Assembly (NCBI GenBank): GCA_918797485.1
Contig: CAKKNE010000001.1
Span: forward strand, 5,766,001-5,830,000
Direction: 5' to 3'
Length of the DNA stretch: 64,000 bases
Source: Pelagomonas calceolata
Lineage: Eukaryota > Sar > Pelagophyceae > Pelagomonadales > Pelagomonadaceae
This document shows, piece after piece, positions 1 through 64,000 of the stretch. The translations under genes were made by a program, and so were the position numbers. Under the pieces are notes generated by a model. That model was not told where the DNA came from. It saw only the letters and a list, made by a program, of their open reading frames with translations, and searched no databases. Every line of letters starts with the position of its first letter. The stretch's first letter is position 1.

Positions 1-1099
1 TCTCCGGGTGCGCAGGTCCAAGGACCCGCCGCTCATTCTTAAGGACGTCAGCTATTATCCTCTCTGCCTCCGCGACGTCTTCTCGTGAGGCAGCAGACCG
101 GAAGCATACATTGCCCAAAATTGCCCGGAGAGTTAGAACTCGTACATGGTTTAACTTCGCAGTGGGCCCCAAAACGCCTATTGCCATATCTATGGTCTGC
201 CGCAGGAATGACTTTGCCTCGGCGTGATGACCTAAAACGATGAGAGAATTCGCTAAGTTAATAGCAATCTGCAGCCGGCCCTCGAATGGATAGTTGAACG
301 CCTCCGCCTTGTAGTACATTTCGCGTTTCATTGACAGGGACTTTTCGTGCCAACGGAGGTCAGCATAGCAAGCGGCGATGTTCATCATTGTATTCAATTG
401 TAATTCTACCTTTGCTTTCTTATGTAAAGTCTGTAGCTCAGACAATTGCGCCTCGAAAACCCTGAGCGCTTCTTTGCTAAACTTCTCCTTCTCCTTCTGC
501 GGACTTCCCAGTGTAAACGCCGCTCGTAAACCTGATCCGAGTATGGCCATCGCATGGAACCGGTGACAGTCTGTTTTTTCCCTTTCCACGTACGTCTTCC
601 AGCACGCCCACCCAAGCGCACACAACACAACGCCGTGGTAGCGTTGCTCGCACAAGCTGCACGTGTGCCACCGTTCCCACCTCGCTTCCTTCGCCTTGAG
701 GCCCAAATTGTTCTCCTCGCCCTCCGCGACCAAAATCTTCGCCTGCTCCGCCAAGCACGATACATGGGCGAAGCCCGACGTCCCGCGGCACGCACACCCG
801 CGCACGAGGCCCTCCTTCGTCTTCCAATGGAGGGCCTGCGTGCAGATGTAGCACGTCTGGCCCTTCGTGTCCGCCGCGCATTTCTCGACCGCGGCCGCGA
901 CGGCCTCCTTGTATTTTTTGTCGGCGTGATATTGCTCCGCGTTGCCGCCGCGGTGTATTTTCTTACACATTTGCTTGTGGCCGCGGCGCCAGTGGTCATG
1001 TTGGCAAGTCGAGTCACAATAGCGAACTTTACAGCGTACGCAACGCGGCGCGTCGAGGGCCAGTGGGGCGGCGCAGGCGGCGCAAGTTGTGAGGATCAT
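1..1099 (-). CDS. MYND finger / RING-CH-like / TPR protein, copy A (3' end beyond window)
   Basis: One minus-strand frame stays open from the ATG at 1099 to the window edge (about 366 codons, no stop seen). The N-terminus has paired cysteines ending in an HW..GHK..C segment, typical of a MYND zinc finger. Next comes a second Cys-rich block (TCYICTQA, GCACRG, FAHVSCL, then CSLCEQ) resembling a RING-CH finger, and then a helical region like tetratricopeptide repeats. Two full-length relatives lie at 38 and 57 kb. MYND and TPR modules bind proteins and RING-CH fingers are often E3 ligases, but no catalytic role is shown here. The start is chosen because it aligns with copy B (MILTTCA...). Confidence 0.8.
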   Translation of the reverse strand, partial: MILTTCAACAAPLALDAPRCVRCKVRYCDSTCQHDHWRRGHKQMCKKIHRGGNAEQYHADKKYKEAVAAAVEKCAADTKGQTCYICTQALHWKTKEGLVRGCACRGTSGFAHVSCLAEQAKILVAEGEENNLGLKAKEARWERWHTCSLCEQRYHGVVLCALGWACWKTYVEREKTDCHRFHAMAILGSGLRAAFTLGSPQKEKEKFSKEALRVFEAQLSELQTLHKKAKVELQLNTMMNIAACYADLRWHEKSLSMKREMYYKAEAFNYPFEGRLQIAINLANSLIVLGHHAEAKSFLRQTIDMAIGVLGPTAKLNHVRVLTLRAILGNVCFRSAASREDVAEAERIIADVLKNERRVLGPAHPE

Positions 1100-1161
1100 T
1101 TTTTGATGGCGCCGAGTCGGCGAGGGTTAAGCGGGCGCGTTATGTGTTGGACGACTCGCAG

Positions 1162-1185
1162 GCTAGTGTCCTACGACCGCTAGCT
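1162..1185. promoter_or_regulatory. Spacer palindrome, copy 1
   Basis: GCTAGTGTCCTACGA followed by CCGCTAGCT, between divergent MYND/TPR copy A (63 bp) and SEC6 (121 bp). Confidence 0.65.
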
Positions 1186-1305
1186 GCGAAATATAACTCA
1201 AACATTTGCTTGCTCCGCGCGCGCTCAGACGCTCAGGAGCGTCGCATATTTGCTGAAAGGACTCATTCTTATAGCCACATAATTCTGCTGGTGAGATTTT
1301 ACGCA

Positions 1306-4300
1306 ATGAGCACGCTCGCAGACCGGATAGCAGCCCGCAAAGCCAGGAAGGCGCGGCGCGAAGCGGAGGAGGCTGCGGCGGCGTCTGGAAGCGCGAGACC
1401 GCCAGCACCGCGAGACCCGGTCGCACCACCGGTCGCACCACCACCGGCGCCGCCGCGCGAGCGCCGGGCCGCAGCGGTGCCGGAACGCCGCCCGAGCGCC
1501 ACAGCCGTGCCAACACGGCGGCCGAGCGCCACAGCCGTGCCGGAACGGAGACCGAGTGCTGCGGACCGGCGAGACGCGCGAAGCGCCCCGCTCCCCGAGC
1601 GCGTCGAGCGGCTCGCGCGCGCGACCGAGGGCCTCGACGTGTCCGACTCGCTGCGCGCGCGCATCGAGCGGAGGAGACGGTCGAGCGGGCGCGCGGAGGC
1701 ACCACGAGCCGCGGAGCCGCCGCAGCGGAGACCGTCGCCGCCGCGGAGGACGGCGTCACCGCAAAGGCGGCGGTCGCCGGAGCGGAAGCCGCCGCCGCGG
1801 CCAGCGGTACCGCCGTCCCCGCTGACGGACGAGGAGGACGACGTGCCGCAGTCGACGCGCGACCGCGTCGCCGCGCTCGCCGAGCGAGCCAAGGAGCGCG
1901 CCCGCGACGCCATCCGCGAAGCGAGAGGCCCGCGCGGCGACCTGACCTTGGCCGCGATCGATTCATTAACGAGACAATACGAAGCGAAGAAGGAGGAGGC
2001 CTCGCGAAAATGTGCGTTAGCATTGGACGCCAAGCGCCGCTCCGTCAGTAAAGGCGCCGACGCTTTAGATAAGACCGCGTCGCTATGTAATGACATGGAC
2101 TCCACGTTCGAATCCCTGACGGAGAACGCGGCAAGAGCGCGCATTGAGCTAGAACAGTTCCCCCGCGCCGAGTTGGAAGATGCGAGATTAGCCGCGCGGA
2201 ACCTCGCGGCTCTACTTACGCAGTTAGATGTGTATGCGCAAATCCCGGAGAGATGTGCTTCGTTGCGAAATGATCTGAGGCAGAACTTCCCCCAATCTCT
2301 CGTATCGACCTATAAGAAGGCCATGGAGTTGGAATTGTGGCGCGCGGCGCTACAGCGACGTGTGAGCATCGAGACGGACCTCGCTCGATCAAGAGAAGCG
2401 TCCGGTGACCATGGAAATAAATCGGACTACGGGTTGGAGGAGTTAGCTGCCTTGTCTAGAACTCTATCTACACGAGTGGCCGCGGTTGCTGAACTAGTCC
2501 ACGACGTGTTTGATGCCGCTCGAGAACCGTTGGACGGAGACAACGCGTTGGAGCATGCTGTCAATGACGAGCCGCACTATGTGGTCGCCGCAGCGCGCGT
2601 CGTCGAACTGCACGCTAGACTGAGACGAACAACTCTGATACCAACGGCACTGGAGGACGCGAAACGTTCCGGCGAGGCGCCCCAGGAAGCTTTGGAACGG
2701 CTGCGCCATTCCTTGACGGGAGTTCCTGCGCGATCAGATGCCTTGCAACGCCTCTTCAAAGGCGCCCGAACACGGTGCATCCGCGTCTACGCGGAGACGC
2801 AGATGCGACTGGTGGATGAGGGTTCTTCGAGGGTCGAGGCTTCTCTCGGCGCCGCGTCGGCATGCTTAGATGATCTCAAAAGTTCACATGATAAGCTAAA
2901 GCCGTGCGTTCCGCCCAGATGGCCTTTGGTAAGAATCTACCGAGCAGCGGTGGAAGCACACGTCACGTCGCAGCTCCAGCCGTTCTGGTCTCGCGACGAG
3001 CTGGAAGTGGCGGAGCTCATGAAGGTCTACGAGTGGCTCCAGGCCTACAACGCTTTGGTGGATAAAATAGACCCCATTTGTGAAGAGGACAATTTCTCTG
3101 ATGACGATGATGAACTACCACCATTGACCTTCAGGGGACCCTCGTCCCTATTCAACGAAGCGGCAGAGAAGCTCATGGCGCAATATCTCGCAAGAGTCGG
3201 AGACCAGGTGGAGGGCTGGTTCGGCAACATCCGGGCCAAGAAGGCGGCGCCGAGGCTCGACGAGCATGGGCGACCCGTGACGACGCGGCCGGAAGACATG
3301 TTCCAGATCGTCCAGTTGCAAGTCAGTATTGCGAGGGAGCACGCGTTGAAGAGTGCGGACGACGGCGGCCAGCACGTCGCTACCGTTGTTTTGCGGTGTC
3401 TGGAGGAGCTACGCGGCGACGCGCGAAGATCCGTGGAGCGGGCGTCATTATGTACGGACGCCGTGTCGACCTATGTTGCTGAAGCGTACAAGGCGCGGCC
3501 GTCCGAAGATCAGAAGGAGAGTTCCTCAGATGATGATTTACAAAAGCCGCGGAACGCGCGGTCGTCTTCGTTGGGTTCGTACGGCGGCGCTGTGCCTTCG
3601 CTGGAGGTCGAGGCGTTGTGTGCCGTGGCGAATGACGGCCTGCGAGTGCAGGAGCGGTGCGAGACGCTCATCGAAGGTCTCAAGTGTAGAACGAAGGAAG
3701 GCGCGGCTCCACTGGAAGGGCCCGCGTTTCAGAGCGTAGAAGCGGTCAAGGACCAGGTCGTGGGCGACTACGCCGAAGCAGCGGTGTCCTGTTGCAAAGC
3801 GGCGGCGTGCGCACCGTTATGTGATCTACGGGACGCCATCTTCGCGCCTGACTCTGAGCATGCGTTATTTGGGGACTTGTGGGAGGCCGACGAAAGTCGG
3901 GCCGACGCGATTGACGTGGGCACGGAGACCATCGATGATTACTTACAAGACTTTAGATGTTGGCTGCCGTCGTACTTATACGCGAAGGTGGTCCGGGCGG
4001 CGTTCGACGGGTTGGTGCAGGCCTACGTGGATCGATTTTTGAGGAGTTCGAGGGACCCGGCGTTCCGGGACGGGGACCAGGCGGCCATGTTCGTACCTGT
4101 GTGCACAAATCGTCGCGCCGCACCCGACTCACTGGTTGATTTCTGCACAGGTTAGTGCTCAGGGACCAGAACCGATTACTAAGCTACTTCCTGCCGAAGT
4201 TCACGCAGGACGCCGACCTCGCGTCGGCGAACCTGCGAACGCCGGAGAGCGTCATGGAACGGACGGCCGTCCTGCGCACGCTGGCCGACGCGCTTTCATC

Positions 4301-4604
4301 ATCTCCGCCGGGGGACCTGGACGATCACGTGGTCGACGATTTATGTGCGCTGTTTGGGGGAGATGCACCTTTGGTGGTCGAGGCGATTCTGCGGCGGCAC
4401 CCGCAGTGTCGCAAGCGGAAGAACATTTTGAGCGAGAACGTGCGGCGCTGCGCCGAGGCCGCGCAGAAATGTGGTGATGGGCCGTTCCGGATGCCCGCCG
4501 ACGAGCCGCGGCGGGCGCCGCCGCGCTCCCCGCAGCGAAGGTTCCGGGCCGCGGCGCAGGCCGTCATCGCGGCGAAGCGGCTGGAGTCGCCGCGGAAGGA
4601 CTAG
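1306..4604 (+). CDS. SEC6: Exocyst complex component Sec6/EXOC3-like
   Basis: Probable Sec6 subunit of the exocyst, which tethers secretory vesicles to the plasma membrane. Exon 1 (1306 to about 4100) starts MSTLADRIAARK with a long Arg/Pro/Ala-rich, probably disordered head (residues 1-220). An alpha-helical body follows. The stretch FNEAAEKLMAQYLARV..VEGWFGNI and the later RPEDMFQIVQLQVSIARE resemble the Sec6 C-terminal region in plants and animals. Exon 2 (about 4151-4604) adds the last helices. The frame-restoring intron of about 50 bp carries the introner repeat. An in-frame start exists upstream near 1144, but it overlaps the spacer palindrome and is not favoured. The disordered head is unusual for Sec6. 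Confidence 0.72.
4101..4150 (+). mobile_element. Introner-like intron in SEC6 (short)
   Basis: A 50-bp GT-AG intron that restores the reading frame. Its ends are inverted copies: CCTGTGTGCACAAATC at 4096-4111 against GATTTCTGCACAGG at 4138-4151. ACTCACTGGTTGATTTC (4127-4143) is the exact reverse complement of 7007-7023 in the transportin intron. The exact donor (4099 or 4101) is uncertain. Confidence 0.65.
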
Positions 4605-4733
4605 TCTTGCCGGGGGCGGCGTTTGCTGGTCCCGATGAATGTGGTAATGTGTTGTCACTATTGTCTATTGTCGATGTATAGGCGTTTACTCCAGGGATGC
4701 GACGGAGAAAAGAGGAGGAGAAGGCCTTCGTGC

Positions 4734-5393
4734 CTAGAGAGCGAGCGCCGCGAGCGCCGGCATCGCGAGGCCGGCCGCGAGCGCCGTGGCCCCATCCGAG
4801 TGGTGGGGCGCCGGCACGGGCGCAGGCGTCGGCTGGCAGCGAGCGTCGTCCGCGTCCAGGGTCACGACGTCGTAGTAAGTTAGGTTGTTCGCGAACGTGT
4901 ATGTCTCGTCTTTTTTATCCCCTTCCTGGAGCGTCGCGCTCGCCACGAGGTCTTGACACGCGTCGCCGCAATCCCCCGTGAACCCGACAAAATCCACGCG
5001 CGTCTGGTGGTTGACACCGCTCTCGTCCATGTTGATGCTGAACTTGTCGAGGAGCGCTCCGGTCGCCGCGTCGAAAACGCCGAGGACGGTAGAATACCAA
5101 TCCCACGAAGTCCCAACGATGAACTGGTCGTCCGGGGACCAAGCCGCCCTGATTTGGTACCAATCGTCGCCGGGCGTGTCGAGTAATAAAATCAAAAGTG
5201 CGCGCGCGACGAGACGAGTGCCGGGCGGGCTGTCGACGACGGATAATAATTCCTCAATACAAACATCGACTCTTCTCCGGTCCGCCTCGCGTTGTAATTC
5301 TGCTCTACTTTTGAAGGCGTTCCTCACGCCGCGGGCCGCGCCATGTATTAATCCGCTCGACTGGCGCGGGAAGGCGATGCCGTGGCGGGGCAT
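4734..5393 (-). CDS. Small hypothetical protein with C-terminal hydrophobic tail
   Basis: Single-exon 219-residue protein, convergent with SEC6 (130 bp apart). Family not recognised. Residues 85-170 read like one or two beta-propeller blades or a lipocalin-like beta fold (WSPDDQFIVG, GVFDAATGALLDKF), which is only an impression. The tail is Pro-rich followed by about 17 small hydrophobic residues to the stop, as in a GPI-anchor signal or tail anchor. No clear N-terminal signal peptide is seen, so a missing upstream exon is possible. Confidence 0.5.
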   Translation of the reverse strand: MPRHGIAFPRQSSGLIHGAARGVRNAFKSRAELQREADRRRVDVCIEELLSVVDSPPGTRLVARALLILLLDTPGDDWYQIRAAWSPDDQFIVGTSWDWYSTVLGVFDAATGALLDKFSINMDESGVNHQTRVDFVGFTGDCGDACQDLVASATLQEGDKKDETYTFANNLTYYDVVTLDADDARCQPTPAPVPAPHHSDGATALAAGLAMPALAALAL

Positions 5394-6085
5394 CGTTCTC
5401 GACGTCCGGCCCTGAAATTGCTCGCGGCGGCGGCGCGTGGCGTAGTCAGCCGTCCGCGGCGACGGCGCGGTGGCCGCGGGTGGCGCGTAAGGCGCGTTTC
5501 CTGGGCTGGCCTTTAGCTAATGCCTAGCTGAACCTCTCGCGCTAGTCGTCGCGGGCGCGTTTTCGTTTCTCCAAGCGTCGAGGCCGTGTGAGGTCTACAC
5601 GACGACGATTGAACGGGCACCGCGTCGTCGTGGCGGCCCGTTTATTTCGCCAGACTTAGGCCAGCAGGAGGCACAGGCAGAGTCGATTATTTCAGGCGTT
5701 CTTGGACGAGTTTCAATGCCTCTACAGGCATACGCAAGAGAAAAAAAAAGCGGGACGACGCTTTCCTGCGAAGCGTACTTCGTGCTAGTGTCTTACCGGC
5801 CACTAGGCACACAGGATTAGGCCTGAGCCGGTTTTGCTCAAAATCGCTGCCATCCGACACGCGTGAGCGGCTGGTACTTGTAGTTACAACATAATCGCTG
5901 CAGCCGCAGCAGCGCCAGACGATCGCGTGCGCTCAAAAGCCTGCAGCGGCCGTGCAAAGCTGTGTTAGCCAACCGCGCGCTCGCGAGAGATCTCCGAGCG
6001 CACGCGCGCGGCGCAGCTGCAGCGGTACGCATCAGGACGAGACAAAAATAAATCAGCGCGGCATCGCTGCAAAGAAACAAAACCC
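5394..6085. other. Intergenic spacer (692 bp)
   Basis: No credible gene seen. It holds one copy of the spacer palindrome (5783-5809), a purine-rich run near 5745 and the probable promoter of the transportin gene. Lower GC than the flanking coding sequence. Confidence 0.6.
5783..5809. promoter_or_regulatory. Spacer palindrome, copy 2
   Basis: TGCTAGTGTCTTACCGG followed by CCACTAGGCA, 277 bp before the transportin ATG; the second arm has diverged. Confidence 0.62.
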
Positions 6086-9000
6086 ATGGCCGCGACGCCC
6101 GACTTAGTGCCGGTCCTCGCGGAAAACCTGCGAAGTTTATATTTGGGCACCGACGATGCGGCGCGACGACGCGCGGACCACTTCCTCCAGAAGATCCAGC
6201 GGGGCCCGGAGTCCTGGGCATTAGCTGATGCTATTTTGGGCGGCCGGACGCCGTTCGCGCCGAACCCGCCTAATCTGGATGCGGACGCCGTCTCACCACA
6301 TGCTGTGACATTTGCGTCCATGACGCTGCACTGCAAGGTGTCTGGTGATTTACATGAACTGAGCGGCGACCAGGCGTCCGCACTCAGACAAGCCGCTCTG
6401 GCGCATCTCGACACGTGGTCGGCTCAAAACGTGCCGATTGCGGTCCCGAAGAAGCTTTGTTTGGCCGTTGCCGCTTTAGCCGTTTCGACGTCCTGGGAAG
6501 GGGCGTTGCCTCATGTCCAGAACTCCTTGCAAGGTAGTGACGCGGACGTCGACAAAGCGTGTCGGACAAGAGCGGTAGCTGTGGAACTCCTAGCCGCTCT
6601 ACCGGAGCAGTGCTTCTCGAAGCAGTTCAACGTGCCTCTGTCGCGGAGGGAGCACTTCAATAGGTATCTGAGAGATGCTTCAGCAGGCGTGCTAGACGTC
6701 CTCACGTCTCTGGTGGGGTGGGCGTCCTCCACAGCAAGGTCAACCTCCCCGTCTGGAGCGGACCGCCTCACGGTGGCGGCCTTCGAGTGTTTGAGCGCGT
6801 GGATCTCGTTCTGCGACATCCCGCCCGAGAAATTGGCTCAGTCACCTTTATTCGCCGGCGCGTTTGATGCCCTAGATCACCCTTCCCTCTTCGAGGTGGC
6901 TACGGATGTCGTCGTTGAAAGTTTGAGAAGGTTCGACTGTCGGGACCCGCGGTGTGCTCCCCTCATAGGGCTGGTGGCGCCGCGCATCATGGCCCCCGCC
7001 TGTGTGGAAATCAACCAGTGAGTTAGGTTTCGTGAGCCTCCACGCCATCGAGCCGAGGCAGGAATGGACGCAGCATCGCGTCGATGGCGTGGAATCGCCA
7101 CGCCATCGCGCAGACGCAGTTACGGGGACGACGTCGTTTCGATGGCGTGGGGCGTCCGAAACTTGATTTCCACACAGGCCCTCGCTCCCAGACTGGAAAG
7201 AGCAAAACAATCTGAGGACGACGACGAGGGTCTAGGTTTATGTAGGTTATTCTGCGAGATGGGCGAGGCCTACCTGCCCATGATCGCGTCGGAACGGGAC
7301 TGCAACCAGGCGTCTATTGTGGAAGTGCTCATGGCCTGCACGGAGTTCCCGTCGCGGAAAGTCAGCCAAGTACCCTTTCGGTTCTGGTACCACTTAGCAA
7401 AAGCCATCTCGAAGACGGAGGACGCGGCCCTGCAGCAGAAGCTTCGTGGGGTGATGTCTTCGACCTATGTCCGGTTGGCGCGGTTATGTGTCCGACTCTC
7501 AGCGCGAACGGAAAACGACTTGGATGGCGAGGACAAGGACGCCGATAGCGACGAGTACGAGAGCCATCGGCAGGACCTGTTCGAGGCGTTGGGCGACTGC
7601 TGCTGCGTCATCGGCAACCAGGCGGTGTTGGAAGCGATCGCGGAGGAGCTGAAGGTCGCTGCTGCACCAGAACATGCGACGAATGATGGCATTGAGTCAT
7701 GTTTGTTCGCGCTGCGGGGCGTGGCCGATTATGTGGGCCATTCTGATAACAACGTCATCGAGCCTGCTTTACAATTAACATGTACCTTACCGCAAGACTG
7801 GCGCCGGGCTCGACGCCAAGGCGCCGTGCTCATCGGCTCCTACGCGAAGTGGCTGCAGCGGCATCCAACGACAATCCAGCCCTGCGTCCAGTTTCTCCTC
7901 GAAGAGTTGAGTCAGGAGGTCCGCGCACCGACACGACGAAGGAGGGAGCCGTCGGCGTCGCGAGCAGCACGAGCGTTGACGGCTCTGTGCCATCGCTGCG
8001 CCGCGGAGCTCGCAGCAGCAAACTTCGTGCAGGTCCGGGACCAGATCGTCAATAATGTGCCTCTTAAGGACGAACTGTCTGTCCTGGAGGGTCTGGGCGC
8101 CGTCGTGGCGGCGTCGGCGACGTATGAGTCAGTAGTGCAGGGCACGCAGATGCTCGCGCGGCCCCCTGCTGAAAGTTTGGCGTTGCTAGCCCAATCGGAC
8201 AACGCCGAACCGCGTTCCGTAGCGCACGAATTGGATCGGCTGACGGCGGTCATGCGCTGCGCGTCGCCTTCCTCGCAATTGTTGAACGGGCGGCCGCATC
8301 CCGTGCTAGAAGTCTTCGCGAACCTGTGGCCGGTCTTCGAGGCCGTCTCCATCAAAATGAAAACGTCTCACTTGGTGATAGAGAAGTTGTGTCGCTGCTA
8401 CAAGCACGCCATGAGAAGTTGTAGAAAGCACTTCGAGCCGATGCTCGATCGCATGACGGCCCACCTCATCAAATCGCTGCAGGACGGCGTCCAGAATGCC
8501 GGTTCTCCCACTCTACAAGACGGTTCGAGGCACTCCGCCTCGGCTCCCTTGTCATCCTTCGTGTACTGCTGTAGTATATGTATTACGGAGTTCGGCGACG
8601 AGGCGAGGATGATTCCGAAGCTCTTCGAGATGGTGTCCTCCGTAAGTCAGGCGTGCTTCGCGTTATTACAATCTCCCCAACACTTCGCGGAGCATCCCGA
8701 TTTGGTGGAAGAGTATTTCTACCTCGCCAGTCGCTTCCTGGACTATTGTCCTGGTAGCTTATTGTCATCGCCGTTGTTGGGACACATCCTCCAGTCGGCG
8801 TCGACGGGGCTGCGGGTCGAACATCGCGAAGCGTTGCGCGGCGTCTTGCATTTTTGTGGCGAGTGCACGGCGGCGGCCGTGCTCGCGCTGAAGAAGTCGG
8901 GCGATCCCCTGCCGCCCGCGATGTCTTCAGATGAACCCCTACAAGCGAGGGACGCTCCTAGAAGTCAAGAAGATGTCGACCTGGCTCGTTCAGCGGCGCA

Positions 9001-9352
9001 ATCTGTAAGACGCTTGCTCGTGGACCAGGACGGCGGCCGCGCTTTGGTCGACGGGTTGCTCGCGGCCTTGTCCGGCGACCTGCCGGCCCAGTTCCTCGAG
9101 GAGGGGCGCGGTTCGCTCTTGGGCTGCCTCTGGAAGCTGCGCCTCTTCTGCCCGCCGGACGTGTTTGCGCGGTGGTGCGGCGCGTCGCTGGAAGTTATCA
9201 CGGCGAACTTCGCGTCCACCGAAATCGCGGGCGATTTGCTGAACGCGGTGTCCGTCGACCCGCCGCGGCGCGACGCGTTCCACGACGCGTTCGTCGTCTT
9301 CGCGCGGTGCTTCCAGACGAACAAGCGGGGGCGGCGGCGGAGCCACCGGTGA
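6086..9352 (+). CDS. Importin-beta family receptor, transportin-3/importin-13-like
   Basis: Two-exon gene (6086 to about 7003 and 7178-9352), about 1030 residues, the usual size for the family. The N-terminus (LRSLYLGTDDAARRRADHFLQKIQRGPESW, read in parts) and the VTFASMTLHCKV helix fit the Xpo1/importin-beta N-terminal repeats of transportin-3. The rest is a HEAT-repeat solenoid. These receptors carry SR-rich splicing factors and other cargo into the nucleus with Ran. The join gives APRIMAPAC or APRIMAP running into ALAPRLERAKQ, which resembles the family's LxPRxxAL segment. The single intron is an introner with perfect 16-bp inverted ends. Confidence 0.8.
7004..7177 (+). mobile_element. Introner-like intron with perfect terminal inverted repeats
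   Basis: CCTGTGTGGAAATCAA at 6999-7014 is the exact reverse complement of 7163-7178. The interior has several CGATGGCGTGG / CCACGCCATCG motifs. A donor at 7004 (GT) and a GC donor at 6998 are both phase 0, so the left edge is uncertain. The acceptor is CACACAG at 7171-7177. Confidence 0.78.
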
Positions 9353-9648
9353 TTATTTGCTGGCTCTAGGGTTTTCTAATGATATTTTAGTATTCTGCTC
9401 GACGCGTCTTCTTCGCAACTCGAGCATTCTAGTGACCGATATTTGAGCTAGTTGTAACCCACTAGATTTCGTGCGGCTCTTGACGTGCAAGCCGATCATT
9501 GCAGCCCCTCACGCCATCAGCGCTGCCCAACCTGCGCACACATCGTATCCATAAGTTCTGCGCGTCGTGACTGAGCCTGAAGCCCTTGCGAACGAAGCAG
9601 CCCATTGCGCCACACACTGCAAAGAGCACCACAGTGCAAAGAGCAATC

Positions 9649-11038
9649 ATGCTCCGCCGCCGCCGCGCGGCCAAAACCGCGCACGCCGTCCCACCGCATG
9701 CCCAATTCGAGAAGGACGATGCGAAGCGGATAAAAAAGAGCCTGCGCGACCTCGTGCACTCCGAGGCGCGCGGCATGTACGCCGTTCCCGCGCCGGCGAC
9801 GTCGATGGAGATCGCGTCCTTGCTCTGCGTGCCGCCCGAGCACGTCTGGGACCGCGCCGTCACGATCTTCATGGCCGTCAATCTGTACTGCAGTCTGCTG
9901 ATGACGACGGCCGTCGCGCTCGCGTTAAATCCGCTCAAATTGTCGAAGGAATCAAATTACTGGCTGGCCTTCGCCTACAACACGCTGCTCGCACGGACGC
10001 TGTGTCCTTGTTTTGGATGGCGTCAGCTCCACGCCATCGACGCGACGCGGTTCCGTTCGCGCAGGCTGCCCTCGCGGCGCTGTCGGTCATGTCGACGATG
10101 ATCACTCTTTTTTCTATATTAGCGTGCAGCGGCTCGACGCCCGAGACGATTTATGCGGCCGTCGCGCGCGCGGGCTTCTACGTCAAATTTATTTCCTTGC
10201 TCTGGTGGCAGACGCTGATCATGTTGGCGCTCGTGAGCGTCGCCGCGTGGCTCAAGTCCGGTTGGTTGGGAGGTGCTGTCGCTACCGGTGTTGTGTTCGT
10301 GGTTTTCCAGTTGCTGCAGCACGTCTTTTTCATCTGGGGCAACGACGCCTTCCCGCATATCGCGATGCCCTGGAACCCCATCGGCGCACCTTTATTAGAT
10401 AAGCCGCGAGATCGGCGAAGAGCGGAACACAGGGCGCGGACCATGGTCGCGAACGCCGAACCTTGGTTGGGCGATATTGCACGCCGGGTCGCGACGGAGG
10501 AGCCCAAGGCCGAGGACACGGACGACGAAGGTGAGAGTTGGGAGGACTCAAAAAAGCCGACGGACGACGGCGCGCTGGACCACATCGTCGCGTCCGCCCT
10601 GAAAGGCGCCGTGCCTTCTCGTAGAAGCGCCGTGCGCGACCTGCTTTTATCTAATGGCGTGACGAGCGACGTCCTGATCCACGCGTCGGGCTCCGCGGCG
10701 GGCGCGCAGCTCGTGCTCCACGCGCTCGACGAGCTCGCCGAGCGCCACACGCCGAACGGACTGTGCTTTCCTGCGTCCTTTTTTACGCCGTCGTCGCGTC
10801 GATGGCGTGGAGGTTTTACGCCGTCGCCGCGGCCGCCGCGTACCCTTGACATCGACGCAGGCACGTTGGCGAGCGGCTCGCGCTGGCGACCGAGGTCTCG
10901 CACATCGTGAGGCGCTACGCCGTCGACGCGACGACGGACGAGACGCCCGCCCAGCCGCCGGTGACGCCCCCGCCGCCTCCTGGTACGCCAACAACCCGTT
11001 CGAGAGCAACGAGTCCGAAAGGGGACCCAGGGGAATAA
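9649..11038 (+). CDS. Predicted four-pass membrane protein, unknown function
   Basis: Three exons (9649-9990, 10065-10762, 10861-11038) joined by frame continuity. The N-terminus is basic (LRRRRAAK). Four hydrophobic helices follow: AVTIFMAVNLYCSLL, LAALSVMSTMITLFSIL, LLWWQTLIMLALVSVAAWL and AVATGVVFVVFQLLQHVFF. The soluble tail is acidic and ends in Pro-rich sequence. The second helix is made by joining exons 1 and 2, which supports the intron model. The family is not recognised. An upstream in-frame start at 9586 exists, but it lies in sequence that looks like a 5' UTR. Confidence 0.6.
9991..10064 (+). mobile_element. Introner-like intron, apparent GC-AG
   Basis: 74 bp. No GT donor gives a matching phase, whereas GC at 9991 with AG at 10063-10064 is phase 0 and fuses two halves of a membrane helix. 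It contains CACGCCATCGACGCGACG. The downstream exon also starts GC. Confidence 0.6.
10763..10860 (+). mobile_element. Introner-like intron
   Basis: 98-bp GT-AG intron (GTGCTT...CGACGCAG). It holds GCGTCCTTTTTT soon after the donor, then GTCGCGTCGATGGCGTGG and ACGCCGTCGCCGCGG. Confidence 0.7.
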
Positions 11039-11068
11039 TACGCCCGAACACAGTTACACACACGAGGA

Positions 11069-11108
11069 GCTAGCTCGTCGCCGCGCGCGCCGCGGCCGAC
11101 GCGTCCGC
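11069..11108. repeat. 40-bp direct repeat, copy 1
   Basis: Identical to 11200-11239, which encodes the C-terminus and stop of the neighbouring minus-strand gene. It starts GCTAGCTCGTCGCCGCG. Confidence 0.85.
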
Positions 11109-11199
11109 TGCTGCCCCTGTCGCCCCACACCACTGGGGGACCCCGGCCCAAAGCGGGGAGTAACGGTACGCACAGTTTTTACACTCTCGAACGAACGCG

Positions 11200-11239
11200 G
11201 CTAGCTCGTCGCCGCGCGCGCCGCGGCCGACGCGTCCGC
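11200..11239. repeat. 40-bp direct repeat, copy 2
   Basis: Identical to 11069-11108. This copy covers the last codons and the stop of the minus-strand coiled-coil gene. Confidence 0.85.
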
Positions 11240-11776
11240 GGCTAAATTAGACGCCTCGCGCTGCGCGACCTGGTACTTGTCCTTGACGGCGAGCATGCGG
11301 ATGGCATCTTCCTCTTCTTGCGAGATGAAGGGTGAAGGAGGAGGTAAATTGGCCAGGGCCGCCGACGCGCGCTCGCAGGCCGCCTTGCGCTCTTCGTACA
11401 ACCCGACGAGCTGCTCGAAATCATATTTCTCCTCGGGCTGCAGCGCTTCCGTCGTCAATGAAGCTTTCAGCTTCGAGATCGCGTCGTCGTAATCCCTCGC
11501 TAACTGATCTAACGCTCGTACTTGTTTCCCGTCGTCCTCGACGGTCTTGCGGCACTGGCGCTTGCATCTCAATTTCAACTCGACGTCGGGCCCGCCCTCG
11601 TCGAGCATCTTCTTGCCCCGGTTCGCGGTGTCTATCCTTTCGTTCGCGACGCGCGCGGCCTCGCCCATGGCGTCCTGGACCTGTGCGTTTTTTTTTAATC
11701 GTAGGGTGAGGCGTTTCGTTGCGACGCGTGCGGCTGCTGCGGCGTCGCGCGCAGCGCTGTCCACCAATGATGTCAT
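11201..11776 (-). CDS. Small coiled-coil protein, unknown function
   Basis: 191 residues from the ATG at 11776 (MTSLVDSAARDAA). Almost entirely helical and charged, with a Cys pair in KLRCKRQCRK near residue 85 and a proline break (NLPPPSPFI) before the last helix. The same frame stays open upstream to 11995, but that part translates the spacer palindrome (11931-11953), so the inner start is preferred. Family not recognised. Confidence 0.55.
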   Translation of the reverse strand: MTSLVDSAARDAAAAARVATKRLTLRLKKNAQVQDAMGEAARVANERIDTANRGKKMLDEGGPDVELKLRCKRQCRKTVEDDGKQVRALDQLARDYDDAISKLKASLTTEALQPEEKYDFEQLVGLYEERKAACERASAALANLPPPSPFISQEEEDAIRMLAVKDKYQVAQREASNLAADASAAARAATS

Positions 11777-11930
11777 GCGGATTTGTCTGATAAAGGGGGA
11801 AAGGTTTGGCTGCCGACGCTGCAGCGTACGGTCTTGAAGAAATCCATGGCTGTGCTGTTGCTGCGTCTGCGTCGAGCGAAATGCAGCTCTATTGGCAGCC
11901 TGGGCTTTTTCCAAGCAGCTTGCTTGGCTT

Positions 11931-11953
11931 GCTAGTGTCTTACGGCCGCTAGC
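11931..11953. promoter_or_regulatory. Spacer palindrome, copy 3
   Basis: GCTAGTGTCTTACGG followed by CCGCTAGC. It lies between two divergent genes (starts at 11776 and 12301). Confidence 0.7.
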
Positions 11954-12300
11954 GCGCGTGAACACGCCGCCGACCCGTCGCCACGAATCGCACACCGCGT
12001 GCTCCCGGTGCCGACGACTAGCAACTTTTCATCTGCTTTTACCCGAGCGCTTTTCATGCAGCCCCCCACTGGCACTTTGGTAAAGGCCGTCTCTCTCGCG
12101 CAACCGCGACCTTCAGACGCCGCCGGAGGTTGGTCCACACGCGCCACATCACTCCCGCGAGAGGCCGTCGCCGCGCCCGCCGCCCTCCAGCCCAAAACCC
12201 CAGGCACAGAGGCAGCCCAAAGCAACCACACCCAAACGCCGCCGCCGCGCCACGTTTGGAAGGGCAGCCCCGCCGCATCCATCGAAACGACGCGCGGACC

Positions 12301-13652
12301 ATGCGACGAACAGTAGTAAGAAGGCCGTGGTGGCCGCTCCTGCCACTCCTCACACTAGCCGCCGAGGACCCGGCGCCGTCGAAGCTCTCGTTCTTCGGGA
12401 GCTCCAAAGAAGCGGAGCCGGCGGCACCGTCGAAACTGAGCTTCTTCGGCAGCGCCTCGGCCGGCGACGCGCGGCGGCAAGAGGACGGCCAGGACAGCAA
12501 GAGGGCAGCCGCGGCGGCGGCGGACGCGCCCAAGCGCCCCTTCTTCGGGAGCTCGTCGGCGAAGCAAGCTAGGGAACAAGAAGAGCCCGTTTTGAGTGAC
12601 TTGCAGCCGGAAGCCGAGCAAGAGGACGAAGAAGTGCCAAGTATTTTTGATAGCGTGAACCACCCGCCGCCGGGCTTTCATAGGGACCCCGCCGGCTCGA
12701 CGGTGGCGGCGGGCCACCACCACACCTGTGCGTTAAGGCAGTCCTCGGCACCATTTGGGGGAATTGCGCACTGCTGGGGCGAGGACACGATGGGCGCGGT
12801 CTCCAGAGTTCCTGTCGAGCTGACCTTCATCCAGTTGTCGTCCGGGCATTTCCACTCCTGCGGCATTACGTTGGATGAAAAACTAGTGTGTTGGGGCGGT
12901 CCCAATCCAAAGCGCTTCGAGCCGCCCGGGTTGTATCAACAAGTGTCGTGCGGCGCGGTCCATACGTGTGGGTTGAGGAAAGATGGGCAGGTCAAGTGCT
13001 GGTTTGTTGTGCGGCGTCCTTTTTTTTGCCTTCCTACGCTATCGCCGCGACTGCTCGACGGCGTACGCCGTCGACGCGTCTCACAATCACGCCGCGCAGG
13101 GGCGAGGACCACGACACGGGCTGCACGAAGCCGCCGGCCGGAAAATTCGTGCAGGTTCAGGCGGGCAACGCCTTCTCCTGCGGCCTGCGGCCGTCGGGGC
13201 TGGTCGAGTGCTGGGGCAACGATCGGAAGGGCCAGTCCACGCCGCCGGACGACGTCCAGTTCCTACAGATCGCGACGTCGAACGTCGTCGACCACGCGTG
13301 CGGGCTGACTCTCGGCGCCCGCGACCTGAAGTGCTGGGGCGACAACCGGAAAGGACAAAGCCCAGAACACGTCGACGGGCCCTGGGAGCAGGTGGCCTGC
13401 GGCTCGAAGGCGACGTGCGCCATCGCCGACGGCGGCAGCCACGCGGAGTGCTTCGGCGCGGCCGCGCACGTGTACGACACGCGCGAGAAGACCGCGTTTC
13501 GCGGGCGGACGCTCGAGCAGGTGTCCATGGGCCACGGCCACCTCTGCGTTTTGGACGTCGAAGGCGAAGTGGTGTGTCATGGGCACCCGGTCGGCGACCC
13601 CTTGAAGCGGACGCATGCGCGGCACGTGCCGGATGGGTTTATTGCGGCGTAA
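12301..13652 (+). CDS. Secreted RCC1/BLIP-II-type beta-propeller protein
   Basis: Two exons (12301-13001, 13100-13652), 417 residues. The start at 12301 gives a signal peptide (PWWPLLPLLTLAAE). Three copies of a short PSKLSFFGS/KRPFFGS motif follow, then a Glu-rich linker. From about residue 135 there are repeated blades with C(A/G)LR..G...CWG, the pattern of RCC1-like propellers in extracellular proteins. The splice TG|G rebuilds a conserved tryptophan (VKCWGED), which supports the intron. Probable role: an extracellular binding protein with disulfide-linked blades. Substrate unknown. Confidence 0.75.
13002..13099 (+). mobile_element. Introner-like intron
   Basis: 98-bp GT-AG intron with GCGGCGTCCTTTTTTTT near the donor, ATCGCCGCGAC, CGACGGCGTACGCCGTCGA (palindromic) and the acceptor CGCGCAG. 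Confidence 0.75.
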
Positions 13653-13681
13653 GGCTTGTTTTCTTAGCTACACTACCGAAA

Positions 13682-13942
13682 CTAGGAAGACGACGACTCC
13701 TCCCGGCCCGTCGCCACGACGCGGGACCCCGTCCCGGGGACGCTGTACTCGTACCATCCGAGGTGGGCCCAGAAGTCCACGATCTTCGGGATAACGTCCG
13801 CGGGAAGGCGAGTGCCGCGGCTAAAGATGGCCGCGAACATGGACCGGTGCGCGCGTGCGTAGGCAGGAAAACCAGGCCTTTCTTTTTTTGTCTCAGACTG
13901 GAGTTTTGTCTGGATCAAGCCCGGTCGATGGGCGGCGTGCAC
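13682..13942 (-). CDS. Short ORF, possible last exon of an F-box-like gene
   Basis: 86 codons, convergent with the RCC1-like gene (29 bp). Only the part from about MFAAIFSRGTRLPADVIPKI onward looks protein-like: LPADVIPKIVDFW recalls the start of an F-box. The N-terminal part looks like intron or UTR. The true 5' end is not visible. Confidence 0.3.
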   Translation of the reverse strand: MHAAHRPGLIQTKLQSETKKERPGFPAYARAHRSMFAAIFSRGTRLPADVIPKIVDFWAHLGWYEYSVPGTGSRVVATGREESSSS

Positions 13943-14161
13943 GCGTGTTTTATCGTCTGAGCGGTGCGCTCTCGATAGAAATCGAGCGTAACCTCAAGCG
14001 CGGACGTCGAGCAGTCGTCCAGGAATTAGTGCTCACTAACTCTAGATTAGAGTCACTAGCCAGTATCCCCGCGACGTAACTAGAGTAAGTGAGTATTAAC
14101 TAGCCTGGCCTGAGCCTGTACTGGCCACCGTACGCCATCGACGCGCGCACAACGATGCTAC
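13943..14161. other. Spacer
   Basis: No gene supported. It contains several short CTAG-rich inverted words near 14026-14105 and a lone introner motif TACGCCATCGACGCG near 14131. Confidence 0.5.
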
Positions 14162-15228
14162 TTACTCGGGCGGCCCGAACACGATCGGCGGCAGGCCCCG
14201 CGCCGACCGGTACAGCCGGATCACCGACCCGACCGCCGCCGTCGGGAGCAGGACGGCCGCCGTCAGCGCCTCCGAGAGCGCGCGGAGCCAGGGCCGCCGG
14301 CCGCCGTAGGTCAGCACGAAACACGCGCTCCGCAGCGGCGCGAGCAGGTGGCTCAGGTTGCGCCGATAGAGCGTGAGCGACACGACGCCGTGCGCGCCGG
14401 CGACGGCGCGGAGGAATCGCGACGGATTCGCGCGCGGCCGCTTTGATAAAGCTTCGGCGTACTCGACTAATCCGAGCTCGCGCGCGCCCTCCTCGATGAT
14501 GCCGAGGTACCTCGCGGACGGGACGCCGTCGCGTCTGAGGGCGGCCCAGGCCGAGACCTGTGTTGTTGTTTGTCTACGTCTATCCCACCCATACGCCATC
14601 GCCGCGACGTCTCCCCAACCAGCGCGCCACCGCCACGACTCGTCGAAGGCACCTTCTTCCACGCTGCGCGCAGACCTGGCACGTGATCGCGTCGACGTCG
14701 CGTCCACTCGCGTCGCGGACGGAGACCACGACCTCTTGGTAGGGCGTCTTTTTCATGGCGCCGCCTTCGCTCCGCCACAGCGCCTCGTACGCGTCGCGGC
14801 TCATCTCGTAGACGCAGCCCTGCACGGAACGAGTCTCATGAGAACGCCATCGACGCGACCACGTCAAATTGAAGCTAATTCCCACGCCGCGCCGGCACCG
14901 GACACTCCTGGCCGGGGCTCGGCTCGATGCCGGCCATCGCCGGCTCGAGAGGGGGGAACCCGCGCATGTTGAACGCTAATCGCTGGTCGTGGGCGACGGC
15001 CGGCCAGCGCCGCTCGTAGGCCAGCGCCGACGAGTTCTTGCCGCGCGAGCCCATCTTCGACTTCGCGAGGTTGGACCCGAACGCGAAGTAGCGGACGAGG
15101 CCGTTCGCGTCGACGACGCTCGCTGGCAGCGGGCGCAGGGTCGTTGTGGTGGTTGTTGTGGTTTGTGTGGTGATCGCGGCGGCGGCGTGGAGGAGTAACG
15201 CTGCGGCGCGCGTCGTCCGCATTGTCAT
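14162..15228 (-). CDS. Gamma-glutamylcyclotransferase-like protein
   Basis: Three exons on the minus strand (15228-14899, 14819-14676, 14557-14162; edges plus or minus 1). Exon 1 has a signal-like leader, a Thr run and then VRYFAFGSNLAKSKM, the nucleotide/substrate loop of the GGCT fold. Exon 2 (GCVYEMSRDAYEALW) and exon 3 (PSARYLGIIEEGARELGL) match the rest of the fold. These enzymes release 5-oxoproline from gamma-glutamyl compounds in glutathione turnover. The C-terminal 90 residues are extra, with hydrophobic stretches. The leader suggests an organelle or secretory location. Confidence 0.72.
14558..14675 (-). mobile_element. Introner-like intron (GGCT intron 2)
   Basis: About 118 bp, GTCTGC...AACACAG, with GTCGCGGCGATGGCGTATGG inside. 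The downstream exon begins GTCT, the same four bases as the donor. Confidence 0.7.
14820..14898 (-). mobile_element. Introner-like intron (GGCT intron 1)
   Basis: About 79 bp, GTGCCG...CGTGCAG, with GTCGCGTCGATGGCGTTC inside. Confidence 0.62.
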
Positions 15229-15559
15229 GAAAATTCGTCCTCTGTTCGTGATATTTTGTACAGAGCTTCCGGAGGATTTACTCGTTCAGTTGCGCTGCAG
15301 AAATTTGATCTGTCGCGGTCTGCGGCGGCTGCTCCAGCGATCGCAAAGGGCTTGTTTTGCGATTGAGTGCGTTGGTGGCTCCGCGTGCGGATTTTTCGAG
15401 CTCTGTCTGCTCGCTGAGGTTCAGGGAGCTCGCAAAGGCTGCGCGATGCAGCTGGCTAATAGGCACGGCCGGCCTACGGGCGACGCATAAAACCCGCACC
15501 AAGTCGGTTTTATATAGCCAATTAAATCAAGACTCCAGTTGTCCTTTCACTTCGGAGCT
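15229..15559. other. Spacer upstream of the GGCT-like gene
   Basis: Mixed-composition DNA, lower in GC than coding regions. No gene or known repeat is supported. Confidence 0.5.
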
Positions 15560-15973
15560 ATGCACCTGCGGAACGGCGTGTGTGCATGCGAGCCCCTGGA
15601 TTCAAGTGCTACATATTTTGCGGTATCGATGACTGAGGAACTTAGCGTGACATTCTGTCAACTAAATGTCTGCCGAGTTTTGAACACCGGAGGACCGGAT
15701 CAGGATGGCCACATAACAATCCACTCCGACCTTAGAATTGCGCATACCATCACGAAATTTGGCGCTCCATTGTGCGAACTTGTTACTACGAACGAACCTC
15801 AGGTGGGCTGGGACACCCCCTCTTTTTTACTTCCTCAACCCCCAACACGCGCGCGCGACCCAAAAACACGATCGCACGCAAAATGGCTGCCCGCGGGCCA
15901 ACCCGCGCTGTTTCAACCACATACACCTAGGAAAGGGTTCTGGCGGCATCCTGATGAGTTTCCGGACATATAA
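15560..15973 (+). CDS. Unrecognised ORF in an AT-richer island
   Basis: 137 codons (MHLRNGVCACEPLD...). Base composition and codon use differ from neighbouring genes. A GT at about 15803 and an acceptor at about 15931 (CACCTAG) could define an intron leading to GILMSFRTYNPD in another frame. This is not demonstrated, and no family is recognised. It could be non-coding. Confidence 0.22.
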   Translation: MHLRNGVCACEPLDSSATYFAVSMTEELSVTFCQLNVCRVLNTGGPDQDGHITIHSDLRIAHTITKFGAPLCELVTTNEPQVGWDTPSFLLPQPPTRARDPKTRSHAKWLPAGQPALFQPHTPRKGFWRHPDEFPDI

Positions 15974-16056
15974 CCCCGACTGCGTCGTACGTCGTCGCCG
16001 CGAGCGAGACGCGAAGTATTTTTATATAGAAGCAAAGGCCAGCACACACAGTCTCA

Positions 16057-16829
16057 TCAAGCACAAGCCACCACCGCCCGAAACAGCATGTACCAGATCA
16101 GATTGTAGCACGGCACCGTCGACAGCAATAACCACGGCATGCCCTTCCGGAATACAATCGGATACAAACACCGAAAGAAGATGTAGCCCTTCCCGCAAAA
16201 AGCGGCCAATTCAACGTCCGCTAGCAATCCACACGCCCAGAGCGACACCAAGAAAGGCGGCGCCTGCTCCAATGTATTCAAAAACGTCCGATCGCCCAAC
16301 AACCGCAGCGTCCGCGTCCTGGGCGAACCATTATTCTTGGACCCATAGGCGCCGTACTTCAGCTGCACGAGCGTCGGCTTCTTGCCGTCGGCGTTCGGGG
16401 GCAGCGTCCGCCGCCTGCGTTGTGTCGACGGCGTGAGTCGCGTCGATGGCGTATGGGGTGGCGTAGCAGTCCCGATCTCGCGATGCCGAACTCGGCACGC
16501 CATCGCCGCGACGCTCGCCAAAGGGAGGAGCCTCATCAAAGAGCCCCGCCAAGGACGAGGCGCAGGAGCACGAGTCGACGGACAAGAAAAAGGCTAGGAC
16601 GCCGAGATGCGGACAAATACAACTTCGACCACGACTGGAAGAAGCAAAAGGAGTAGTACATCACGATATAAGCAGCAGTCACGCGCACGAGCGGCGCGAC
16701 GGCGGCGACCTGCGCCGGCGTGAGCACCGCCGCCGAGGCGGTTCCGGCGCCGAACCAGGTCGAGGTATTGATGGTGGGCACGCCCATGATGCGCGCCTCC
16801 TCGAGCGCTGCCCGGGCCCGATTCCACAT
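16057..16829 (-). CDS. MAPEG-family membrane protein
   Basis: Two exons (16829-16621, 16414-16057), about 188 residues. Exon 1 has a helix (VRVTAAYIVMYYSFCFF). Exon 2 has RTFLNTLEQAPPFLVSLWAC, the N..E..P conserved segment of MAPEG proteins (microsomal glutathione transferase/FLAP-like), and two further hydrophobic helices. MAPEG proteins act in the ER or plastid membrane on eicosanoid-like lipids or glutathione conjugates; the substrate here is unknown. The start MWNRARAAL is the first ATG in frame; longer readings begin with GTG. The upstream region has introner-like motifs, perhaps a 5'-UTR intron. Confidence 0.68.
16415..16620 (-). mobile_element. Introner-like intron in the MAPEG gene
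   Basis: 206-bp GT-AG intron (GTATTTG...CAACGCAG) with CTCGGCGTCCTAGCCTTTTT, GTCGCGGCGATGGCGTGCC and TACGCCATCGACGCGAC. TT|G rebuilds a Leu codon. Confidence 0.75.
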
Positions 16830-16877
16830 GATTGCTTTGCTTTGCTTAGAGCTAGGCTGCCCAGCCACCCGGCCGCT

Positions 16878-16950
16878 TTACGTCGATGGCGTGCTGCGTG
16901 TGTGGAGTGCGCGTCGATGGCGTCGCCGCGCAGCGTAGCGATGCCGCACG
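16878..16950 (-). mobile_element. Introner-like sequence upstream of the MAPEG start
   Basis: Two CGTCGATGGCGT motifs and, on the minus strand, a CACACGCAG acceptor-like end. This could be a 5'-UTR introner or a fragment. No reading frame is available to place its borders. Confidence 0.4.
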
Positions 16951-17138
16951 TGCGTGCCGAACGAATGCTTTTGCGCTGTTCGGGCAGCCTCGTGATTGGG
17001 CCGCCTCCCGTGATACGATGAGCTGTCTGCCGAGAAGAGCGGATTGGGCTGTGGCTTTCGAGTGCCTTTTGCCACCGGTCCGATTGCTCAGGTACCCATG
17101 CGGAAGTAGCCGGAGGAGTGGAAGGAGTAGCCTTGCTT

Positions 17139-17162
17139 GCTAGTGCCTTACAGGCCGCTAGC
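17139..17162. promoter_or_regulatory. Spacer palindrome, copy 4
   Basis: GCTAGTGCCTTACAGG followed by CCGCTAGC, between divergent MAPEG (16829) and Pin1-type (17412) genes. Confidence 0.7.
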
Positions 17163-17411
17163 ACTCAGTGTTTAAAAACTCGGCCAGCCAGCGTTTTTTG
17201 GCCACTACGGTGTTGTGCTGAGCCAGCTCGCTCGCATTTGTCATTTCGTGCAGCGCTGCATCGCTGCAAGCAAGCGCGAGCGCGGTACAAGCTCGTACAC
17301 AGCCTGCCCACTCATTCATCGATACACGAGCACGAAAACTGTGGTGTATTGCCGTCGCGCAGCCAGTTCGAAGCGCTGCAGCACTGATAAAACCGCCGGG
17401 AGCGCTAAACC

Positions 17412-18393
17412 ATGGCACAACAAGAACCGCAACCAAAAAAAGTGAAGCTCGTCGACTTCTCCGCCGCGAGCGCTTTTTATGGAAGCCGAAAGGGCTACGT
17501 CTTCAAGACGGGCGACCAAGGTTTGGGCTATTACCTCGATAATGTGGATAAGGCGAAGGAGCGCGTGCTAGAAGGCCTCGAGGGCCCCGGGCTCTTCGCG
17601 CGGGCGCCATGTGTCGACGTCGAGGCGCCCGAGACCGTCAAAGCACCGGTACCAGCGCCGGCTGAAGAACCGCCGAAAAAGAAAAAACGCTTCGACCCCT
17701 TCGCGGATTTGCCGCCTCCCAAAAAGAAGGCCGCGCCCGCACCCAAACAACCAACCCCAGAACCGGAGGAAAAGGCCCCGGTCAAGGTGTTTACTTCCGG
17801 TTTATTCAAGCTCGAGCAGGTCCACTGCTTGCACATCGTGCGCAAGCACAAGGACGCGCGGAACCCGACGTCCTGGCGCCACCCGGGCCGGCGCATCGAC
17901 CGGACGCGCCAGGACGCGACTGATGAATTGGAGAAGATGCGGACGAAGCTTCTCGCCGGTTTGTGTTCTGTGTCCTTTGGTCTTCGAGCGTCGCGGCGAT
18001 GGCGTATCGCGTCGATGGCGTCGCGTCGATGGCGTATACGTGGGCTCGGCCGTAAGCTCGGACGCCCCGACGTGGGCTTGGACGCCATCTGCGAGAGACA
18101 CCACACGCCATCGCCGCGAGAGGCCCCATACGCCATCGCCGCGAGAGGAGTCACATAACGCCACCGCCGCGACGCACGCAGCGCCGACGCACCGGCGCCG
18201 CTCGCTCTTCCAGGAGCTCGCCAAGAAGTTCTCGGAGTGCGGCTCGGCGAAGAAGGGCGGCGACCTCGGCATGTTCCGGCGGGGCAAGATGAGCGCCGCC
18301 TTCGAGCTCGCGGCGTTCAACCTCGACGTGCACGAGCTGTCGAAGACCGTCGCGTCGTCGTCGGGCGTGCACCTGATCTACAGGGTAGCATAA
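17412..18393 (+). CDS. Parvulin (Pin1-type) peptidyl-prolyl isomerase
   Basis: Two exons (17412-17958, 18182-18393). The C-terminal domain starts VHCLHIVRKHKDARNPTSW and continues in exon 2 as ELAKKFSECGSAKKGGDLGMF and SGVHLIYRV, the parvulin fold with its catalytic Cys and His. K/R residues near the active site (RKHK) suggest preference for phospho-Ser/Thr-Pro. No WW domain is seen. Instead the N-terminus has YGSRKGYVFKTGDQGLGYY, then a Lys/Pro-rich linker with KKKKRFDPF, a possible nuclear signal. The short intron-split domain has normal length. Isomerises proline bonds in phosphoproteins, probably in the nucleus. Confidence 0.82.
17959..18181 (+). mobile_element. Introner-like intron, longest in the window
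   Basis: 223 bp, GTTTGTG...CACGCAG. It has three GTCGATGGCGT-type motifs at the left (near 17992-18035) and three inverted ACGCCATCGCCGCGA-type motifs at the right (18110-18170), perhaps nested or internally duplicated elements. Confidence 0.75.
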
Positions 18394-18536
18394 GTCACAT
18401 TGTTAGTCTACGATACGTCGCACACGCCGGCGGTCGCGGCCGGCTCCGCGGTCGCGGGCGTAGGCTTCGGCGTCTCCCCGATCGCGGGCGGCGGCGTCTG
18501 GCGCGGCGGCGGGTTCTTCGCGTAGAGCGGCTCAAA

Positions 18537-19424
18537 TTAGTCACGATACGTCGCCCCGCCGCCCTCCTTCTGCGGTGATAAATCGGGCATCTTCGACTTG
18601 TACGTCCGGTAGTCGGACGCCTCGTCCTTCTTCAGGTTCGTCTTGGACGAAGACACGCGCAGCGAGTCGACGACGGCCCGCGAGGTTTTCTCGCCGTTTT
18701 CTTTTTTCCATCGGCTGGCCTGTGGGTGGAACACGTCGCGTCGATGGCGTGGAGGTGGCGTCTTTCCCCACCAGCACGCCATCGCCGCGACCGTGCGAGT
18801 CGAAGGGAAGGACGCCGGGGCGCGGGCCGTCGTGCCGGCGACGAGGATGACGACGTCCTTCGAACCCGGCGGAGACACGGCTTTCACGAAGGCGCGGCGC
18901 TGGACCTCCGCGTTCCCCTTCAGCGCCGTGAACGAGTACTCCAATAAACGCCCACCATCAACGGAGCGGTCGCGCTCGTCCCGCAAGACGCGGACGTCCT
19001 GCGGCGCGCCGTACGCGCCGTAGCGTCCGCTGATGCCAAATATATTATCAGAGAACCATGAGGCTGAAGAACTCGTCCCCTGCGGCGGCGTCTTCGACAC
19101 GAGGAACGCGCCGTCGCCGCCCTCCTTACTTCTAACTTCCACATCATAATAGTTGCCCAGTTGCAGGAACCAGGGCGTTTCGAACGACGCCGTCGCGACG
19201 TAGCCGTCCGACGTCACGAGCTCAGCATTCAATACCTGCGCTTTGCCGACCCTGTCGACCCGCGGCTCGCTCACCAACACGCAGCCCGTGTCGGGCCGCG
19301 TCTTGCCGCTCATCGTCGTCGCCGATATCGCGAGCGCGGGTTGCTGCCGCAGCTCCGGGATGAATGGAGTGAGCAACGCGGCCGCGAGGCGCGCGGCAGC
19401 GCGACGCTGGAGGATTGGTCGCAT
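18537..19424 (-). CDS. PsbP-domain protein, probably plastid lumen
   Basis: Two exons (19424-18828, 18719-18537). The leader is Arg/Ala-rich with a hydrophobic core and PALAIS near residue 33, as in plastid lumen targeting. The body has TPWFLQLGNYYDVEVRS, then FTALKGNAEVQRRAFVKAV, KDVVILVAGTT and SRWKK, the order seen in PsbP-like proteins that support photosystem II or other thylakoid complexes. Joining at TT|ASRW restores the conserved end only if a GC donor is used. The start at 19424 is preferred to an upstream in-frame one within repetitive UTR. Confidence 0.72.
   Translation of the reverse strand: MRPILQRRAAARLAAALLTPFIPELRQQPALAISATTMSGKTRPDTGCVLVSEPRVDRVGKAQVLNAELVTSDGYVATASFETPWFLQLGNYYDVEVRSKEGGDGAFLVSKTPPQGTSSSASWFSDNIFGISGRYGAYGAPQDVRVLRDERDRSVDGGRLLEYSFTALKGNAEVQRRAFVKAVSPPGSKDVVILVAGTTARAPASFPSTRTVAAMACWWGKTPPPRHRRDVFHPQASRWKKENGEKTSRAVVDSLRVSSSKTNLKKDEASDYRTYKSKMPDLSPQKEGGGATYRD
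18720..18827 (-). mobile_element. Introner-like intron, apparent GC-AG and in frame
   Basis: 108 bp (a multiple of three, no stop in frame). The donor GCCCGC and downstream exon GCCAGC share GCC. It contains GCGTCCTTCCC, GTCGCGGCGATGGCGTGC and CACGCCATCGACGCGACG. Splicing is inferred from PsbP domain continuity. Confidence 0.62.
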
Positions 19425-19919
19425 GGCTGCAAAAACGATCGCTTGCAGTGTTTGCTTGCAAAATATGATAGCCTGCAGCTGCAGGCTTTGCGAAAACTGA
19501 TCGCTTTTGCAAGTGCTGGGCTGCTGCTGCAGCACGTGAGGCTTGGTTAGTGAGCTTCGCGGTCCGCGACTGCGCTGCTGCTAGAAGTTAAAAGCTTGGA
19601 GAGAATCGATGCCCGAGCCGCCAAAAGTATGCTTTGATGCAAGCACGGGCTTTTAAAAAAGGACCAAAAGCAAATCACGAGCTAGCGGCATGTAACACAC
19701 TAGCAAGCAAATCGCATCGAACATCTCCAGGACTCTACGCTGCCTACGAGGAGCCAGGGTTAGTCCAGCGCCTCAGGGCGACACCACACATCCGTCCTTC
19801 ACTGCTACGCCAGCCGCTGCAGCGCCGCGGTACGCCTAGCTCGCCATATTACAAAAGGCACAAGCCACCCGCCAAGACGCCCACGAACGCCAGACGCCGC
19901 GACACAAAAACAAGCAAAG
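19425..19919. other. Divergent promoter region, PsbP-like / CDC37
   Basis: 495 bp without a supported gene. It has short direct words (AACGATCGCTTGCAG, AAACTGATCGCTTTTGCAAG) near 19433-19515 and palindrome copy 5 at 19681-19704. Confidence 0.55.
19681..19704. promoter_or_regulatory. Spacer palindrome, copy 5
   Basis: GCTAGCGGCATGTAAC followed by ACACTAGC, 216 bp before the CDC37 ATG and 257 bp from the PsbP-like ATG. Confidence 0.7.
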
Positions 19920-21253
19920 ATGTCCAAGCTCGCCTTCGACTACAGCAAGTGGGACAACATCGAGATCAGCGACGACGAGGCCGACACGCATCCTAATATA
20001 GACAAGGCGAGTTGGTTCCGCATGAAGCATCGGAGCCGCGTCGAGCGCGAGGAGACGGAGAAGATGGAGAAGACGGCGATGGAGAAGGAGAACAAGGCCG
20101 ATTCGGAGAGAGAACGGGAGATCGTACGATTGCTGGCCGAAGTGCGGTCGGGCGGGGACGCGGCGGAGTACGAGGACGAGGACGCGCTCGTGGGCGAATT
20201 GGAGGAGGCGCGGGCCGGCGTGGCAAGCAACGTCGCGTCGCGTCGATGGCGTATGGGGGGCGTCGCCACCGCCGCGCGCCGTCGCCGCGTCGAGAGCGTC
20301 GCGTCGACGGCATGCCATGCGACTCGTCATACGCCATCGCCGCGGCGGGGAGAGTCTCGGCGACGGCGTGGAACGCTCACGAATCGCGAACGCAGGTCCG
20401 CGGCCGCGTCAAGGACCGGCTCGACAAGATCGACTTCATGGAGAAGAACAAGAAGTGGAACGTCGACAACTTGAGTCACACGGCCACGGATCGAACCATA
20501 CTGTCAGGTAAAGGGTCGTCGAAGGAGGACTTGGTGGGCGGGATGATGACCGGCACGAAATCCAATAAAGATGGGCCTGTGGGTCCTCAATCAGAAAAAG
20601 CGGCTGTCAATGCGTATGCGGACTTCGTGGATAAACATGAGCAAGTGCTTGAGGACTACCTCGCTACTACCGAGTTGGAGGATTGCAAAAAGAAGCTGCA
20701 CGAGCACGGCGGGACGCTGCTGCATGAGCATGCGCAATCTTATATACTCCTATCCTGTTTGGAGGACGAGATGAACGGCTTTCCCGACAAGATGAAACTC
20801 GCGTCGAGAAATAGCCAAGTGTTGTCTCATGTCACTGATCTGGCGGCGTCGCTGAACAGACATCCTAGGGATGTCGTGCTGCCCTTCTTTTCGCGTATTG
20901 AGGACCCCAGATATAGAAGCGGATTCGAAGAAGCGGTCCAGGACTTCATCGCCAAAATTCAGAAGCGGGCTATTGATAAGAGGAAAGAAATGGACGCCCA
21001 GGAACCAGTAGAGTTGTCGAGGGAAGAAAGGCTGGGCCCCGGCGGCCTGGACCCCGTCGAGGTCTTCGAGACGCTCCCAGAATCGATGCAGGAGGCCTTC
21101 GAGAAGAAGGACACGCAGATGCTCCAGGTTGCGTTAGAAGCGATGGAGCCGGAAGAGGCGAAGAAACACATGGACGCCTGCGAGGCGTCGGGGCTCTGGG
21201 TGCAGAACAATTCGTCTGAAGAGGCGACGGTCGTGGATGACGGGCTCGCCTAG
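19920..21253 (+). CDS. CDC37: Hsp90 co-chaperone Cdc37
   Basis: Two exons (19920-20219, 20396-21253), 385 residues. The N-terminus AFDYSKWDNIEISDDEADTH and HPNIDKASWFR is the diagnostic Cdc37 kinase-recognition segment, including the conserved Ser in the acidic motif that casein kinase 2 phosphorylates in other species. A coiled coil (residues 40-100) follows, then the Hsp90-binding helical domain and the C-terminal domain (LGPGGLDPVEVFETLPESMQ). Cdc37 delivers protein kinases to Hsp90 in the cytosol. Confidence 0.93.
20220..20395 (+). mobile_element. Introner-like intron in CDC37
   Basis: 176-bp phase-0 GT-AG intron (GTGGCA...GAACGCAG). It has CGTCGCGTCGATGGCGTATG on the left and TACGCCATCGCCGCGGC on the right, with internal GTCGCCGCGTCGA words. 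The downstream exon also starts GT. Confidence 0.82.
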
Positions 21254-21302
21254 GCGTACCCTTTGTATAAGATGACCTATCCGTTGGTTTTGTGGCGCGG
21301 CG

Positions 21303-21357
21303 GCGGCGACGGCGTGGGGGTTATCTTTGTTCGCGGCGACGGTGTTGGGGTTATCTT
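21303..21357. repeat. Two-copy 25-bp tandem repeat
   Basis: GCGGCGACGG(C/T)GT(G/T)GGGGTTATCTT at 21303-21327 and 21333-21357, period 30. The CGGCGACGGCGT core resembles the introner motif, so this may be a decayed fragment. Confidence 0.6.
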
Positions 21358-21398
21358 ATGCTCAGTCACGAGGTGGTTTAGCCGTCCGCGCGTACTTT

Positions 21399-21424
21399 CT
21401 AGTGTCTTTACACAGGCCGCTAGC
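21399..21424. promoter_or_regulatory. Spacer palindrome, copy 6
   Basis: CTAGTGTCTTTACACAGG followed by CCGCTAGC, 193 bp before the ATG at 21617. Confidence 0.65.
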
Positions 21425-21616
21425 TAATTACTATTTTTGCCTGGCCAAGTCTGCCTGGACCGAAGCGCGGTCCACGCGTCGTTCGTGCGTGATTACGCTT
21501 TAAGAATAGATAGGTCGACTCGGTGTAAAGGCTACTTTGCACTGTCGTGTCGCCAGAGACCTTGTTTTTCACTGTGCTGAGAAGAGGTAAAAAGCGCGTA
21601 TAAGCGGCTCGCGACG

Positions 21617-22923
21617 ATGGCCCCAGCGCTCAAATACTTGGCGCTTCTGTGGACGGCGTCGGCGCTCGTCGTGCGCGACGGCTCGGAGCTGAAAGCGGCC
21701 CTCGCGAACGGCGCGCCGGCGATCGAGCTCGCCGCGGACAGTTATCTTGGCGGCGAGCCCGCCGTCGTGGCGAACGCAGCGAGCGTCATCGACGGCAAGG
21801 GCTTCACCGTGTCCCAGGCGGGCGCGCGCCATTTCGTCGTCAACGGAACGAACGCCGCGCTCGAGCTCCGCGACCTCACGATCGCGGTGGTGGACGCGCC
21901 TACGGCCATCCCCACGTGCGCGCCGACGCCGGCGACGCGCGTTCCGGCACAATACGTCGAGCCGCTCGCGCTGACGGACGTGAAGGACGCCGGTCTGGTT
22001 CCTTGCGTCGCGCCGTTTTGTAGGGCGACACGACCTCTACTCCGCCTCCTGGCTTCAGCCTAGACGAGAAGTGGCCGTGGCTCATCTGCATAGTGATGGT
22101 CTTGCTAGGATGCCCTATCATAATGCATCGATCCATGGACTGTGAATACCAGGCCTTCGGGGGATTTTGCGTGATGTACTACGATCCTAGGCTGGGCGCT
22201 TGCATGTCAGCGGCGCACAACTCCCACTTCTTGTGTTTTTGCGTCGGCTGTTTCTTTGCTGTCGCGATATTCGCCGTGGGCCTCACCTCCAAGCATCGAG
22301 AGCTCAATTGCACGTGCGCCCTGCTTGGCGTCTTTGCGTTTTTTAACGGCGCGGTCCACTATGTACTGGGCGCCATTTTAGAGTGCCGGACGCCAAATAT
22401 GAGCCAAACTGTCATCTATGGCTTCATCCTGCTATACAGCCTCGTAACCTTCACCGCGTACGGGGGCTGGTGCTACAAGTTTATGGGAGAGAGCCCGGCC
22501 CTGAGTATCGCGCTAGGCATATTTGCCATCTTCTACGACGGTACTGCTACGTTTAAGGACGTGTTTGCCAACGACATGGACCCGCGGTACATTCAGTTAA
22601 CATATTTGTTCGAAAGCGGCACTCATCTCATGTTAGCTTTCCTCGCCGCGTTCCGATCGCAGGAGTTCGTGGAGAAGTTCCCCGACTTCCGGCCCCTCGT
22701 TTCTTTTGAGCTGGGCCTGGCCATGATATTCCCCTGTGCCGCCGTGTTGCTCGAGCACGGGTTGCATCGCAGCCGCTGCTGCAACGCCGCAAACGACGGG
22801 TTTGGCTGGTACTACAAGCACGGGGCCCACGTCCTGTACGACATCTCCATCGACATGGCGTTCCTGGTCACGGCGATCATCACGTCGAAGAAATTGCCCA
22901 AATTGCCCAAGAAGAACGACTGA
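21617..22923 (+). CDS. Putative secreted beta-helix domain joined to multi-pass membrane domain
   Basis: The first part (21617 to about 22000) begins with a signal peptide (LKYLALLWTASALVV) and repeats like a right-handed parallel beta-helix (IDGKGFTV, FVVNGTNAALELRDLTI), then a Pro/Thr linker. A second frame open from the TAG at 22021 to 22923 encodes about eight hydrophobic helices starting WPWLICIVMVLLG. It has no ATG before the first helix, which argues that the two parts are exons of one gene joined at an acceptor ending 22023. The donor is unclear (21998 would make a 26-bp intron). The membrane part has GTHLML and Cys-rich loops; family not recognised. Confidence 0.45.
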
Positions 22924-23045
22924 GCACTGACTGAACATAGCGAGCGTAAGCACACATGCACAGCACTAGGACACAAAATTCATTTCGGCCGAGTTATAAG
23001 GGGGATCAGGGGGCCGGGGGAGGAAACACTTGGTCTTTCTCGGAG

Positions 23046-24569
23046 TCAGGGCGAGGCGGGTCGGTAGTAGTAGTCGCCCGGCGGCAGCGGCTTGTAGCCC
23101 TCGAGGTCGCCGCCGCCGCCCCCTGCCTTTGCCCGGCCGCCGCCCGTCCTCGCCGGCGCAGCGCGGCCGCCGCCCGCCGGCGTGTCGAGGAAGCCCAGAC
23201 CGCCGCCGATGCCGCCCGGCGCCTCGGCCTCCGGCGCCTCGCCGTAGCCCGCGTAGGGGTTCGGCGGCGGCACGGGGTCGTACGGCGGCTTCTGGAACTG
23301 CGCGGGATCCGCGCCCTCGGCCATCATGCGCTCCATGTCCTCGTACGATAACGCATTCCTCTTTTCGAGGGCTTTGGGATCCAAGATCAGATGCAGGGCG
23401 TCGGCGAAGTGGTCCGAGCATTGCATGACCTCCGCGGTTCGCTGCGCATTTTGTTGACTGAGAGCCAACAGATCCGTCGCCTCCTGCTGCAATTTGCGCA
23501 ATTCCTCTGCTCTTTCAGCAAGGGTAGATGATAAATTCTCCCGTTGCGATTCCAACAAAGCCTCGCGCATCTTCACCTTCGACAGGCCCGACAAAAACAC
23601 CACATTGTGCCAGTGGCGAAAGGACGTGTAGATCTTGATCTTCATCATGCGCGTCATGATCTTCTTCAGCAAGTTGTATTGTTGCGTGAACTCGTCGCTC
23701 TTGCGCTTCCAGACCTTGAAGCTGAGCATCGACATGTTGCCCGTGAGCTTGGACAGGATCTTGATCATCATGTCCTTCTGCGCGCCCGTCGCTCTGTTAA
23801 ACGCGGCAGACGCCGCCTGGTTCTGGCGCTCTTCGGCGTCGTCCTTGTACTTCTTCGCGAGCCGCTCGAGCTCCTCCAATTCCTTGACCAATTGATCTTT
23901 CAGCTCGAGCTTCTTGATCAGCTCCCACTGCTGCGTCACGTAGCGCCACATGCCGAAGCCCTTGTTGAGGAACGAGTGCATCATCCTTTTCAAGATCTTG
24001 ATCATGAGCAGCTTCTGGAGCTTCGCGCCGAAGGTCTGCTTGTACCAGTGGCCCCAGAACAGCCGCACTTTCAGCGTCGATAACCTTGTAAGAATCTTCC
24101 AGATGAGCTTCTTCTGGGAGTCGGTAGCCGCCCCGAACGCCAGCGCGGCCGCTTCGTCGGCGCGCCGCTGCGCCTCCGCTTCCAATTCTTCAGTTTTCTT
24201 CTTGCACTCCTTCAGTTGCTTCTTGAGCTCGCGAATCCGCTCCCCAGCCCTCTTCTGGGCATCCTTGATCGTCACCGTGTGCCAGTGGTTCCAGGCCACG
24301 AAGTAGTTCATGTTGCCGAGCCTCCCAATGATTTTAGTCATCACTTTGCGCTTGTGGTCGTCCCGCAACGCCGCGAGCTTGGCCTTGAGGCGGTCGCGCT
24401 CCATGGCGCTCTCCTCGGCGTCGCGACAAAGTTCCGCGATCCAGTGGTCGTAGGCGGAGCGCTGCTTGTTGAGGTGGCCCTCGACCATCGCGACCGTCTT
24501 GTTCCTCACGGAGACATGGCCGGGCTCCCGCGCGTGCTGCTTCGCCATGCCCTTGGGCATGAGCGACAT
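23046..24569 (-). CDS. SFI1-like coiled-coil protein (centrin-binding repeats)
   Basis: 507 residues, single exon. Long helices carry recurrent FxxWxxW-type elements about every 85-100 residues (NYFVAWNHWHTVTI, VRLFWGHWYKQTF, GFGMWRYVTQQW, LSFKVWKRKSDEF, YTSFRHWHNVV), like the centrin-binding repeats of SFI1 and related centriole or basal-body fibre proteins. The tail is Gly/Pro-rich (PPYDPVPPPNPYAGYG). Probably a filament component of the basal body or centrosome. A short upstream ORF starting 24705 might be part of the gene, but no convincing splice was found. Confidence 0.6.
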   Translation of the reverse strand: MSLMPKGMAKQHAREPGHVSVRNKTVAMVEGHLNKQRSAYDHWIAELCRDAEESAMERDRLKAKLAALRDDHKRKVMTKIIGRLGNMNYFVAWNHWHTVTIKDAQKRAGERIRELKKQLKECKKKTEELEAEAQRRADEAAALAFGAATDSQKKLIWKILTRLSTLKVRLFWGHWYKQTFGAKLQKLLMIKILKRMMHSFLNKGFGMWRYVTQQWELIKKLELKDQLVKELEELERLAKKYKDDAEERQNQAASAAFNRATGAQKDMMIKILSKLTGNMSMLSFKVWKRKSDEFTQQYNLLKKIMTRMMKIKIYTSFRHWHNVVFLSGLSKVKMREALLESQRENLSSTLAERAEELRKLQQEATDLLALSQQNAQRTAEVMQCSDHFADALHLILDPKALEKRNALSYEDMERMMAEGADPAQFQKPPYDPVPPPNPYAGYGEAPEAEAPGGIGGGLGFLDTPAGGGRAAPARTGGGRAKAGGGGGDLEGYKPLPPGDYYYRPASP

Positions 24570-25358
24570 CTTGGCGTTGCTCGGGCGCGCCCTCGGGCGT
24601 CTTTACTGTGGCGGCGCCCTGGCCCTCCCCGGGCTGTTTCTCCTTGGGGCGCCGCCGGGGCTGCCTCTTTTTGCCGTATGTGCGGCCGCTGAACGACGGC
24701 GTCACGTAGCGCCGTGAATTGGCCCGGCCGGGCAGCTCCTCGATGCGATGGGGGCCGCGCTTTGCCGCCTCCTCTCTGCAGCGTTAGTTTTTCTAGCACG
24801 GACCCCTCTAGGGTTCATGTGCGCCTTTACGGCCCCGGCGCGGTCGCGGGGGCCGCGGAGAGGTCGCCGGACGGCCTCGGGCGGGTAGTTCTCGCGCGGG
24901 GGCGCCTCGGGCGGAAATAGGTGGGGTGGGGCTGCCCCTGAGGCTGCCCCGTGACCGACTTGCGCTGTGCGTCGGCGTCGTCCGCCGCCCGACTGCTCTC
25001 GGCCCAGAGAGGCGGCCCGCCTCGGCCTCGACTGGCGCCACGGTGCGCGCCTCTCGTAGCACGGCGCGAGCGCGCACGCGAGCTGGAGCACGCGGCCGGC
25101 CAGGACCGCTCGCGGCGGCGACCATCCAGGCGCCGCGGGCTAGAGGCATCCGCCGTCGCGCGTAAAACCCGATTTGTTTCGCAGCCGCCGCGCCGCTGCT
25201 CCAAAAAAGGAGCTAGAGCTGCCATAGAGACGTGGCAGGCAGTTGTTAGACACATTCTGTCACATATTTAGCAGACAAGCGTTTGAGCTAGCAAGCGCGG
25301 CACGCAGCGGCCGAAGCCAAGCCGCCGCTCTCTCTGAGCATAAACAGGGCAAAAAACA
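24570..25358. other. Divergent spacer, 789 bp
   Basis: GC-rich overlapping ORFs here have the composition of chance frames, and no gene is supported. A partial GAGCTAGCAAGCG word near 25284 resembles half of the spacer palindrome. It probably includes promoters for both flanking genes. Confidence 0.5.
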
Positions 25359-26954
25359 ATGGACAACCTTCAGTCCGTCGAGTGCGAGGGCGCCCTCCAA
25401 GCTGCGCTGAGCCCGGACGGCTCTTTAATATGCTTGGCCCGCGTCGGCGCGAACGGCGCCGCCGTCGTAAAGACGAGCTCGGCGTTTGTCGCGGAGATCG
25501 AGGGCACAGCGGCGCACAGCGTAGCGGCGGCGAGCTGGAGCCACGACGGGCTGAGGGTGGCCTGCGGCGGCGCGGCGCCCGCGCCGCCGCCCGGCACCGC
25601 GCCGCCGGCGCCCCGCTTGGGTTTCGTGACGTGCTCGACGGCTCTTACAGGTGCGAGAAGCTTCGCCACCCAGCGGCCGGCGCCGGTTTTATCATTAGAA
25701 TTCTCACCGGACGACACCAAACTAGCTCTGGCGAGAACGGACGGCTTTGTGGAAGTGGTGGACGGCACGACGGGTGATATCCTCCAACGATTGAGGTTGA
25801 GAGGTTTTGAGGAGCTGTACGACCATAGAGCTCCTTTCGCAGGGTGTACACCAGACAGACCCATACCACCGAGACCACCGACAACCCCGACGCCCTGTGT
25901 CGGTGTGGTCTGGACCCCACAATCCTCAAAACTCGTCGTAGCACGGGCGTCGGAAGCCACTATTTGTGATTTGAACATGGCGCCCTGCGCGCCCTTCGGC
26001 AACCCGGAGGCCTCGCTCCAGGAGCGTCAGATGGAAGACGAAGCCGCGGACGACGCGCAGACCGTCACGAGGTCCTTGAAATTATCGTGCGGGAGCTCGG
26101 CGCGGTCCGTGGCGACGACCACCACCGTTGGTGCTACTAATCAACATTTCGTGGCGGTCTGCGGCGGGTCTAGGGTCGTGTTAGCTCAACTGAATGAGTT
26201 GGCGATCGAAGTCAATGGTGATATCGTATTAGATCGCGCGTTAACGGATGGCAGTAAACCGTGGGTGTCGGCGTGCGCCGTGGCCTTCTGCAGCGGCATT
26301 AGATTAGTTGTTGGTGGTGAGTTAGCAGAAGCCCAGGGCGCCGTCGCGATCTTCGACTGTTCCAATGGCAATCCCCTCTCCACGCATAGGGCGAGAGCGC
26401 CCGTCTTATCACTCAGTGTTAGTGCAGATGGCAAGACCATGGCGGTGGGGGAGAAGAAGACCGCGCCACCGCCGCAACCGACCGTCGCAGACGCCCCGGC
26501 GCCGGCCCCGAAAGACCCAAAAATGTTCCAGTTTGGTAGTCAAGAGAATCTCCAGGCGCCGGCGGCGCCCGTGCCCGTCGAGGACGAGGGCCCGAATCTC
26601 CTGAAGCTCGTCTTAGACCAGCACGCCCAAAAACTAAAAAAGATTCTCGAGGATGAATTTTCTTCAATTGCTGCCGCGGCGGCGATCGCTCCGGCGCCCG
26701 CGCCGGACGCGATGGACACTTCTAGTGATCAGCCGTCACAACCGGCCGCTCAACAGGCCCTGGACCGGGCCAAGACGAAAATCGCGGAGACGTGCGAGCG
26801 CCACCAGGAGATGGTGCTGCAGTTGTTCCATGCCGAGCGCATGGTCCTCGAGTGGCGCGCGCACGGCTTCATGCAGGCGGGCGCCGAGGGCGAGGAGGAC
26901 GCGGCCGCCCCGGCGGCGGCCCCGCCGCCGGCGCCGGCGCCGGCGCAGCAGTAG
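25359..26954 (+). CDS. WD40 protein with C-terminal helix, possibly NEDD1-like
   Basis: 531 residues, single exon. Residues 1-370 read as a seven-bladed propeller: LSPDGSLICLARV, WSHDGLRVACGG, LEFSPDDTKLALARTDGFVEVVDGTTGDI, VWTPQSSKLVVAR, LSVSADGKTMAV. After an Ala/Pro linker comes a helix (ALDRAKTKIAETCERHQEM, then LQLFHAERMVLEWRAHGF). A propeller plus short C-terminal helix is the layout of the gamma-tubulin targeting factor NEDD1, but the match is only by architecture. Acidic and Ala/Pro low-complexity sequence ends the protein. Confidence 0.6.
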   Translation: MDNLQSVECEGALQAALSPDGSLICLARVGANGAAVVKTSSAFVAEIEGTAAHSVAAASWSHDGLRVACGGAAPAPPPGTAPPAPRLGFVTCSTALTGARSFATQRPAPVLSLEFSPDDTKLALARTDGFVEVVDGTTGDILQRLRLRGFEELYDHRAPFAGCTPDRPIPPRPPTTPTPCVGVVWTPQSSKLVVARASEATICDLNMAPCAPFGNPEASLQERQMEDEAADDAQTVTRSLKLSCGSSARSVATTTTVGATNQHFVAVCGGSRVVLAQLNELAIEVNGDIVLDRALTDGSKPWVSACAVAFCSGIRLVVGGELAEAQGAVAIFDCSNGNPLSTHRARAPVLSLSVSADGKTMAVGEKKTAPPPQPTVADAPAPAPKDPKMFQFGSQENLQAPAAPVPVEDEGPNLLKLVLDQHAQKLKKILEDEFSSIAAAAAIAPAPAPDAMDTSSDQPSQPAAQQALDRAKTKIAETCERHQEMVLQLFHAERMVLEWRAHGFMQAGAEGEEDAAAPAAAPPPAPAPAQQ

Positions 26955-27077
26955 AGTCTATTAAGAGCAGTTACTAGGAGTCGCGGACGAGGCCTAGGAT
27001 CGAGATCAGCCACGCCGTCGCCCCGTAGCAGTCACCACGGCGACAGTGACGCGCCACGGACGTCGGGGACTAGGTCA

Positions 27078-30000
27078 CTACGGTTCCCACGCGAAGATCG
27101 GCTCGCCGAAGGGACCCTTTTCCACAGTTGCTTCTTGCGCAGACGCGTTGCCGTAGACCTGACCTGCGGGACGCGAAGTGTGTGCGGGTGGCCGCCGTCG
27201 GCATGTGAATGGGCGTCGCGGCGACGGCGTGCCGCGAAGGCCAATAAAAAGGGGACGCCGGCAAAAACGGGGGCCCTTCACCGTCCCGCAGTGCCTTTCA
27301 TAGAGCTCCAGATCCTTTGAATACCATCGCCGCGCGAAGGCGTCCAGGGCCGCGCCGTGTGAACTAGGCCGCCCGCCATACAACTCAGAGTGGTTCGAGG
27401 GGTTGCGCTTCGGTAACGCACAAGTCGTATCGTTGCAGAACGGCGCAATCAACGCCGAGAAGCTCGTCGTCAATTCCGGAAAGCAGAGGAAGTTGATGTC
27501 GTCCTCGTGACCGTCCACCCACCACTCGAGAGGCCGGAAGACGCAGTGCGTCTTTTTATCCGGAGAAGCCTGAAAGTACTCGCAGTGTTGATCCAATCCA
27601 TCAACATCCGCCAAGATGGTAGAGAGGTTCTTGCCCATCAACCACCCATGACACGTGTTGCCCAACAAACGTTCGCCGCGCCACTCGCCGCCCTGCTGCT
27701 TGAAGGCTAGAGCTGAGACCAGACGTTCGCGCGGGTCCCTTAGTACCACATAACAAGGTTTCGATAGCCCGTCGCAGCGGTCGTCGTGGCCCAACACGAA
27801 CACTTTGTCCGTCTTCGTCGTCGCGTCTTGAATAGCTCTACCGGCCGTCTTGCCCGGGTGCATGAAAAATATTCGAGCCATACTCTTGACTTTTTTCCGA
27901 TCACAGTTGCGCTGGGCGCACATGAGTTCCAGCGACTTCTTTAACTGGAGATCGGTCACTTCCAGACCCGCCCTCAAAGCATGGGCGTGCAACGTATCCA
28001 AGACGTCCGCCGGTTCCTCCCAGGGTCGACAGGTCGCTTCTCCCACACCTGTTACTTCCACCCCCACCGTCTTGGGGAGGGTCACGCACCAGCCCGGTCT
28101 CGCGGAGCAGACTTTGAACGAAAGTTGTTTGAGCTCCTCCTGTGAGAGAGGCTCGCGCTTATCACTGAACCGCTGGGCGAACTCCCTTAGCTTACCCCGG
28201 GGCTCGTCCCAGGGCTTGACCTCCAGCACGTCGCCCTTATGTGTGATGGAGACGGCCGGCGCGACCGGCCTTATACACTCCCTCCTCTTACAGAACCAGC
28301 GCATCATGCGCGTCATCGACGCTTCTGCCGTCGTTTCATTCGCTTTAAAGCCGACACGATACGACCCGCGGAACATCTTCTCGACGCAGTCCGCCGGGTC
28401 CGACAGCGGCCCGCACGCGGCCGCGCCGACCGTGCCGTTGTCGTGGTCCCAGATGTCTAACGACAGCCTAGTATGCAATCTTTGCCCACATGTCGACGTC
28501 TCGCAGAAGTGCCTTCTTACCTCCATACCGGCCGCCAGGGCCGAGTCGACCGGTACGCCTTCTTTGATCAGTCGATCCTTCAGCAATTCGGCGCACCACT
28601 CCGGCGGCGACCAGAACTCGCACGTGGCTGTGGCTTCGAGGTCCTTCTCTCCCGTACTTACAAGTACTACAGCTTTTCTATCTTCTCGTAGCGTCTGCCT
28701 GGCACATCGCCGTCGTTTGCAGAACCAGCTCAGCATCTCCACACAGCTCTCCCGTTTGATGTCCTGGCCCTTTGCCGCTGCTGCTCGGGCGAACTGCTCG
28801 ATGGCGTCGGCGGGCTCCATCCACGGCTCTACGGTCAATGATCCTAACGGGTCCGCGCTCACCGTTAGATTAGTGGGTAAATCATATCTCGGGGCGGTGC
28901 CGTAGTGGCCGCAGGGCCTGAGCTTGCAGAGTGACGCATGCGTATCTTCGACGAAGCTGCGCGACACGGGCAGCCCCTGCTTGACTAAAGCCTGGGCTAC
29001 GCGCGACACGAAGCGCGCGGGCCCTTCGATGCCCGACACACCCCACACAGTAGCATTGCCCGGTTGGTTCGGCGGGATGATTCCTTCCTGGAAGCCCGCA
29101 ATCATTGCAGTACCGGATAGAGGTCTGCCAGACGGCCTTTGACCAGCGACCATGGTATATGACTCGTTCAAGGCATTCTCGTCGAAAGTTACATGCCCGG
29201 CGCTCGTCGCCGTCGCCGCGAAGCGTTCTATACTATCCGCAATATGCAATTCGTCGTCGGGAACGACCGCGTGGCCTATTTTTTTTACGACGACGACCGT
29301 CGCCCGCAAGTCATCGTTCGCTTTATCCAGGACTTCGCTGCCGTCATAGACCGGCAGCAGGTGGCCTCCCGCTGCATAGACGTAGTCATCAAGATAAGTA
29401 CTCTGTGTTTCGTTCTCCAACAGTAGCAGATATAAATACTTGAGGGTCTCGAAAACGTGAGGCGGCTGCTCGTCCCTCTTGTTGCCTATCTCAACATCGT
29501 CAATGGTCGCGAAGGCGCCTCCCTGTATACGTGATGAGGCGTTCAGTTTCCGGAATAGATCATATCCTAGTGAAGCGTAGTACGGGTCTTGGGTAGCGCG
29601 CCGCATGAAGAACAACGACGACGCCGTTTCTGGCCGTAAATCCCCCACGCGGCCCGTCGCCTGATCTAATGAAGGAGCGAGGCCCGTTTTTGTTTGCAAG
29701 GCTCTTTGTACACAAGTCGTCACCAAATCGCGCGCGATAGTTTTGACAGAATCAGGGTCGTGGACCGCCTGGGGCATGTAGCCCCAGTTAGTTCGTGCCA
29801 GAAACCCGGGCAACGCACAGGCCCGCTGGTGGAAGACGGGAGGCCCCCGCTCGCCTTGTAACATGTCTGCGGCTACCGTGCCGTTCTCGTCACTGACCAC
29901 GAAGGTTAACGACGCCACGGCCGCGCGAGCCGCAAGCCTTGACGCCTTGCGCGCTAATTCATCATTCGACTGGCGCCCGCGCGCGACTAAGGCAGCGTAG

Positions 30001-30743
30001 AGCTCCGCGCCGCCCTCACCAGCAGAACAGCGTCCTGTATTTGAATCCTCGAAGGCGCCCGCTTCGATGGACGCCCGAGCCGGTGCCAGCGAGCCTTGGA
30101 AGGTCCAGCCCTTCATGTCAAAGAGTGCTTGTAATTGTCGATCGGAGGCCTCCGCGAAGCGTTTTTTCGACGTCGCCTTGGCGAGGGCTTTCAACTCGAC
30201 CAATCCAGCCGTCAACGATTCGGAGTTTTGGACATTTACCGTCGGTTTACTGACGACGCCCTCCCTTAGGTCAAAAATATGAGCGTAGGGCGGGCCCGTC
30301 GGCGACGCGCCATACGCCGGCAGCAACCGGTCTCCTAGTTTCTTGGCGGCCCCGAGGAAGCGCGCGTCGTCGGACAGAACATAGATGGCCAGGAGGCCTC
30401 CCAGTATTTTTGTGGCGTCCCTCGTGGAGGTGGCCACGTGCGCGTCCCCCGCAGAAAACTCGTCCGCCGCCCAGGCGCCGCACTGCCGCACGACGCCATC
30501 GAAGCCCATGAGCCACAACCCGTCGGCCGCTGCCGCGATCGTCTGGCCGAGCGGGCCGGCCGCCGCGGCGTCCACCGACTGCCGCGCGACCGGTCGTAAC
30601 CAGTCGCTGCCCCAGGCGTCGCGCGCATACGTCGCGAACGCATACAAGTAGGCCTCGCGCACCGCTGCGGCCGATGGGCTCTTCGGGAGGGGGGGCTGCC
30701 GCACGGCTGCCGCTGTGGCCCACAGCAGTACGAGCCTACGCAT
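27078..30743 (-). CDS. GH47 mannosidase - Cys-motif repeats - sulfotransferase fusion
   Basis: 1221 codons read through, about 1180 after removing a 123-bp introner near the 3' end. It starts with a signal peptide (RRLVLLWATAAAV). Residues 25-480 resemble class I alpha-mannosidase (GH47): REAYLYAFATYARDAWG, MGFDGV and DEQPPHVFETLKYLYLLL. Residues about 500-950 hold around five copies of a module with W.EPAD, long helices and a C.(R/K)RR.C ending. Residues 955-1154 are a sulfotransferase with the PAPS loops HPGKTAGRA and VVLRDPRERLVSA. Likely a Golgi/ER-lumen glycan-processing enzyme. The fusion is unusual; whether both catalytic domains are active is unknown. Confidence 0.72.
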   Translation of the reverse strand: MRRLVLLWATAAAVRQPPLPKSPSAAAVREAYLYAFATYARDAWGSDWLRPVARQSVDAAAAGPLGQTIAAAADGLWLMGFDGVVRQCGAWAADEFSAGDAHVATSTRDATKILGGLLAIYVLSDDARFLGAAKKLGDRLLPAYGASPTGPPYAHIFDLREGVVSKPTVNVQNSESLTAGLVELKALAKATSKKRFAEASDRQLQALFDMKGWTFQGSLAPARASIEAGAFEDSNTGRCSAGEGGAELYAALVARGRQSNDELARKASRLAARAAVASLTFVVSDENGTVAADMLQGERGPPVFHQRACALPGFLARTNWGYMPQAVHDPDSVKTIARDLVTTCVQRALQTKTGLAPSLDQATGRVGDLRPETASSLFFMRRATQDPYYASLGYDLFRKLNASSRIQGGAFATIDDVEIGNKRDEQPPHVFETLKYLYLLLLENETQSTYLDDYVYAAGGHLLPVYDGSEVLDKANDDLRATVVVVKKIGHAVVPDDELHIADSIERFAATATSAGHVTFDENALNESYTMVAGQRPSGRPLSGTAMIAGFQEGIIPPNQPGNATVWGVSGIEGPARFVSRVAQALVKQGLPVSRSFVEDTHASLCKLRPCGHYGTAPRYDLPTNLTVSADPLGSLTVEPWMEPADAIEQFARAAAAKGQDIKRESCVEMLSWFCKRRRCARQTLREDRKAVVLVSTGEKDLEATATCEFWSPPEWCAELLKDRLIKEGVPVDSALAAGMEVRRHFCETSTCGQRLHTRLSLDIWDHDNGTVGAAACGPLSDPADCVEKMFRGSYRVGFKANETTAEASMTRMMRWFCKRRECIRPVAPAVSITHKGDVLEVKPWDEPRGKLREFAQRFSDKREPLSQEELKQLSFKVCSARPGWCVTLPKTVGVEVTGVGEATCRPWEEPADVLDTLHAHALRAGLEVTDLQLKKSLELMCAQRNCDRKKVKSMARIFFMHPGKTAGRAIQDATTKTDKVFVLGHDDRCDGLSKPCYVVLRDPRERLVSALAFKQQGGEWRGERLLGNTCHGWLMGKNLSTILADVDGLDQHCEYFQASPDKKTHCVFRPLEWWVDGHEDDINFLCFPELTTSFSALIAPFCNDTTCALPKRNPSNHSELYGGRPSSHGAALDAFARRWYSKDLELYERHCGTVKGPRFCRRPLFIGLRGTPSPRRPFTCRRRPPAHTSRPAGQVYGNASAQEATVEKGPFGEPIFAWEP
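27159..27281 (-). mobile_element. Introner-like intron near the 3' end of the GH47-sulfotransferase gene
   Basis: About 123 bp, GTGAAGGG...GTCAG (or a few bases earlier at CCCGCAG). It contains CCGGCGTCCCCTTTTT, CACGCCGTCGCCGCGACG and GGCCACCCGCACACAC. The host frame is open through it, so the evidence is the repeat sequence and low-quality translated residues. Confidence 0.6.
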
Positions 30744-30930
30744 CCTTAGTCCATCGCAGGGCTGCCTCTATTGATGTGTCTCATCGTGCGGCGCAATCGA
30801 CCGCCAGGTTTAGCATCGATGCGGGCAGCTTCTCCGCGCCTCCGTCTCGATGAGCCTCGATCGATTGATGGCTGCGTGCGGGTTCCTTGCTAGGTGTTGC
30901 TTCAGCAAGCTGATACGCCGTGAAATTTAC

Positions 30931-31644
30931 TTATTGTGCTTTTATATACTCGTCTAGGTCTAATACATGCGAGTGGGGCGAACGGCGCTGCCACTCCGGG
31001 CACGGTACAGAATGCATCACAAACCGTAACCCTTCCATCTGGCTGAAGGAAAACCTCCGCTTCATAGCAAGTTTCAGGATCCCGGAGCGTCCCCCGTCCA
31101 TTTGACGACACTTGCACTCTACGATGACGTCGAACACGGCCACTAACACCGTGCCATTATGAACTGGAATCTTCGTCTTCACCACCCGCGGAATGCGGAT
31201 CTGATTGTTGTCGTAATCGTTCCGCGTGATTCGCTGGGTGAGGCCCAGGTCCTGCTGCGAAGGCAGGTCGTCGTCCGTGACCCGCCGTGCGCGCTTTCGT
31301 GGCCGCGCTTCCGCCGCCGGCGCTTCGACGGGCGGCGGGGGCGGGGGCGGGGGCGGTACCGGCTCCTCTCGCGCCGCCGGCTCGGCTTCGGCTTCGGCCG
31401 GCTCTTCCGCCGCGCCTCCGGCGTCCGGCGCTTGCGGAGGATTACGGATGGCCTCGCGGATCTGACGCAAAACAGCGGGGTCGGCGCCCGCCGCGAGTGC
31501 CACCCGCTCCATCTGGTCGAGGGCAGTCTGGTGTCTGTCCAACGACACGTTCAATTGTTGTTGGAGTGTATGGTGCTCCTCGGACTCTTCGCGATGCAAC
31601 TCCAGCGCCGTCCGCATGGCATCGGCCGCTGTTTGGGCAGCCAT
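30931..31644 (-). CDS. Hypothetical nuclear-type protein
   Basis: 237 residues from MAAQTAADAMRTALEL. Residues 1-75 form a coiled coil. A Glu/Ala/Pro region with nine consecutive prolines follows, then a basic cluster (RPRKRARR) that looks like a nuclear localisation signal. The C-terminal 100 residues look folded (IRIPRVVKTKIPVHNG, FDVIVECKC, MKRRFSFSQMEGLRF). The upstream in-frame extension translates the spacer palindrome and is rejected. Family not recognised. Confidence 0.55.
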   Translation of the reverse strand: MAAQTAADAMRTALELHREESEEHHTLQQQLNVSLDRHQTALDQMERVALAAGADPAVLRQIREAIRNPPQAPDAGGAAEEPAEAEAEPAAREEPVPPPPPPPPPVEAPAAEARPRKRARRVTDDDLPSQQDLGLTQRITRNDYDNNQIRIPRVVKTKIPVHNGTVLVAVFDVIVECKCRQMDGGRSGILKLAMKRRFSFSQMEGLRFVMHSVPCPEWQRRSPHSHVLDLDEYIKAQ

Positions 31645-31699
31645 GTTCGATCCGTGATATGCCAGAAGCCTAATGGGCAGCCGTTTTGACCCCGCATTA

Positions 31700-31723
31700 G
31701 CTAGCGGCATGTAACACACTAGG
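31700..31723. promoter_or_regulatory. Spacer palindrome, copy 7
   Basis: GCTAGCGGCATGTAAC followed by ACACTAGG, 56 bp from the minus-strand start and 91 bp from the ETFA start. Confidence 0.7.
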
Positions 31724-31813
31724 TAGCCTTCGGCACGAGCACCTGAAACAGCTCACGAGATCAACGCTGAGCGACAAATACATTGCGCAAGATTACTGCG
31801 CTGACAAGTAAAC

Positions 31814-32779
31814 ATGCTCAGACACGCGACTGGTGCGCTGCGCCGCGTCGCCGCGCGGCGCCAGGCCAGCACGCTGATTCTAGCCGACCACGACGGCGCG
31901 AATATGACGCCGTCGACGCTCGCCGCGTTGACTGCGGCGAGCAAGCTCAACGAGACGAGCGCCGTCCTCGTCGCCGGCGCGCCAAGTACGGTCGCCGAGC
32001 AGGCCGCCAAGGCCCAGGGCGTCGAGGCCGTCTTCCACGTCGACGCCCCACCGTCGGCCAAGGGCATCGCCAGTTTTGTGGAGAAAGGCGGCTACTCGCA
32101 CGTCTTCGCGCCCGTGTCCAACAACACCAAAGACTTCGTGCCGCGCATCGCGGCGGCGCTCGGCGTCTCGCCGGTCACGGACATCTGCGAAGTTTTGAAT
32201 GAGGACACGTTCGTGCGACCGTTTTATGCGGGCAACGCGTTAGCTACGGTCAAGACGACGCAATCTGTGACAGTAGCCACGGTCCGCGCGACGGCCTTCG
32301 AGAAGGTTAGCGAAGAGGGCGGCGCCGCCGGTGTCGAAGCGGCATCCATCGACGCGGCCGTCGCGCCGGAACTCCCGGAGAAGATCTCCGAGAGCAGTGG
32401 CGATAGCGAAAGGCCGGACCTCACGGCCGCGAGAGTCGTGGTGAGCGGAGGGAGGGGCATGGGCAGCGGAGAGAACTTCGCCATGCTCGAGCAGCTCGCC
32501 GACAAGTTAGGAGGCGCGGTAGGGGCGTCTCGGGCCGCAGTGGACGCGGGGATGGTGCCCAACGAGCTCCAGGTCGGCCAGACCGGGAAAGTGGTCGCGC
32601 CCGAATTATATATTGCCGTGGGCATTAGTGGCGCGATCCAGCATTTGTCAGGTATGAAAGATTCCAAGACGATCGTGGCCATCAACAAGGACGCCGAGGC
32701 GCCCATCTTCCAGGTCGCGGACTACGGGCTGGTCGCCGATTTATTTGAGGCCGTGCCCGAGCTCGACGCGAAGCTCTGA
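31814..32779 (+). CDS. ETFA: Electron transfer flavoprotein alpha subunit
   Basis: 321 residues, single exon, full family length. An Arg/Ala-rich mitochondrial transit sequence ([16 protein letters not shown]) precedes LILADHD. The FAD-binding C-terminal half is clear: [69 protein letters not shown] and [10 protein letters not shown]. It accepts electrons from acyl-CoA and amino-acid dehydrogenases in the mitochondrial matrix, working as a heterodimer with ETF-beta (not in this window). Convergent with the next gene, 44 bp away. Confidence 0.95.
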
Positions 32780-32823
32780 TTGACTAATATTTGTTCAGTT
32801 CACGTCGTCATTAAACAGGGGAG

Positions 32824-33813
32824 TCAGTTGGAGTCGCCGAGGGCCTTCTTGGCCGACGGCGTCTTGCCCTTTTTCCAGGCGTTCGCGCGCGCTTTTTCAA
32901 CCTCGCGATCAGCAAGAAGATTGAAGCCCGCGACACAAAGGTCCGCCAGGTCCTCCGAGGGGCAGTGGACCAGCGTCGCGTCGCCGTCGTGCTGCACGAT
33001 GAAGCTCCGCGCCGAGAGCTCGCCGAGCTCCGCCGGCAGCGGCCGCGCGACGCAGCGCATCTCCGCGACGAGGAACGCCGTATCCCGCTCAGCGACGGTC
33101 CAGGCGCAGCGCGCGCGCCCGCGCGTGTCCGTGCCGAGCGAGAGCAGCGCGTGTTCCACCGTCGCGCGGCTCCCGTTGGCCTTGCGCCACTCGTCCGACG
33201 GCCGCACGTCCACGTCCAAGCCGCCGCGCAACAACGCCTCGAACTCGCGCAGGAACTCGTTCTCGCTCTCGGCGACGGCGCGCTGGCGCTCCGTCGCCTC
33301 TTGTCCCGACTTGGCGTCGCGGCCGGCCTGCGCCGCGGCGGCGTCGTGCACGGCCGCGGTCGTCGGGCCGCCGTCCCAGAGCTTCTTCCGCTGGGGTGCG
33401 GGCGGCGACGTCGTGCAGGGCCGCGGCCGCGCGCGCGGCTTGGTGTCCTCCACGGGCAGCGGGTACGCGAGCTCCGAGTCTTGTGCCTTGGCCGCGCCGC
33501 GGCGGCGGCGGCGGCGCAGGAACAGGACGTGCGCGAGGACGATCGGAAGAATCAGCAGTTCGCAGTGGGAGTCGCGCGCGTAGGCTGCCAGCGACTTGGT
33601 GTTGTTCGTGACCGGCGGCTTGCGCGGCGCTCTGTTCGTGGCCGGCGCGCGCGGCGCTTGCGGCGCTCGTGGCGCTGTTTTCGTGGCCGGCGGCGAGCGC
33701 GGCGCTCTGTTCGTGGCCGGCGTGCGCGCTCGCGGCGCTGCTTTCGGCTGCCCGGGTGCGGAGTTTCGGGCCCGTTCGCACCCGTGCGGGACAGGCGCAG
33801 CGCACAGCGGCAT
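32824..33813 (-). CDS. Hypothetical single-pass membrane protein with Pro/Arg repeats
   Basis: 329 residues. The head has imperfect repeats of ATNRAPR(S/K)PP and TKTAPRAPQAP. A short hydrophobic segment (ELLILPIVLAHVLFL) is followed by Arg-rich RRRRRRGAAK, consistent with a type II or tail-in membrane topology. The C-terminal 200 residues look folded, with EFLREFEALLRGGLDV and a beta-rich end (RSFIVQHDGDATLVHC). Family not recognised; the start could lie further in. Confidence 0.5.
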   Translation of the reverse strand: MPLCAAPVPHGCERARNSAPGQPKAAPRARTPATNRAPRSPPATKTAPRAPQAPRAPATNRAPRKPPVTNNTKSLAAYARDSHCELLILPIVLAHVLFLRRRRRRGAAKAQDSELAYPLPVEDTKPRARPRPCTTSPPAPQRKKLWDGGPTTAAVHDAAAAQAGRDAKSGQEATERQRAVAESENEFLREFEALLRGGLDVDVRPSDEWRKANGSRATVEHALLSLGTDTRGRARCAWTVAERDTAFLVAEMRCVARPLPAELGELSARSFIVQHDGDATLVHCPSEDLADLCVAGFNLLADREVEKARANAWKKGKTPSAKKALGDSN

Positions 33814-33901
33814 GGTTATTAAGTATACGCTTGCTGCCTGTGATTGGCTGCGATTTGACCTAGATTAGGCCGCGAAAAGCCAATGCGCGGCAATATAAAT
33901 T

Positions 33902-33925
33902 GCTAGCGGCATGTAAGACACTAGC
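33902..33925. promoter_or_regulatory. Spacer palindrome, copy 8
   Basis: GCTAGCGGCATGTAAG followed by ACACTAGC, 89 bp upstream of the minus-strand start at 33813, next to a TATA-like CAATATAAAT (33891-33900). Confidence 0.7.
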
Positions 33926-33997
33926 AAACCAGACACTTTGCGCTTTTTCCCTTCGCTTCCGGATAATTGACCATAGACCCACGTTTCACACAATAAA

Positions 33998-34918
33998 TTA
34001 GGCAACAAACCCCCGCACGAACTCGAAGTCCAGGGCCGCGCCGGCGGCGAGGCGCGCCGTCGGGTCCGGATCCAACAATTCCGCGACGACCTCGCGCGCG
34101 CGCGCGTCGTGCGTGAGCGGCTGCACCTTCAGGACCCGGGCTCGGAAGTGCTCCGCGCCCGCGAGGCCGCCTCTATGCAATTCGCGGACGTCGGCCTCCG
34201 AGGGCCGGCCCGCGGCCATGGCCAGGACGACGAGCCCCGCGGACCAGTTGTCCGCGCTCATATCATCTGAACACCTTCCAGAGAGGACCTCGGGCGCGCT
34301 CCAGAAGCCCGTGATCTCCGCCTCGTTGACCGAGGCGCCGCGCCGCCGCGCCGAGCCCCAGTCGCAGAGCCTCACGTCACACTCCGGCTCGTCATCCTTA
34401 TTTAACTTCCGCCAGCCCCGGTTGCCCCCCTTCTCGACGCGCGTCATGAGTATATTCTCGGGCTTGATATCCCTATGACTGATGCCCTTCGCATGGCACC
34501 AGGCCACCGCGTCGAGCAGTTGCGCCGCCCAGCGCCGCGCGTGGAAGTGGGCCGTTTCCAGTCGATCCGCGAGCGTGCCCCCTGTGATCAGTTCGTAGTA
34601 GACGTAGAGCCGGTCCGGCGCCTCGTGGTAACCTTCACAGGAAACACAGTGGTGCTTGCCGCCCAGCTCCTTTGATATAGCGACCTCCTCCCTAAGAGAA
34701 GCGGCGCGCCGCGGCAGGACGATATTCCTATCCTCATCTATGATCACGCGCTTCAGTAAAACCTTGGCCGCGACCTTCTTCTCATCACGCGTCGCGACGA
34801 AGACGCTCCCGAACGTGCCGCCGCCTACTCTATCGCCTATTTCATAAGGCAGCTCTTCAGAGACGTCCTCGTACACGTCGCCCGTCCCAAACAACTTGTT
34901 CAGGAGCCACAGGATCAT
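33998..34918 (-). CDS. Serine/threonine protein kinase
   Basis: 306 residues, almost only a kinase domain. Visible motifs: glycine loop GGGTFGSVFVA, catalytic Lys in VAAKVLLK, HRDIKPENIL, CDWGSA in place of DFG, and a SAPEVLSGR activation-segment end. The catalytic Asp and the metal-binding Asp are kept, so activity is plausible despite Phe to Trp. The N-terminus MILWLLNKLFG is hydrophobic. Its ATG overlaps the stop of the upstream small ORF by ATGA. Confidence 0.85.
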   Translation of the reverse strand: MILWLLNKLFGTGDVYEDVSEELPYEIGDRVGGGTFGSVFVATRDEKKVAAKVLLKRVIIDEDRNIVLPRRAASLREEVAISKELGGKHHCVSCEGYHEAPDRLYVYYELITGGTLADRLETAHFHARRWAAQLLDAVAWCHAKGISHRDIKPENILMTRVEKGGNRGWRKLNKDDEPECDVRLCDWGSARRRGASVNEAEITGFWSAPEVLSGRCSDDMSADNWSAGLVVLAMAAGRPSEADVRELHRGGLAGAEHFRARVLKVQPLTHDARAREVVAELLDPDPTARLAAGAALDFEFVRGFVA

Positions 34919-35118
34919 TCCTCGATCGTCCAGCCGAGCGGGTAGTTCGCCTCGGCCTCGGCGCGTTCTATGCGCAACGCGGCTAAAGCAAGCGCCTCGA
35001 ACTCGCCCTCGCTCTCGACGGCGCCCGGCTCTCCCACAAAGCGCGCGAGCGCCCGGAAGAGCAGCGCGAAGTAGGCGCCGAGCGTCGCGAAGAGGGTTTG
35101 CAGCTCCTGCTGCGGCAT
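34915..35118 (-). CDS. Small ORF overlapping the kinase start
   Basis: 67 codons from MPQQELQTLFATL, helical and amphipathic (LGAYFALLFRALARFV), ending TIEE. Its TGA shares ATGA with the kinase start (34915-34918). It could be a separate micro-protein, an upstream ORF, or an N-terminal exon of the kinase with an unseen splice. Divergent from METTL18, with 175 bp between. Confidence 0.45.
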   Translation of the reverse strand: MPQQELQTLFATLGAYFALLFRALARFVGEPGAVESEGEFEALALAALRIERAEAEANYPLGWTIEE

Positions 35119-35293
35119 GCGACGTGCGCCGCGTGCTCCGCGGCTACGCGTCGCTTCGCGCACTGGGCGAGCGTCGTTGTGCTGCGCCGCGCGTCACGGA
35201 GCCGCAGCTGCAGCTGACCCGGCCTGCACTTGTTCGGGCTCGCGGCGTGCGGTTTTGGGAGGCGCGTGCCTCTGTCCAGTGCTGTTTCGATCT

Positions 35294-36256
35294 ATGCTGA
35301 GATTTGCGGCTGCCTTGTCTGCTCTGCAACCACGCGACGGCCTGGTTGCTCGACGCCTCTCAGGTGCTGAGGCTGCAGCTGGCAGAGGCCATAAACTAGC
35401 GCCTAAACCATACAGATTTGGGCTCGCCGCGAATGCGTCATCTAATGGCCAAAATGATCCAGCAATGAGCAGCTTTCGCTTCGACTTTGGCGCCGCTGAT
35501 AATGCCACTGATGCCTCTGGTGCAGTGGCTCCAGCGACAGCGCCAGCACCGGCATCGGAAAACGCCGACGCCGCCAGCGCGACATCGCGCCCAATCACGC
35601 GCATCGCAGCGGTCCAGGCCACGGCCGCCGAAACGCGCGCCGTCGAGGCCGGCGGCGAGCGCTTCGACCTCGCCGTCGCCGAGTCGTCACAAGTTGTTCA
35701 AAAAGGCGTCTACGAGGGCGGGCGGGAGCTCTGGGAGTGCGCGATTGACCTCGTGGAGTGGCTCGCCGCGCACCGGCGACCGAGCGGCACGGTGCTAGAA
35801 TTAGGCTGCGGCCGCGGCCTGCCCGGCCTCTGGTGCCTCAAGCGAGGCGCCCAACAAGTGGTCTTCAGCGACTACGACGCCGACGTGCTGGAGCGCTACA
35901 CTAGAGTTGATGCGGCGCGCGTCGGCGGCCGATGTTACTTCTACGGCGGCGACTGGCGCGGGCTGCCCGCGGCGTTGCGTGGCTTCGGGACGTTCGACCT
36001 GATCCTGAGCGCGGAGACGGCGTACCGCGAGGACACGACGCGTTCTCTGGTGGAATGCATCGCGAAGACGTTATCCGTAAAGGGCGAGGCCGTCGTCGCG
36101 ACGAAGCGCTACTATTTTGGGTGTGGTGGCGGCGTCGCGGCCCTCGAGGCTGAGGTCGGTCGCGTCGATCGCCTCTGTTGTGAAGTGGTGTGGTCGGCCG
36201 AGGACGGGCGGTCGAACGTGCGGGATATTGTGCGCGTGTTCTGGAAGGAAGGGTAA
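35294..36256 (+). CDS. Protein-histidine methyltransferase, METTL18/Hpm1-like
   Basis: 321 residues from the ATG at 35294; an inner ATG at 35465 (MSSFRFDF) could make a shorter cytosolic form. Hallmarks: QKGVYEGGRELWECAIDL, VLELGCGRGLPGLWCL, VVFSDYDADVL, YGGDWRGLP, LILSAETAYR and the late KRYYFGCGGG, which fits METTL18 rather than other seven-beta-strand methyltransferases. Known members methylate a histidine of ribosomal protein uL3. The 110-residue head may be a targeting or disordered region. Confidence 0.82.
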   Translation: MLRFAAALSALQPRDGLVARRLSGAEAAAGRGHKLAPKPYRFGLAANASSNGQNDPAMSSFRFDFGAADNATDASGAVAPATAPAPASENADAASATSRPITRIAAVQATAAETRAVEAGGERFDLAVAESSQVVQKGVYEGGRELWECAIDLVEWLAAHRRPSGTVLELGCGRGLPGLWCLKRGAQQVVFSDYDADVLERYTRVDAARVGGRCYFYGGDWRGLPAALRGFGTFDLILSAETAYREDTTRSLVECIAKTLSVKGEAVVATKRYYFGCGGGVAALEAEVGRVDRLCCEVVWSAEDGRSNVRDIVRVFWKEG

Positions 36257-36732
36257 TTGTGTGTGTTTTTTAGTGTTCCCGCCAGTCTACGTGATGCGCA
36301 CCGTGCGCTGGTTCGCTTCGAGCTGTACTCGACTCGCGCGCCGAACACAGTACGGCCCTAGGCCTTCCTTCCTTCGCGCTGGAGTGGTGCTCTGGGCTGT
36401 TCGAAGGGTGCCTGAATGCTTTTCGACGGGGCGACGGGGCGACGAGAATTCTAGTATGTGGTGGCGTGGTCGCGCCAGCATCTCGACGAAATCGCCCGCT
36501 ACGCGCCCACACAGCACGCATTGCTCACCAGGCTTGCTCATCAGCTAGCCAGAGTGTATAGCGCGCCTACATCAGCAAACGCGAGCCAAATCCGTGCGTT
36601 TTTGAGGAATTAGGTGCTGCATCTGTCAGCCTCTCGCATCCTCGTCGCTTACGTCGCTTACGCTCGCTTACGCGCGACAGACTAGCCAACAGCTCTAGAA
36701 ACTCGCAACAACAGCTCTAGAAACTCGCAACA
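36257..36732. other. Spacer upstream of the desaturase
   Basis: No gene supported. It ends with two 22-bp tandem units (36689-36710, 36711-36732) that touch the desaturase ATG, and a TCGCTTACG triplication near 36647-36672. Confidence 0.6.
36689..36732. repeat. 22-bp unit repeated twice in the desaturase leader
   Basis: ACAGCTCTAGAAACTCGCA plus ACA, twice and exact, immediately before the ATG at 36733. Confidence 0.8.
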
Positions 36733-37989
36733 ATGGGCAAAGGAGGCCAGCAGCCCCCGAAGCAGGAGGACTTCCTCACCTCGTCACGGCCGAGCCGCTG
36801 CGGCAAGCCGCTCATCACCGCTGAGCACGCGACGCTCGTCGCCGCGGTTCTACCGAAGGAGAAACTCCCTACAAAAAAGCAGATCCGCGACTCCATCCCC
36901 CCGGAGTGCTTCGAGCACTCCTACGTGTCGGCGTTCGCCCACGTCATCCGGGACACGGCCGTCGTGGCCATGTTTGCGTTTCTCGCCGCATCTCTCTTGA
37001 GAACGTCGAACATGACTATTGTGGACATTCTCGGCTGGCAGGCCTACGCCTTCTTCCAGGGCGCCGCTCTGACGGGTTGGTGGGTCCTCGCACATGAATG
37101 TGGCCACGGCGGATTCTCCGCGAGCCAGTTCGTCAATGATTGTGTGGGATTAGTGCTCCACAGTGTGTTGCTGGTCCCCTACTACTCGTGGCAGTACTCG
37201 CACGCCAAGCACCACGCGAAGACGAACCATCTGATGGACGGCGAGACGCACAATCCGAACACCCAGGCTGAAATAGAAGAGGCCGGTTATGTGGCCCTGT
37301 TCCACGCCATCGGGGAGGAGGGCTTTGCTGGGTTCCAGCTCTTTGCGCATCTTGTCGTAGGGTGGCCGGCTTACTTAGTGACGAACGCGACTGGAGCTAG
37401 ACGCCTCTACAACCACAAGCCCATCGAGGACAACACGCTGGACCATTTCCGACCCTGGTCGAAGCTCTTCCCGCCGAACTGGGAGCGTCGTATTTATGTT
37501 GGGACTACGTGCTGGATCGCCTGCTTCACTGCTATCTGGGCCGCGACGTACAAGTTTGGGATAATACCAGTAGCCTGCTTCTACTGGGGCCCCTACCTCT
37601 GGGTCAATTTTTGGTTGGTCCTCTACACGTGGCTCCAGCACACGTCGCCAGAAGTCCCTCATTTTGGTGATGACGAATGGACCTGGGTGCGCGGCGCCTT
37701 GTGCACCATCGACCGGCCCTACGCGGAGTTGTTCGGCTTCTTCGACTGGGTGCACCACCACATCGGCTCGACGCACGTCTGCCACCATTTGTTCTCCAAT
37801 TTACCTTGCTACCATGCTGTAGAGGCTACTAAGCACCTGAAGGCCTACCTCAAGCCGTTAGGATTGTACAACTACGACCATGACGGCGTCGTGACGAGCA
37901 TGTGGAAAGCCGCCAAAGAGTGCCAGTACGTCGAGGGCACCGAGGGCATCCACTTCCCGAAGGCCGTCCGCGACCTGAAGAAGGACTAG
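36733..37989 (+). CDS. Membrane fatty acid desaturase, delta-12/omega-3 type
   Basis: 418 residues, single exon. Three histidine boxes place it in the FAD2/FAD3 group: HECGHGG (about residue 120), HAKHHAKTNH (about 155) and HVCHHLF (about 350), with four hydrophobic helices between them. It should insert a double bond in fatty acyl chains on membrane lipids, in the ER or plastid. No clear plastid presequence is seen, favouring the ER form. The exact regiospecificity cannot be read from sequence. Confidence 0.88.
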   Translation: MGKGGQQPPKQEDFLTSSRPSRCGKPLITAEHATLVAAVLPKEKLPTKKQIRDSIPPECFEHSYVSAFAHVIRDTAVVAMFAFLAASLLRTSNMTIVDILGWQAYAFFQGAALTGWWVLAHECGHGGFSASQFVNDCVGLVLHSVLLVPYYSWQYSHAKHHAKTNHLMDGETHNPNTQAEIEEAGYVALFHAIGEEGFAGFQLFAHLVVGWPAYLVTNATGARRLYNHKPIEDNTLDHFRPWSKLFPPNWERRIYVGTTCWIACFTAIWAATYKFGIIPVACFYWGPYLWVNFWLVLYTWLQHTSPEVPHFGDDEWTWVRGALCTIDRPYAELFGFFDWVHHHIGSTHVCHHLFSNLPCYHAVEATKHLKAYLKPLGLYNYDHDGVVTSMWKAAKECQYVEGTEGIHFPKAVRDLKKD

Positions 37990-38053
37990 TAGTCTTGTCG
38001 CTGGGGGGCGCTAAGTGTCTATTCAATCGTGTCTAGCGTCGGTGGCGTCTAGC

Positions 38054-39229
38054 TTAGGCGTCCCCCGTTGGCGGCGCCGCCTCGCGGGCGCGGAGCGCGG
38101 CTAGCGTGTCTCGTAGGGTTATCCCAAGCGCGGCCCGCGCCTCTTGTTGGGATATCTCAATCCCCGATGCGAGCGGGTGTGTGGCACCGAGGACGCGCCG
38201 CGCGGTCTGATCCAAGTCCTCGAGCGTGTTCACGGCCAGGCGGAGATCGTCGAGCGTGGCGGCGGGGTCCTTGTAGAGCACCATCGCGTAGGTCCACCTT
38301 ATCCTGAGAGTGACGTCATCACTATCTCCGAGGACGCGTCGCGCCACGGGCAATGTTGTGCGCGACACTGATTTGGCTTCTTCGAACCGCTGTAGACCAG
38401 CAAGACATGTCGCGTAGTTTTGGGCTGCTATGATGGTGACTGCATGTTCTTCGCCGTTGCGCCTCAAACGCCCGGCGTATACGTCTCGCCGCATGCGCAG
38501 GGATTCTTCCGCCCGTCCTAGAGATGAATACGTGGTCGCAAGATTGTGCTGCGCGGCGAGCGTGTCGTGTTCTGATGCGCCAATGCGCCGTATCATAGCC
38601 AACTGGGCCTCTTTCACAGACAACTCCTCCTCATGGTGCCCTGCGGCGGATAATCCGCTCCCAAGCTGTTGCATCGCACAACTTCGAAGCCCGTCCGTCT
38701 CCGGCCGGCCAACGTACATCTTCCAGCACGCCCACCCGAGCGCGCAATACACGACGCCGTGGTATCCTTGCTCGCACAAACTACACGTGTGCCACCGCCC
38801 GAACCTCTCACCCAATGCCTTGCCGCCCAACTTATTCTCCACAGCCTCCGCGACCAAAATCTTCGCCTGCTCCGCCAGGCACGACACGTGCACAAAGCCC
38901 TCCGTCGTGTGGCACGCGCACCCGCGCACAAGGCCCTCACCCGTGTGTCGATGGACGGCCTCGGTGCAGATGTAGCACGTCTGGCCCTTCGTGTCCTCCG
39001 CGCACGCCGTCGCCGCGACCGCGACGGCCTCCGAGTACTTCTTATTTGCATTGTACTGCTCGGCGCCGCCTGCTTTCTTTATTTTCTTACAGAGCTGGTC
39101 GTGCCCGCCTTCTTTCCAGTGCTGCACCTGGCAGGCTGCCCCGCAGTAGCGCGTGCTGCAGCGGCCGCATTTCTTGCCCGAGGTTAGCCCAAGCTCGGTG
39201 GCGCAGACAGCGCAGGTTGTAAGGATCAT
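38054..39229 (-). CDS. MYND finger / RING-CH-like / TPR protein, copy B (complete)
   Basis: 391 residues. MYND finger at residues 1-45 (TCAVCATELG..SGKKCGRCSTRYCG, HWKEGGHDQLCKK), Cys-rich RING-CH-like block at 75-165 (TCYICTEAVHRHTGEGL, GCACHTTEGFVHVSCL, CSLCEQGYHG). About five TPR units follow (LAAQHNLATTYSSLGRAEESL, TIIAAQNYATCLAGLQRFEEA, LRIRWTYAMVLY), as in kinesin-light-chain-type TPRs. Convergent with the desaturase (65 bp). One of three paralogues in the window, all on the minus strand. Confidence 0.85.
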   Translation of the reverse strand: MILTTCAVCATELGLTSGKKCGRCSTRYCGAACQVQHWKEGGHDQLCKKIKKAGGAEQYNANKKYSEAVAVAATACAEDTKGQTCYICTEAVHRHTGEGLVRGCACHTTEGFVHVSCLAEQAKILVAEAVENKLGGKALGERFGRWHTCSLCEQGYHGVVYCALGWACWKMYVGRPETDGLRSCAMQQLGSGLSAAGHHEEELSVKEAQLAMIRRIGASEHDTLAAQHNLATTYSSLGRAEESLRMRRDVYAGRLRRNGEEHAVTIIAAQNYATCLAGLQRFEEAKSVSRTTLPVARRVLGDSDDVTLRIRWTYAMVLYKDPAATLDDLRLAVNTLEDLDQTARRVLGATHPLASGIEISQQEARAALGITLRDTLAALRAREAAPPTGDA

Positions 39230-39560
39230 GTTCTACTGCTCGGTGGGCGACCTAAGAGGCAGCCCTTTGCAAGGAGCTGAGAGGCTGTGGATCGAGAGGG
39301 CGCCGAACCCGCACGGATAGATAACAAAGGTGCCCTGGGACGGCCGAGCGCTCCCTTCGAAGGGAAGCCAGTCCGCGGCCGGGCCGCCAAAGTGCGGGTT
39401 CGGCGCGATTTTGCGCTGTGCGAGACTTTGGGCAACTAAACGCCGCCCGTGCGTGCGTCTACGGGGTGCCTGCGAGCCGTTCCGAGCTCCCGGTCGAGCC
39501 CTGCGTCGCTCCCGCGCGGCGACGGCGCACAGCTGCCCGACCAGAGGGCTGCCCACGCAG

Positions 39561-40673
39561 ATGCCCAACCAGTTCGGAGGGAGAGCGCTCATCGCCGACT
39601 TGGCCACCGTCGACACGAACGGTAGGTGGCTGCTCGACGACGAGTTCGCCGACTTGGCAAGTGAGGTGCTCGGGCAGCCGTTATCGGCGCGCGATTGCTG
39701 GAGAGCCTGGTTTACGCCTGCCGGAGGTACGTATCCGGACGACTGCGAGTTTACTTTGTTGCGGAGTAGAGTCGGTGATCTAGTGCACGACGATGAAGAG
39801 GAGACGCCGCGGTATGCGTATTGTGTCAACACACAACGCGTCCAACGGACTCTAGACAGCACATGTATCTGCGGTTCTGAACAAGGCGACTACGCGAAGA
39901 AGAAGTGGCCGACACGTGTGGAAGGCGTGGAAGAGGCGAAACACCCTCTACCTTCTTTATCCTCGGATTCTACATATAAACAATCAGCGGGCAGTGCCGC
40001 GGCACACGTGCACCGAGTGCGAAAGCTCATGGAAGAGTTCAGTGTCAGTACGTACGATCCTAACCTAAGAGCCTTACCCGTCGAAAAAAGACCACCTTCC
40101 GGTTTACATAAACTGAAATGCCCGCTCTGGGCCTTTTCACCGCATCAAGTATCACCTATGAAGATGAACTTTCTCATGGGGTTGGTCGATAAGGACGGCG
40201 ACCCCATCAAGAGGGAGCTGAAAGATATCCCATTGGTTGATCGGCCGATGGTGGACGTGTTGGATGAATCATTGTATCCTACTGCAAAGGATGAAGATGA
40301 TATCTTATATGTGCGACCGTCGATCGAAGCTACTACTGCCGCTATAGAAGAGCGACTCAAAAGGACGGCGGGCATGTACTCCATCAACTCCGGGGCGGAC
40401 GCGTCGAGGGTGAGATTCAACGACACCATACAGGATTTAGCACCTACGGCCCACAAGTGGATCGAAGTCGACTCTGAGATTCAACGGAGACGGACAGGAC
40501 GTGAAAATGCGGAGAAGCGGACGAGACGCTTTCACAGAGCAGACGACCCGCCACCGAGAACCGTCGAGGAGATCATGGCCGAGGCCGACGAAGCTAGACA
40601 AACGATCAGTCAACGACGGGACACGCACCAACCGTTAACGGTGATGATGTCGAAGACCATGATAGGTGACTAA
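39561..40673 (+). CDS. Hypothetical protein, unknown family
   Basis: 370 residues from MPNQFGGRALIADLATV. The frame is open upstream to 39330, but that stretch has chance composition. No domain recognised. Notable parts: DDEFADLASEVLG near the start, PVEKRPPSGLHKLKCPLW mid-protein, an Asp/Glu-rich segment (YPTAKDEDDILYV), and a basic helix (RRRTGRENAEKRTRRF) near the end. Convergent with the next gene, 5 bp between stops. Confidence 0.6.
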   Translation: MPNQFGGRALIADLATVDTNGRWLLDDEFADLASEVLGQPLSARDCWRAWFTPAGGTYPDDCEFTLLRSRVGDLVHDDEEETPRYAYCVNTQRVQRTLDSTCICGSEQGDYAKKKWPTRVEGVEEAKHPLPSLSSDSTYKQSAGSAAAHVHRVRKLMEEFSVSTYDPNLRALPVEKRPPSGLHKLKCPLWAFSPHQVSPMKMNFLMGLVDKDGDPIKRELKDIPLVDRPMVDVLDESLYPTAKDEDDILYVRPSIEATTAAIEERLKRTAGMYSINSGADASRVRFNDTIQDLAPTAHKWIEVDSEIQRRRTGRENAEKRTRRFHRADDPPPRTVEEIMAEADEARQTISQRRDTHQPLTVMMSKTMIGD

Positions 40674-40678
40674 CATAC

Positions 40679-42386
40679 TTATTTCCCTTCGGCGTCCCTT
40701 TTAGCCCTCTCCGCGTTCCGCGCGTCTCGCTCGATCTCAAATCTACGATGATCGGTCCGCTCGAGGAAGTCGCGCTTGGCCAATAACCCCGTGCCGCCCT
40801 TGAGCGAGTCCTCGAGCTTGTGCTTCTCCTTGTACTGGTCCCACTCCTGGGCCGACTTTTCGGTGGCCGTGATCTCTTTTTTGCCCGCGATCAGATCCAA
40901 GACATGGTCCAAGCGGTCGTGGGCCTTCCGTCTCGCCGTGTTCGCGTCACTAGTTTCCCACTTCGTCTTCGTCACTTGCACGGTCTCGCCGCCGAAGCGC
41001 CGCTCCTCGACGACCTTCTGTTTTCGCACGAGGTTCTTGAGGATCTCGTCCTTCGACTTCGGTGGCGGCGCGTGCTTCCGCTCCTCTATGCTACGATCGG
41101 CCCGTCGCACGATGGCCGCAGCACCCTTGGACCCGAAGATTCCAGCTAGAACATCTCGCTTCTTCGGCTTCTTCTTCTTCTTCTTTTTGGAATCGGGGCT
41201 CTTCTTGACCTTCTTCTTCTTCTTCGGCGCCTGTGTTCAAGCAACCAGTGAGCCATGGTTCAGCCGTGGGAAATTTGATTCATGCGCTGCGCGATGCGGG
41301 AGCCATCTCCTCGTCGTCATCACTATCGAACCCTAAGTCGGCCGCAGCCTTGGCCACGAGCTTTTCCCGCTTCGCGGCCGAGACCGCGTCGCGGTACGAC
41401 GGCGCGGCCCGCTCGCGCACACCAAGCTTCCCTTCACTCAACTCCTTGTCGGCGGCGGCGTCCTTGAAGTCGTCGTCACTGTCGTCCTTCGTCGTGTCGC
41501 CCTCGAGCTCCTGCCTTGTGCGCTCCTCGGCGTTCTCGGCCGCGGCCCGTCGACGCCGCTTCCCGCCGACAGGTTGAGCCTTCTCCCTCTCGACACGTTC
41601 CTTCTCCTTCTCCTTCTTTCTCTGTTCAATACGCTTCTCGCGAGCTTTCGCCTCCTTCTGGTCGTCGTCGAAGCCCCAGCCCTCCTCCTCGGACTCGGAC
41701 TCGTCCTCGTCGAAGTCAGAATCAAACACATCTCGCCGCTCGTGCTCCGATTCCGCACTCCCCGAATACTCGTCGTCGTCCTTCTCGTCCTTCCAGAAGT
41801 CGTCGATGTCGTCATCTTCCTGCTGCGCCTGGCGCTCCTTCTCCTGCCGGATCAGAGCCGCCATCGCGCCGCCGGACCTCTGCCTTCTCGAGCGTTGCAG
41901 GACTGCGGCCTGTCTGACCGGTGCGGGCCTCAACGCCTCCATCAAATTCATGCACAAGGCCACGTCGTGCGCCCGCAAAGGCGCCAGGTGCTTGTCCTTC
42001 ATCAAGTCCACGTCCCGCACGCCCCAGGCTACACTTCTACGTAACCACGTTTCCGCATCGTCCAACCTATTACATTGGGCGTGGCAACACGCTAAATTGA
42101 AAGCACAATCAGCTCTCTCTTCAGAAACTTCTTTACTGCCCTCGGTTTTCGCATCTAATTTGAGAGCTCTCTCGAAGCATAGCGTCGCGTCCTTCCACTC
42201 CTCCTCTTCGACGTGGGCCATGCCCTGCTCGCAGATCTCGTCGAATTCTTTGGTTTCTTGCGCCTTTTTTTCTTCGCCCTTGAGCTTCGGTTTCGGCTCG
42301 GGCTCCGGTTTGCTTGGCGCGAAGTCGTCGTCCGAGTCCGCAGGCGCCGGTTTTGATGGAGCGAAGTCATCTTCGGAGTCCGACAT
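40679..42386 (-). CDS. TPR - YL1-like - BCNT-C protein (SWR1-type subunits fused)
   Basis: Exon 1 (42386-41286) and exon 2 (41230-40679) joined in phase 0. It starts MSDSEDDFAPSKPAPADSDD (a longer in-frame start at 42530 is possible). Residues 45-145 look like TPR helices (CFERALKLDAK, ADCAFNLACCHAQCNRLDDA). Then comes SRRQRSGGAMAALI..DDIDDFW with a strongly acidic DVFDSDFDEDESESEE, like the N-terminus of YL1/Swc2. Exon 2 is Lys-rich, then WDQYKEKHKLEDSLKGGTG and FLERTDHRRFEIERDAR, the BCNT-C domain of Swc5/CFDP1. Both families bind H2A.Z-H2B in the SWR1 remodeller. The fusion relies on one short GC-AG intron. Confidence 0.62.
41231..41285 (-). mobile_element. Introner-like intron, short, apparent GC-AG
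   Basis: 55 bp. The plus strand shows CCTGTGTTCAAGCAACCAG (from 41230), close to the transportin-intron end, and AAATTTGATTCATGCGC at the other side. Only GC at 41285 is phase 0, and the downstream exon also begins GC. Confidence 0.58.
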
Positions 42387-42578
42387 CGGCAAGCGTTTGA
42401 CGCCGCCGCGGCGGCGAGAGGCGCGAGCGAGCCGCTGCTGCTTTTGTGAGGCGAAACGCACGCGCAGTGGTGCCGCGCGGCTAGCACCAGTCTGTGATGA
42501 AGCGCTGCTGCGCTGTGCGGCCTGTTGCACGCTCTCTGCTCGACTTAATCGGCCGAGAGCGCGGCTGGCGCGATATTA

Positions 42579-42604
42579 GCTAGCGGCCCTGTAAGGCACT
42601 AGCC
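42579..42604. promoter_or_regulatory. Spacer palindrome, copy 9
   Basis: GCTAGCGGCCCTGTAAGG followed by CACTAGCC, 49 bp upstream of the longest possible start of the YL1-BCNT gene. Confidence 0.65.
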
Positions 42605-42926
42605 AGGCTTCGGAGGTCTTCAAGGCTCCCAGGGGACGCAGGGTCGTCGTGGCGCGTGACATCACTCCAGGAGGACCTGGTATGATGACGCAAGGATGTT
42701 CCCGGTAAGGCCCGGAGCTCCGTGAATAGCACTGCCCGACGCCCCACGGCGAGGACCGCTCTCCCAGGCCGCACGTCACCCGGGAGACTAGAAAGTACCA
42801 ACGCGGGGCCTTACACCGTCCGGGGCAAGGGCAGCGATGGCGTGGGGTATTGTCAGTCAGTCAGTGGGGTTGGGGCGGTCGAATTTTTGTGTTGTTTTTC
42901 TGTTTTTTTTTTTTTTTTCAGCGTCG
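42605..42926. other. Spacer with T-tract
   Basis: No gene supported. It has an introner-type GCGATGGCGTGGGG at about 42834 and an unusually long T run near 42902-42919 just downstream of the bZIP-PAS stop. Confidence 0.5.
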
Positions 42927-44555
42927 CTAGCCGGCGAGCTGCGGCTGGACGTCCTGGAGGACCCCCAGCATGTGCGACGGTTGCGCGTCGTCGTTGCCGC
43001 GGACCAGGGGCACGACTCTCAGGAAGTTCTGGAACCGTTGGCCCTGCTTCGTGTAGTTCGTGATCAGTGCGGAACACGCATGGCCCCGCGCCGCCTGGTC
43101 GACGATCTTCGTGATCTCGTCGCGCTCCGAGAGGGGCCCCTGGAGGCACGCCAGGGTCTTGCCCACGGCCTCGTCGGCACTAAACCCGCAGAGCCGGACC
43201 CAGGCGTCGTTGACGTGCTCGATGACGAAGGGCCGCGTCGCCGAAGTGACGACCCGAGCATCTTTTGACTCTTGTAGAGCATCTTCCAACGTATTGGGCA
43301 CCGCGGCATAAGGCTCGGCCACGGGGCTTCTCGAGGCCCTTGTCAATTGCTGCCACAGGCCGATGGTGTCAAAAGTAAGTTCGAGCCGAGCGACGCGGTC
43401 GCCGCGGACACCGCGCGGCGCCGCCCGGAACATCGCCTTCGCGGTACCTCTCTGGCTGAGGACGCACCTACCTTCGGCGTTCGCCACGCGCAGCACCCAG
43501 GGAGCTAGCAGCGTCCCATCCGCCGTCCAGGCCACAGAAGCTCTTTCTAGCACACATTCCGCGCGGCCCTCCTGCGGGGGCATCTCGCTCTCGTCGTGCT
43601 CCGGTTCCTTCGAGCGTCGCCCGCCGCTCCGCGTCTGTCTTCCGGATTCACCTTGGTCCGACGACGACCGCTGCTCGTCCAAAGCGGCTCTAGCTGCAGC
43701 AGCGGCGGCGCGCGCCGCGGCGGCCTCGGCCTCGCTGCCTTGCGATCTAGGTAATCGTGTGAGAGCTGCTAGGCAGGTCCTCAGGGACTTGACGTCGGAG
43801 ATGGCCGCGCGCACTCCTGTTACGGTTCTGCCAGAGACGGTTTGTTCGTACGGCGCAAATGATCTATAAGGCGTGTGCGGCAGGTGCAGCTCAAAGTCCG
43901 GCTCCACGAGTTCGTTCCACAATCTTTCTTCGCTATCCGGATCGTCGGGGTCGATCTGGGGGTCGTCGGCCACTCTTAGATTGAGCAGCGCGTCGACGGT
44001 CTCGACGCGCCGCGCCCGCCTCGCGTCCCTCGCGTCCGCCTCGCGCAGCCGCTGGGCCATGGCCTCGTTTTCTCTTGTTAGGTTGGTCACAGAAAGTTGT
44101 AAATTCTCGACGAACTCCTTCTTCCTACGCCTCGTTTGTCTCGCGTGCTCGCGGTTCCTCGCTCTACACCTATCGGCCTTGTCCTGGAGCTCGCCCTTCG
44201 TCGGCGGTTGGAGTTGTTTTCCCGACGGGGCGCCGGCCCGACCCCTCTTGGGAGCGGGGGCCTGGGCCTGCTCGGACGACACCTCCGAGCCGTCCGTGCT
44301 TCCCGGTTTTCGATCCTCCTCTGACTTAACAGGCTGGAAGCGGTCTTCCGGCGGCAGCATGGCGCCGGCCGTCGGGTCGGGGAATGCGTCGAGGACGCCC
44401 TGGCCGCGAATTTTGTCGTCCTCCGGGGACTCGCTCATGCGGCCCGAGCTCGGCTCGGACTCGGGCGGGAGCTGGGCCAATCCGCTGTCGAGGAAGTCGT
44501 AGGGGCCGAAGAGGCTGTCCAGAGCCTGGTCGCCTTCGTCTACGTTGTCTCTCAT
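42927..44555 (-). CDS. bZIP-PAS transcription factor (aureochrome-like, LOV cysteine absent)
   Basis: 542 residues. Acidic/Pro-rich activation-like head; bZIP at about 120-185 with basic region RCRARNREHARQTRRRKKEF and leucine-type heptads (LQLSVTNLTRENEAMAQRL). The C-terminal PAS domain (about 410-540) has VVTSATRPFVIEHVNDAWVR, CGFSADEAVGKTLACLQGP. In LOV photosensors this motif is GxNCRFLQ with a flavin-binding Cys; here the Cys position is Leu, though a Cys sits two residues later. So it is a bZIP-PAS regulator of the stramenopile kind, probably not a classic blue-light LOV sensor. Ligand unknown. Confidence 0.78.
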   Translation of the reverse strand: MRDNVDEGDQALDSLFGPYDFLDSGLAQLPPESEPSSGRMSESPEDDKIRGQGVLDAFPDPTAGAMLPPEDRFQPVKSEEDRKPGSTDGSEVSSEQAQAPAPKRGRAGAPSGKQLQPPTKGELQDKADRCRARNREHARQTRRRKKEFVENLQLSVTNLTRENEAMAQRLREADARDARRARRVETVDALLNLRVADDPQIDPDDPDSEERLWNELVEPDFELHLPHTPYRSFAPYEQTVSGRTVTGVRAAISDVKSLRTCLAALTRLPRSQGSEAEAAAARAAAAAARAALDEQRSSSDQGESGRQTRSGGRRSKEPEHDESEMPPQEGRAECVLERASVAWTADGTLLAPWVLRVANAEGRCVLSQRGTAKAMFRAAPRGVRGDRVARLELTFDTIGLWQQLTRASRSPVAEPYAAVPNTLEDALQESKDARVVTSATRPFVIEHVNDAWVRLCGFSADEAVGKTLACLQGPLSERDEITKIVDQAARGHACSALITNYTKQGQRFQNFLRVVPLVRGNDDAQPSHMLGVLQDVQPQLAG

Positions 44556-44594
44556 CGTGTTTTATCGTGTTTTATCGTGTTCTATCGTATTCTT
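44554..44594. repeat. Short tandem repeat in the bZIP-PAS leader
   Basis: Four near copies of ATCGTGTTTT (period 11, last ones diverged), just upstream of the bZIP-PAS ATG on the minus strand. Confidence 0.75.
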
Positions 44595-45129
44595 GTGCGA
44601 CGCCTTCTTTAGCGCCGGGCGGAAGACAGGTCGGTCTGTGGGCGCTTCGCGTTTTTATCGCCCGCGCAGCCTTTCCCGAGCCCTGCCCTATCCAGCGCGA
44701 GTCACCGCAACGTCTCGGGGGGCTTGCGCTACGTCGCGCGGCGGTCCTCACGTAGAGGTGAAGGTCGCTCCTTTTACTGCGAGCTCCTCCGCCGGGGCGC
44801 TGAAATTGCGCTCTTGAGGGCTTCACAGCTCAAGGCCAATCGATCCTGACCGCGGGCTTGGCTTATAAAAGTCTAGCGGCGGAGCGGCTTCCTTTATGCC
44901 TCCCGCTGCTGCCCCCTGCTCGATTTCTGGACGGCTAAGACGGCAACTACAAACACGCCTCAGACCTCCAAAGAGAGCACTCGGCACACGGGTGGGCCTC
45001 TGGGCTCACGAAAAGGACGGGTACGCGACGCGCGACAAACCCGCACGCAGGGAGAGCACCCAGGCAGCTGTCTAGAGGCAAAACTGTCGTACCGCACACA
45101 GTCCTCGTATTTGAGCTTGCACTATACAC
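44595..45129. other. Spacer, promoter side of bZIP-PAS
   Basis: No gene supported. It contains a CCAAT-like GGCCAATCG and a TATA-like CTTATAAAAG near 44835-44872. Confidence 0.45.
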
Positions 45130-45930
45130 TCAACTTACACCCAACAACTCCAACCGCCTTAGCTCACAAGTCTCCAGGTGCGGCAACGACCGGTGCGCGG
45201 ACACGTCCACGCCCGCGAACGCCGTCTGGAGGATCTGGAGGCAGTCGCCGTGCGACACGAGGAGGACCGCGTGGCCCTCGCGCGCGCCTTCGACGCGCTG
45301 GACCGCGCCCGCCGCGCGTTCCAAGACGGCGCAGGCCGCCTCGACGCCCCACGCCGTATGCGTCGCGTCGATGGCGTCTTGCTCCCAGACCGCTTCGTAC
45401 GCCGTGTTCGGCCCCAGCTCGAAGTCGCCGAAGTCCCGCTCGCGCAGCGCCGGCTCGGCCTCGACGTCAGCATGGACCGCCTTGGCGACGATCTTCGCAG
45501 TCTCGAACGTGCGCGAGAAGTCCGACGAGAGGATCGTAACGGGTCGCGTCCGCACGATCGCTTTGAACGCGTCGCCGGCGGCGCTAGCCTGCTCCCGCCC
45601 GGTCGCGTGGAGGCCTGCGCGGTAAGACGTCGTCTGCCCCTCTCGTGTCTGCTCGACGGCGTGGAGGCCGACGGTACGCCATCGACGCGACACCTGAAAG
45701 GCACCTTCCCACACCGAAAACGCACCGTACTCGAGCCGCGCGCCGCTATCGATGCGGCTGACGATGATACCGGCCTCGTTCGCCTTTGACCAGCCGTGCC
45801 TCAACGCGTAGTACTCGTTCCTGAGCGACTGCTGGCCCGGCGCCAGGAGCAGGGCTCGCGGCTGTGACAGTGAGGAGGCTGTACGCCGCGTGCTCCGCAG
45901 AAAGGGCTGGAGCAGTCTCATCCCTGGCAC
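45130..45930 (-). CDS. Histidine phosphatase (phosphoglycerate mutase-like)
   Basis: Two exons (45930-45726, 45614-45130), about 229 residues after splicing. Motifs: YALRHGWSKANEAGIIVS (catalytic RHG His), LSSDFSRTFETAKIV, LRERDFGDFEL and LVSHGDCLQIL (second His). Exon 1 begins with a possible mitochondrial or plastid leader (RLLQPFLRSTRRTASS). The enzyme transfers or removes phosphate from small molecules or proteins, with TIGAR/SixA-type or mutase activity possible; the substrate is not decided by sequence. Splicing G|GC restores EYGLHATGREQA, the normal family spacing. Confidence 0.8.
   Translation of the reverse strand: MPGMRLLQPFLRSTRRTASSLSQPRALLLAPGQQSLRNEYYALRHGWSKANEAGIIVSRIDSGARLEYGAFSVWEGAFQVSRRWRTVGLHAVEQTREGQTTSYRAGLHATGREQASAAGDAFKAIVRTRPVTILSSDFSRTFETAKIVAKAVHADVEAEPALRERDFGDFELGPNTAYEAVWEQDAIDATHTAWGVEAACAVLERAAGAVQRVEGAREGHAVLLVSHGDCLQILQTAFAGVDVSAHRSLPHLETCELRRLELLGVS
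45615..45725 (-). mobile_element. Introner-like intron, in-frame length
   Basis: 111-bp GT-AG intron (GTGCGTTTTCGG...ACCGCGCAG) with GTCGCGTCGATGGCGTACC. The frame stays open if it is retained. Confidence 0.74.
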
Positions 45931-46119
45931 TTTTCGACACTGCTAGATGTGCGGAGCTTAGTTTTGGAACGAATTGTCCACAGGCACGGCATGCAGGCTG
46001 CACCAAAAAGTGGTGCCAGAGAGAGCAAAATGAGCAAATTGCAATGACGGCGTCGAACGGCCCAATCACCCAAATGGCTGCTGCTCAATATGGATAAGTG
46101 ATCACACAAAACGGTCACA

Positions 46120-47421
46120 ATGGGCGCCGGTCGCGCAGCCCTCGCATTGACGGCAGGCCTAGCCTGCAGTCTCCCAGTAGCTCTCTGGCTGCTCGCGCGA
46201 CGACGACCGAAGCGCCGCGACGCGATCGTCGACGCGTATAAGCAACACATTCAAGCGCTCGTCGCGCGGCTGCGGAACCTCATCGCCGCGGACGACGCCG
46301 CGCCGCCGCCGCAAACGCCGCCACAGACGCCGCCGCGGAGCAAGCCAGCACAGCGCGACCCGGAAGAGGCGTACTCCTTTGCCTATCGCCTCGATTTACA
46401 AGGAGACAACATCACATTAGCGGCCGAAGCATTGGCGTGGGTGCAGTGCCGGCGGGCCGTCGCCGACACCTGCGCCTCGCACAATCTGAAACAGATCACG
46501 TCCGAAACGATAGTCTACGATGGTGTCATCGAGGCGACCACCGCAGCGCCGTGCGTCGCCCGGTTCCTCCATGGCCTCGCGGCCGTGGACAACGTCGACA
46601 TACTTGTCAAAGCCCTGGCGGCGGCGCGGTCCCACGTCGACGCGCAGCGCCCGCGCCGTTCTTTGATAGCGACGCTTGCCAAAGGCGGGGAGGTCTTCGA
46701 CGTGGCCCTCGCGAAGGACGCGAAAGTGGCTTATGATGATGTGTCGATCTTTCTGTCCGCGAAAAAGAAAAAAATAGGATACGTGCTGTGTCGCGTCGAG
46801 AGCGGCCCCCGACTCGTACTAAGGGGTTTACATGTTGACGAGAAGCGCCGGGGCGAAGGTTTGGCCACATTGTTAGTGAGGCTGTGGCTGGCCGTCGCCG
46901 AGGAGCTCGGTTGTGGAATAACAACGCAGGCCATCGACAAGCCTGTCGTTGCCGTTATTTTGGAGGCCGCGGGCCTCGAGCCGCGGTCGTCGAAGTTTGA
47001 GGTATGATGCGGCGTCCGATCTCCACTCGCCATCGAGCAGATGTCGCGTCGATGGCGTGGAGGTTGACGCGAGTCGCGCCCGATCACAATCGCGTCGCAG
47101 GTCAAGGTCGCGCGCGACGCGCAGAATAGGACCGTGGTCTGGAGCCACAGCACGGACGCGCGGTCCCTCTTCAGCCGCCGCTTCGAGAGCTCGCAGGGCT
47201 TCCGCGTTAAAGATGAGGGCGAGATGTCGCCGAAGCGCAACGTGCGCCGCGCCCACGTGCGGACAACGTTTGCGCTGCCTCTCGATAGAGCGCCGGAGCC
47301 GCTTCAAGGCATATCCTGGCGCGCCGCGCGGTTGGTCGCCTTCGCGAACGGCGTGCCGGCGCTGCGGCGGCGTTTAAGGGCGGGCGAGGGAGTCGCTTCG
47401 CCACCACGTAGCATACGGTAA
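46120..47421 (+). CDS. GNAT-family acetyltransferase-like protein with N-terminal membrane anchor
   Basis: Two exons (46120-47001, 47101-47421), about 400 residues. The N-terminus has one hydrophobic segment (ALALTAGLACSLPVALWLL) followed by Arg, a type I anchor. GNAT signature at about residues 220-285: LVLRGLHVDEKRRGEGLATLL (acetyl-CoA P-loop region) and AIDKPVVAVILEAAGLEP. Exon 2 adds a 106-residue basic extension (VWSHSTDARSLFSRRF) of unknown role. Substrate unknown. Confidence 0.68.
47002..47100 (+). mobile_element. Introner-like intron in the GNAT gene
   Basis: 99-bp phase-0 GT-AG intron, GTATGATGCGGCGTCC...GCGTCGCAG, with GTCGCGTCGATGGCGTGG. Both donor and downstream exon start GT after AG/G. 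Confidence 0.78.
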
Positions 47422-47519
47422 GAAGTTTTGAGGACGTCTAGAAGCGCCGGGCTCCACGCCATCGACGCGAGTCGCCAGAGCTACTAGTAGAGGATACAAA
47501 CATTTAAAGGGGGAACGAG
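47422..47519. other. Spacer with introner motif
   Basis: CTCCACGCCATCGACGCGAG near 47452-47471 sits in the 3' spacer between convergent genes, outside any visible frame. Confidence 0.45.
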
Positions 47520-48785
47520 CTAGGCGACGTCGTCCGACCGCACGGCGCCGTACGCGCCCCAGGACTGGTCCGCGCAGGGCCGCGCGAAGAGCGGCTCCAA
47601 CCTAGAGGGGGGCGTCGCCTCGCGCAGCGTCGCGTAGATCGAGTTGTAGCAGTTGCGTCTACAGCCTTTATCGTTGCTGTTGATCGCGTGGCGGTAGACG
47701 CCTCTTACGGATTCGTTCGTCGTCTGCGAGATGGCCGCCAATCTTAAATGGAAGCAGAGTAACGAGACCACCGGAAACGCTAGACCCGCCGCGACGGCCG
47801 CGGCTCCTAACGGCCACGGCGCCGTCTGCACTTCCTCTATTTCAAAAGCCGTAGCAGGTAACTCAGAAGCTTTGAAGGCCAGCACCATTCTAAAGGTGGT
47901 AATGCAAACAACATAGACGATCAGCAGCACCTCGCAGTTCAGGAACAACGCGAAGTACGCATAATTTCTTTTGGCCACACAGGTGCCAAGCCATGGGCAA
48001 TGGTGATCGAAGAGCTCCACGCAGTTGTTGCACGACCCGCAGTGCTTCGACCTAGCTGGTCGTACTAAGTTACATGTGTGGCAGATCTTGAGGTCGGGCG
48101 CGTCCTCGCAGCCGGGCGGGAGGCTCGGTTTCGCGTCCGGCGGGTTCCTCGGGATGACGCCGGGATCCATGAGCGCGGCCCGCCACAGCAGGTACATGCA
48201 GGTCCCGTAGATCATGACCAGTAAACATCTCATGATGAGCCAGGTGTCGTACGAACAGCCGAAATCGTCAGAACTTTTAAGGGTAGCACACCACACTACG
48301 AGAGTAGGAATCGTCGTCATGGCGTTCGTCGCGGCGAACCCCGACGTGTCCGGTCCTAATACAAACCTCCCCTTCCTTCCGAGATAGTTGTCGCCCGGCC
48401 ACGCCTCGCGCGGGTCCACATTCGTTGTTGGTGAACACCTCCACCCACACGTCTCGTAGATTCTTGTGGAGTCGACCCACCCAAACCTACCGTCCCACCA
48501 GACCCAGAGCCAGCCGCCCCTTCGCTTGTACGCGTTGACCACTCGAGCTTGGCCGAAGGGCTTCGATTGAATAGAAGCGACGCACCTCGACGTCGAATCG
48601 GGCTCCTGCCTCACGGGCACGTGCCTTCTCCTTAAACGTGCGGGCACGAAGCGGTAGCTGACGGGCTGGCTGGTCATGTCCTCGACGCCAGTGCCCCCAT
48701 CAGACTCGTCATCGTTGTCGTCGTCGTCGGGCCGCGGCGTGTCGAGCTGCGGCGCGCTCGTTGTGGTGAGCTCCTGCTCGCGCAT
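47520..48785 (-). CDS. DHHC palmitoyltransferase
   Basis: 421 residues, single exon. The Cys-rich domain reads [21 protein letters not shown], then [19 protein letters not shown]. Two hydrophobic segments lie before it ([14 protein letters not shown] region, [16 protein letters not shown]) and two after ([36 protein letters not shown]), the standard four-pass layout. An extra N-terminal domain ([30 protein letters not shown], read in parts) looks SH3-like. It attaches palmitate to cysteines of membrane proteins at Golgi or plasma membrane. Confidence 0.9.
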
Positions 48786-48981
48786 GGTTTTTTAGGTCCG
48801 GCGGTGCTTATCACCTTTTTAGCCTTTTTGGCTGGTGGGCTTAAAAGGGTGCTGGAGCGCCCGGCTGCTTTGCTAGTTGGCTACTCGCTCGTATGAATTG
48901 CTATTCTGTAACGTAAGGACGTTGCTGCTCGCTCGCGCGCAGCGTCGCTGCTTTTTTTTTGCGGCCGCCGCTAATCCCTGG

Positions 48982-49005
48982 GCTAGCGGCCGGTAAGGCA
49001 CTAGC
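48982..49005. promoter_or_regulatory. Spacer palindrome, copy 10
   Basis: GCTAGCGGCCGGTAAGG followed by CACTAGC, midway between the divergent DHHC (197 bp) and EF-Ts (200 bp) starts. Confidence 0.7.
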
Positions 49006-49204
49006 AAGCAAGCTGCCGAGTTTTGCTTCTTCCAGGGCTCAGAGGCGTCCGGAAGCGTCGTCTCATGGTACAAGGAGGTGGTTTAGTTTCGCGAGCCTAC
49101 TTGCTGCTGAGTGTCTCACTGCTACTGCGTGTCTCACTGTCGCCCGCTCGCACCCGGCTTGCAACCGATCAGACTTGACGTTTTTGCAAATCAGAGAAGC
49201 AGCG

Positions 49205-50054
49205 ATGCCGTCGCTCACCAAAACGCTCGTCGTCCTCGCTGTTGCGGCCAATGGTTTCCTCGCTCCTGCCCCTCAGAGGCCAGCGACGGTGCTGCAAGCG
49301 GCCACGATCGCTGCCAAGGACGTCAGTGCGCTGCGGAAAGCCTCCGGTACCAACCGGTGCAAGAAATGCAAGAAAAACGGCGCCTTCAAACTGGTCGCGC
49401 GGGCCGCTCGGACGCGCGAGCTCTCCAGCCGTGCGTTGCCGCCGCGACGCCATCGCCGCGACACAGAAAAACACACAACACAAAAACGCAGGCGCCGGCA
49501 TGATGGACTGCAAGAAGGCCTTGGTCGAGGCCGACGGCGACGTCGAGAAGGCCTCGGAATGGCTGCGCGTCAAGGGCCTCGCGTCCGCCGCGAAGAAGGG
49601 CGAGCGCGCGACGAAGGAGGGCCTCATCGAGACCTACGTGCACACGGGCGGCAAGTTAGGTGTGATGGTCGAGGTGAACTGCGAGACGGACTTCGTGTCC
49701 AAGGGCGACAAGTTCAAGGAGCTCTGCAAAATGCTCGCCATGCAGATCGCGGCGTGCCCGGGCGTCGAGTACGTCAAGGCCGAGGACATCTCGGAAGAGG
49801 CGCGCGCCAAGGAGCGCGCGTTGGAGATGAAGAGCGAGGACCTCGAGGGCAAGCCCGAGGCCATCAAGGAGAAGATGGTCGAAGGGCGGGTCAACAAGAT
49901 GTTCAAGGAGAAGATTCTCTTGGATCAGAAGTACATCAAGGACGACTCCATGACGGTCGCGGACTTCGTCGCGAGCTACGTCGCCGTGCTCGGCGAGAAC
50001 ATCCAGGTCGCGCGGTTCGGCACGTTCCGCCTCGGCGAGACGCAGGACGCGTAG
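49205..50054 (+). CDS. Elongation factor Ts, plastid-targeted
   Basis: Two exons (49205-49346, 49492-50054), 234 residues. A signal peptide (LTKTLVVLAVAANG) is followed by GFLAPAP, like the heterokont plastid motif with Phe at the cleavage site. Splicing G|GC rebuilds the EF-Ts signature: ALRKASGAGMMDCKKALVEADG and VKGLASAAKK, then GGKLGVMVEVNCETDFVSK. EF-Ts reloads EF-Tu with GTP during plastid translation. The single core repeat gives a short, bacterial-type EF-Ts. Confidence 0.93.
49347..49491 (+). mobile_element. Introner-like intron in EF-Ts
   Basis: 145-bp GT-AG intron (GTACCAACC...AAAACGCAG) with CCGCGACGCCATCGCCGCGA. Borders are fixed by the conserved TGAGMMDCKKA-type sequence. Confidence 0.82.
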
Positions 50055-50220
50055 ACTCGACTAAAGATTGGGGAAAGAAGCCTTACGCGGGTGTCAAACC
50101 GGGAAGGGATGGGATGGGGATTCAGTCGGCGTCCGCGCACTCGTCCGTGCCGGCCCGGCCGCTGGGGATGGAGGCGTCCGTCTCGCGAGGTGCTAGTTCG
50201 CGAGCCGTTGCGGCCTCGGT

Positions 50221-50649
50221 TCTTGTTCTTGTCTTGTGGCGACCGTTGCCCGTGGGCGCCGGTGCGGCCTGGTCTTGTTCTTGTGGCGACCGTTGCCCGT
50301 ATAGTAGCGGGCGCCGGTGCGGCCTGGTTCTTGTGGCGACCGTTGCCCGTATAAAGCGGGCGCCGGTGCGGCCTGGTCTTAACATGCAATCCATATTGGT
50401 TATATTGGATTATGAAATAGGCAGTATGGCAGTGTTGTTCGTATGTTGCGAGCAGCAGACCACACTTCCTGGTCTTGTTCTTGTGGCGACCGTTGCCCGT
50501 ATAGAAGCGGGCGCCGGTGCGGCCTGGGTCTTGTTCTTGTGGCGACCGTTGCCCGTATAAAGCGGGCGCCGGTGCGGCCTGGTCTTGTTCTTGTCTTGTG
50601 GAGGCGACCGTTGCCCGCGGCCTTGTTCGCGGGCGCCGGTGCGGCCTCC
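50221..50649. repeat. Minisatellite, about six units of roughly 50-55 bp
   Basis: Units built from TGGCGACCGTTGCCCGTATA, then GCGGGCGCCGGTGCGGCCTG and GTCTTGTTCTTG. Three units at 50221-50375, an AT-rich interruption of about 95 bp, then three more at about 50471-50649. It lies between the convergent ends of EF-Ts and the PT-repeat gene. Units differ in length at the TAGTA/TAAA/TAGAA position. Confidence 0.85.
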
Positions 50650-53385
50650 TTAGCAGTTCGACCAGCTGTTGCTGGTGGTACCAGCAAGGTTGTTATTATT
50701 GATCTTGATTTTGGTACTTGGCGTGCGGTAGTACCCCGCGGCGGGAAGCCCCCCGGAGGCGGGTTGAATAGTCGCAGAGCCCCAAATCTTGAAGTTTCCG
50801 CTGCCGCAAACGACCACGTTACCCCCGGGTCCGACCGTAAGAGAACCGCTCCAGGGGTTGGTGTACCCGTTTGCTGCATTCGGGGCAGTGAGACACAACG
50901 TTTGCCCATTGCCGACATACACGGAGCCCGACGCCGGTAGAGTCATCGTGCAAGCCGGGCTCGTCGGCCCGCCCACCGTCGTCGACGTCGTGGTTGGCGC
51001 TGGAGTCGGCGCGGCCGTCGGTCGCGGCGTTGGCTCGGATGTGGGCTCGGCCGTCGGCGGCTTTGGCTGGCAGCAGCAATCGACGGTAGACGAGTCGTTA
51101 CAATCCCAATCGCCCCAGCCGTCGTTGATGTGGCCGACGCATCTTTGATCGGCGTGGTTCGGCTGACCGCTGAGCCAGTTCGTATGCAGGACCAGGTCCG
51201 AATCGCACGTCTCCTGCCATTCGTACGTACCTTGCGTCTCCAAGTCGTCCAGTGCAATCCAAACGCTTAGAGTGCCATTGTACGCGTCCGCGAGCGCCGC
51301 TTCGTCCTCGGCCGACTTGAGGCACGGCATCATCATGCCGCCCGCAGCGCACTGGGCCTGGCAGGTCGCGTAATCCATTTTGCCGATCATCGTGCAGAAC
51401 GGCTCGACCGTGGGCGCGGATGTCGGGAAATGCGTGATGCCGTCGCACCGGTCCAGTCCTGCGTTGCCGTAGATGGCGCAACCTGTTCCCGAGCAGGACG
51501 CTGATCCCATCGAGCCGCCCGGACAACACGCGCTCCCGTCGCCGTAGCGCGTGGTCCCGGCCGGGCAGCAGTAGGTCTGACCCTCATGAGGCCAACCCGT
51601 CGGAATGCTCGCGATGCAGCGGGTCGTGTCCAGGCCCGTCGGCTCCGCCGTGGTCGGCACCGGCGTCGGCCCGGCTGATGGCTCACCGGTCGGCGCGGCC
51701 GTCGGTCGCGGCGTCGGCCCGGCCGTGGGCTCGCTCGTAGGCTCGGCGCTCGGCTCGGGCGTCGTCGGCGCGGCCGTGGGCGGATCGGTGGCCACGCAGG
51801 ACACCGTGGCCTCGCCGACCCAGATGCCGCCGTCCCACGCGCCCGCCGCGTACTCCGAGCCGTCCGCGCGCGCGGCGACGGCCATCCAGCTGAGGCCCGA
51901 CCCCGCCTCTCCCTCCGTCCAGCTCTGGCCGGCGTCCCCGCTGACCCAGAGGCCGCCGGTCGCGGCGGCGGCGATCAGCCTGGTCCCGTCGGCGCTCACC
52001 GAGATGTCCCGCCACGGCTGCGTCGCGCCCACGACGGAGTGCTCCGTCCAGTTGCCGCCGCCGTCCACCGAGATCCAGATGTTGCCGTTGTACTCGGGGG
52101 CGGCGATCGTGAGGCCGTCACTGCTCGAGGCGACGGCCCAGAAGCTCCGAGTGGTCCCGCCCGGCAACACCTTGGTCCAGGCGTTGCCCGAATCGGCGGA
52201 GTACCAGACGCTTCCGTCGTTGGAAAAGCCCGTGCCCGTCACCGCGACGAGCCGGGTGCCGTCTGCGCTCGATGCCACGTCGAGCCACCTGTGGTGGCGC
52301 GACTCGAGTTCCTTCTTCGTCCACGACGCGCCGGCGTCCGGCGAGAGCCAGATGTCGCCGTAGTCGGCGACCGCCACGAGCTTCATGCCGTCGGCGCTCG
52401 AGGCGACCCCGCGCCAGTCGATCTGCGACGTCGGCTCGGGCTGCCCCGCGGCCTTGGCCCACGTCGCGCCCCAGTCATTGGACACCCAGATGCCGCTCTT
52501 CAGAGCGTAGTCCAGAGCAACCAGCTTCTGGCCGCTCGCGCTCGCCGCGACTGCATCGTAGCTGCCCTGGTTGCCGTTCTGCGACCAGTTCTCTCCGCCG
52601 TCGTTTGACACGGCGACATAGGTCGACGCGCCCGCCGACGCGAGGGTTCCAAAGTCCTCGCTCGCCGCCAGCGCCTTCCACTGCGTGTCTCCGGAGAACT
52701 TCTCGGTCCAGGTCAGCGACCACGACTTGACCTCGCCGGGTGCGCACGTCGGCTCCACCGTGGGTTGCGCCGTCGGTCGCGGCGTCGGCCCGGCCGTAGG
52801 CCCGACTGTCGGCTCGGCCGTCGGCTCAGCCGTAGGCTCAGCCGTAGGCTCGGCCGTGGGCTCGGCCGTAGGCTCGGGCGGAGGCTGCGTCGTGTGCGTC
52901 GTCGTCGAAGTCGTAGGACTACTTGTGGGCTCGGCCGTGAGCTGAGCCGTAGGCCCGCCTTCGGGCTCCACAGTGTCGGCCGTGGGCTCGGTCGTGGGCT
53001 CCGCTGTAGGCTCGGCCGTGGGCGCGAGATATCCGTCCCAGTGATAGTTGCAAGGGCCCTTCTGGTTGTTGGCCCCGCCCGCCAGGTTGATACAAGAGTT
53101 GGGGCCCCTGGTCACACACTCGCTGTCGACGAGGTTTGGGTCCGGGTTGAAGCAGTTCTGGAGGGGCGACTCATAGTTCCCGCACTTCACGGCGAGACTG
53201 TCGCAGAAGGCGGCAGTCTGCCCGTAGTTGAGGCACTTTCTACGGCAGGTGAGTTCGTAGTTCGACGGGTACGTGGGCTTGGCCGTAGGCTCGCTCGTAG
53301 GCTTAGCCGTGGGCACCGCCGTGGGCACCGCCGTGGGCTCCGCCGTGGGCGTCCGCCCGTGGTGTTGGCGCCGTCGACCCAGCAT
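50650..53385 (-). CDS. Cell-surface type PT-repeat protein with beta-propeller and C-type-lectin-like domains
   Basis: 911 residues, one frame. Thr/Pro/Glu linkers (EPTAEPT-type, 12-bp DNA period) separate domains: a Cys-rich module (LTCRRKCLNYGQTAAFC, residues 47-115), a propeller of sialidase/BNR-like repeats (about 225-530: GGENWSQNG, GATWAKAAG, GASWTKKEL, GGNWTEHS, GQSWTEGE), a Cys-rich PA14/lectin-like segment, and a C-type lectin-like domain (YATCQAQCAAGG, WIALDDLETQGTYEWQ, GDWDCNDSS). The Asp-box-like turns fit carbohydrate or protein binding. No signal peptide at this start, so a 5' exon may be missing. Probably extracellular, wall or scale associated. Confidence 0.65.
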   Translation of the reverse strand: MLGRRRQHHGRTPTAEPTAVPTAVPTAKPTSEPTAKPTYPSNYELTCRRKCLNYGQTAAFCDSLAVKCGNYESPLQNCFNPDPNLVDSECVTRGPNSCINLAGGANNQKGPCNYHWDGYLAPTAEPTAEPTTEPTADTVEPEGGPTAQLTAEPTSSPTTSTTTHTTQPPPEPTAEPTAEPTAEPTAEPTAEPTVGPTAGPTPRPTAQPTVEPTCAPGEVKSWSLTWTEKFSGDTQWKALAASEDFGTLASAGASTYVAVSNDGGENWSQNGNQGSYDAVAASASGQKLVALDYALKSGIWVSNDWGATWAKAAGQPEPTSQIDWRGVASSADGMKLVAVADYGDIWLSPDAGASWTKKELESRHHRWLDVASSADGTRLVAVTGTGFSNDGSVWYSADSGNAWTKVLPGGTTRSFWAVASSSDGLTIAAPEYNGNIWISVDGGGNWTEHSVVGATQPWRDISVSADGTRLIAAAATGGLWVSGDAGQSWTEGEAGSGLSWMAVAARADGSEYAAGAWDGGIWVGEATVSCVATDPPTAAPTTPEPSAEPTSEPTAGPTPRPTAAPTGEPSAGPTPVPTTAEPTGLDTTRCIASIPTGWPHEGQTYCCPAGTTRYGDGSACCPGGSMGSASCSGTGCAIYGNAGLDRCDGITHFPTSAPTVEPFCTMIGKMDYATCQAQCAAGGMMMPCLKSAEDEAALADAYNGTLSVWIALDDLETQGTYEWQETCDSDLVLHTNWLSGQPNHADQRCVGHINDGWGDWDCNDSSTVDCCCQPKPPTAEPTSEPTPRPTAAPTPAPTTTSTTVGGPTSPACTMTLPASGSVYVGNGQTLCLTAPNAANGYTNPWSGSLTVGPGGNVVVCGSGNFKIWGSATIQPASGGLPAAGYYRTPSTKIKINNNNLAGTTSNSWSNC

Positions 53386-54069
53386 TTTTTACGCCGCGGG
53401 CGCTTGTTGAAACCGTCTCGAAGGTGTGTAGGGGGGAAGCGAGGGTGTATTTAGGAGGGTGAAACATGGTTATGTCTGCACTGGTTCGCTTACGGCCGCG
53501 TGAGCGCTCTGTTTTTGCCGGCGCTGCAGAGAGCTAAATCGAGCCAAATAGTACTTTTCCAAACGCGCCTCGTAGACATCGAGGGACGTGAAGAGCGGCA
53601 TCCGAAGAGAGAAAGACCTCTATCGCGGCAGAGAGTGTAAAACCCGCACGATGGGGAGAGAAGCCCCTGGTTCTAACGCCAAAACTTCCTTAGCAACCCC
53701 GAGGGGTCTTTTGAGGTCCCAAGGTGTACTCCCGAAATAGAAAAACGCGGTTTAGACGCACCGACCAGACGCGCGCGCCCGCTCAGGTAAGGAATTGAGC
53801 CCGGAGTACTTGCCCCTCGCAGAGGTCCTCGATCTCCGCAGGCAGTCCTGCGACGCATCTCCGGGGGTAGACCTCCAGCTCACTCGCTCTCCCAGCGCCA
53901 AGCCCGAGCGCTGCAACGCGCCCAAGCTCTCCGGACAAAACCACGCTCTTAGCGTCACAAAGGGCTGCCCCCATCGCCGCGGCAGACACACAGGGGCTGC
54001 CCCAGCACCGAAGCACCCAACGCCATCGCCGCGAGAGCGTCGACAAGAGGGCTGCCGCAAAAAAGTACC
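53386..54069. other. Spacer, 684 bp
   Basis: No gene supported; a minus-strand ORF overlapping 53752-54669 is an antisense shadow. An introner-type ACGCCATCGCCGCGAGAG lies near 54021, about 45 bp before the next start, perhaps in the 5' UTR. Confidence 0.5.
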
Positions 54070-55373
54070 ATGGGCAGCGCCGCCAGCCGCTGCCCGGACT
54101 GGGACGCCAAGCCCTGCGAGGCCATCAACGATGTTGATGGGGGAACGCCGTGCGACGTGCCGCGCGATGAGCTCGAGAAGGCGAAGGAGCGCTACGACGC
54201 GCTGAAGCGAGAGCACCGCAAGGACCAGGCGGCCCTCGCGACGGCGGGCGACGCGCTGCTCGAGGAGCTGGGCCTCGCCGTCGCCTTCCACGACGCCGGG
54301 TCGTGGACGCGCGTCGTCGCCCGCAAGAACGTCCCGGATCCAGTCAGCGAGACGCACGAGCCGCACGAGCACATGCACGAGCCGCACTCTCCGGGCACGT
54401 GGCTGCTGCGGGAGCGGCTCCGGAAGAAGCACCCCGAGGGCGAGGTTGGGTTGGTAGAGGACTTGGTCCGGGCGTCGAACAAGTCGCACGACAAGCGCGC
54501 GCCGCAGATCGTCGTGGCCTTTTGCGACGGCACGGAGACGGCGCACACGGCCTACCTCTGCGCCAAGAACTTGATCCGGCCGAACTCGAAGGACTGCCTC
54601 ACGGTCGCGACGATCGAGTCCGACTGCCACGGCCACGACGCCAAGCACCAGCCCGCGGCGATCCGCCACCGCTATGTGCGCTTCCAGTGTGTTATCCTTC
54701 GATCGCGGCGATGGCGTTCACTGGTCGATCATCAACACAGGAGACGGACCTCACGACGTTCCTCCCTAAAAAGAGGTGGCAGTTCATGCACGTGCCCAGG
54801 TCCGCCGTCGAGCCGTCCAAGGTCGTCGCGGCCTTTGCGAACGACCGCGCCAAGATGCACACGGCCGCGCGCGCGCACCCCGATCCGACGGCGCTCTGCA
54901 TCGGCTTCTCCGGCCGCTCCTCGAAGAAGAGCGACCCCACGGTCGTCGGGCAGGTCGCGGACATGTCGATGAGGAGCGTATTCTGCCCGATAGTCGTCTG
55001 CAAGCACGCGCCCGTCAACGCGACAAAACGCCACTTCGTCTACATCGCGGACGCGACGGACCGCTGCATCGACGGCATGAAGATCCTCGACGGCTTCCTC
55101 CAGAAGGATGATCGGCTGACCTTCCTGCACTCCCTGACGCACGGCTCCGAGGAGGGGCTGGTGCGGTGCTTCCGCGAGTACGAGAAGCGATCGAACTTCG
55201 AGTTCATCGCGGACGACGCGTCGACGCTCGACGTGCTGCGCGAGCGGGAAAGCCTCGTCGACGTCGACTACGTCTGCGTCGCGACGCGGCCCAAGAAGGA
55301 GCGCGGCTCCTTCGCGGACGCGCTCGTCCGCCACCACGCGGGCAACATCATCATCATCAAGAGCGTCGCCTAG
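54070..55373 (+). CDS. Universal-stress-protein-like domain protein, probably N-myristoylated
   Basis: Two exons (54070-54690, 54741-55373), 417 residues. The start MGSAASRC fits myristoylation of Gly2 with a nearby Cys for palmitoylation. A coiled coil (RDELEKAKERYDALKREHRK) precedes two alpha/beta domains: PQIVVAFCDGTETAHTAYLCAKN in the first half and RHFVYIADATDRCIDGMKIL ... VDYVCVATRPKKERGS ... VRHHAGNIIIIKS in the second, as in tandem UspA-like folds. Function unknown; likely a membrane-attached nucleotide or stress-related protein. Confidence 0.6.
54691..54740 (+). mobile_element. Introner-like intron, short
   Basis: 50-bp phase-0 GT-AG intron (GTTATCC...CAACACAG) with GATCGCGGCGATGGCG and CACTGGTCGATCATCAACAC, linking the two introner subtypes. 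Confidence 0.72.
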
Positions 55374-55823
55374 GAGGTGCCATGCTGAAGAAAGACCTAA
55401 GACTTTCCCCCGCACGTAGACTGCCCTTCCAGGCGCCCCCGTCGAGGCGTCCTTCCCTCCCTCCCGCTGCTTGCACCCCCGCATGCGTCAAGCATGCGTC
55501 TGTCGATTTAGCTAGCGGTCGTAAGACACTAGCAAGCGTGGTGCAGCCAGCCGGAGCTGGTGAGCCAGGGTGGAGCGCCCGCGGGTGGCGCGACCGCTGG
55601 GAGAACCGCTGTCGTGATACATCAAGAAATCGCTCAAATTGGCGGGCCGCCGGCCACGGTGTGCGTCAAACCCCTGCCAGCAGTGATCTCGTGCACTTGA
55701 GAGCAACTTGCATACTCGCGCCCCGCGGACGTTAATTACTCGCGGGAGGGGTATCCGGTGCGGGTCTGCTCCTGCGGGTTCGTTGCCCTTAGGCAGGAAG
55801 CTGCCGCGCGGGCCGCCGCACCG
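55374..55823. other. Spacer
   Basis: No gene supported. Holds palindrome copy 11 at 55511-55533; otherwise nothing recognised. Confidence 0.5.
55511..55533. promoter_or_regulatory. Spacer palindrome, copy 11
   Basis: GCTAGCGGTCGTAAG followed by ACACTAGC, 291 bp before the ATG at 55824. Confidence 0.7.
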
Positions 55824-57446
55824 ATGAAGCCATCTATGTTCCCCCTGCTGCTGGTGCTGATCCCCTCAGCACACAATTCCTTCCGGCCAACCACGCTCCG
55901 CGTCAACAAACCACGGCCTCGTCGACGACGGAGCCGGCTGTACATGGCGCGCAGGGACGTGTCCCTCCAGTACACGACCGGCGAGAAGACGTTCGACTGG
56001 GGCCAGCTCGTCAAGGAGGATCGGGGATTGGAGTGGATCCGGCTCCGCGCCTTGCTAGGCGACGCGGACACGCGGCGGCCGCCCTTTTTTCCGCTCAAGT
56101 GTTCTTGCGAAAGTCGCGACGCGCTCGAGGCGTTGGCCGCGGCTGCTCTGGAGCATGTGGCACTGAGACGCTCCACACAAGCGGCCGACGCTATTAGAGA
56201 GAGATGCAAAGTAGTGAAGGCGTCGGCCTCGGGCGACGCCGACGCCCAGGCCTTCTGCGACGCGATTAACAGCGTGCTGACGGGCAACACCGCTTTATTA
56301 CCGGCGACGACGCCGCCGCGCGGGGCGTGCGGCGACGCCTACGCCAAGTTCGCCGCCGAGGTCGAAAGCGCGAGGGAAGAGGTCGACTTCTGCCTGAGTC
56401 TCCCAGACCGGAGGCGGGGCGCCCTCGACGTCGAGGTCCAACGGGGAGTTGATCTAGCCCCGATGACCGCGACGCGGGCGTTGAACGAGGCCTCGAATTC
56501 ATTGTTGCGAGCCGCGGCCTACGGCGACCGGTCGTCCGTCGAAGAAGTAAGGGTGGGGCTCGTCGCGCTCCAAGCGGAGCTGTCGGGTTTGGATGGATAC
56601 GTGCCCGACGCCTGCGACGCGTACCTCGATAGGTTGCAGGCCCTCGCGACGGCGGAAGGCGAGTACGACCCTCGAAAAGCGGAAGTCGAGGAGAATGCTT
56701 TGGCGACGTTCTACGCGGAAGGTGCGGCTCGAGCGCCGGCGGCAGCTCTAGGTGACGCCTACGCCGTGGCTCTGCAACGCTTTTTGGGGGAGCTGACGCG
56801 GCGCGGCGCGATCGCCGGCGGCGGCGGCCAGGCCCCCGACTTTGAGGAAGATTCCGAGGAGGACTACCCGTCGGCGGTCGCGCGCTACGCCAATCCACTC
56901 TTCTCGAGGGTCAACGTCGATTTCGCGGAGTGGGAGATGAAGCTGAGGAGACGGCTCTCGCTCGCGCGCGGCTCGCAGGGCATCGACAACCTGCACCCGC
57001 CGGACTTTGTCGGGACCTGGCGCGTCACGCTGGTGGACGAGGCCGTCGCGGCGGCGGGCGGGCCGCTGGTCGCGTACGATGCGTCGGTCACGTCTTCCGA
57101 CGCGTCCGAGCGGCCCGTGTCGGTGACGTTCGAGGACGGCGGGTCCGTGCGGATGGACGCGCCCGCTCCCAGTGCGTTAAAGCTGCGGCCGCCGCGGTGG
57201 CGCGTGCGGGCGGGGCCCGCCCATTTGGACACGTGCGAGTTTGAGGTCGACGTGGCCGGCGGCCGCGTCGCCTTCTGCGGCTACGTCGACCGGGGCCAGC
57301 GCATCGAGGCGCGGTTCTCGCGAAGGCCCATCCGCGTGTCGGGCTTCGCCTTCGAGAAGGGCGACTCGCCGCGGCGGCTGGACAGCGACGCGCGGCCGTC
57401 GGGCCAGTTCCGGATGTCGGGGCCCGCGCGGGATAAGGAGGAGTAG
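55824..57446 (+). CDS. Plastid-targeted hypothetical protein
   Basis: 540 residues from MKPSMFPLLLVLIPSAHNSF. The start is chosen because it gives a signal peptide followed by SFRPTTLRV and a basic stretch, as in bipartite plastid targeting of heterokonts. The body is helical, Ala-rich, with no domain recognised up to residue 380. The last 130 residues look like a beta-barrel of lipocalin/PAP-fibrillin type (DFVGTWRVTLVDEA, ..VSVTFEDGGSVRMD, ..VAFCGYVDRGQRIEARF), only by pattern. Ends 7 bp from the next convergent gene. Confidence 0.6.
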   Translation: MKPSMFPLLLVLIPSAHNSFRPTTLRVNKPRPRRRRSRLYMARRDVSLQYTTGEKTFDWGQLVKEDRGLEWIRLRALLGDADTRRPPFFPLKCSCESRDALEALAAAALEHVALRRSTQAADAIRERCKVVKASASGDADAQAFCDAINSVLTGNTALLPATTPPRGACGDAYAKFAAEVESAREEVDFCLSLPDRRRGALDVEVQRGVDLAPMTATRALNEASNSLLRAAAYGDRSSVEEVRVGLVALQAELSGLDGYVPDACDAYLDRLQALATAEGEYDPRKAEVEENALATFYAEGAARAPAAALGDAYAVALQRFLGELTRRGAIAGGGGQAPDFEEDSEEDYPSAVARYANPLFSRVNVDFAEWEMKLRRRLSLARGSQGIDNLHPPDFVGTWRVTLVDEAVAAAGGPLVAYDASVTSSDASERPVSVTFEDGGSVRMDAPAPSALKLRPPRWRVRAGPAHLDTCEFEVDVAGGRVAFCGYVDRGQRIEARFSRRPIRVSGFAFEKGDSPRRLDSDARPSGQFRMSGPARDKEE

Positions 57447-57453
57447 TATATTC

Positions 57454-59243
57454 TTACGCATCACCCGGCGGCGACATCTCGAGGGCGCGGATTGCGGCTT
57501 CGTTTGCAGCAATCTGCGCTTCGTTTGCAGCAATCTCCGCCTTATACACTCTCATGTCCGCAATGGCTGCTGCCATTACTGCTTCGCGTGCAACCATCTG
57601 CGTCTTGAGAGTCGACGCATCGACAGCGGTTTGCAGGGACCGCTCGATCTCCACTGTTCTCGGGTGCGCGCCACCGAGCACGCGCCGCGCGATCCGCCTC
57701 GCGTCCTCGAGCGTCGTCACAGCCTCGCGGAGATCGGCGAGCGTGGAACTCTGGTTCAGGAGCGCCTGCGCATAATTACATCGCATCGTGAGCGTGGTCT
57801 CATTGCCCTCTCCGAGAACACGCCGCGCCACAGGTATCGTTTTGCGCCACAGCCACAGGGCATCTGCGAAGCGCTGTAGACGAAGAAGGGAATCTGCGTA
57901 GTTGTTGGCTGCTGCGAGGGTCATTCCATTTTCTTCGCCATTGAGCTTCAACCATCCGGAGTATACGTCTCGTTCGATCCGTAGAGCCTCTTCACGCCGT
58001 CCAAGTCTGTTATACGAACACGCAAGATTGCCCTGCACGACGAGCACGTCTTCTTCCGATGCGCCAAAGCGCCGCATCATAGACAAAAGTGCCTCTCTCA
58101 CGGTCAACGCGTCCTCGTCGTGGCGTGCGGAGGATAAACCGCTCCCAAGCACGTTCATCGCAGTTCCCCGAACCCAGTTCCTGTCCGGCCGGCCCGCGTA
58201 CGTCTTCCAGCACGCCCACCCAAGCGCGCCAGCCACGACGCCGTGGTAATTTTGCTCGCACAAGCTGCAGCCGGACCACCGTCCCCACCTCTCAAACGAG
58301 ACCTTGTAACCCAAATTATTCTCCTCGGCCTCCGCGACCAAAATCTTCGCCTGCTCCGCCAGACACGTCACGTGCGCGAAACCCGCCGTCCCGCGGCACG
58401 CACACATGCGCACGAGACCCTCCTTCGTCTTCCAGTGGAGGGCCTGCGTGCAGATGTAGCACGTCTGGCCTTTCACGTCCTCGGCGCACGCCTCGACCGC
58501 GACCGCGACGGCCTCCTTGTATTTTTTGTCGGCGTGGTATTGCTCTGCGTTGCCGCCGCGGTGTATCTTCTTACACATCTGCTTGTGGCCGCGGCGCCAG
58601 TGGTCATGCTGGCAAGTGGCGTTACAGTAGCGCAACGTGCTCACGTACATACAAAAATACAGCAAGCGGCGTGCTTTTTACAGGGACGTCGCGGCCGTCA
58701 TTCATACGCATTTAATGACTAAATGGAAGCCGCGCAAACGGAAGGAAGAACGCTTCTACTTGATTCTACCCTACGACGACTTACTGGAGACGGTACCCTT
58801 TGCAGGTGAATTACGGAAACACGCTTTACCTCTATTACCAAAGCTCGTTCGAGACACGGTCCGAGGCCCGCAAATAGTCAAGAAATTATGCCCTCCATTG
58901 TGGACTAAATTACTGAACTCGCGAAGATTGGCCGAGGAGTGCACGCGCGTGGCGACTGCTGCATTTACAGGACCGTGCCCCTGCTGCCGATTTCCCGATG
59001 CCTCGCGTAGAGCCACGAAGGGCTGCGCCGAGCCGCACGTCGCCACCATCGACCCGACAATTTTAAGGTCACCGGTAATGAACGGAATCTTCGGCATGGG
59101 CGCGGAAGGGGATTCACTTCCTCCCAAGAAACTGGCTATTAAAACACTAAGTAGCGCAACTTACATCTAACGCATCGCGGCGCGTCGTGGGCCAGTGGGG
59201 CGGCGCAGGCCGCGCATGTTGTAAGGATCCCAGGCGCATCCAT
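57454..59243 (-). CDS. MYND finger / RING-CH-like / TPR protein, copy C, interrupted by an insertion
   Basis: Third paralogue. The body (58665-57454) keeps the second half of the MYND finger (RYCNATCQHDHWRRGHKQMC), the RING-CH-like block and TPRs (VVQGNLACSYNRLGRREEAL, LTMRCNYAQALLNQ), then a unique tail with EIAANEAQIAANEAAI. The first half of the finger (ILTTCAACAAPLAHDAPRCVRCK) lies at about 59235-59161 with an in-frame ATG at 59243, split off by a 513-bp insertion. Either the gene is broken at its 5' end, or the insert is spliced out (GTAAGT occurs in the target; no in-frame acceptor was found), or a shorter protein starts inside. Confidence 0.65.
58626..58636. repeat. Target-site duplication, left copy
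   Basis: AGTAGCGCAAC, identical to 59150-59160; the uninterrupted paralogues have a single corresponding site (RC..RYC codons). Confidence 0.8.
58637..59149 (+). mobile_element. 513-bp insertion of unknown origin with full-length open frame
   Basis: Everything between the two 11-bp duplications. The plus strand is open in one frame for all 171 codons, beginning with the first base after the duplication and continuing to a stop at 59170 in host DNA. The translation is not recognised: basic start (RKRKEERFYLILPYDDLLE), helical middle (LPLLPKLVRDTVRGPQIVKK), CPCCRF and SPVMNGIFGMGAEGDS. Codon use and GC are lower than in neighbours. No terminal inverted repeats or poly-A tail are seen. It could be a captured coding fragment or part of an unknown element. 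Confidence 0.65.
59150..59160. repeat. Target-site duplication, right copy
   Basis: AGTAGCGCAAC, matching 58626-58636. Confidence 0.8.
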
Positions 59244-59403
59244 GTTTGCGGACGCTTTGCGTTTGGAAAAATCAATTCTGAAAACCCGTCCTCTGGCTGC
59301 CGGCCTCGGGTTTTACCTTGCAACCGGGCTCACTCGAGTCTCGCGGGGCCACAGCGGATGACTAAATACCCCTAGGAGTAGAGAAAAAAAACAAACAAAC
59401 AAC

Positions 59404-61964
59404 TTAGAGCGCCACCGTCTCCGAAGCCGCCTCGACGCCGTTGTCGCCATCCGACCTTAAAGATGGCTGCACGTAGCGCGACAGGTCGTCCACCTCATCC
59501 AAGATGGCCTCCTCGTCGCCGCGCGACGCGAGCTCCATGGGCAGGTGGTGCGCGACCGACGACGACGTCGTGTAGAGCGTCTTCATCCGCACCTGATACA
59601 GGTACGTGACCGCGCTCAAAGCTAGAGTTAAATACCCCTGCATGTAGGCCTTTTTCGAGAAGAAGAGCCCGACCATCGTGAACTGCGTCAAGAAGACACT
59701 GAATAAAATTCGACGGTAGAACCGCGGCCACAACAACCCGCCACTCTCAAAGAGCGGCTCGTAGACAAAAAGCAGCTGGTGCCGGTAGACTACCGAACCA
59801 ATACTAAAGAACAAGAGTCCAGGCACCAGCACGACCGGCGACATGACGACATAAACCATCATGACGACGACGACCAACAGATCTTGCGCACCATATTTCC
59901 CAAAGGAAAACCAGCCCGGCCCGGCGATGTCTCGCAACCCAAGAAAGGCGTGCTTCCGGTCTTGTTGTGTAGCGGACGGGTAGATCAACCTTTTCAACGT
60001 CTGCTGCGCCGCCGCGACACCGCGACATAATTCTAAAGGAAGCCCCGCAAAGGCCTTCATAAACACGTAACAGCAAAAGAACGCGCAGACGCGCGGCAGC
60101 GACCCGCCTAGTAGTGAAAAGGTCGACGCCGGCTCCTGGAGGATCTCCTCGATCGAATTCACGACGCTGCCCGAGATCGTCGTCACCAGCAAGACATTAA
60201 TGATCTGAAAAGAATAATAACGAGACATCTGCAATAACGTGTTCTCGGTCCAGGAGTGGCAGCCCTGCCAGACTCCTAAACCCAGGAACAGGGGCGGCAA
60301 TAACAGCATGATGCCGACCAGGGCCATGGGCTGGATCGTCTTCACGAAGGCGTCCGCTATAAACGAGCTCTTCACGAGATTGTTTATCGATGAATAGCGG
60401 TCGCACAAAGCTGTTTCCGACAGAGCCATCGCGACCAACGTCACGGGCACGACGTAGAACACCAGCAACAATACCACTAAACAATCGGCAATAGCGCCGC
60501 GCGTCGCCCGCGTGTTCGTGTCGAATCCGATATTCCTCCAAATGACGTCGCGCGGCTCCGGCGCGGGCGTGGCCACTAAACCGCCCGGCGCCTCGGCGTG
60601 GAAGACCTGCGTCGCGACGGCCGCGCCGCTCAGCGTCCGGAAGCCGACGAAGCCGGCGCCGAAGGAGGGCCCCATCTTCCCCGGCGGCCGTCTTCCTGAA
60701 AGCAGGCCCGTCGTCTCCTCGCTCGCGCGGCCGCCGCGCAGCGCGGCCCAGGCCGCGGCCCAGGGCGCCTCGACGTCCTCCCACCTGCGATCGGCGCGAC
60801 CGTCGGGGTACTCTCGTCGCGTCGATGGCGTGCTGGCGGGGTAGACGTACGGCGTACGCCATCGCCGCGGGGAAAAGAAAAAAGGACGCCGCCCGCGCAC
60901 TCGTCGTCCGCCTCCCAGGCGCCGCTCGAGAGCCGCGCGACGTTAGGGTGTTCACCGTTCTTCTCGCCATTCACCGGCGCCGCCGCTTGACCAGAAGCGA
61001 CGAGCGGCTCCTGCGCCGCGGCGCGCTGGCGCTCTCTCACAAGCCGGTCGTCGCGCTCGGCGGCGCGCTCGTCGTGTAATCTTAAACGTGCCGCCGCGTC
61101 GAGGGACCGCGTCCAGAAGAGCGGGTCGTAGGCGTCCTCCAGCCGCGCGTGGGCCTTATCAACACAGGACAAACCCCGGCCCTTGTGCTGCGCCCTTCTA
61201 CGGCGCAGGCGCGCCGCGCGCACCCTATGGGCGTCGCGCGCCGCGATTAATGAATCGAGCGTCGCCGTCCGCCGCGCGCCGACGGCGCCCACGACCTTGC
61301 CCGGGTAGAGCTCGTCGAAGTAGGTGGCTAGTTGGCGAGAGCCCCGCAGCTTCGGCGGCAGGCGCCTCACGAACACAACGCGCGCGTCGGGCCTTTCTAA
61401 TAAGAAGCGGTGCCGCAATCGCGTGTACCAGCGGCACTCCCTTCCTAACCAATGGAAGGTTATTGATGTTAATATCACAATACCAAGCAGGTGCGCCCAG
61501 AGCCGCGGGTCCCTTTCGGGAATCACCGCTAGCGACAAGCGCGTGAACAAGTTCGGTAAAGAGGGCCCATCGTCATAAGACGCGCTCATGTTAACGATCA
61601 ACAAAATAACGGCGTAGGGCGCGAAGCTCCCGAAGATCTTCAGGGACAGCGCCTGGAAGCGCAGATACACAAGGACGTCGTAGCCGCCAATAGCTAAGAT
61701 CTGCTCCTCGTCCAGACGCATGAGCGGCGCGACCCATTGTAACGGGTAACTTGTGGGCAGCGGCGGCGGCGTCGCGTGGCCTAGATTGATTCTAGGAGAG
61801 TAGGTCCGCGGCGTCTTGCGCCGCACGCATTCATACACTGCTAGGCAGCAGAGGCCGAAGAACAGATTGGCCAATGCTACTACAATAACAGTGGTCATAT
61901 CCAGGTTCTCCGGCTGGGCGTAGGCCGACGGGTCCGCGAGCCAGCTGGGGATTAGGTCCCACAT
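59404..61964 (-). CDS. OSCA/CSC1-type mechanosensitive cation channel
   Basis: Two exons (61964-60901, 60784-59404), about 815 residues. Exon 1: short N-terminus, TM0 (TTVIVVALANLFFGLCCLAVY), YDVLVYLRFQALSLKIFGSF, then the cytosolic linker with VVFVRRLPPKLRGSRQLATYF. Exon 2: WEDVEAPW..., EPRDVIWRNIGF (the conserved WxN segment before the pore region) and about eight TMs including IGSVVYRHQLLFVYEP and ALVGIMLLLPPLFLGLG, as in the RSN1_7TM domain of OSCA/TMEM63/CSC1. Likely a stretch- or osmosensitive Ca2+-permeable channel in the plasma membrane or an organelle. Confidence 0.88.
60785..60900 (-). mobile_element. Introner-like intron in the OSCA gene
   Basis: 116-bp GT-AG intron (GTGCGCGGGCGGCGTCC...GATCGCAG) with CCGCGGCGATGGCGTACG and CACGCCATCGACGCGACG. 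Donor and downstream exon share GTG. The join GA|G restores DEWEDVEAPW. Confidence 0.82.
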
Positions 61965-62350
61965 GCTTGTTGTGCACTAGCTCTCACAGCAGCTATTTGT
62001 CGTCGATGAATCTGCAGGGTGTCGGCACTGCTTTGTGCTATCAGTCACTGAGCACTACGTCTCGAGCAATGCGATCTCAGCCTGCACCAAGCTCGAGCTC
62101 GAGCGCTCATTCATCGAACCGGGTTTTTCGCGTCGATCGCAGGCATGCGTCCGGCCTGCCACCGATGCCTCCCGCGAGAGACGGAGTGCTCCCAATCTCG
62201 TGCGGGTGCGCCACCCCGGCCGAACCGCCACAGTTGTTGCCCAAAGCGTCGGTGCTAATTCGCGCGCACGCAAGGCTGTACGCCAAACGGCGTCGACGCG
62301 TCACACGTCCAAAAAGCGCCGCGCGCCGCAGCGGGCAGCCCGCCGCAGCC
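61965..62350. other. Divergent spacer OSCA / CEP83-like
   Basis: 386 bp, no gene supported; no palindrome copy seen. Confidence 0.5.
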
Positions 62351-64000
62351 ATGATGTTCGACGCCGTACCTCCACCAAATGGAACACCTACTGGAGACGA
62401 CGGCGCCGCCTACGCCACCTTACTGAACACCGTCGAGAGCCTCCAGGCGGACCTCCAACAGACCATCACGACCTGCCATTCCCTAAGGGAGCAGAACGCG
62501 ATTTTGCAGAGGGACCACGATAAAGCAAGGGAGGAGGTACTTAGGCAAAGGGAAAAGGTCGCCGCCAATAGAACTGAATTAGTAGAACAAGCTAAAGCCA
62601 AGATCGAGGCCGATCGGGCCACGGAAGCGCTCGTGGCGAAGTGGAAGGTCCAGCTTGACTCGAGGACCAGAGAACTCGAGGAGGTGCAAAAGAAGTTAGT
62701 GCCCCAGGACTTAGATATGTTAAGGATCCAAATTCAAGAGGAGCTCGAGGTGCCGCACCAGCAGAAGATTTCGGACCTCGAGGCGGAGGCGCGATCCTTC
62801 CAACAGATGTTTTTCAATGTGCGGAGGGAGCTCGAGCGGTCCAAGACGGAGTTCGCGGCCTATACCGAGCACCAGGAGGCCGCGCGGGCGTCGGACCGCG
62901 CGACGCATGATGCGGAGCATCGGGGGTTGCGTCGAAGAGTCGTCGAGCTCGAAGCTGCCGCTGCCGATGGTCCTGATGGCGCGGATTTGCAGCGCGGTTT
63001 GGAGGCCAAAGTCCTCGCGTTGGAGGTCAAATGTCGGGAATTGATGAAGGAAAATGATGATTTGCGGAGGGAGCACGACGGCGCCATTGGTGATAAAAAT
63101 GCTGCTGTACAAGGAAGGGCGGAGGACGCGTGTGCTGCCAAAGCGTTAACTGGACAGTTAAAAACTGATGTAGTGGGTCTAGAAAGGAGGTTGGCCGAGG
63201 CGACGAATCGCATCACGAAGCTCGAACAGGATGTGGAGAGCAAACAGCGAGACTTAGACGCAGCAAAAGAAAATTACCGGCTGGCGTCGATGGAGAGCGA
63301 AAAAAGGGACAGAGCTCGGTTGCAGCGCGTGGCGGACGCCGAGAGCGCCGCCGTCGATCTTAGGAGGGAAGTGGATGCTGCGCGCGCTGAGTTACAACGA
63401 GACGCTGATATGTATGGGAGAAAACTAGAACAGTGCGAGACCGAACTGTCGACGGCGAAACGGCAGGCCTTTGAAGCAAGGATGCAGTGCGACGCCACGG
63501 TCAATACGGCGAGACAGGAATGTCGCGAGTTGTGTGCGTCACTCGAGGAACGTCTCGTACAACAAGACCTCGACAAGTCGGCAGCGGAGAAGCAGAAGCG
63601 CGACTTCGAGCAGCAGGCCATTGACGAGTCGCGGAAGCTGCAGGCCGAACTGAAAGTACTTACTGGTAAGGTCGCACGACTGGAGGGTGATGTGGAAAAA
63701 ACTCATAAGCCGAAGATTCAGTTGTTGGAAGACGAGAAGGCTCGAGTGGCGTTGGATAGAGATGCTCACAAAAGACGAGCTGATGCTCTAGAAGCGGCGG
63801 AGAATGCTGCATTGAAGGCGGTGGACGACAAGGACCGAGCTGTATTGGACGTCAAAAAGGCCGAGACGAAGTATGCTGAAGCTAGACGCGAGGCGGAACG
63901 GTTCCGGGAAGAGATTGCTCATTTAAGAGAGACTCATGCTCGCGAGTTGGGCGATGTTCGGGCCCAAATCGCCGAAGACAAGGCCCACGTCGCCGAAGCC
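62351..64000 (+). CDS. CEP83/CCDC41-like centriole distal-appendage coiled coil (3' end beyond window)
   Basis: One frame from the ATG at 62351 to the window end, 550 codons with no stop. Almost entirely coiled coil. Residues about 120-175 (LDMLRIQIQEELEVPHQQKI, then SFQQMFFNVRRELERSKTEF) resemble the conserved segment of CEP83, which anchors centriole distal appendages to the membrane for cilium building. The rest is heptad-rich and could fit many coiled-coil proteins, so the call rests on that segment. Confidence 0.6.
   Translation, partial: MMFDAVPPPNGTPTGDDGAAYATLLNTVESLQADLQQTITTCHSLREQNAILQRDHDKAREEVLRQREKVAANRTELVEQAKAKIEADRATEALVAKWKVQLDSRTRELEEVQKKLVPQDLDMLRIQIQEELEVPHQQKISDLEAEARSFQQMFFNVRRELERSKTEFAAYTEHQEAARASDRATHDAEHRGLRRRVVELEAAAADGPDGADLQRGLEAKVLALEVKCRELMKENDDLRREHDGAIGDKNAAVQGRAEDACAAKALTGQLKTDVVGLERRLAEATNRITKLEQDVESKQRDLDAAKENYRLASMESEKRDRARLQRVADAESAAVDLRREVDAARAELQRDADMYGRKLEQCETELSTAKRQAFEARMQCDATVNTARQECRELCASLEERLVQQDLDKSAAEKQKRDFEQQAIDESRKLQAELKVLTGKVARLEGDVEKTHKPKIQLLEDEKARVALDRDAHKRRADALEAAENAALKAVDDKDRAVLDVKKAETKYAEARREAERFREEIAHLRETHARELGDVRAQIAEDKAHVAEA

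Follow-up and report, generated by a model that had tools for sequence, protein, structure and literature searches.

The introns of the window, by which is meant the whole 64,000-nucleotide stretch of Pelagomonas calceolata DNA analysed here, are very probably introners in their overwhelming majority. Judged from the DNA alone, they would be small non-autonomous DNA transposons that became introns on landing in exons, and this assessment extends to the mechanism proposed below for one group of them, family A. The remaining introns of this kind were placed in a second and apparently older set, group B.

Introner-like motifs in the intron set

An earlier note had described shared motifs in the introns of the window, and these proved to be real and far above chance: CGTCGATGGCGT (at most one mismatch) occurs 34 times in the window against 0.79 expected and ACGCCATCGNCGCGA (at most two mismatches) 52 times against 2.44, while CACTGGTTGATTT has just three matches against 0.60. 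Exact copies of CGTCGATGGCGT number 3250 genome-wide, the reversed pattern five. The note had also claimed that every placeable intron looked like an introner. A gene finder blind to the motifs, which provides a fairer test than the eighteen placements made in the window, was applied to 264 kb; among its supported introns (support of at least 10 nats, length of at most 300 bp), 38 of 42 resembled introners, as did 10 of the 11 within the window; exon controls averaged 4.5 for the 264 kb and never exceeded 10. The claim therefore holds as "nearly all" and not as "all", and, within the limits of gene prediction, introners account for almost all introns of the region. Exact 9-mer cores in the 264 kb were found 64 times in introns, 15 times in exons and 15 times in intergenic DNA, corresponding to 3.35, 0.07 and 0.36 per kb, respectively.

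Of the eighteen window introns, 14 contain the 9-mer core without mismatch, 16 do so when one mismatch is allowed, and 17 have either a core or a family A end; exon segments of equal length (500 draws) gave means of 0.08, 1.8 and 1.9 and maxima of 2, 6 and 7. In local alignment with the other window introns, 14 of the 18 surpassed all 80 controls, rising to 16 when either the other introns or the family A consensus could be used; the introns at 14820-14898 and 41231-41303 did not surpass all controls by either route. The resemblance thus goes beyond chance GC-rich words. The G+C content of the genome is high and the long predicted introns include probable artefacts, but the motif, exon-segment and alignment controls all oppose an origin of the signal in chance words or gene-finder artefacts, which can scarcely be credited.

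Structure and copies of family A

The family A element is 203 bp in length, with inverted ends of 15 bp (consensus CTGTGTGGAAATCAA) and an interior hairpin containing the motif flagged in the earlier note. Where that note had distinguished two sets of motifs, family A combines the hairpin motif and CACTGGTTGATTT...CACAG in a single element. A genome-wide search identified 206 places with exact 13-bp ends 150-180 apart (none with the reversed pattern) and 1642 single exact ends (TGATTTCCACACAG). Twenty copies fetched from the paired places measure 202-204 bp, sit in different reading frames and are flanked by a target duplication of 8 bp, which is perfect in 16, matches at 7/8 positions in two and at 6/8 in two. 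They lie in the same orientation as the gene in 12 cases and in the opposite one in 8. Family A thus shows the marks of a DNA-type introner, namely many similar introns at unrelated sites, terminal inverted repeats and a target site duplication, and its hundreds of copies inserted into reading frames bear out the introner identity proposed in the note. Mean divergence from the consensus is 4.0% in 24 copies picked for intact ends. Together with the perfect duplications this agrees with the recent, massive intron birth suggested earlier as far as family A genome-wide is concerned, but not for most introns of the window, which belong to group B. Among 15 local pairs of ends, the downstream end is no better kept than the upstream one (211 and 208 of 225 letters, respectively). 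Viral contigs gave no exact match to TGTGTGGAAATCAACCAGTG, in a set from which records close to the P. calceolata genome may be missing.

A search for transposases of five families yielded a match only for hAT, to one element on contig C4 (L050:2550-6200). Family A shares its 8-bp target duplication with this resident hAT, as a hAT-derived miniature element should. The 20-bp ends of the hAT (CAGGGCAGCAGAAGGGCAAG) are, however, unlike CTGTGTGGAAATCAA, and it was rejected as the source of family A; it was the one hAT detected, and other copies may have been missed. No transposase was thus linked to family A, which counts against the transposon reading. For KDZ, P-like, Merlin and MULE, the genome had no match to PF18758, PF21787, PF12762 and PF10551, respectively, the first two of which matched no control genome either.

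Splice sites of family A

Both ends of family A, read outward, are TTGATTTCCACACAG, so that a 3' splice site is on offer in both orientations. The donor appears to come from the target. When the gene strand is chosen by the highest joined coding score, GT opens the duplication in 12 and GC in 8 of the 20 fetched copies, with no other start. Of the 15 genic end pairs in the 264 kb, 14 likewise start with GT (9) or GC (5), the exception (at -69149) having neither such a start (GY) nor a matching duplication. Genome-wide, GY comes next after 1051 (64%) of the 1642 exact ends, with GT after 681, against a dinucleotide background of 5.5% for GT and 11.8% for GC. Twenty of the paired places lie in C1:1-3590245, ten of them also among the fetched copies; GY follows at least one end in all 20 and both ends in four.

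A preference of the transposase for targets starting with GY could produce this pattern at insertion, with no part for splicing, and target preferences are common among transposases. This is nevertheless very improbable, as the bias is confined to the gene strand: read from the reverse strand, the duplication starts with GY (its final dinucleotide being AC or GC) in just 3 of the 20 fetched copies, near the background of 17%. An element that is symmetric and inserts either way round would be blind to the gene strand unless insertion were coupled to transcription.

The seams left by a donor at the start of the duplication are free of gaps in comparison with solved homologues for transportin-3, PP2C and EF-Ts, the first two being cases with a GC donor. 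Pfam scores for the seamless product and for one with four additional residues favoured the former in five of six testable cases (XRN_N, 53.3 and 51.5 bits; PP2C, 67.7 and 58.0; Abhydrolase_1, 59.2 and 57.8; DHHC, 59.5 and 53.8; APH, 25.9 and 25.1), the sixth, Exo_endo_phos2, going against it (71.3 and 71.9), as did two secondary hydrolase models. Such additional residues would arise if the element carried both splice sites, with a donor CTGT|GTGG in the inverted end that lengthens the message by 12 nt (8 from the duplication and 4 from the element). That layout is identical to the one which the Fig. 2F legend of Gozashti 2022 gives for Aureococcus sp., always stays in frame, is a frequent choice of the gene finder and suits the pair at -69149 lacking GY. 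It would, however, leave the start of the duplication free, whereas GY stands there on the gene strand in all fetched and 14 of 15 local copies, and the four extra residues cost PP2C 9.7 and DHHC 5.7 bits; we regard a carried donor as improbable. Owing to the GY starts and the gap-free seams, with the Pfam scores in favour in five of six cases, it is strongly indicated that family A carries one splice site and co-opts the other, leaving the message length unchanged.

Introns of the window

The earlier note likewise counted eighteen introns, giving no list; the eighteen treated here are our own placements: eleven retain the borders of the motif-blind gene finder and seven (starting at 4089, 6992, 14558, 17959, 45615, 49347 and 60785) were placed or re-bordered by hand on the basis of reading frame, duplications and homology. 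Gene-finder support is weak for those starting at 18715 (0.0 nats), 14820 (3.1) and 54691 (7.9). Seven further window predictions without an introner mark (starts -13, 15123, 30665, 33707, 34895, 44549 and 50269) were left out; six exceed 300 bp, and that at 50269-51084 has a support of 19.2. The long ones were judged to be probable joins of neighbouring genes or repeats.

The clearest introner of the window is the family A intron at 6992..7177 (+, 186 bp, GC donor), in a gene resembling transportin-3/importin-13 (Pfam TNPO3/IPO13). Both its ends match at 15/15 positions, its duplication (GCCCCCGC/GCCCTCGC) at 7/8, and the seam is without gap against human transportin-3; these duplication-based borders were preferred to those of the gene finder (6952-7191). 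The same preference was given to 4089..4150 (+, 62 bp, GT donor, family A, borders set by hand) over gene-finder borders 4101-4162 (support 28.5): its duplication (GTTCGTAC/GTTAGTGC) matches at 6/8, the frame is open over the seam and the alignment with the family A consensus scores 28 (control maximum 17). A short family-A-like intron with a core and uncertain borders lies at 54691..54740 (+, 50 bp), and 41231..41303 (-, 73 bp, GC donor, support 40.1, CACTGGTTGCTTG) is probably a degenerate family A intron; it failed the formal introner tests applied to the motif-blind set and in local alignment. The EF-Ts gene contains a hand-placed intron with a core at 49347..49491 (+, 145 bp), whose seam is gap-free against Thermus EF-Ts (entry 1aip).

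Group B introns with gene-finder borders were placed at 9991..10064 (+, 74 bp, support 10.1, core, borders uncertain), 10763..10860 (+, 98 bp, support 18.5, core, duplication merely 4/8), 13002..13099 (+, 98 bp, support 18.1) in an RCC1-repeat gene (RCC1_2), 16415..16614 (-, 200 bp, support 22.3), 20220..20395 (+, 176 bp, support 32.2) in a CDC37-like gene (CDC37_N, M and C), 27164..27268 (-, 105 bp, support 15.4, core with one mismatch at best) and 47002..47100 (+, 99 bp, support 9.1), the last scoring 39 against the family A consensus (control maximum 24). Two more are weaker: 14820..14898 (-, 79 bp) has a core and failed the alignment controls, and 18715..18813 (-, 99 bp, a multiple of three, with a core) is a candidate. 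Those set by hand are 14558..14675 (-, 118 bp; duplication 6/8 and open seam, replacing gene-finder borders 14611-14662), 17959..18181 (+, 223 bp) within the gene of a PIN1-like parvulin, 45615..45725 (-, 111 bp, core, open seam) in a phosphoglycerate-mutase-like gene, and 60785..60900 (-, 116 bp; duplication 6/8, open seam) in an RSN1/TMEM63-like gene (RSN1_7TM), where the gene-finder borders 60811-60887 had a support of 21.3. The donor of the parvulin intron was placed by hand with an open seam (the gene finder used 17980, support 40.4), and the parvulin match spans the seam with a three-residue gap beside it. The intron at 45615..45725 is a multiple of three without stops, and the gene finder read through it.

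Most of the window introns thus fall in group B, whose members are most likely older, degenerate copies of related elements with decayed duplications, sharing the inner hairpin motif with family A. A duplication of at least 7/8 is present in 14 of 53 short introns (2.4 expected), and these belong mainly to family A; most window introns, even at their best match, stay within the null, above which group B does not rise, and the window therefore mainly shows older insertions. Terminal inverted repeats and target duplications, by which the earlier note proposed to recognise introners, could be established in family A but not in group B, whose ends show just a short, variable resemblance. The putative transposon origin of group B rests on the shared core. 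Group B could instead comprise ordinary spliceosomal introns sharing a conserved splicing or structural hairpin motif, in keeping with its lack of duplications above the null, with the fact that just 7 of the 18 window introns, A and B together, surpass all controls against the family A consensus, and with the count of GGCGTCCTTTTTT, merely 19 in the genome (control 2). We consider this unlikely, though the least so of the alternatives, because the core also occurs within the family A element and in intergenic DNA, and its number, spacing and order differ from intron to intron.

Proposed mechanism

Each family A end may constitute a complete 3' splice module facing outward, consisting of TTGAT as a possible branch point, a short pyrimidine tract and CACAG; the downstream end would then supply the acceptor for transcription from either strand. 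As donor would serve the upstream one of the two duplication copies, where it starts with GT or GC, restoring the original reading frame exactly, and insertions without such a start on the gene strand would be lost. The inverted ends may also pair in RNA as a panhandle, leaving a distance of 8 nt between donor and acceptor. Whether introners of several ages have almost wholly replaced an older intron set, with mirror-image 3' modules making insertion seamless at any GT/GC in either orientation, seems to us evenly balanced.

On the assumption that GY follows every downstream end, the genome counts imply that about 57% of the exact ends are downstream ends and that GT makes up about 69% and GC about 31% of the donors. 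Set against the background frequencies, retention of GT would then be about 4.8 times that of GC, and the genome itself would directly show how readily the spliceosome accepts each donor. Should RNA bear family A out, it would offer a clean natural experiment of hundreds of near-identical insertions, filtered by their ability to be spliced and differing only in 8-bp target and orientation; donor choice (GT or GC), orientation independence and the strength of selection against unspliced insertions would be measurable in one genome, and transposons would be backed as the main intron source in this lineage.

Comparison with known introners

The introners of Aureococcus anophagefferens and Micromonas pusilla, as Huff reportedly described in 2016, are small DNA elements that become introns; they are non-autonomous, have inverted ends, duplicate their target, and are said to carry one splice site and obtain the other from the duplicated target. 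Family A is like them in this described architecture. It differs from them in possessing the 3' module at both ends, so that either orientation works, and in its GC starts (8 of 20). The introners of both species are summarised in PMC9860276, where family 4 of Aureococcus sp. TARA_AOS_82_MAG_00129 reportedly carries both splice sites and adds 12 nt. As described there, this family shares with family A an 8-bp duplication beside four element bases before a possible GT, whereas the GY constraint of family A favours seamless use of the duplication. For P. calceolata itself, introns of introner length are already in print: PMC9481584 compares them with those of A. anophagefferens and gives a length peak around 210 bp, which matches the 211 bp (203 + 8) of family A. 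Literature searches yielded one paper that connects introners with P. calceolata. The present analysis resolves the parts of the element and its probable way of borrowing a splice site, as worked out from sequence alone.

Anatomy of family A

The motifs that the earlier note had read in the introns of this window are present well above chance, with 34 occurrences of CGTCGATGGCGT at up to one mismatch (0.79 expected) and 52 of ACGCCATCGNCGCGA at up to two mismatches (2.44 expected). Genome-wide, exact CGTCGATGGCGT was found 3250 times, against 5 for the reversed pattern. Across the window (C1:5766001-5830000) and the adjoining 200 kb on its left, 264 kb in total (C1:5566001-5830000), the density per kb of the core, a 9-mer hairpin motif, was 3.35 for predicted introns, 0.36 for intergenic sequence and 0.07 for exons. 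Copies of the core outside placed introns, between genes or in untranslated sequence, were noted at window positions 14132, 16884, 16915, 38037, 42835, 47456 and 54020.

A search for TGTGTGGAAATCA and TGATTTCCACACA separated by 150-180 bases matched 206 places in the genome (reversed control, 0). Twenty of these, chosen among the matches listed with a size near 200 bp, were fetched, and all twenty span CTGTGTGGAAATCA to TGATTTCCACACAG with a length of 202-204 bp. These elements are referred to as family A, and their consensus (203 bp) was built from the twenty plus four copies from the 264 kb, of which two were full-length and two shorter. Mean divergence from the consensus was 4.0% (1.5-7.9%); because the copies were chosen for intact ends, the family is at least as old as this value implies. 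Terminal inverted repeats and target duplications, which the earlier note had proposed to look for, were both found: the 15-bp ends of the consensus are perfect inverted repeats, and the 8-bp flanks are identical in 16 of the 20 fetched copies, match at 7 letters in two and at 6 letters in two. The predicted RNA fold pairs the 15-bp ends whichever way the element is read (-90.5 and -96.4 kcal/mol). The arms of an inner hairpin (CCACGCCATCGA and TCGATGGCGTGG) correspond to the first motif described previously, while the second (CACTGGTTGATTTCCACACAG) is one end of the element; the two motif sets are both real, but in family A they are parts of one element.

Proposed intron formation by family A

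For the coding test, the element was removed together with one of the two duplication copies, and an open frame of 30 bases was required on each side. The joined flanks had an open frame and a positive coding score in 20/20 fetched copies (lowest 7.9). On the strand of the coding score the duplication starts with GT in twelve copies and GC in eight, whereas its other end, read on the opposite strand, starts with GT or GC (GY) in 3/20, against a background of 17%. As the element lies in the same orientation as the gene in twelve copies and opposed in eight, this one-sided bias tracks the gene and not the element. It is as expected from a filter in which an insertion would survive only when the duplication supplies the donor. 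Huff 2016 reportedly described the borrowing of one splice site from the duplicated target.

A GY start was seen in 14 of the 15 end pairs that lie in genes of the 264 kb (9 GT, 5 GC); the exception (-69149, left of the window) is without a matching duplication. For the 20 end pairs listed within C1:1-3590245, GY follows at least one end in every case and both ends in four. Exact family A ends number 1642 genome-wide, of which 1051 are followed by GY (681 by GT). Assuming GY after every downstream end and background after upstream ends, arithmetic on these counts would make downstream ends 57% of exact ends and donors approximately 69% GT and 31% GC, with GT preferred 4.8-fold over GC after background correction. 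One-third GC donors is high but has precedent, since GC 5' splice sites range from 0 to 50% per introner family in section 7 of PMC9860276.

The same section describes a 12-nt addition to the message in an Aureococcus sp.; here, an inner GT that lies four bases from the edge of the element (CTGT|GTGG) would have this effect if it served as donor. Such use is very improbable in family A, as the GY constraint at the duplication start argues against it and Pfam bit scores place the seamless exon join ahead in five of six cases: PP2C, where the duplication starts with GC (67.7 bits, and 58.0 with the inner donor), DHHC (59.5 against 53.8) and three others, by 0.8 to 1.8 bits. The PP2C seamless join is also gap-free against solved phosphatases. 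In the sixth case the seamless join is behind by 0.6 bits, and two secondary hydrolase models favour the longer form. A donor at the duplication start is the reading preferred here.

Introns of the window and its flank

In order to avoid picking introns by motif, a gene finder was written that uses coding periodicity, GT or GC donors and AG acceptors, with no motif input, and it was run on the 264 kb. By a fixed rule, 38 of 42 introns (support of at least 10 nats, length up to 300 bp) were introner-like, while matched exon segments gave a mean of 4.5 and a maximum of 10. Six predictions above 300 bp that reach the same support threshold, three with the core, were excluded and are probably joins of genes. 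A doubtful 816-bp intron was called at window positions ~50200-51100, where recurring words, among them ACGGTCGCCACAAG and GCACCGGCGCCC, adjoin a repeat protein rich in threonine and proline.

The earlier note had taken all placeable introns of the window for introners. Eighteen were placed, eleven with the borders of the gene finder and seven with borders set by hand. The core with up to one mismatch occurs in 16 (exon-control mean 1.8); when ends of family A are counted as well, the number is 17 (exon-control mean 1.9). When each intron was aligned locally with the remaining ones or with the consensus of family A, 16 scored above all 80 controls; those at 14820-14898 and 41231-41303 did not. 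RNA folding against shuffles gave a median z of -1.5, with 8/18 below -2 (exon control, 0.05 and 3/54). The exon joins of transportin-3 and EF-Ts are gap-free against homologues, that of parvulin has a three-residue gap beside it, and some other intron-bearing genes are supported by domain assignments. The intron at 45615-45725 (111 bp, a multiple of three, no stop codons) is read through as exon by the gene finder.

In most introns of the window the start lies near GGCGTCC or a variant of it, the end is CGCAG and at least one core is present. For these introns (group B), the best value in the duplication search of the window was within the null. GGCGTCCTTTTTT was found only 19 times genome-wide (control 2), three of them within the 264 kb, which is 0.8% of the genome; group B may be clustered here. 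With lower confidence than for family A, the group B introns are considered to be introners of greater age that have degenerated, with the inner hairpin as their link to family A. The recent intron birth proposed for the window is supported for family A, but not for most introns of the window.

One hAT transposase gene (721 codons) was identified on contig C4 (C4:4499549-4503199; positions 2550-6200 of the stretch L050), in a complete-looking transposon that is bounded by 20-bp inverted ends and flanked by a perfect 8-bp duplication (TTGCTCGC). It was rejected as the source of the introners, its ends being unlike theirs. The gene itself seems to carry an introner-like insert near L050:5085-5115. 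Merlin and MULE profiles gave no genome match, nor did KDZ and P-like profiles, which were run without a positive control.

Comparison with published introners

The genome comprises 32,445,274 bases in 8 contigs; the P. calceolata RCC100 assembly is given as 32.4 Mb, with six nuclear contigs, a plastid and a mitochondrion (PMC9481584). The available part of that publication reports 0.45 introns per gene with a length peak of ~210 bp and draws a comparison with Introner Elements in Aureococcus anophagefferens, so that introners were already on record for this species. The present results go further than that part of the text in the anatomy, the two-way ends, the GY filter on one side only and the introner share of blind-called introns. 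The introners of P. calceolata are a real and strong feature of a known kind.
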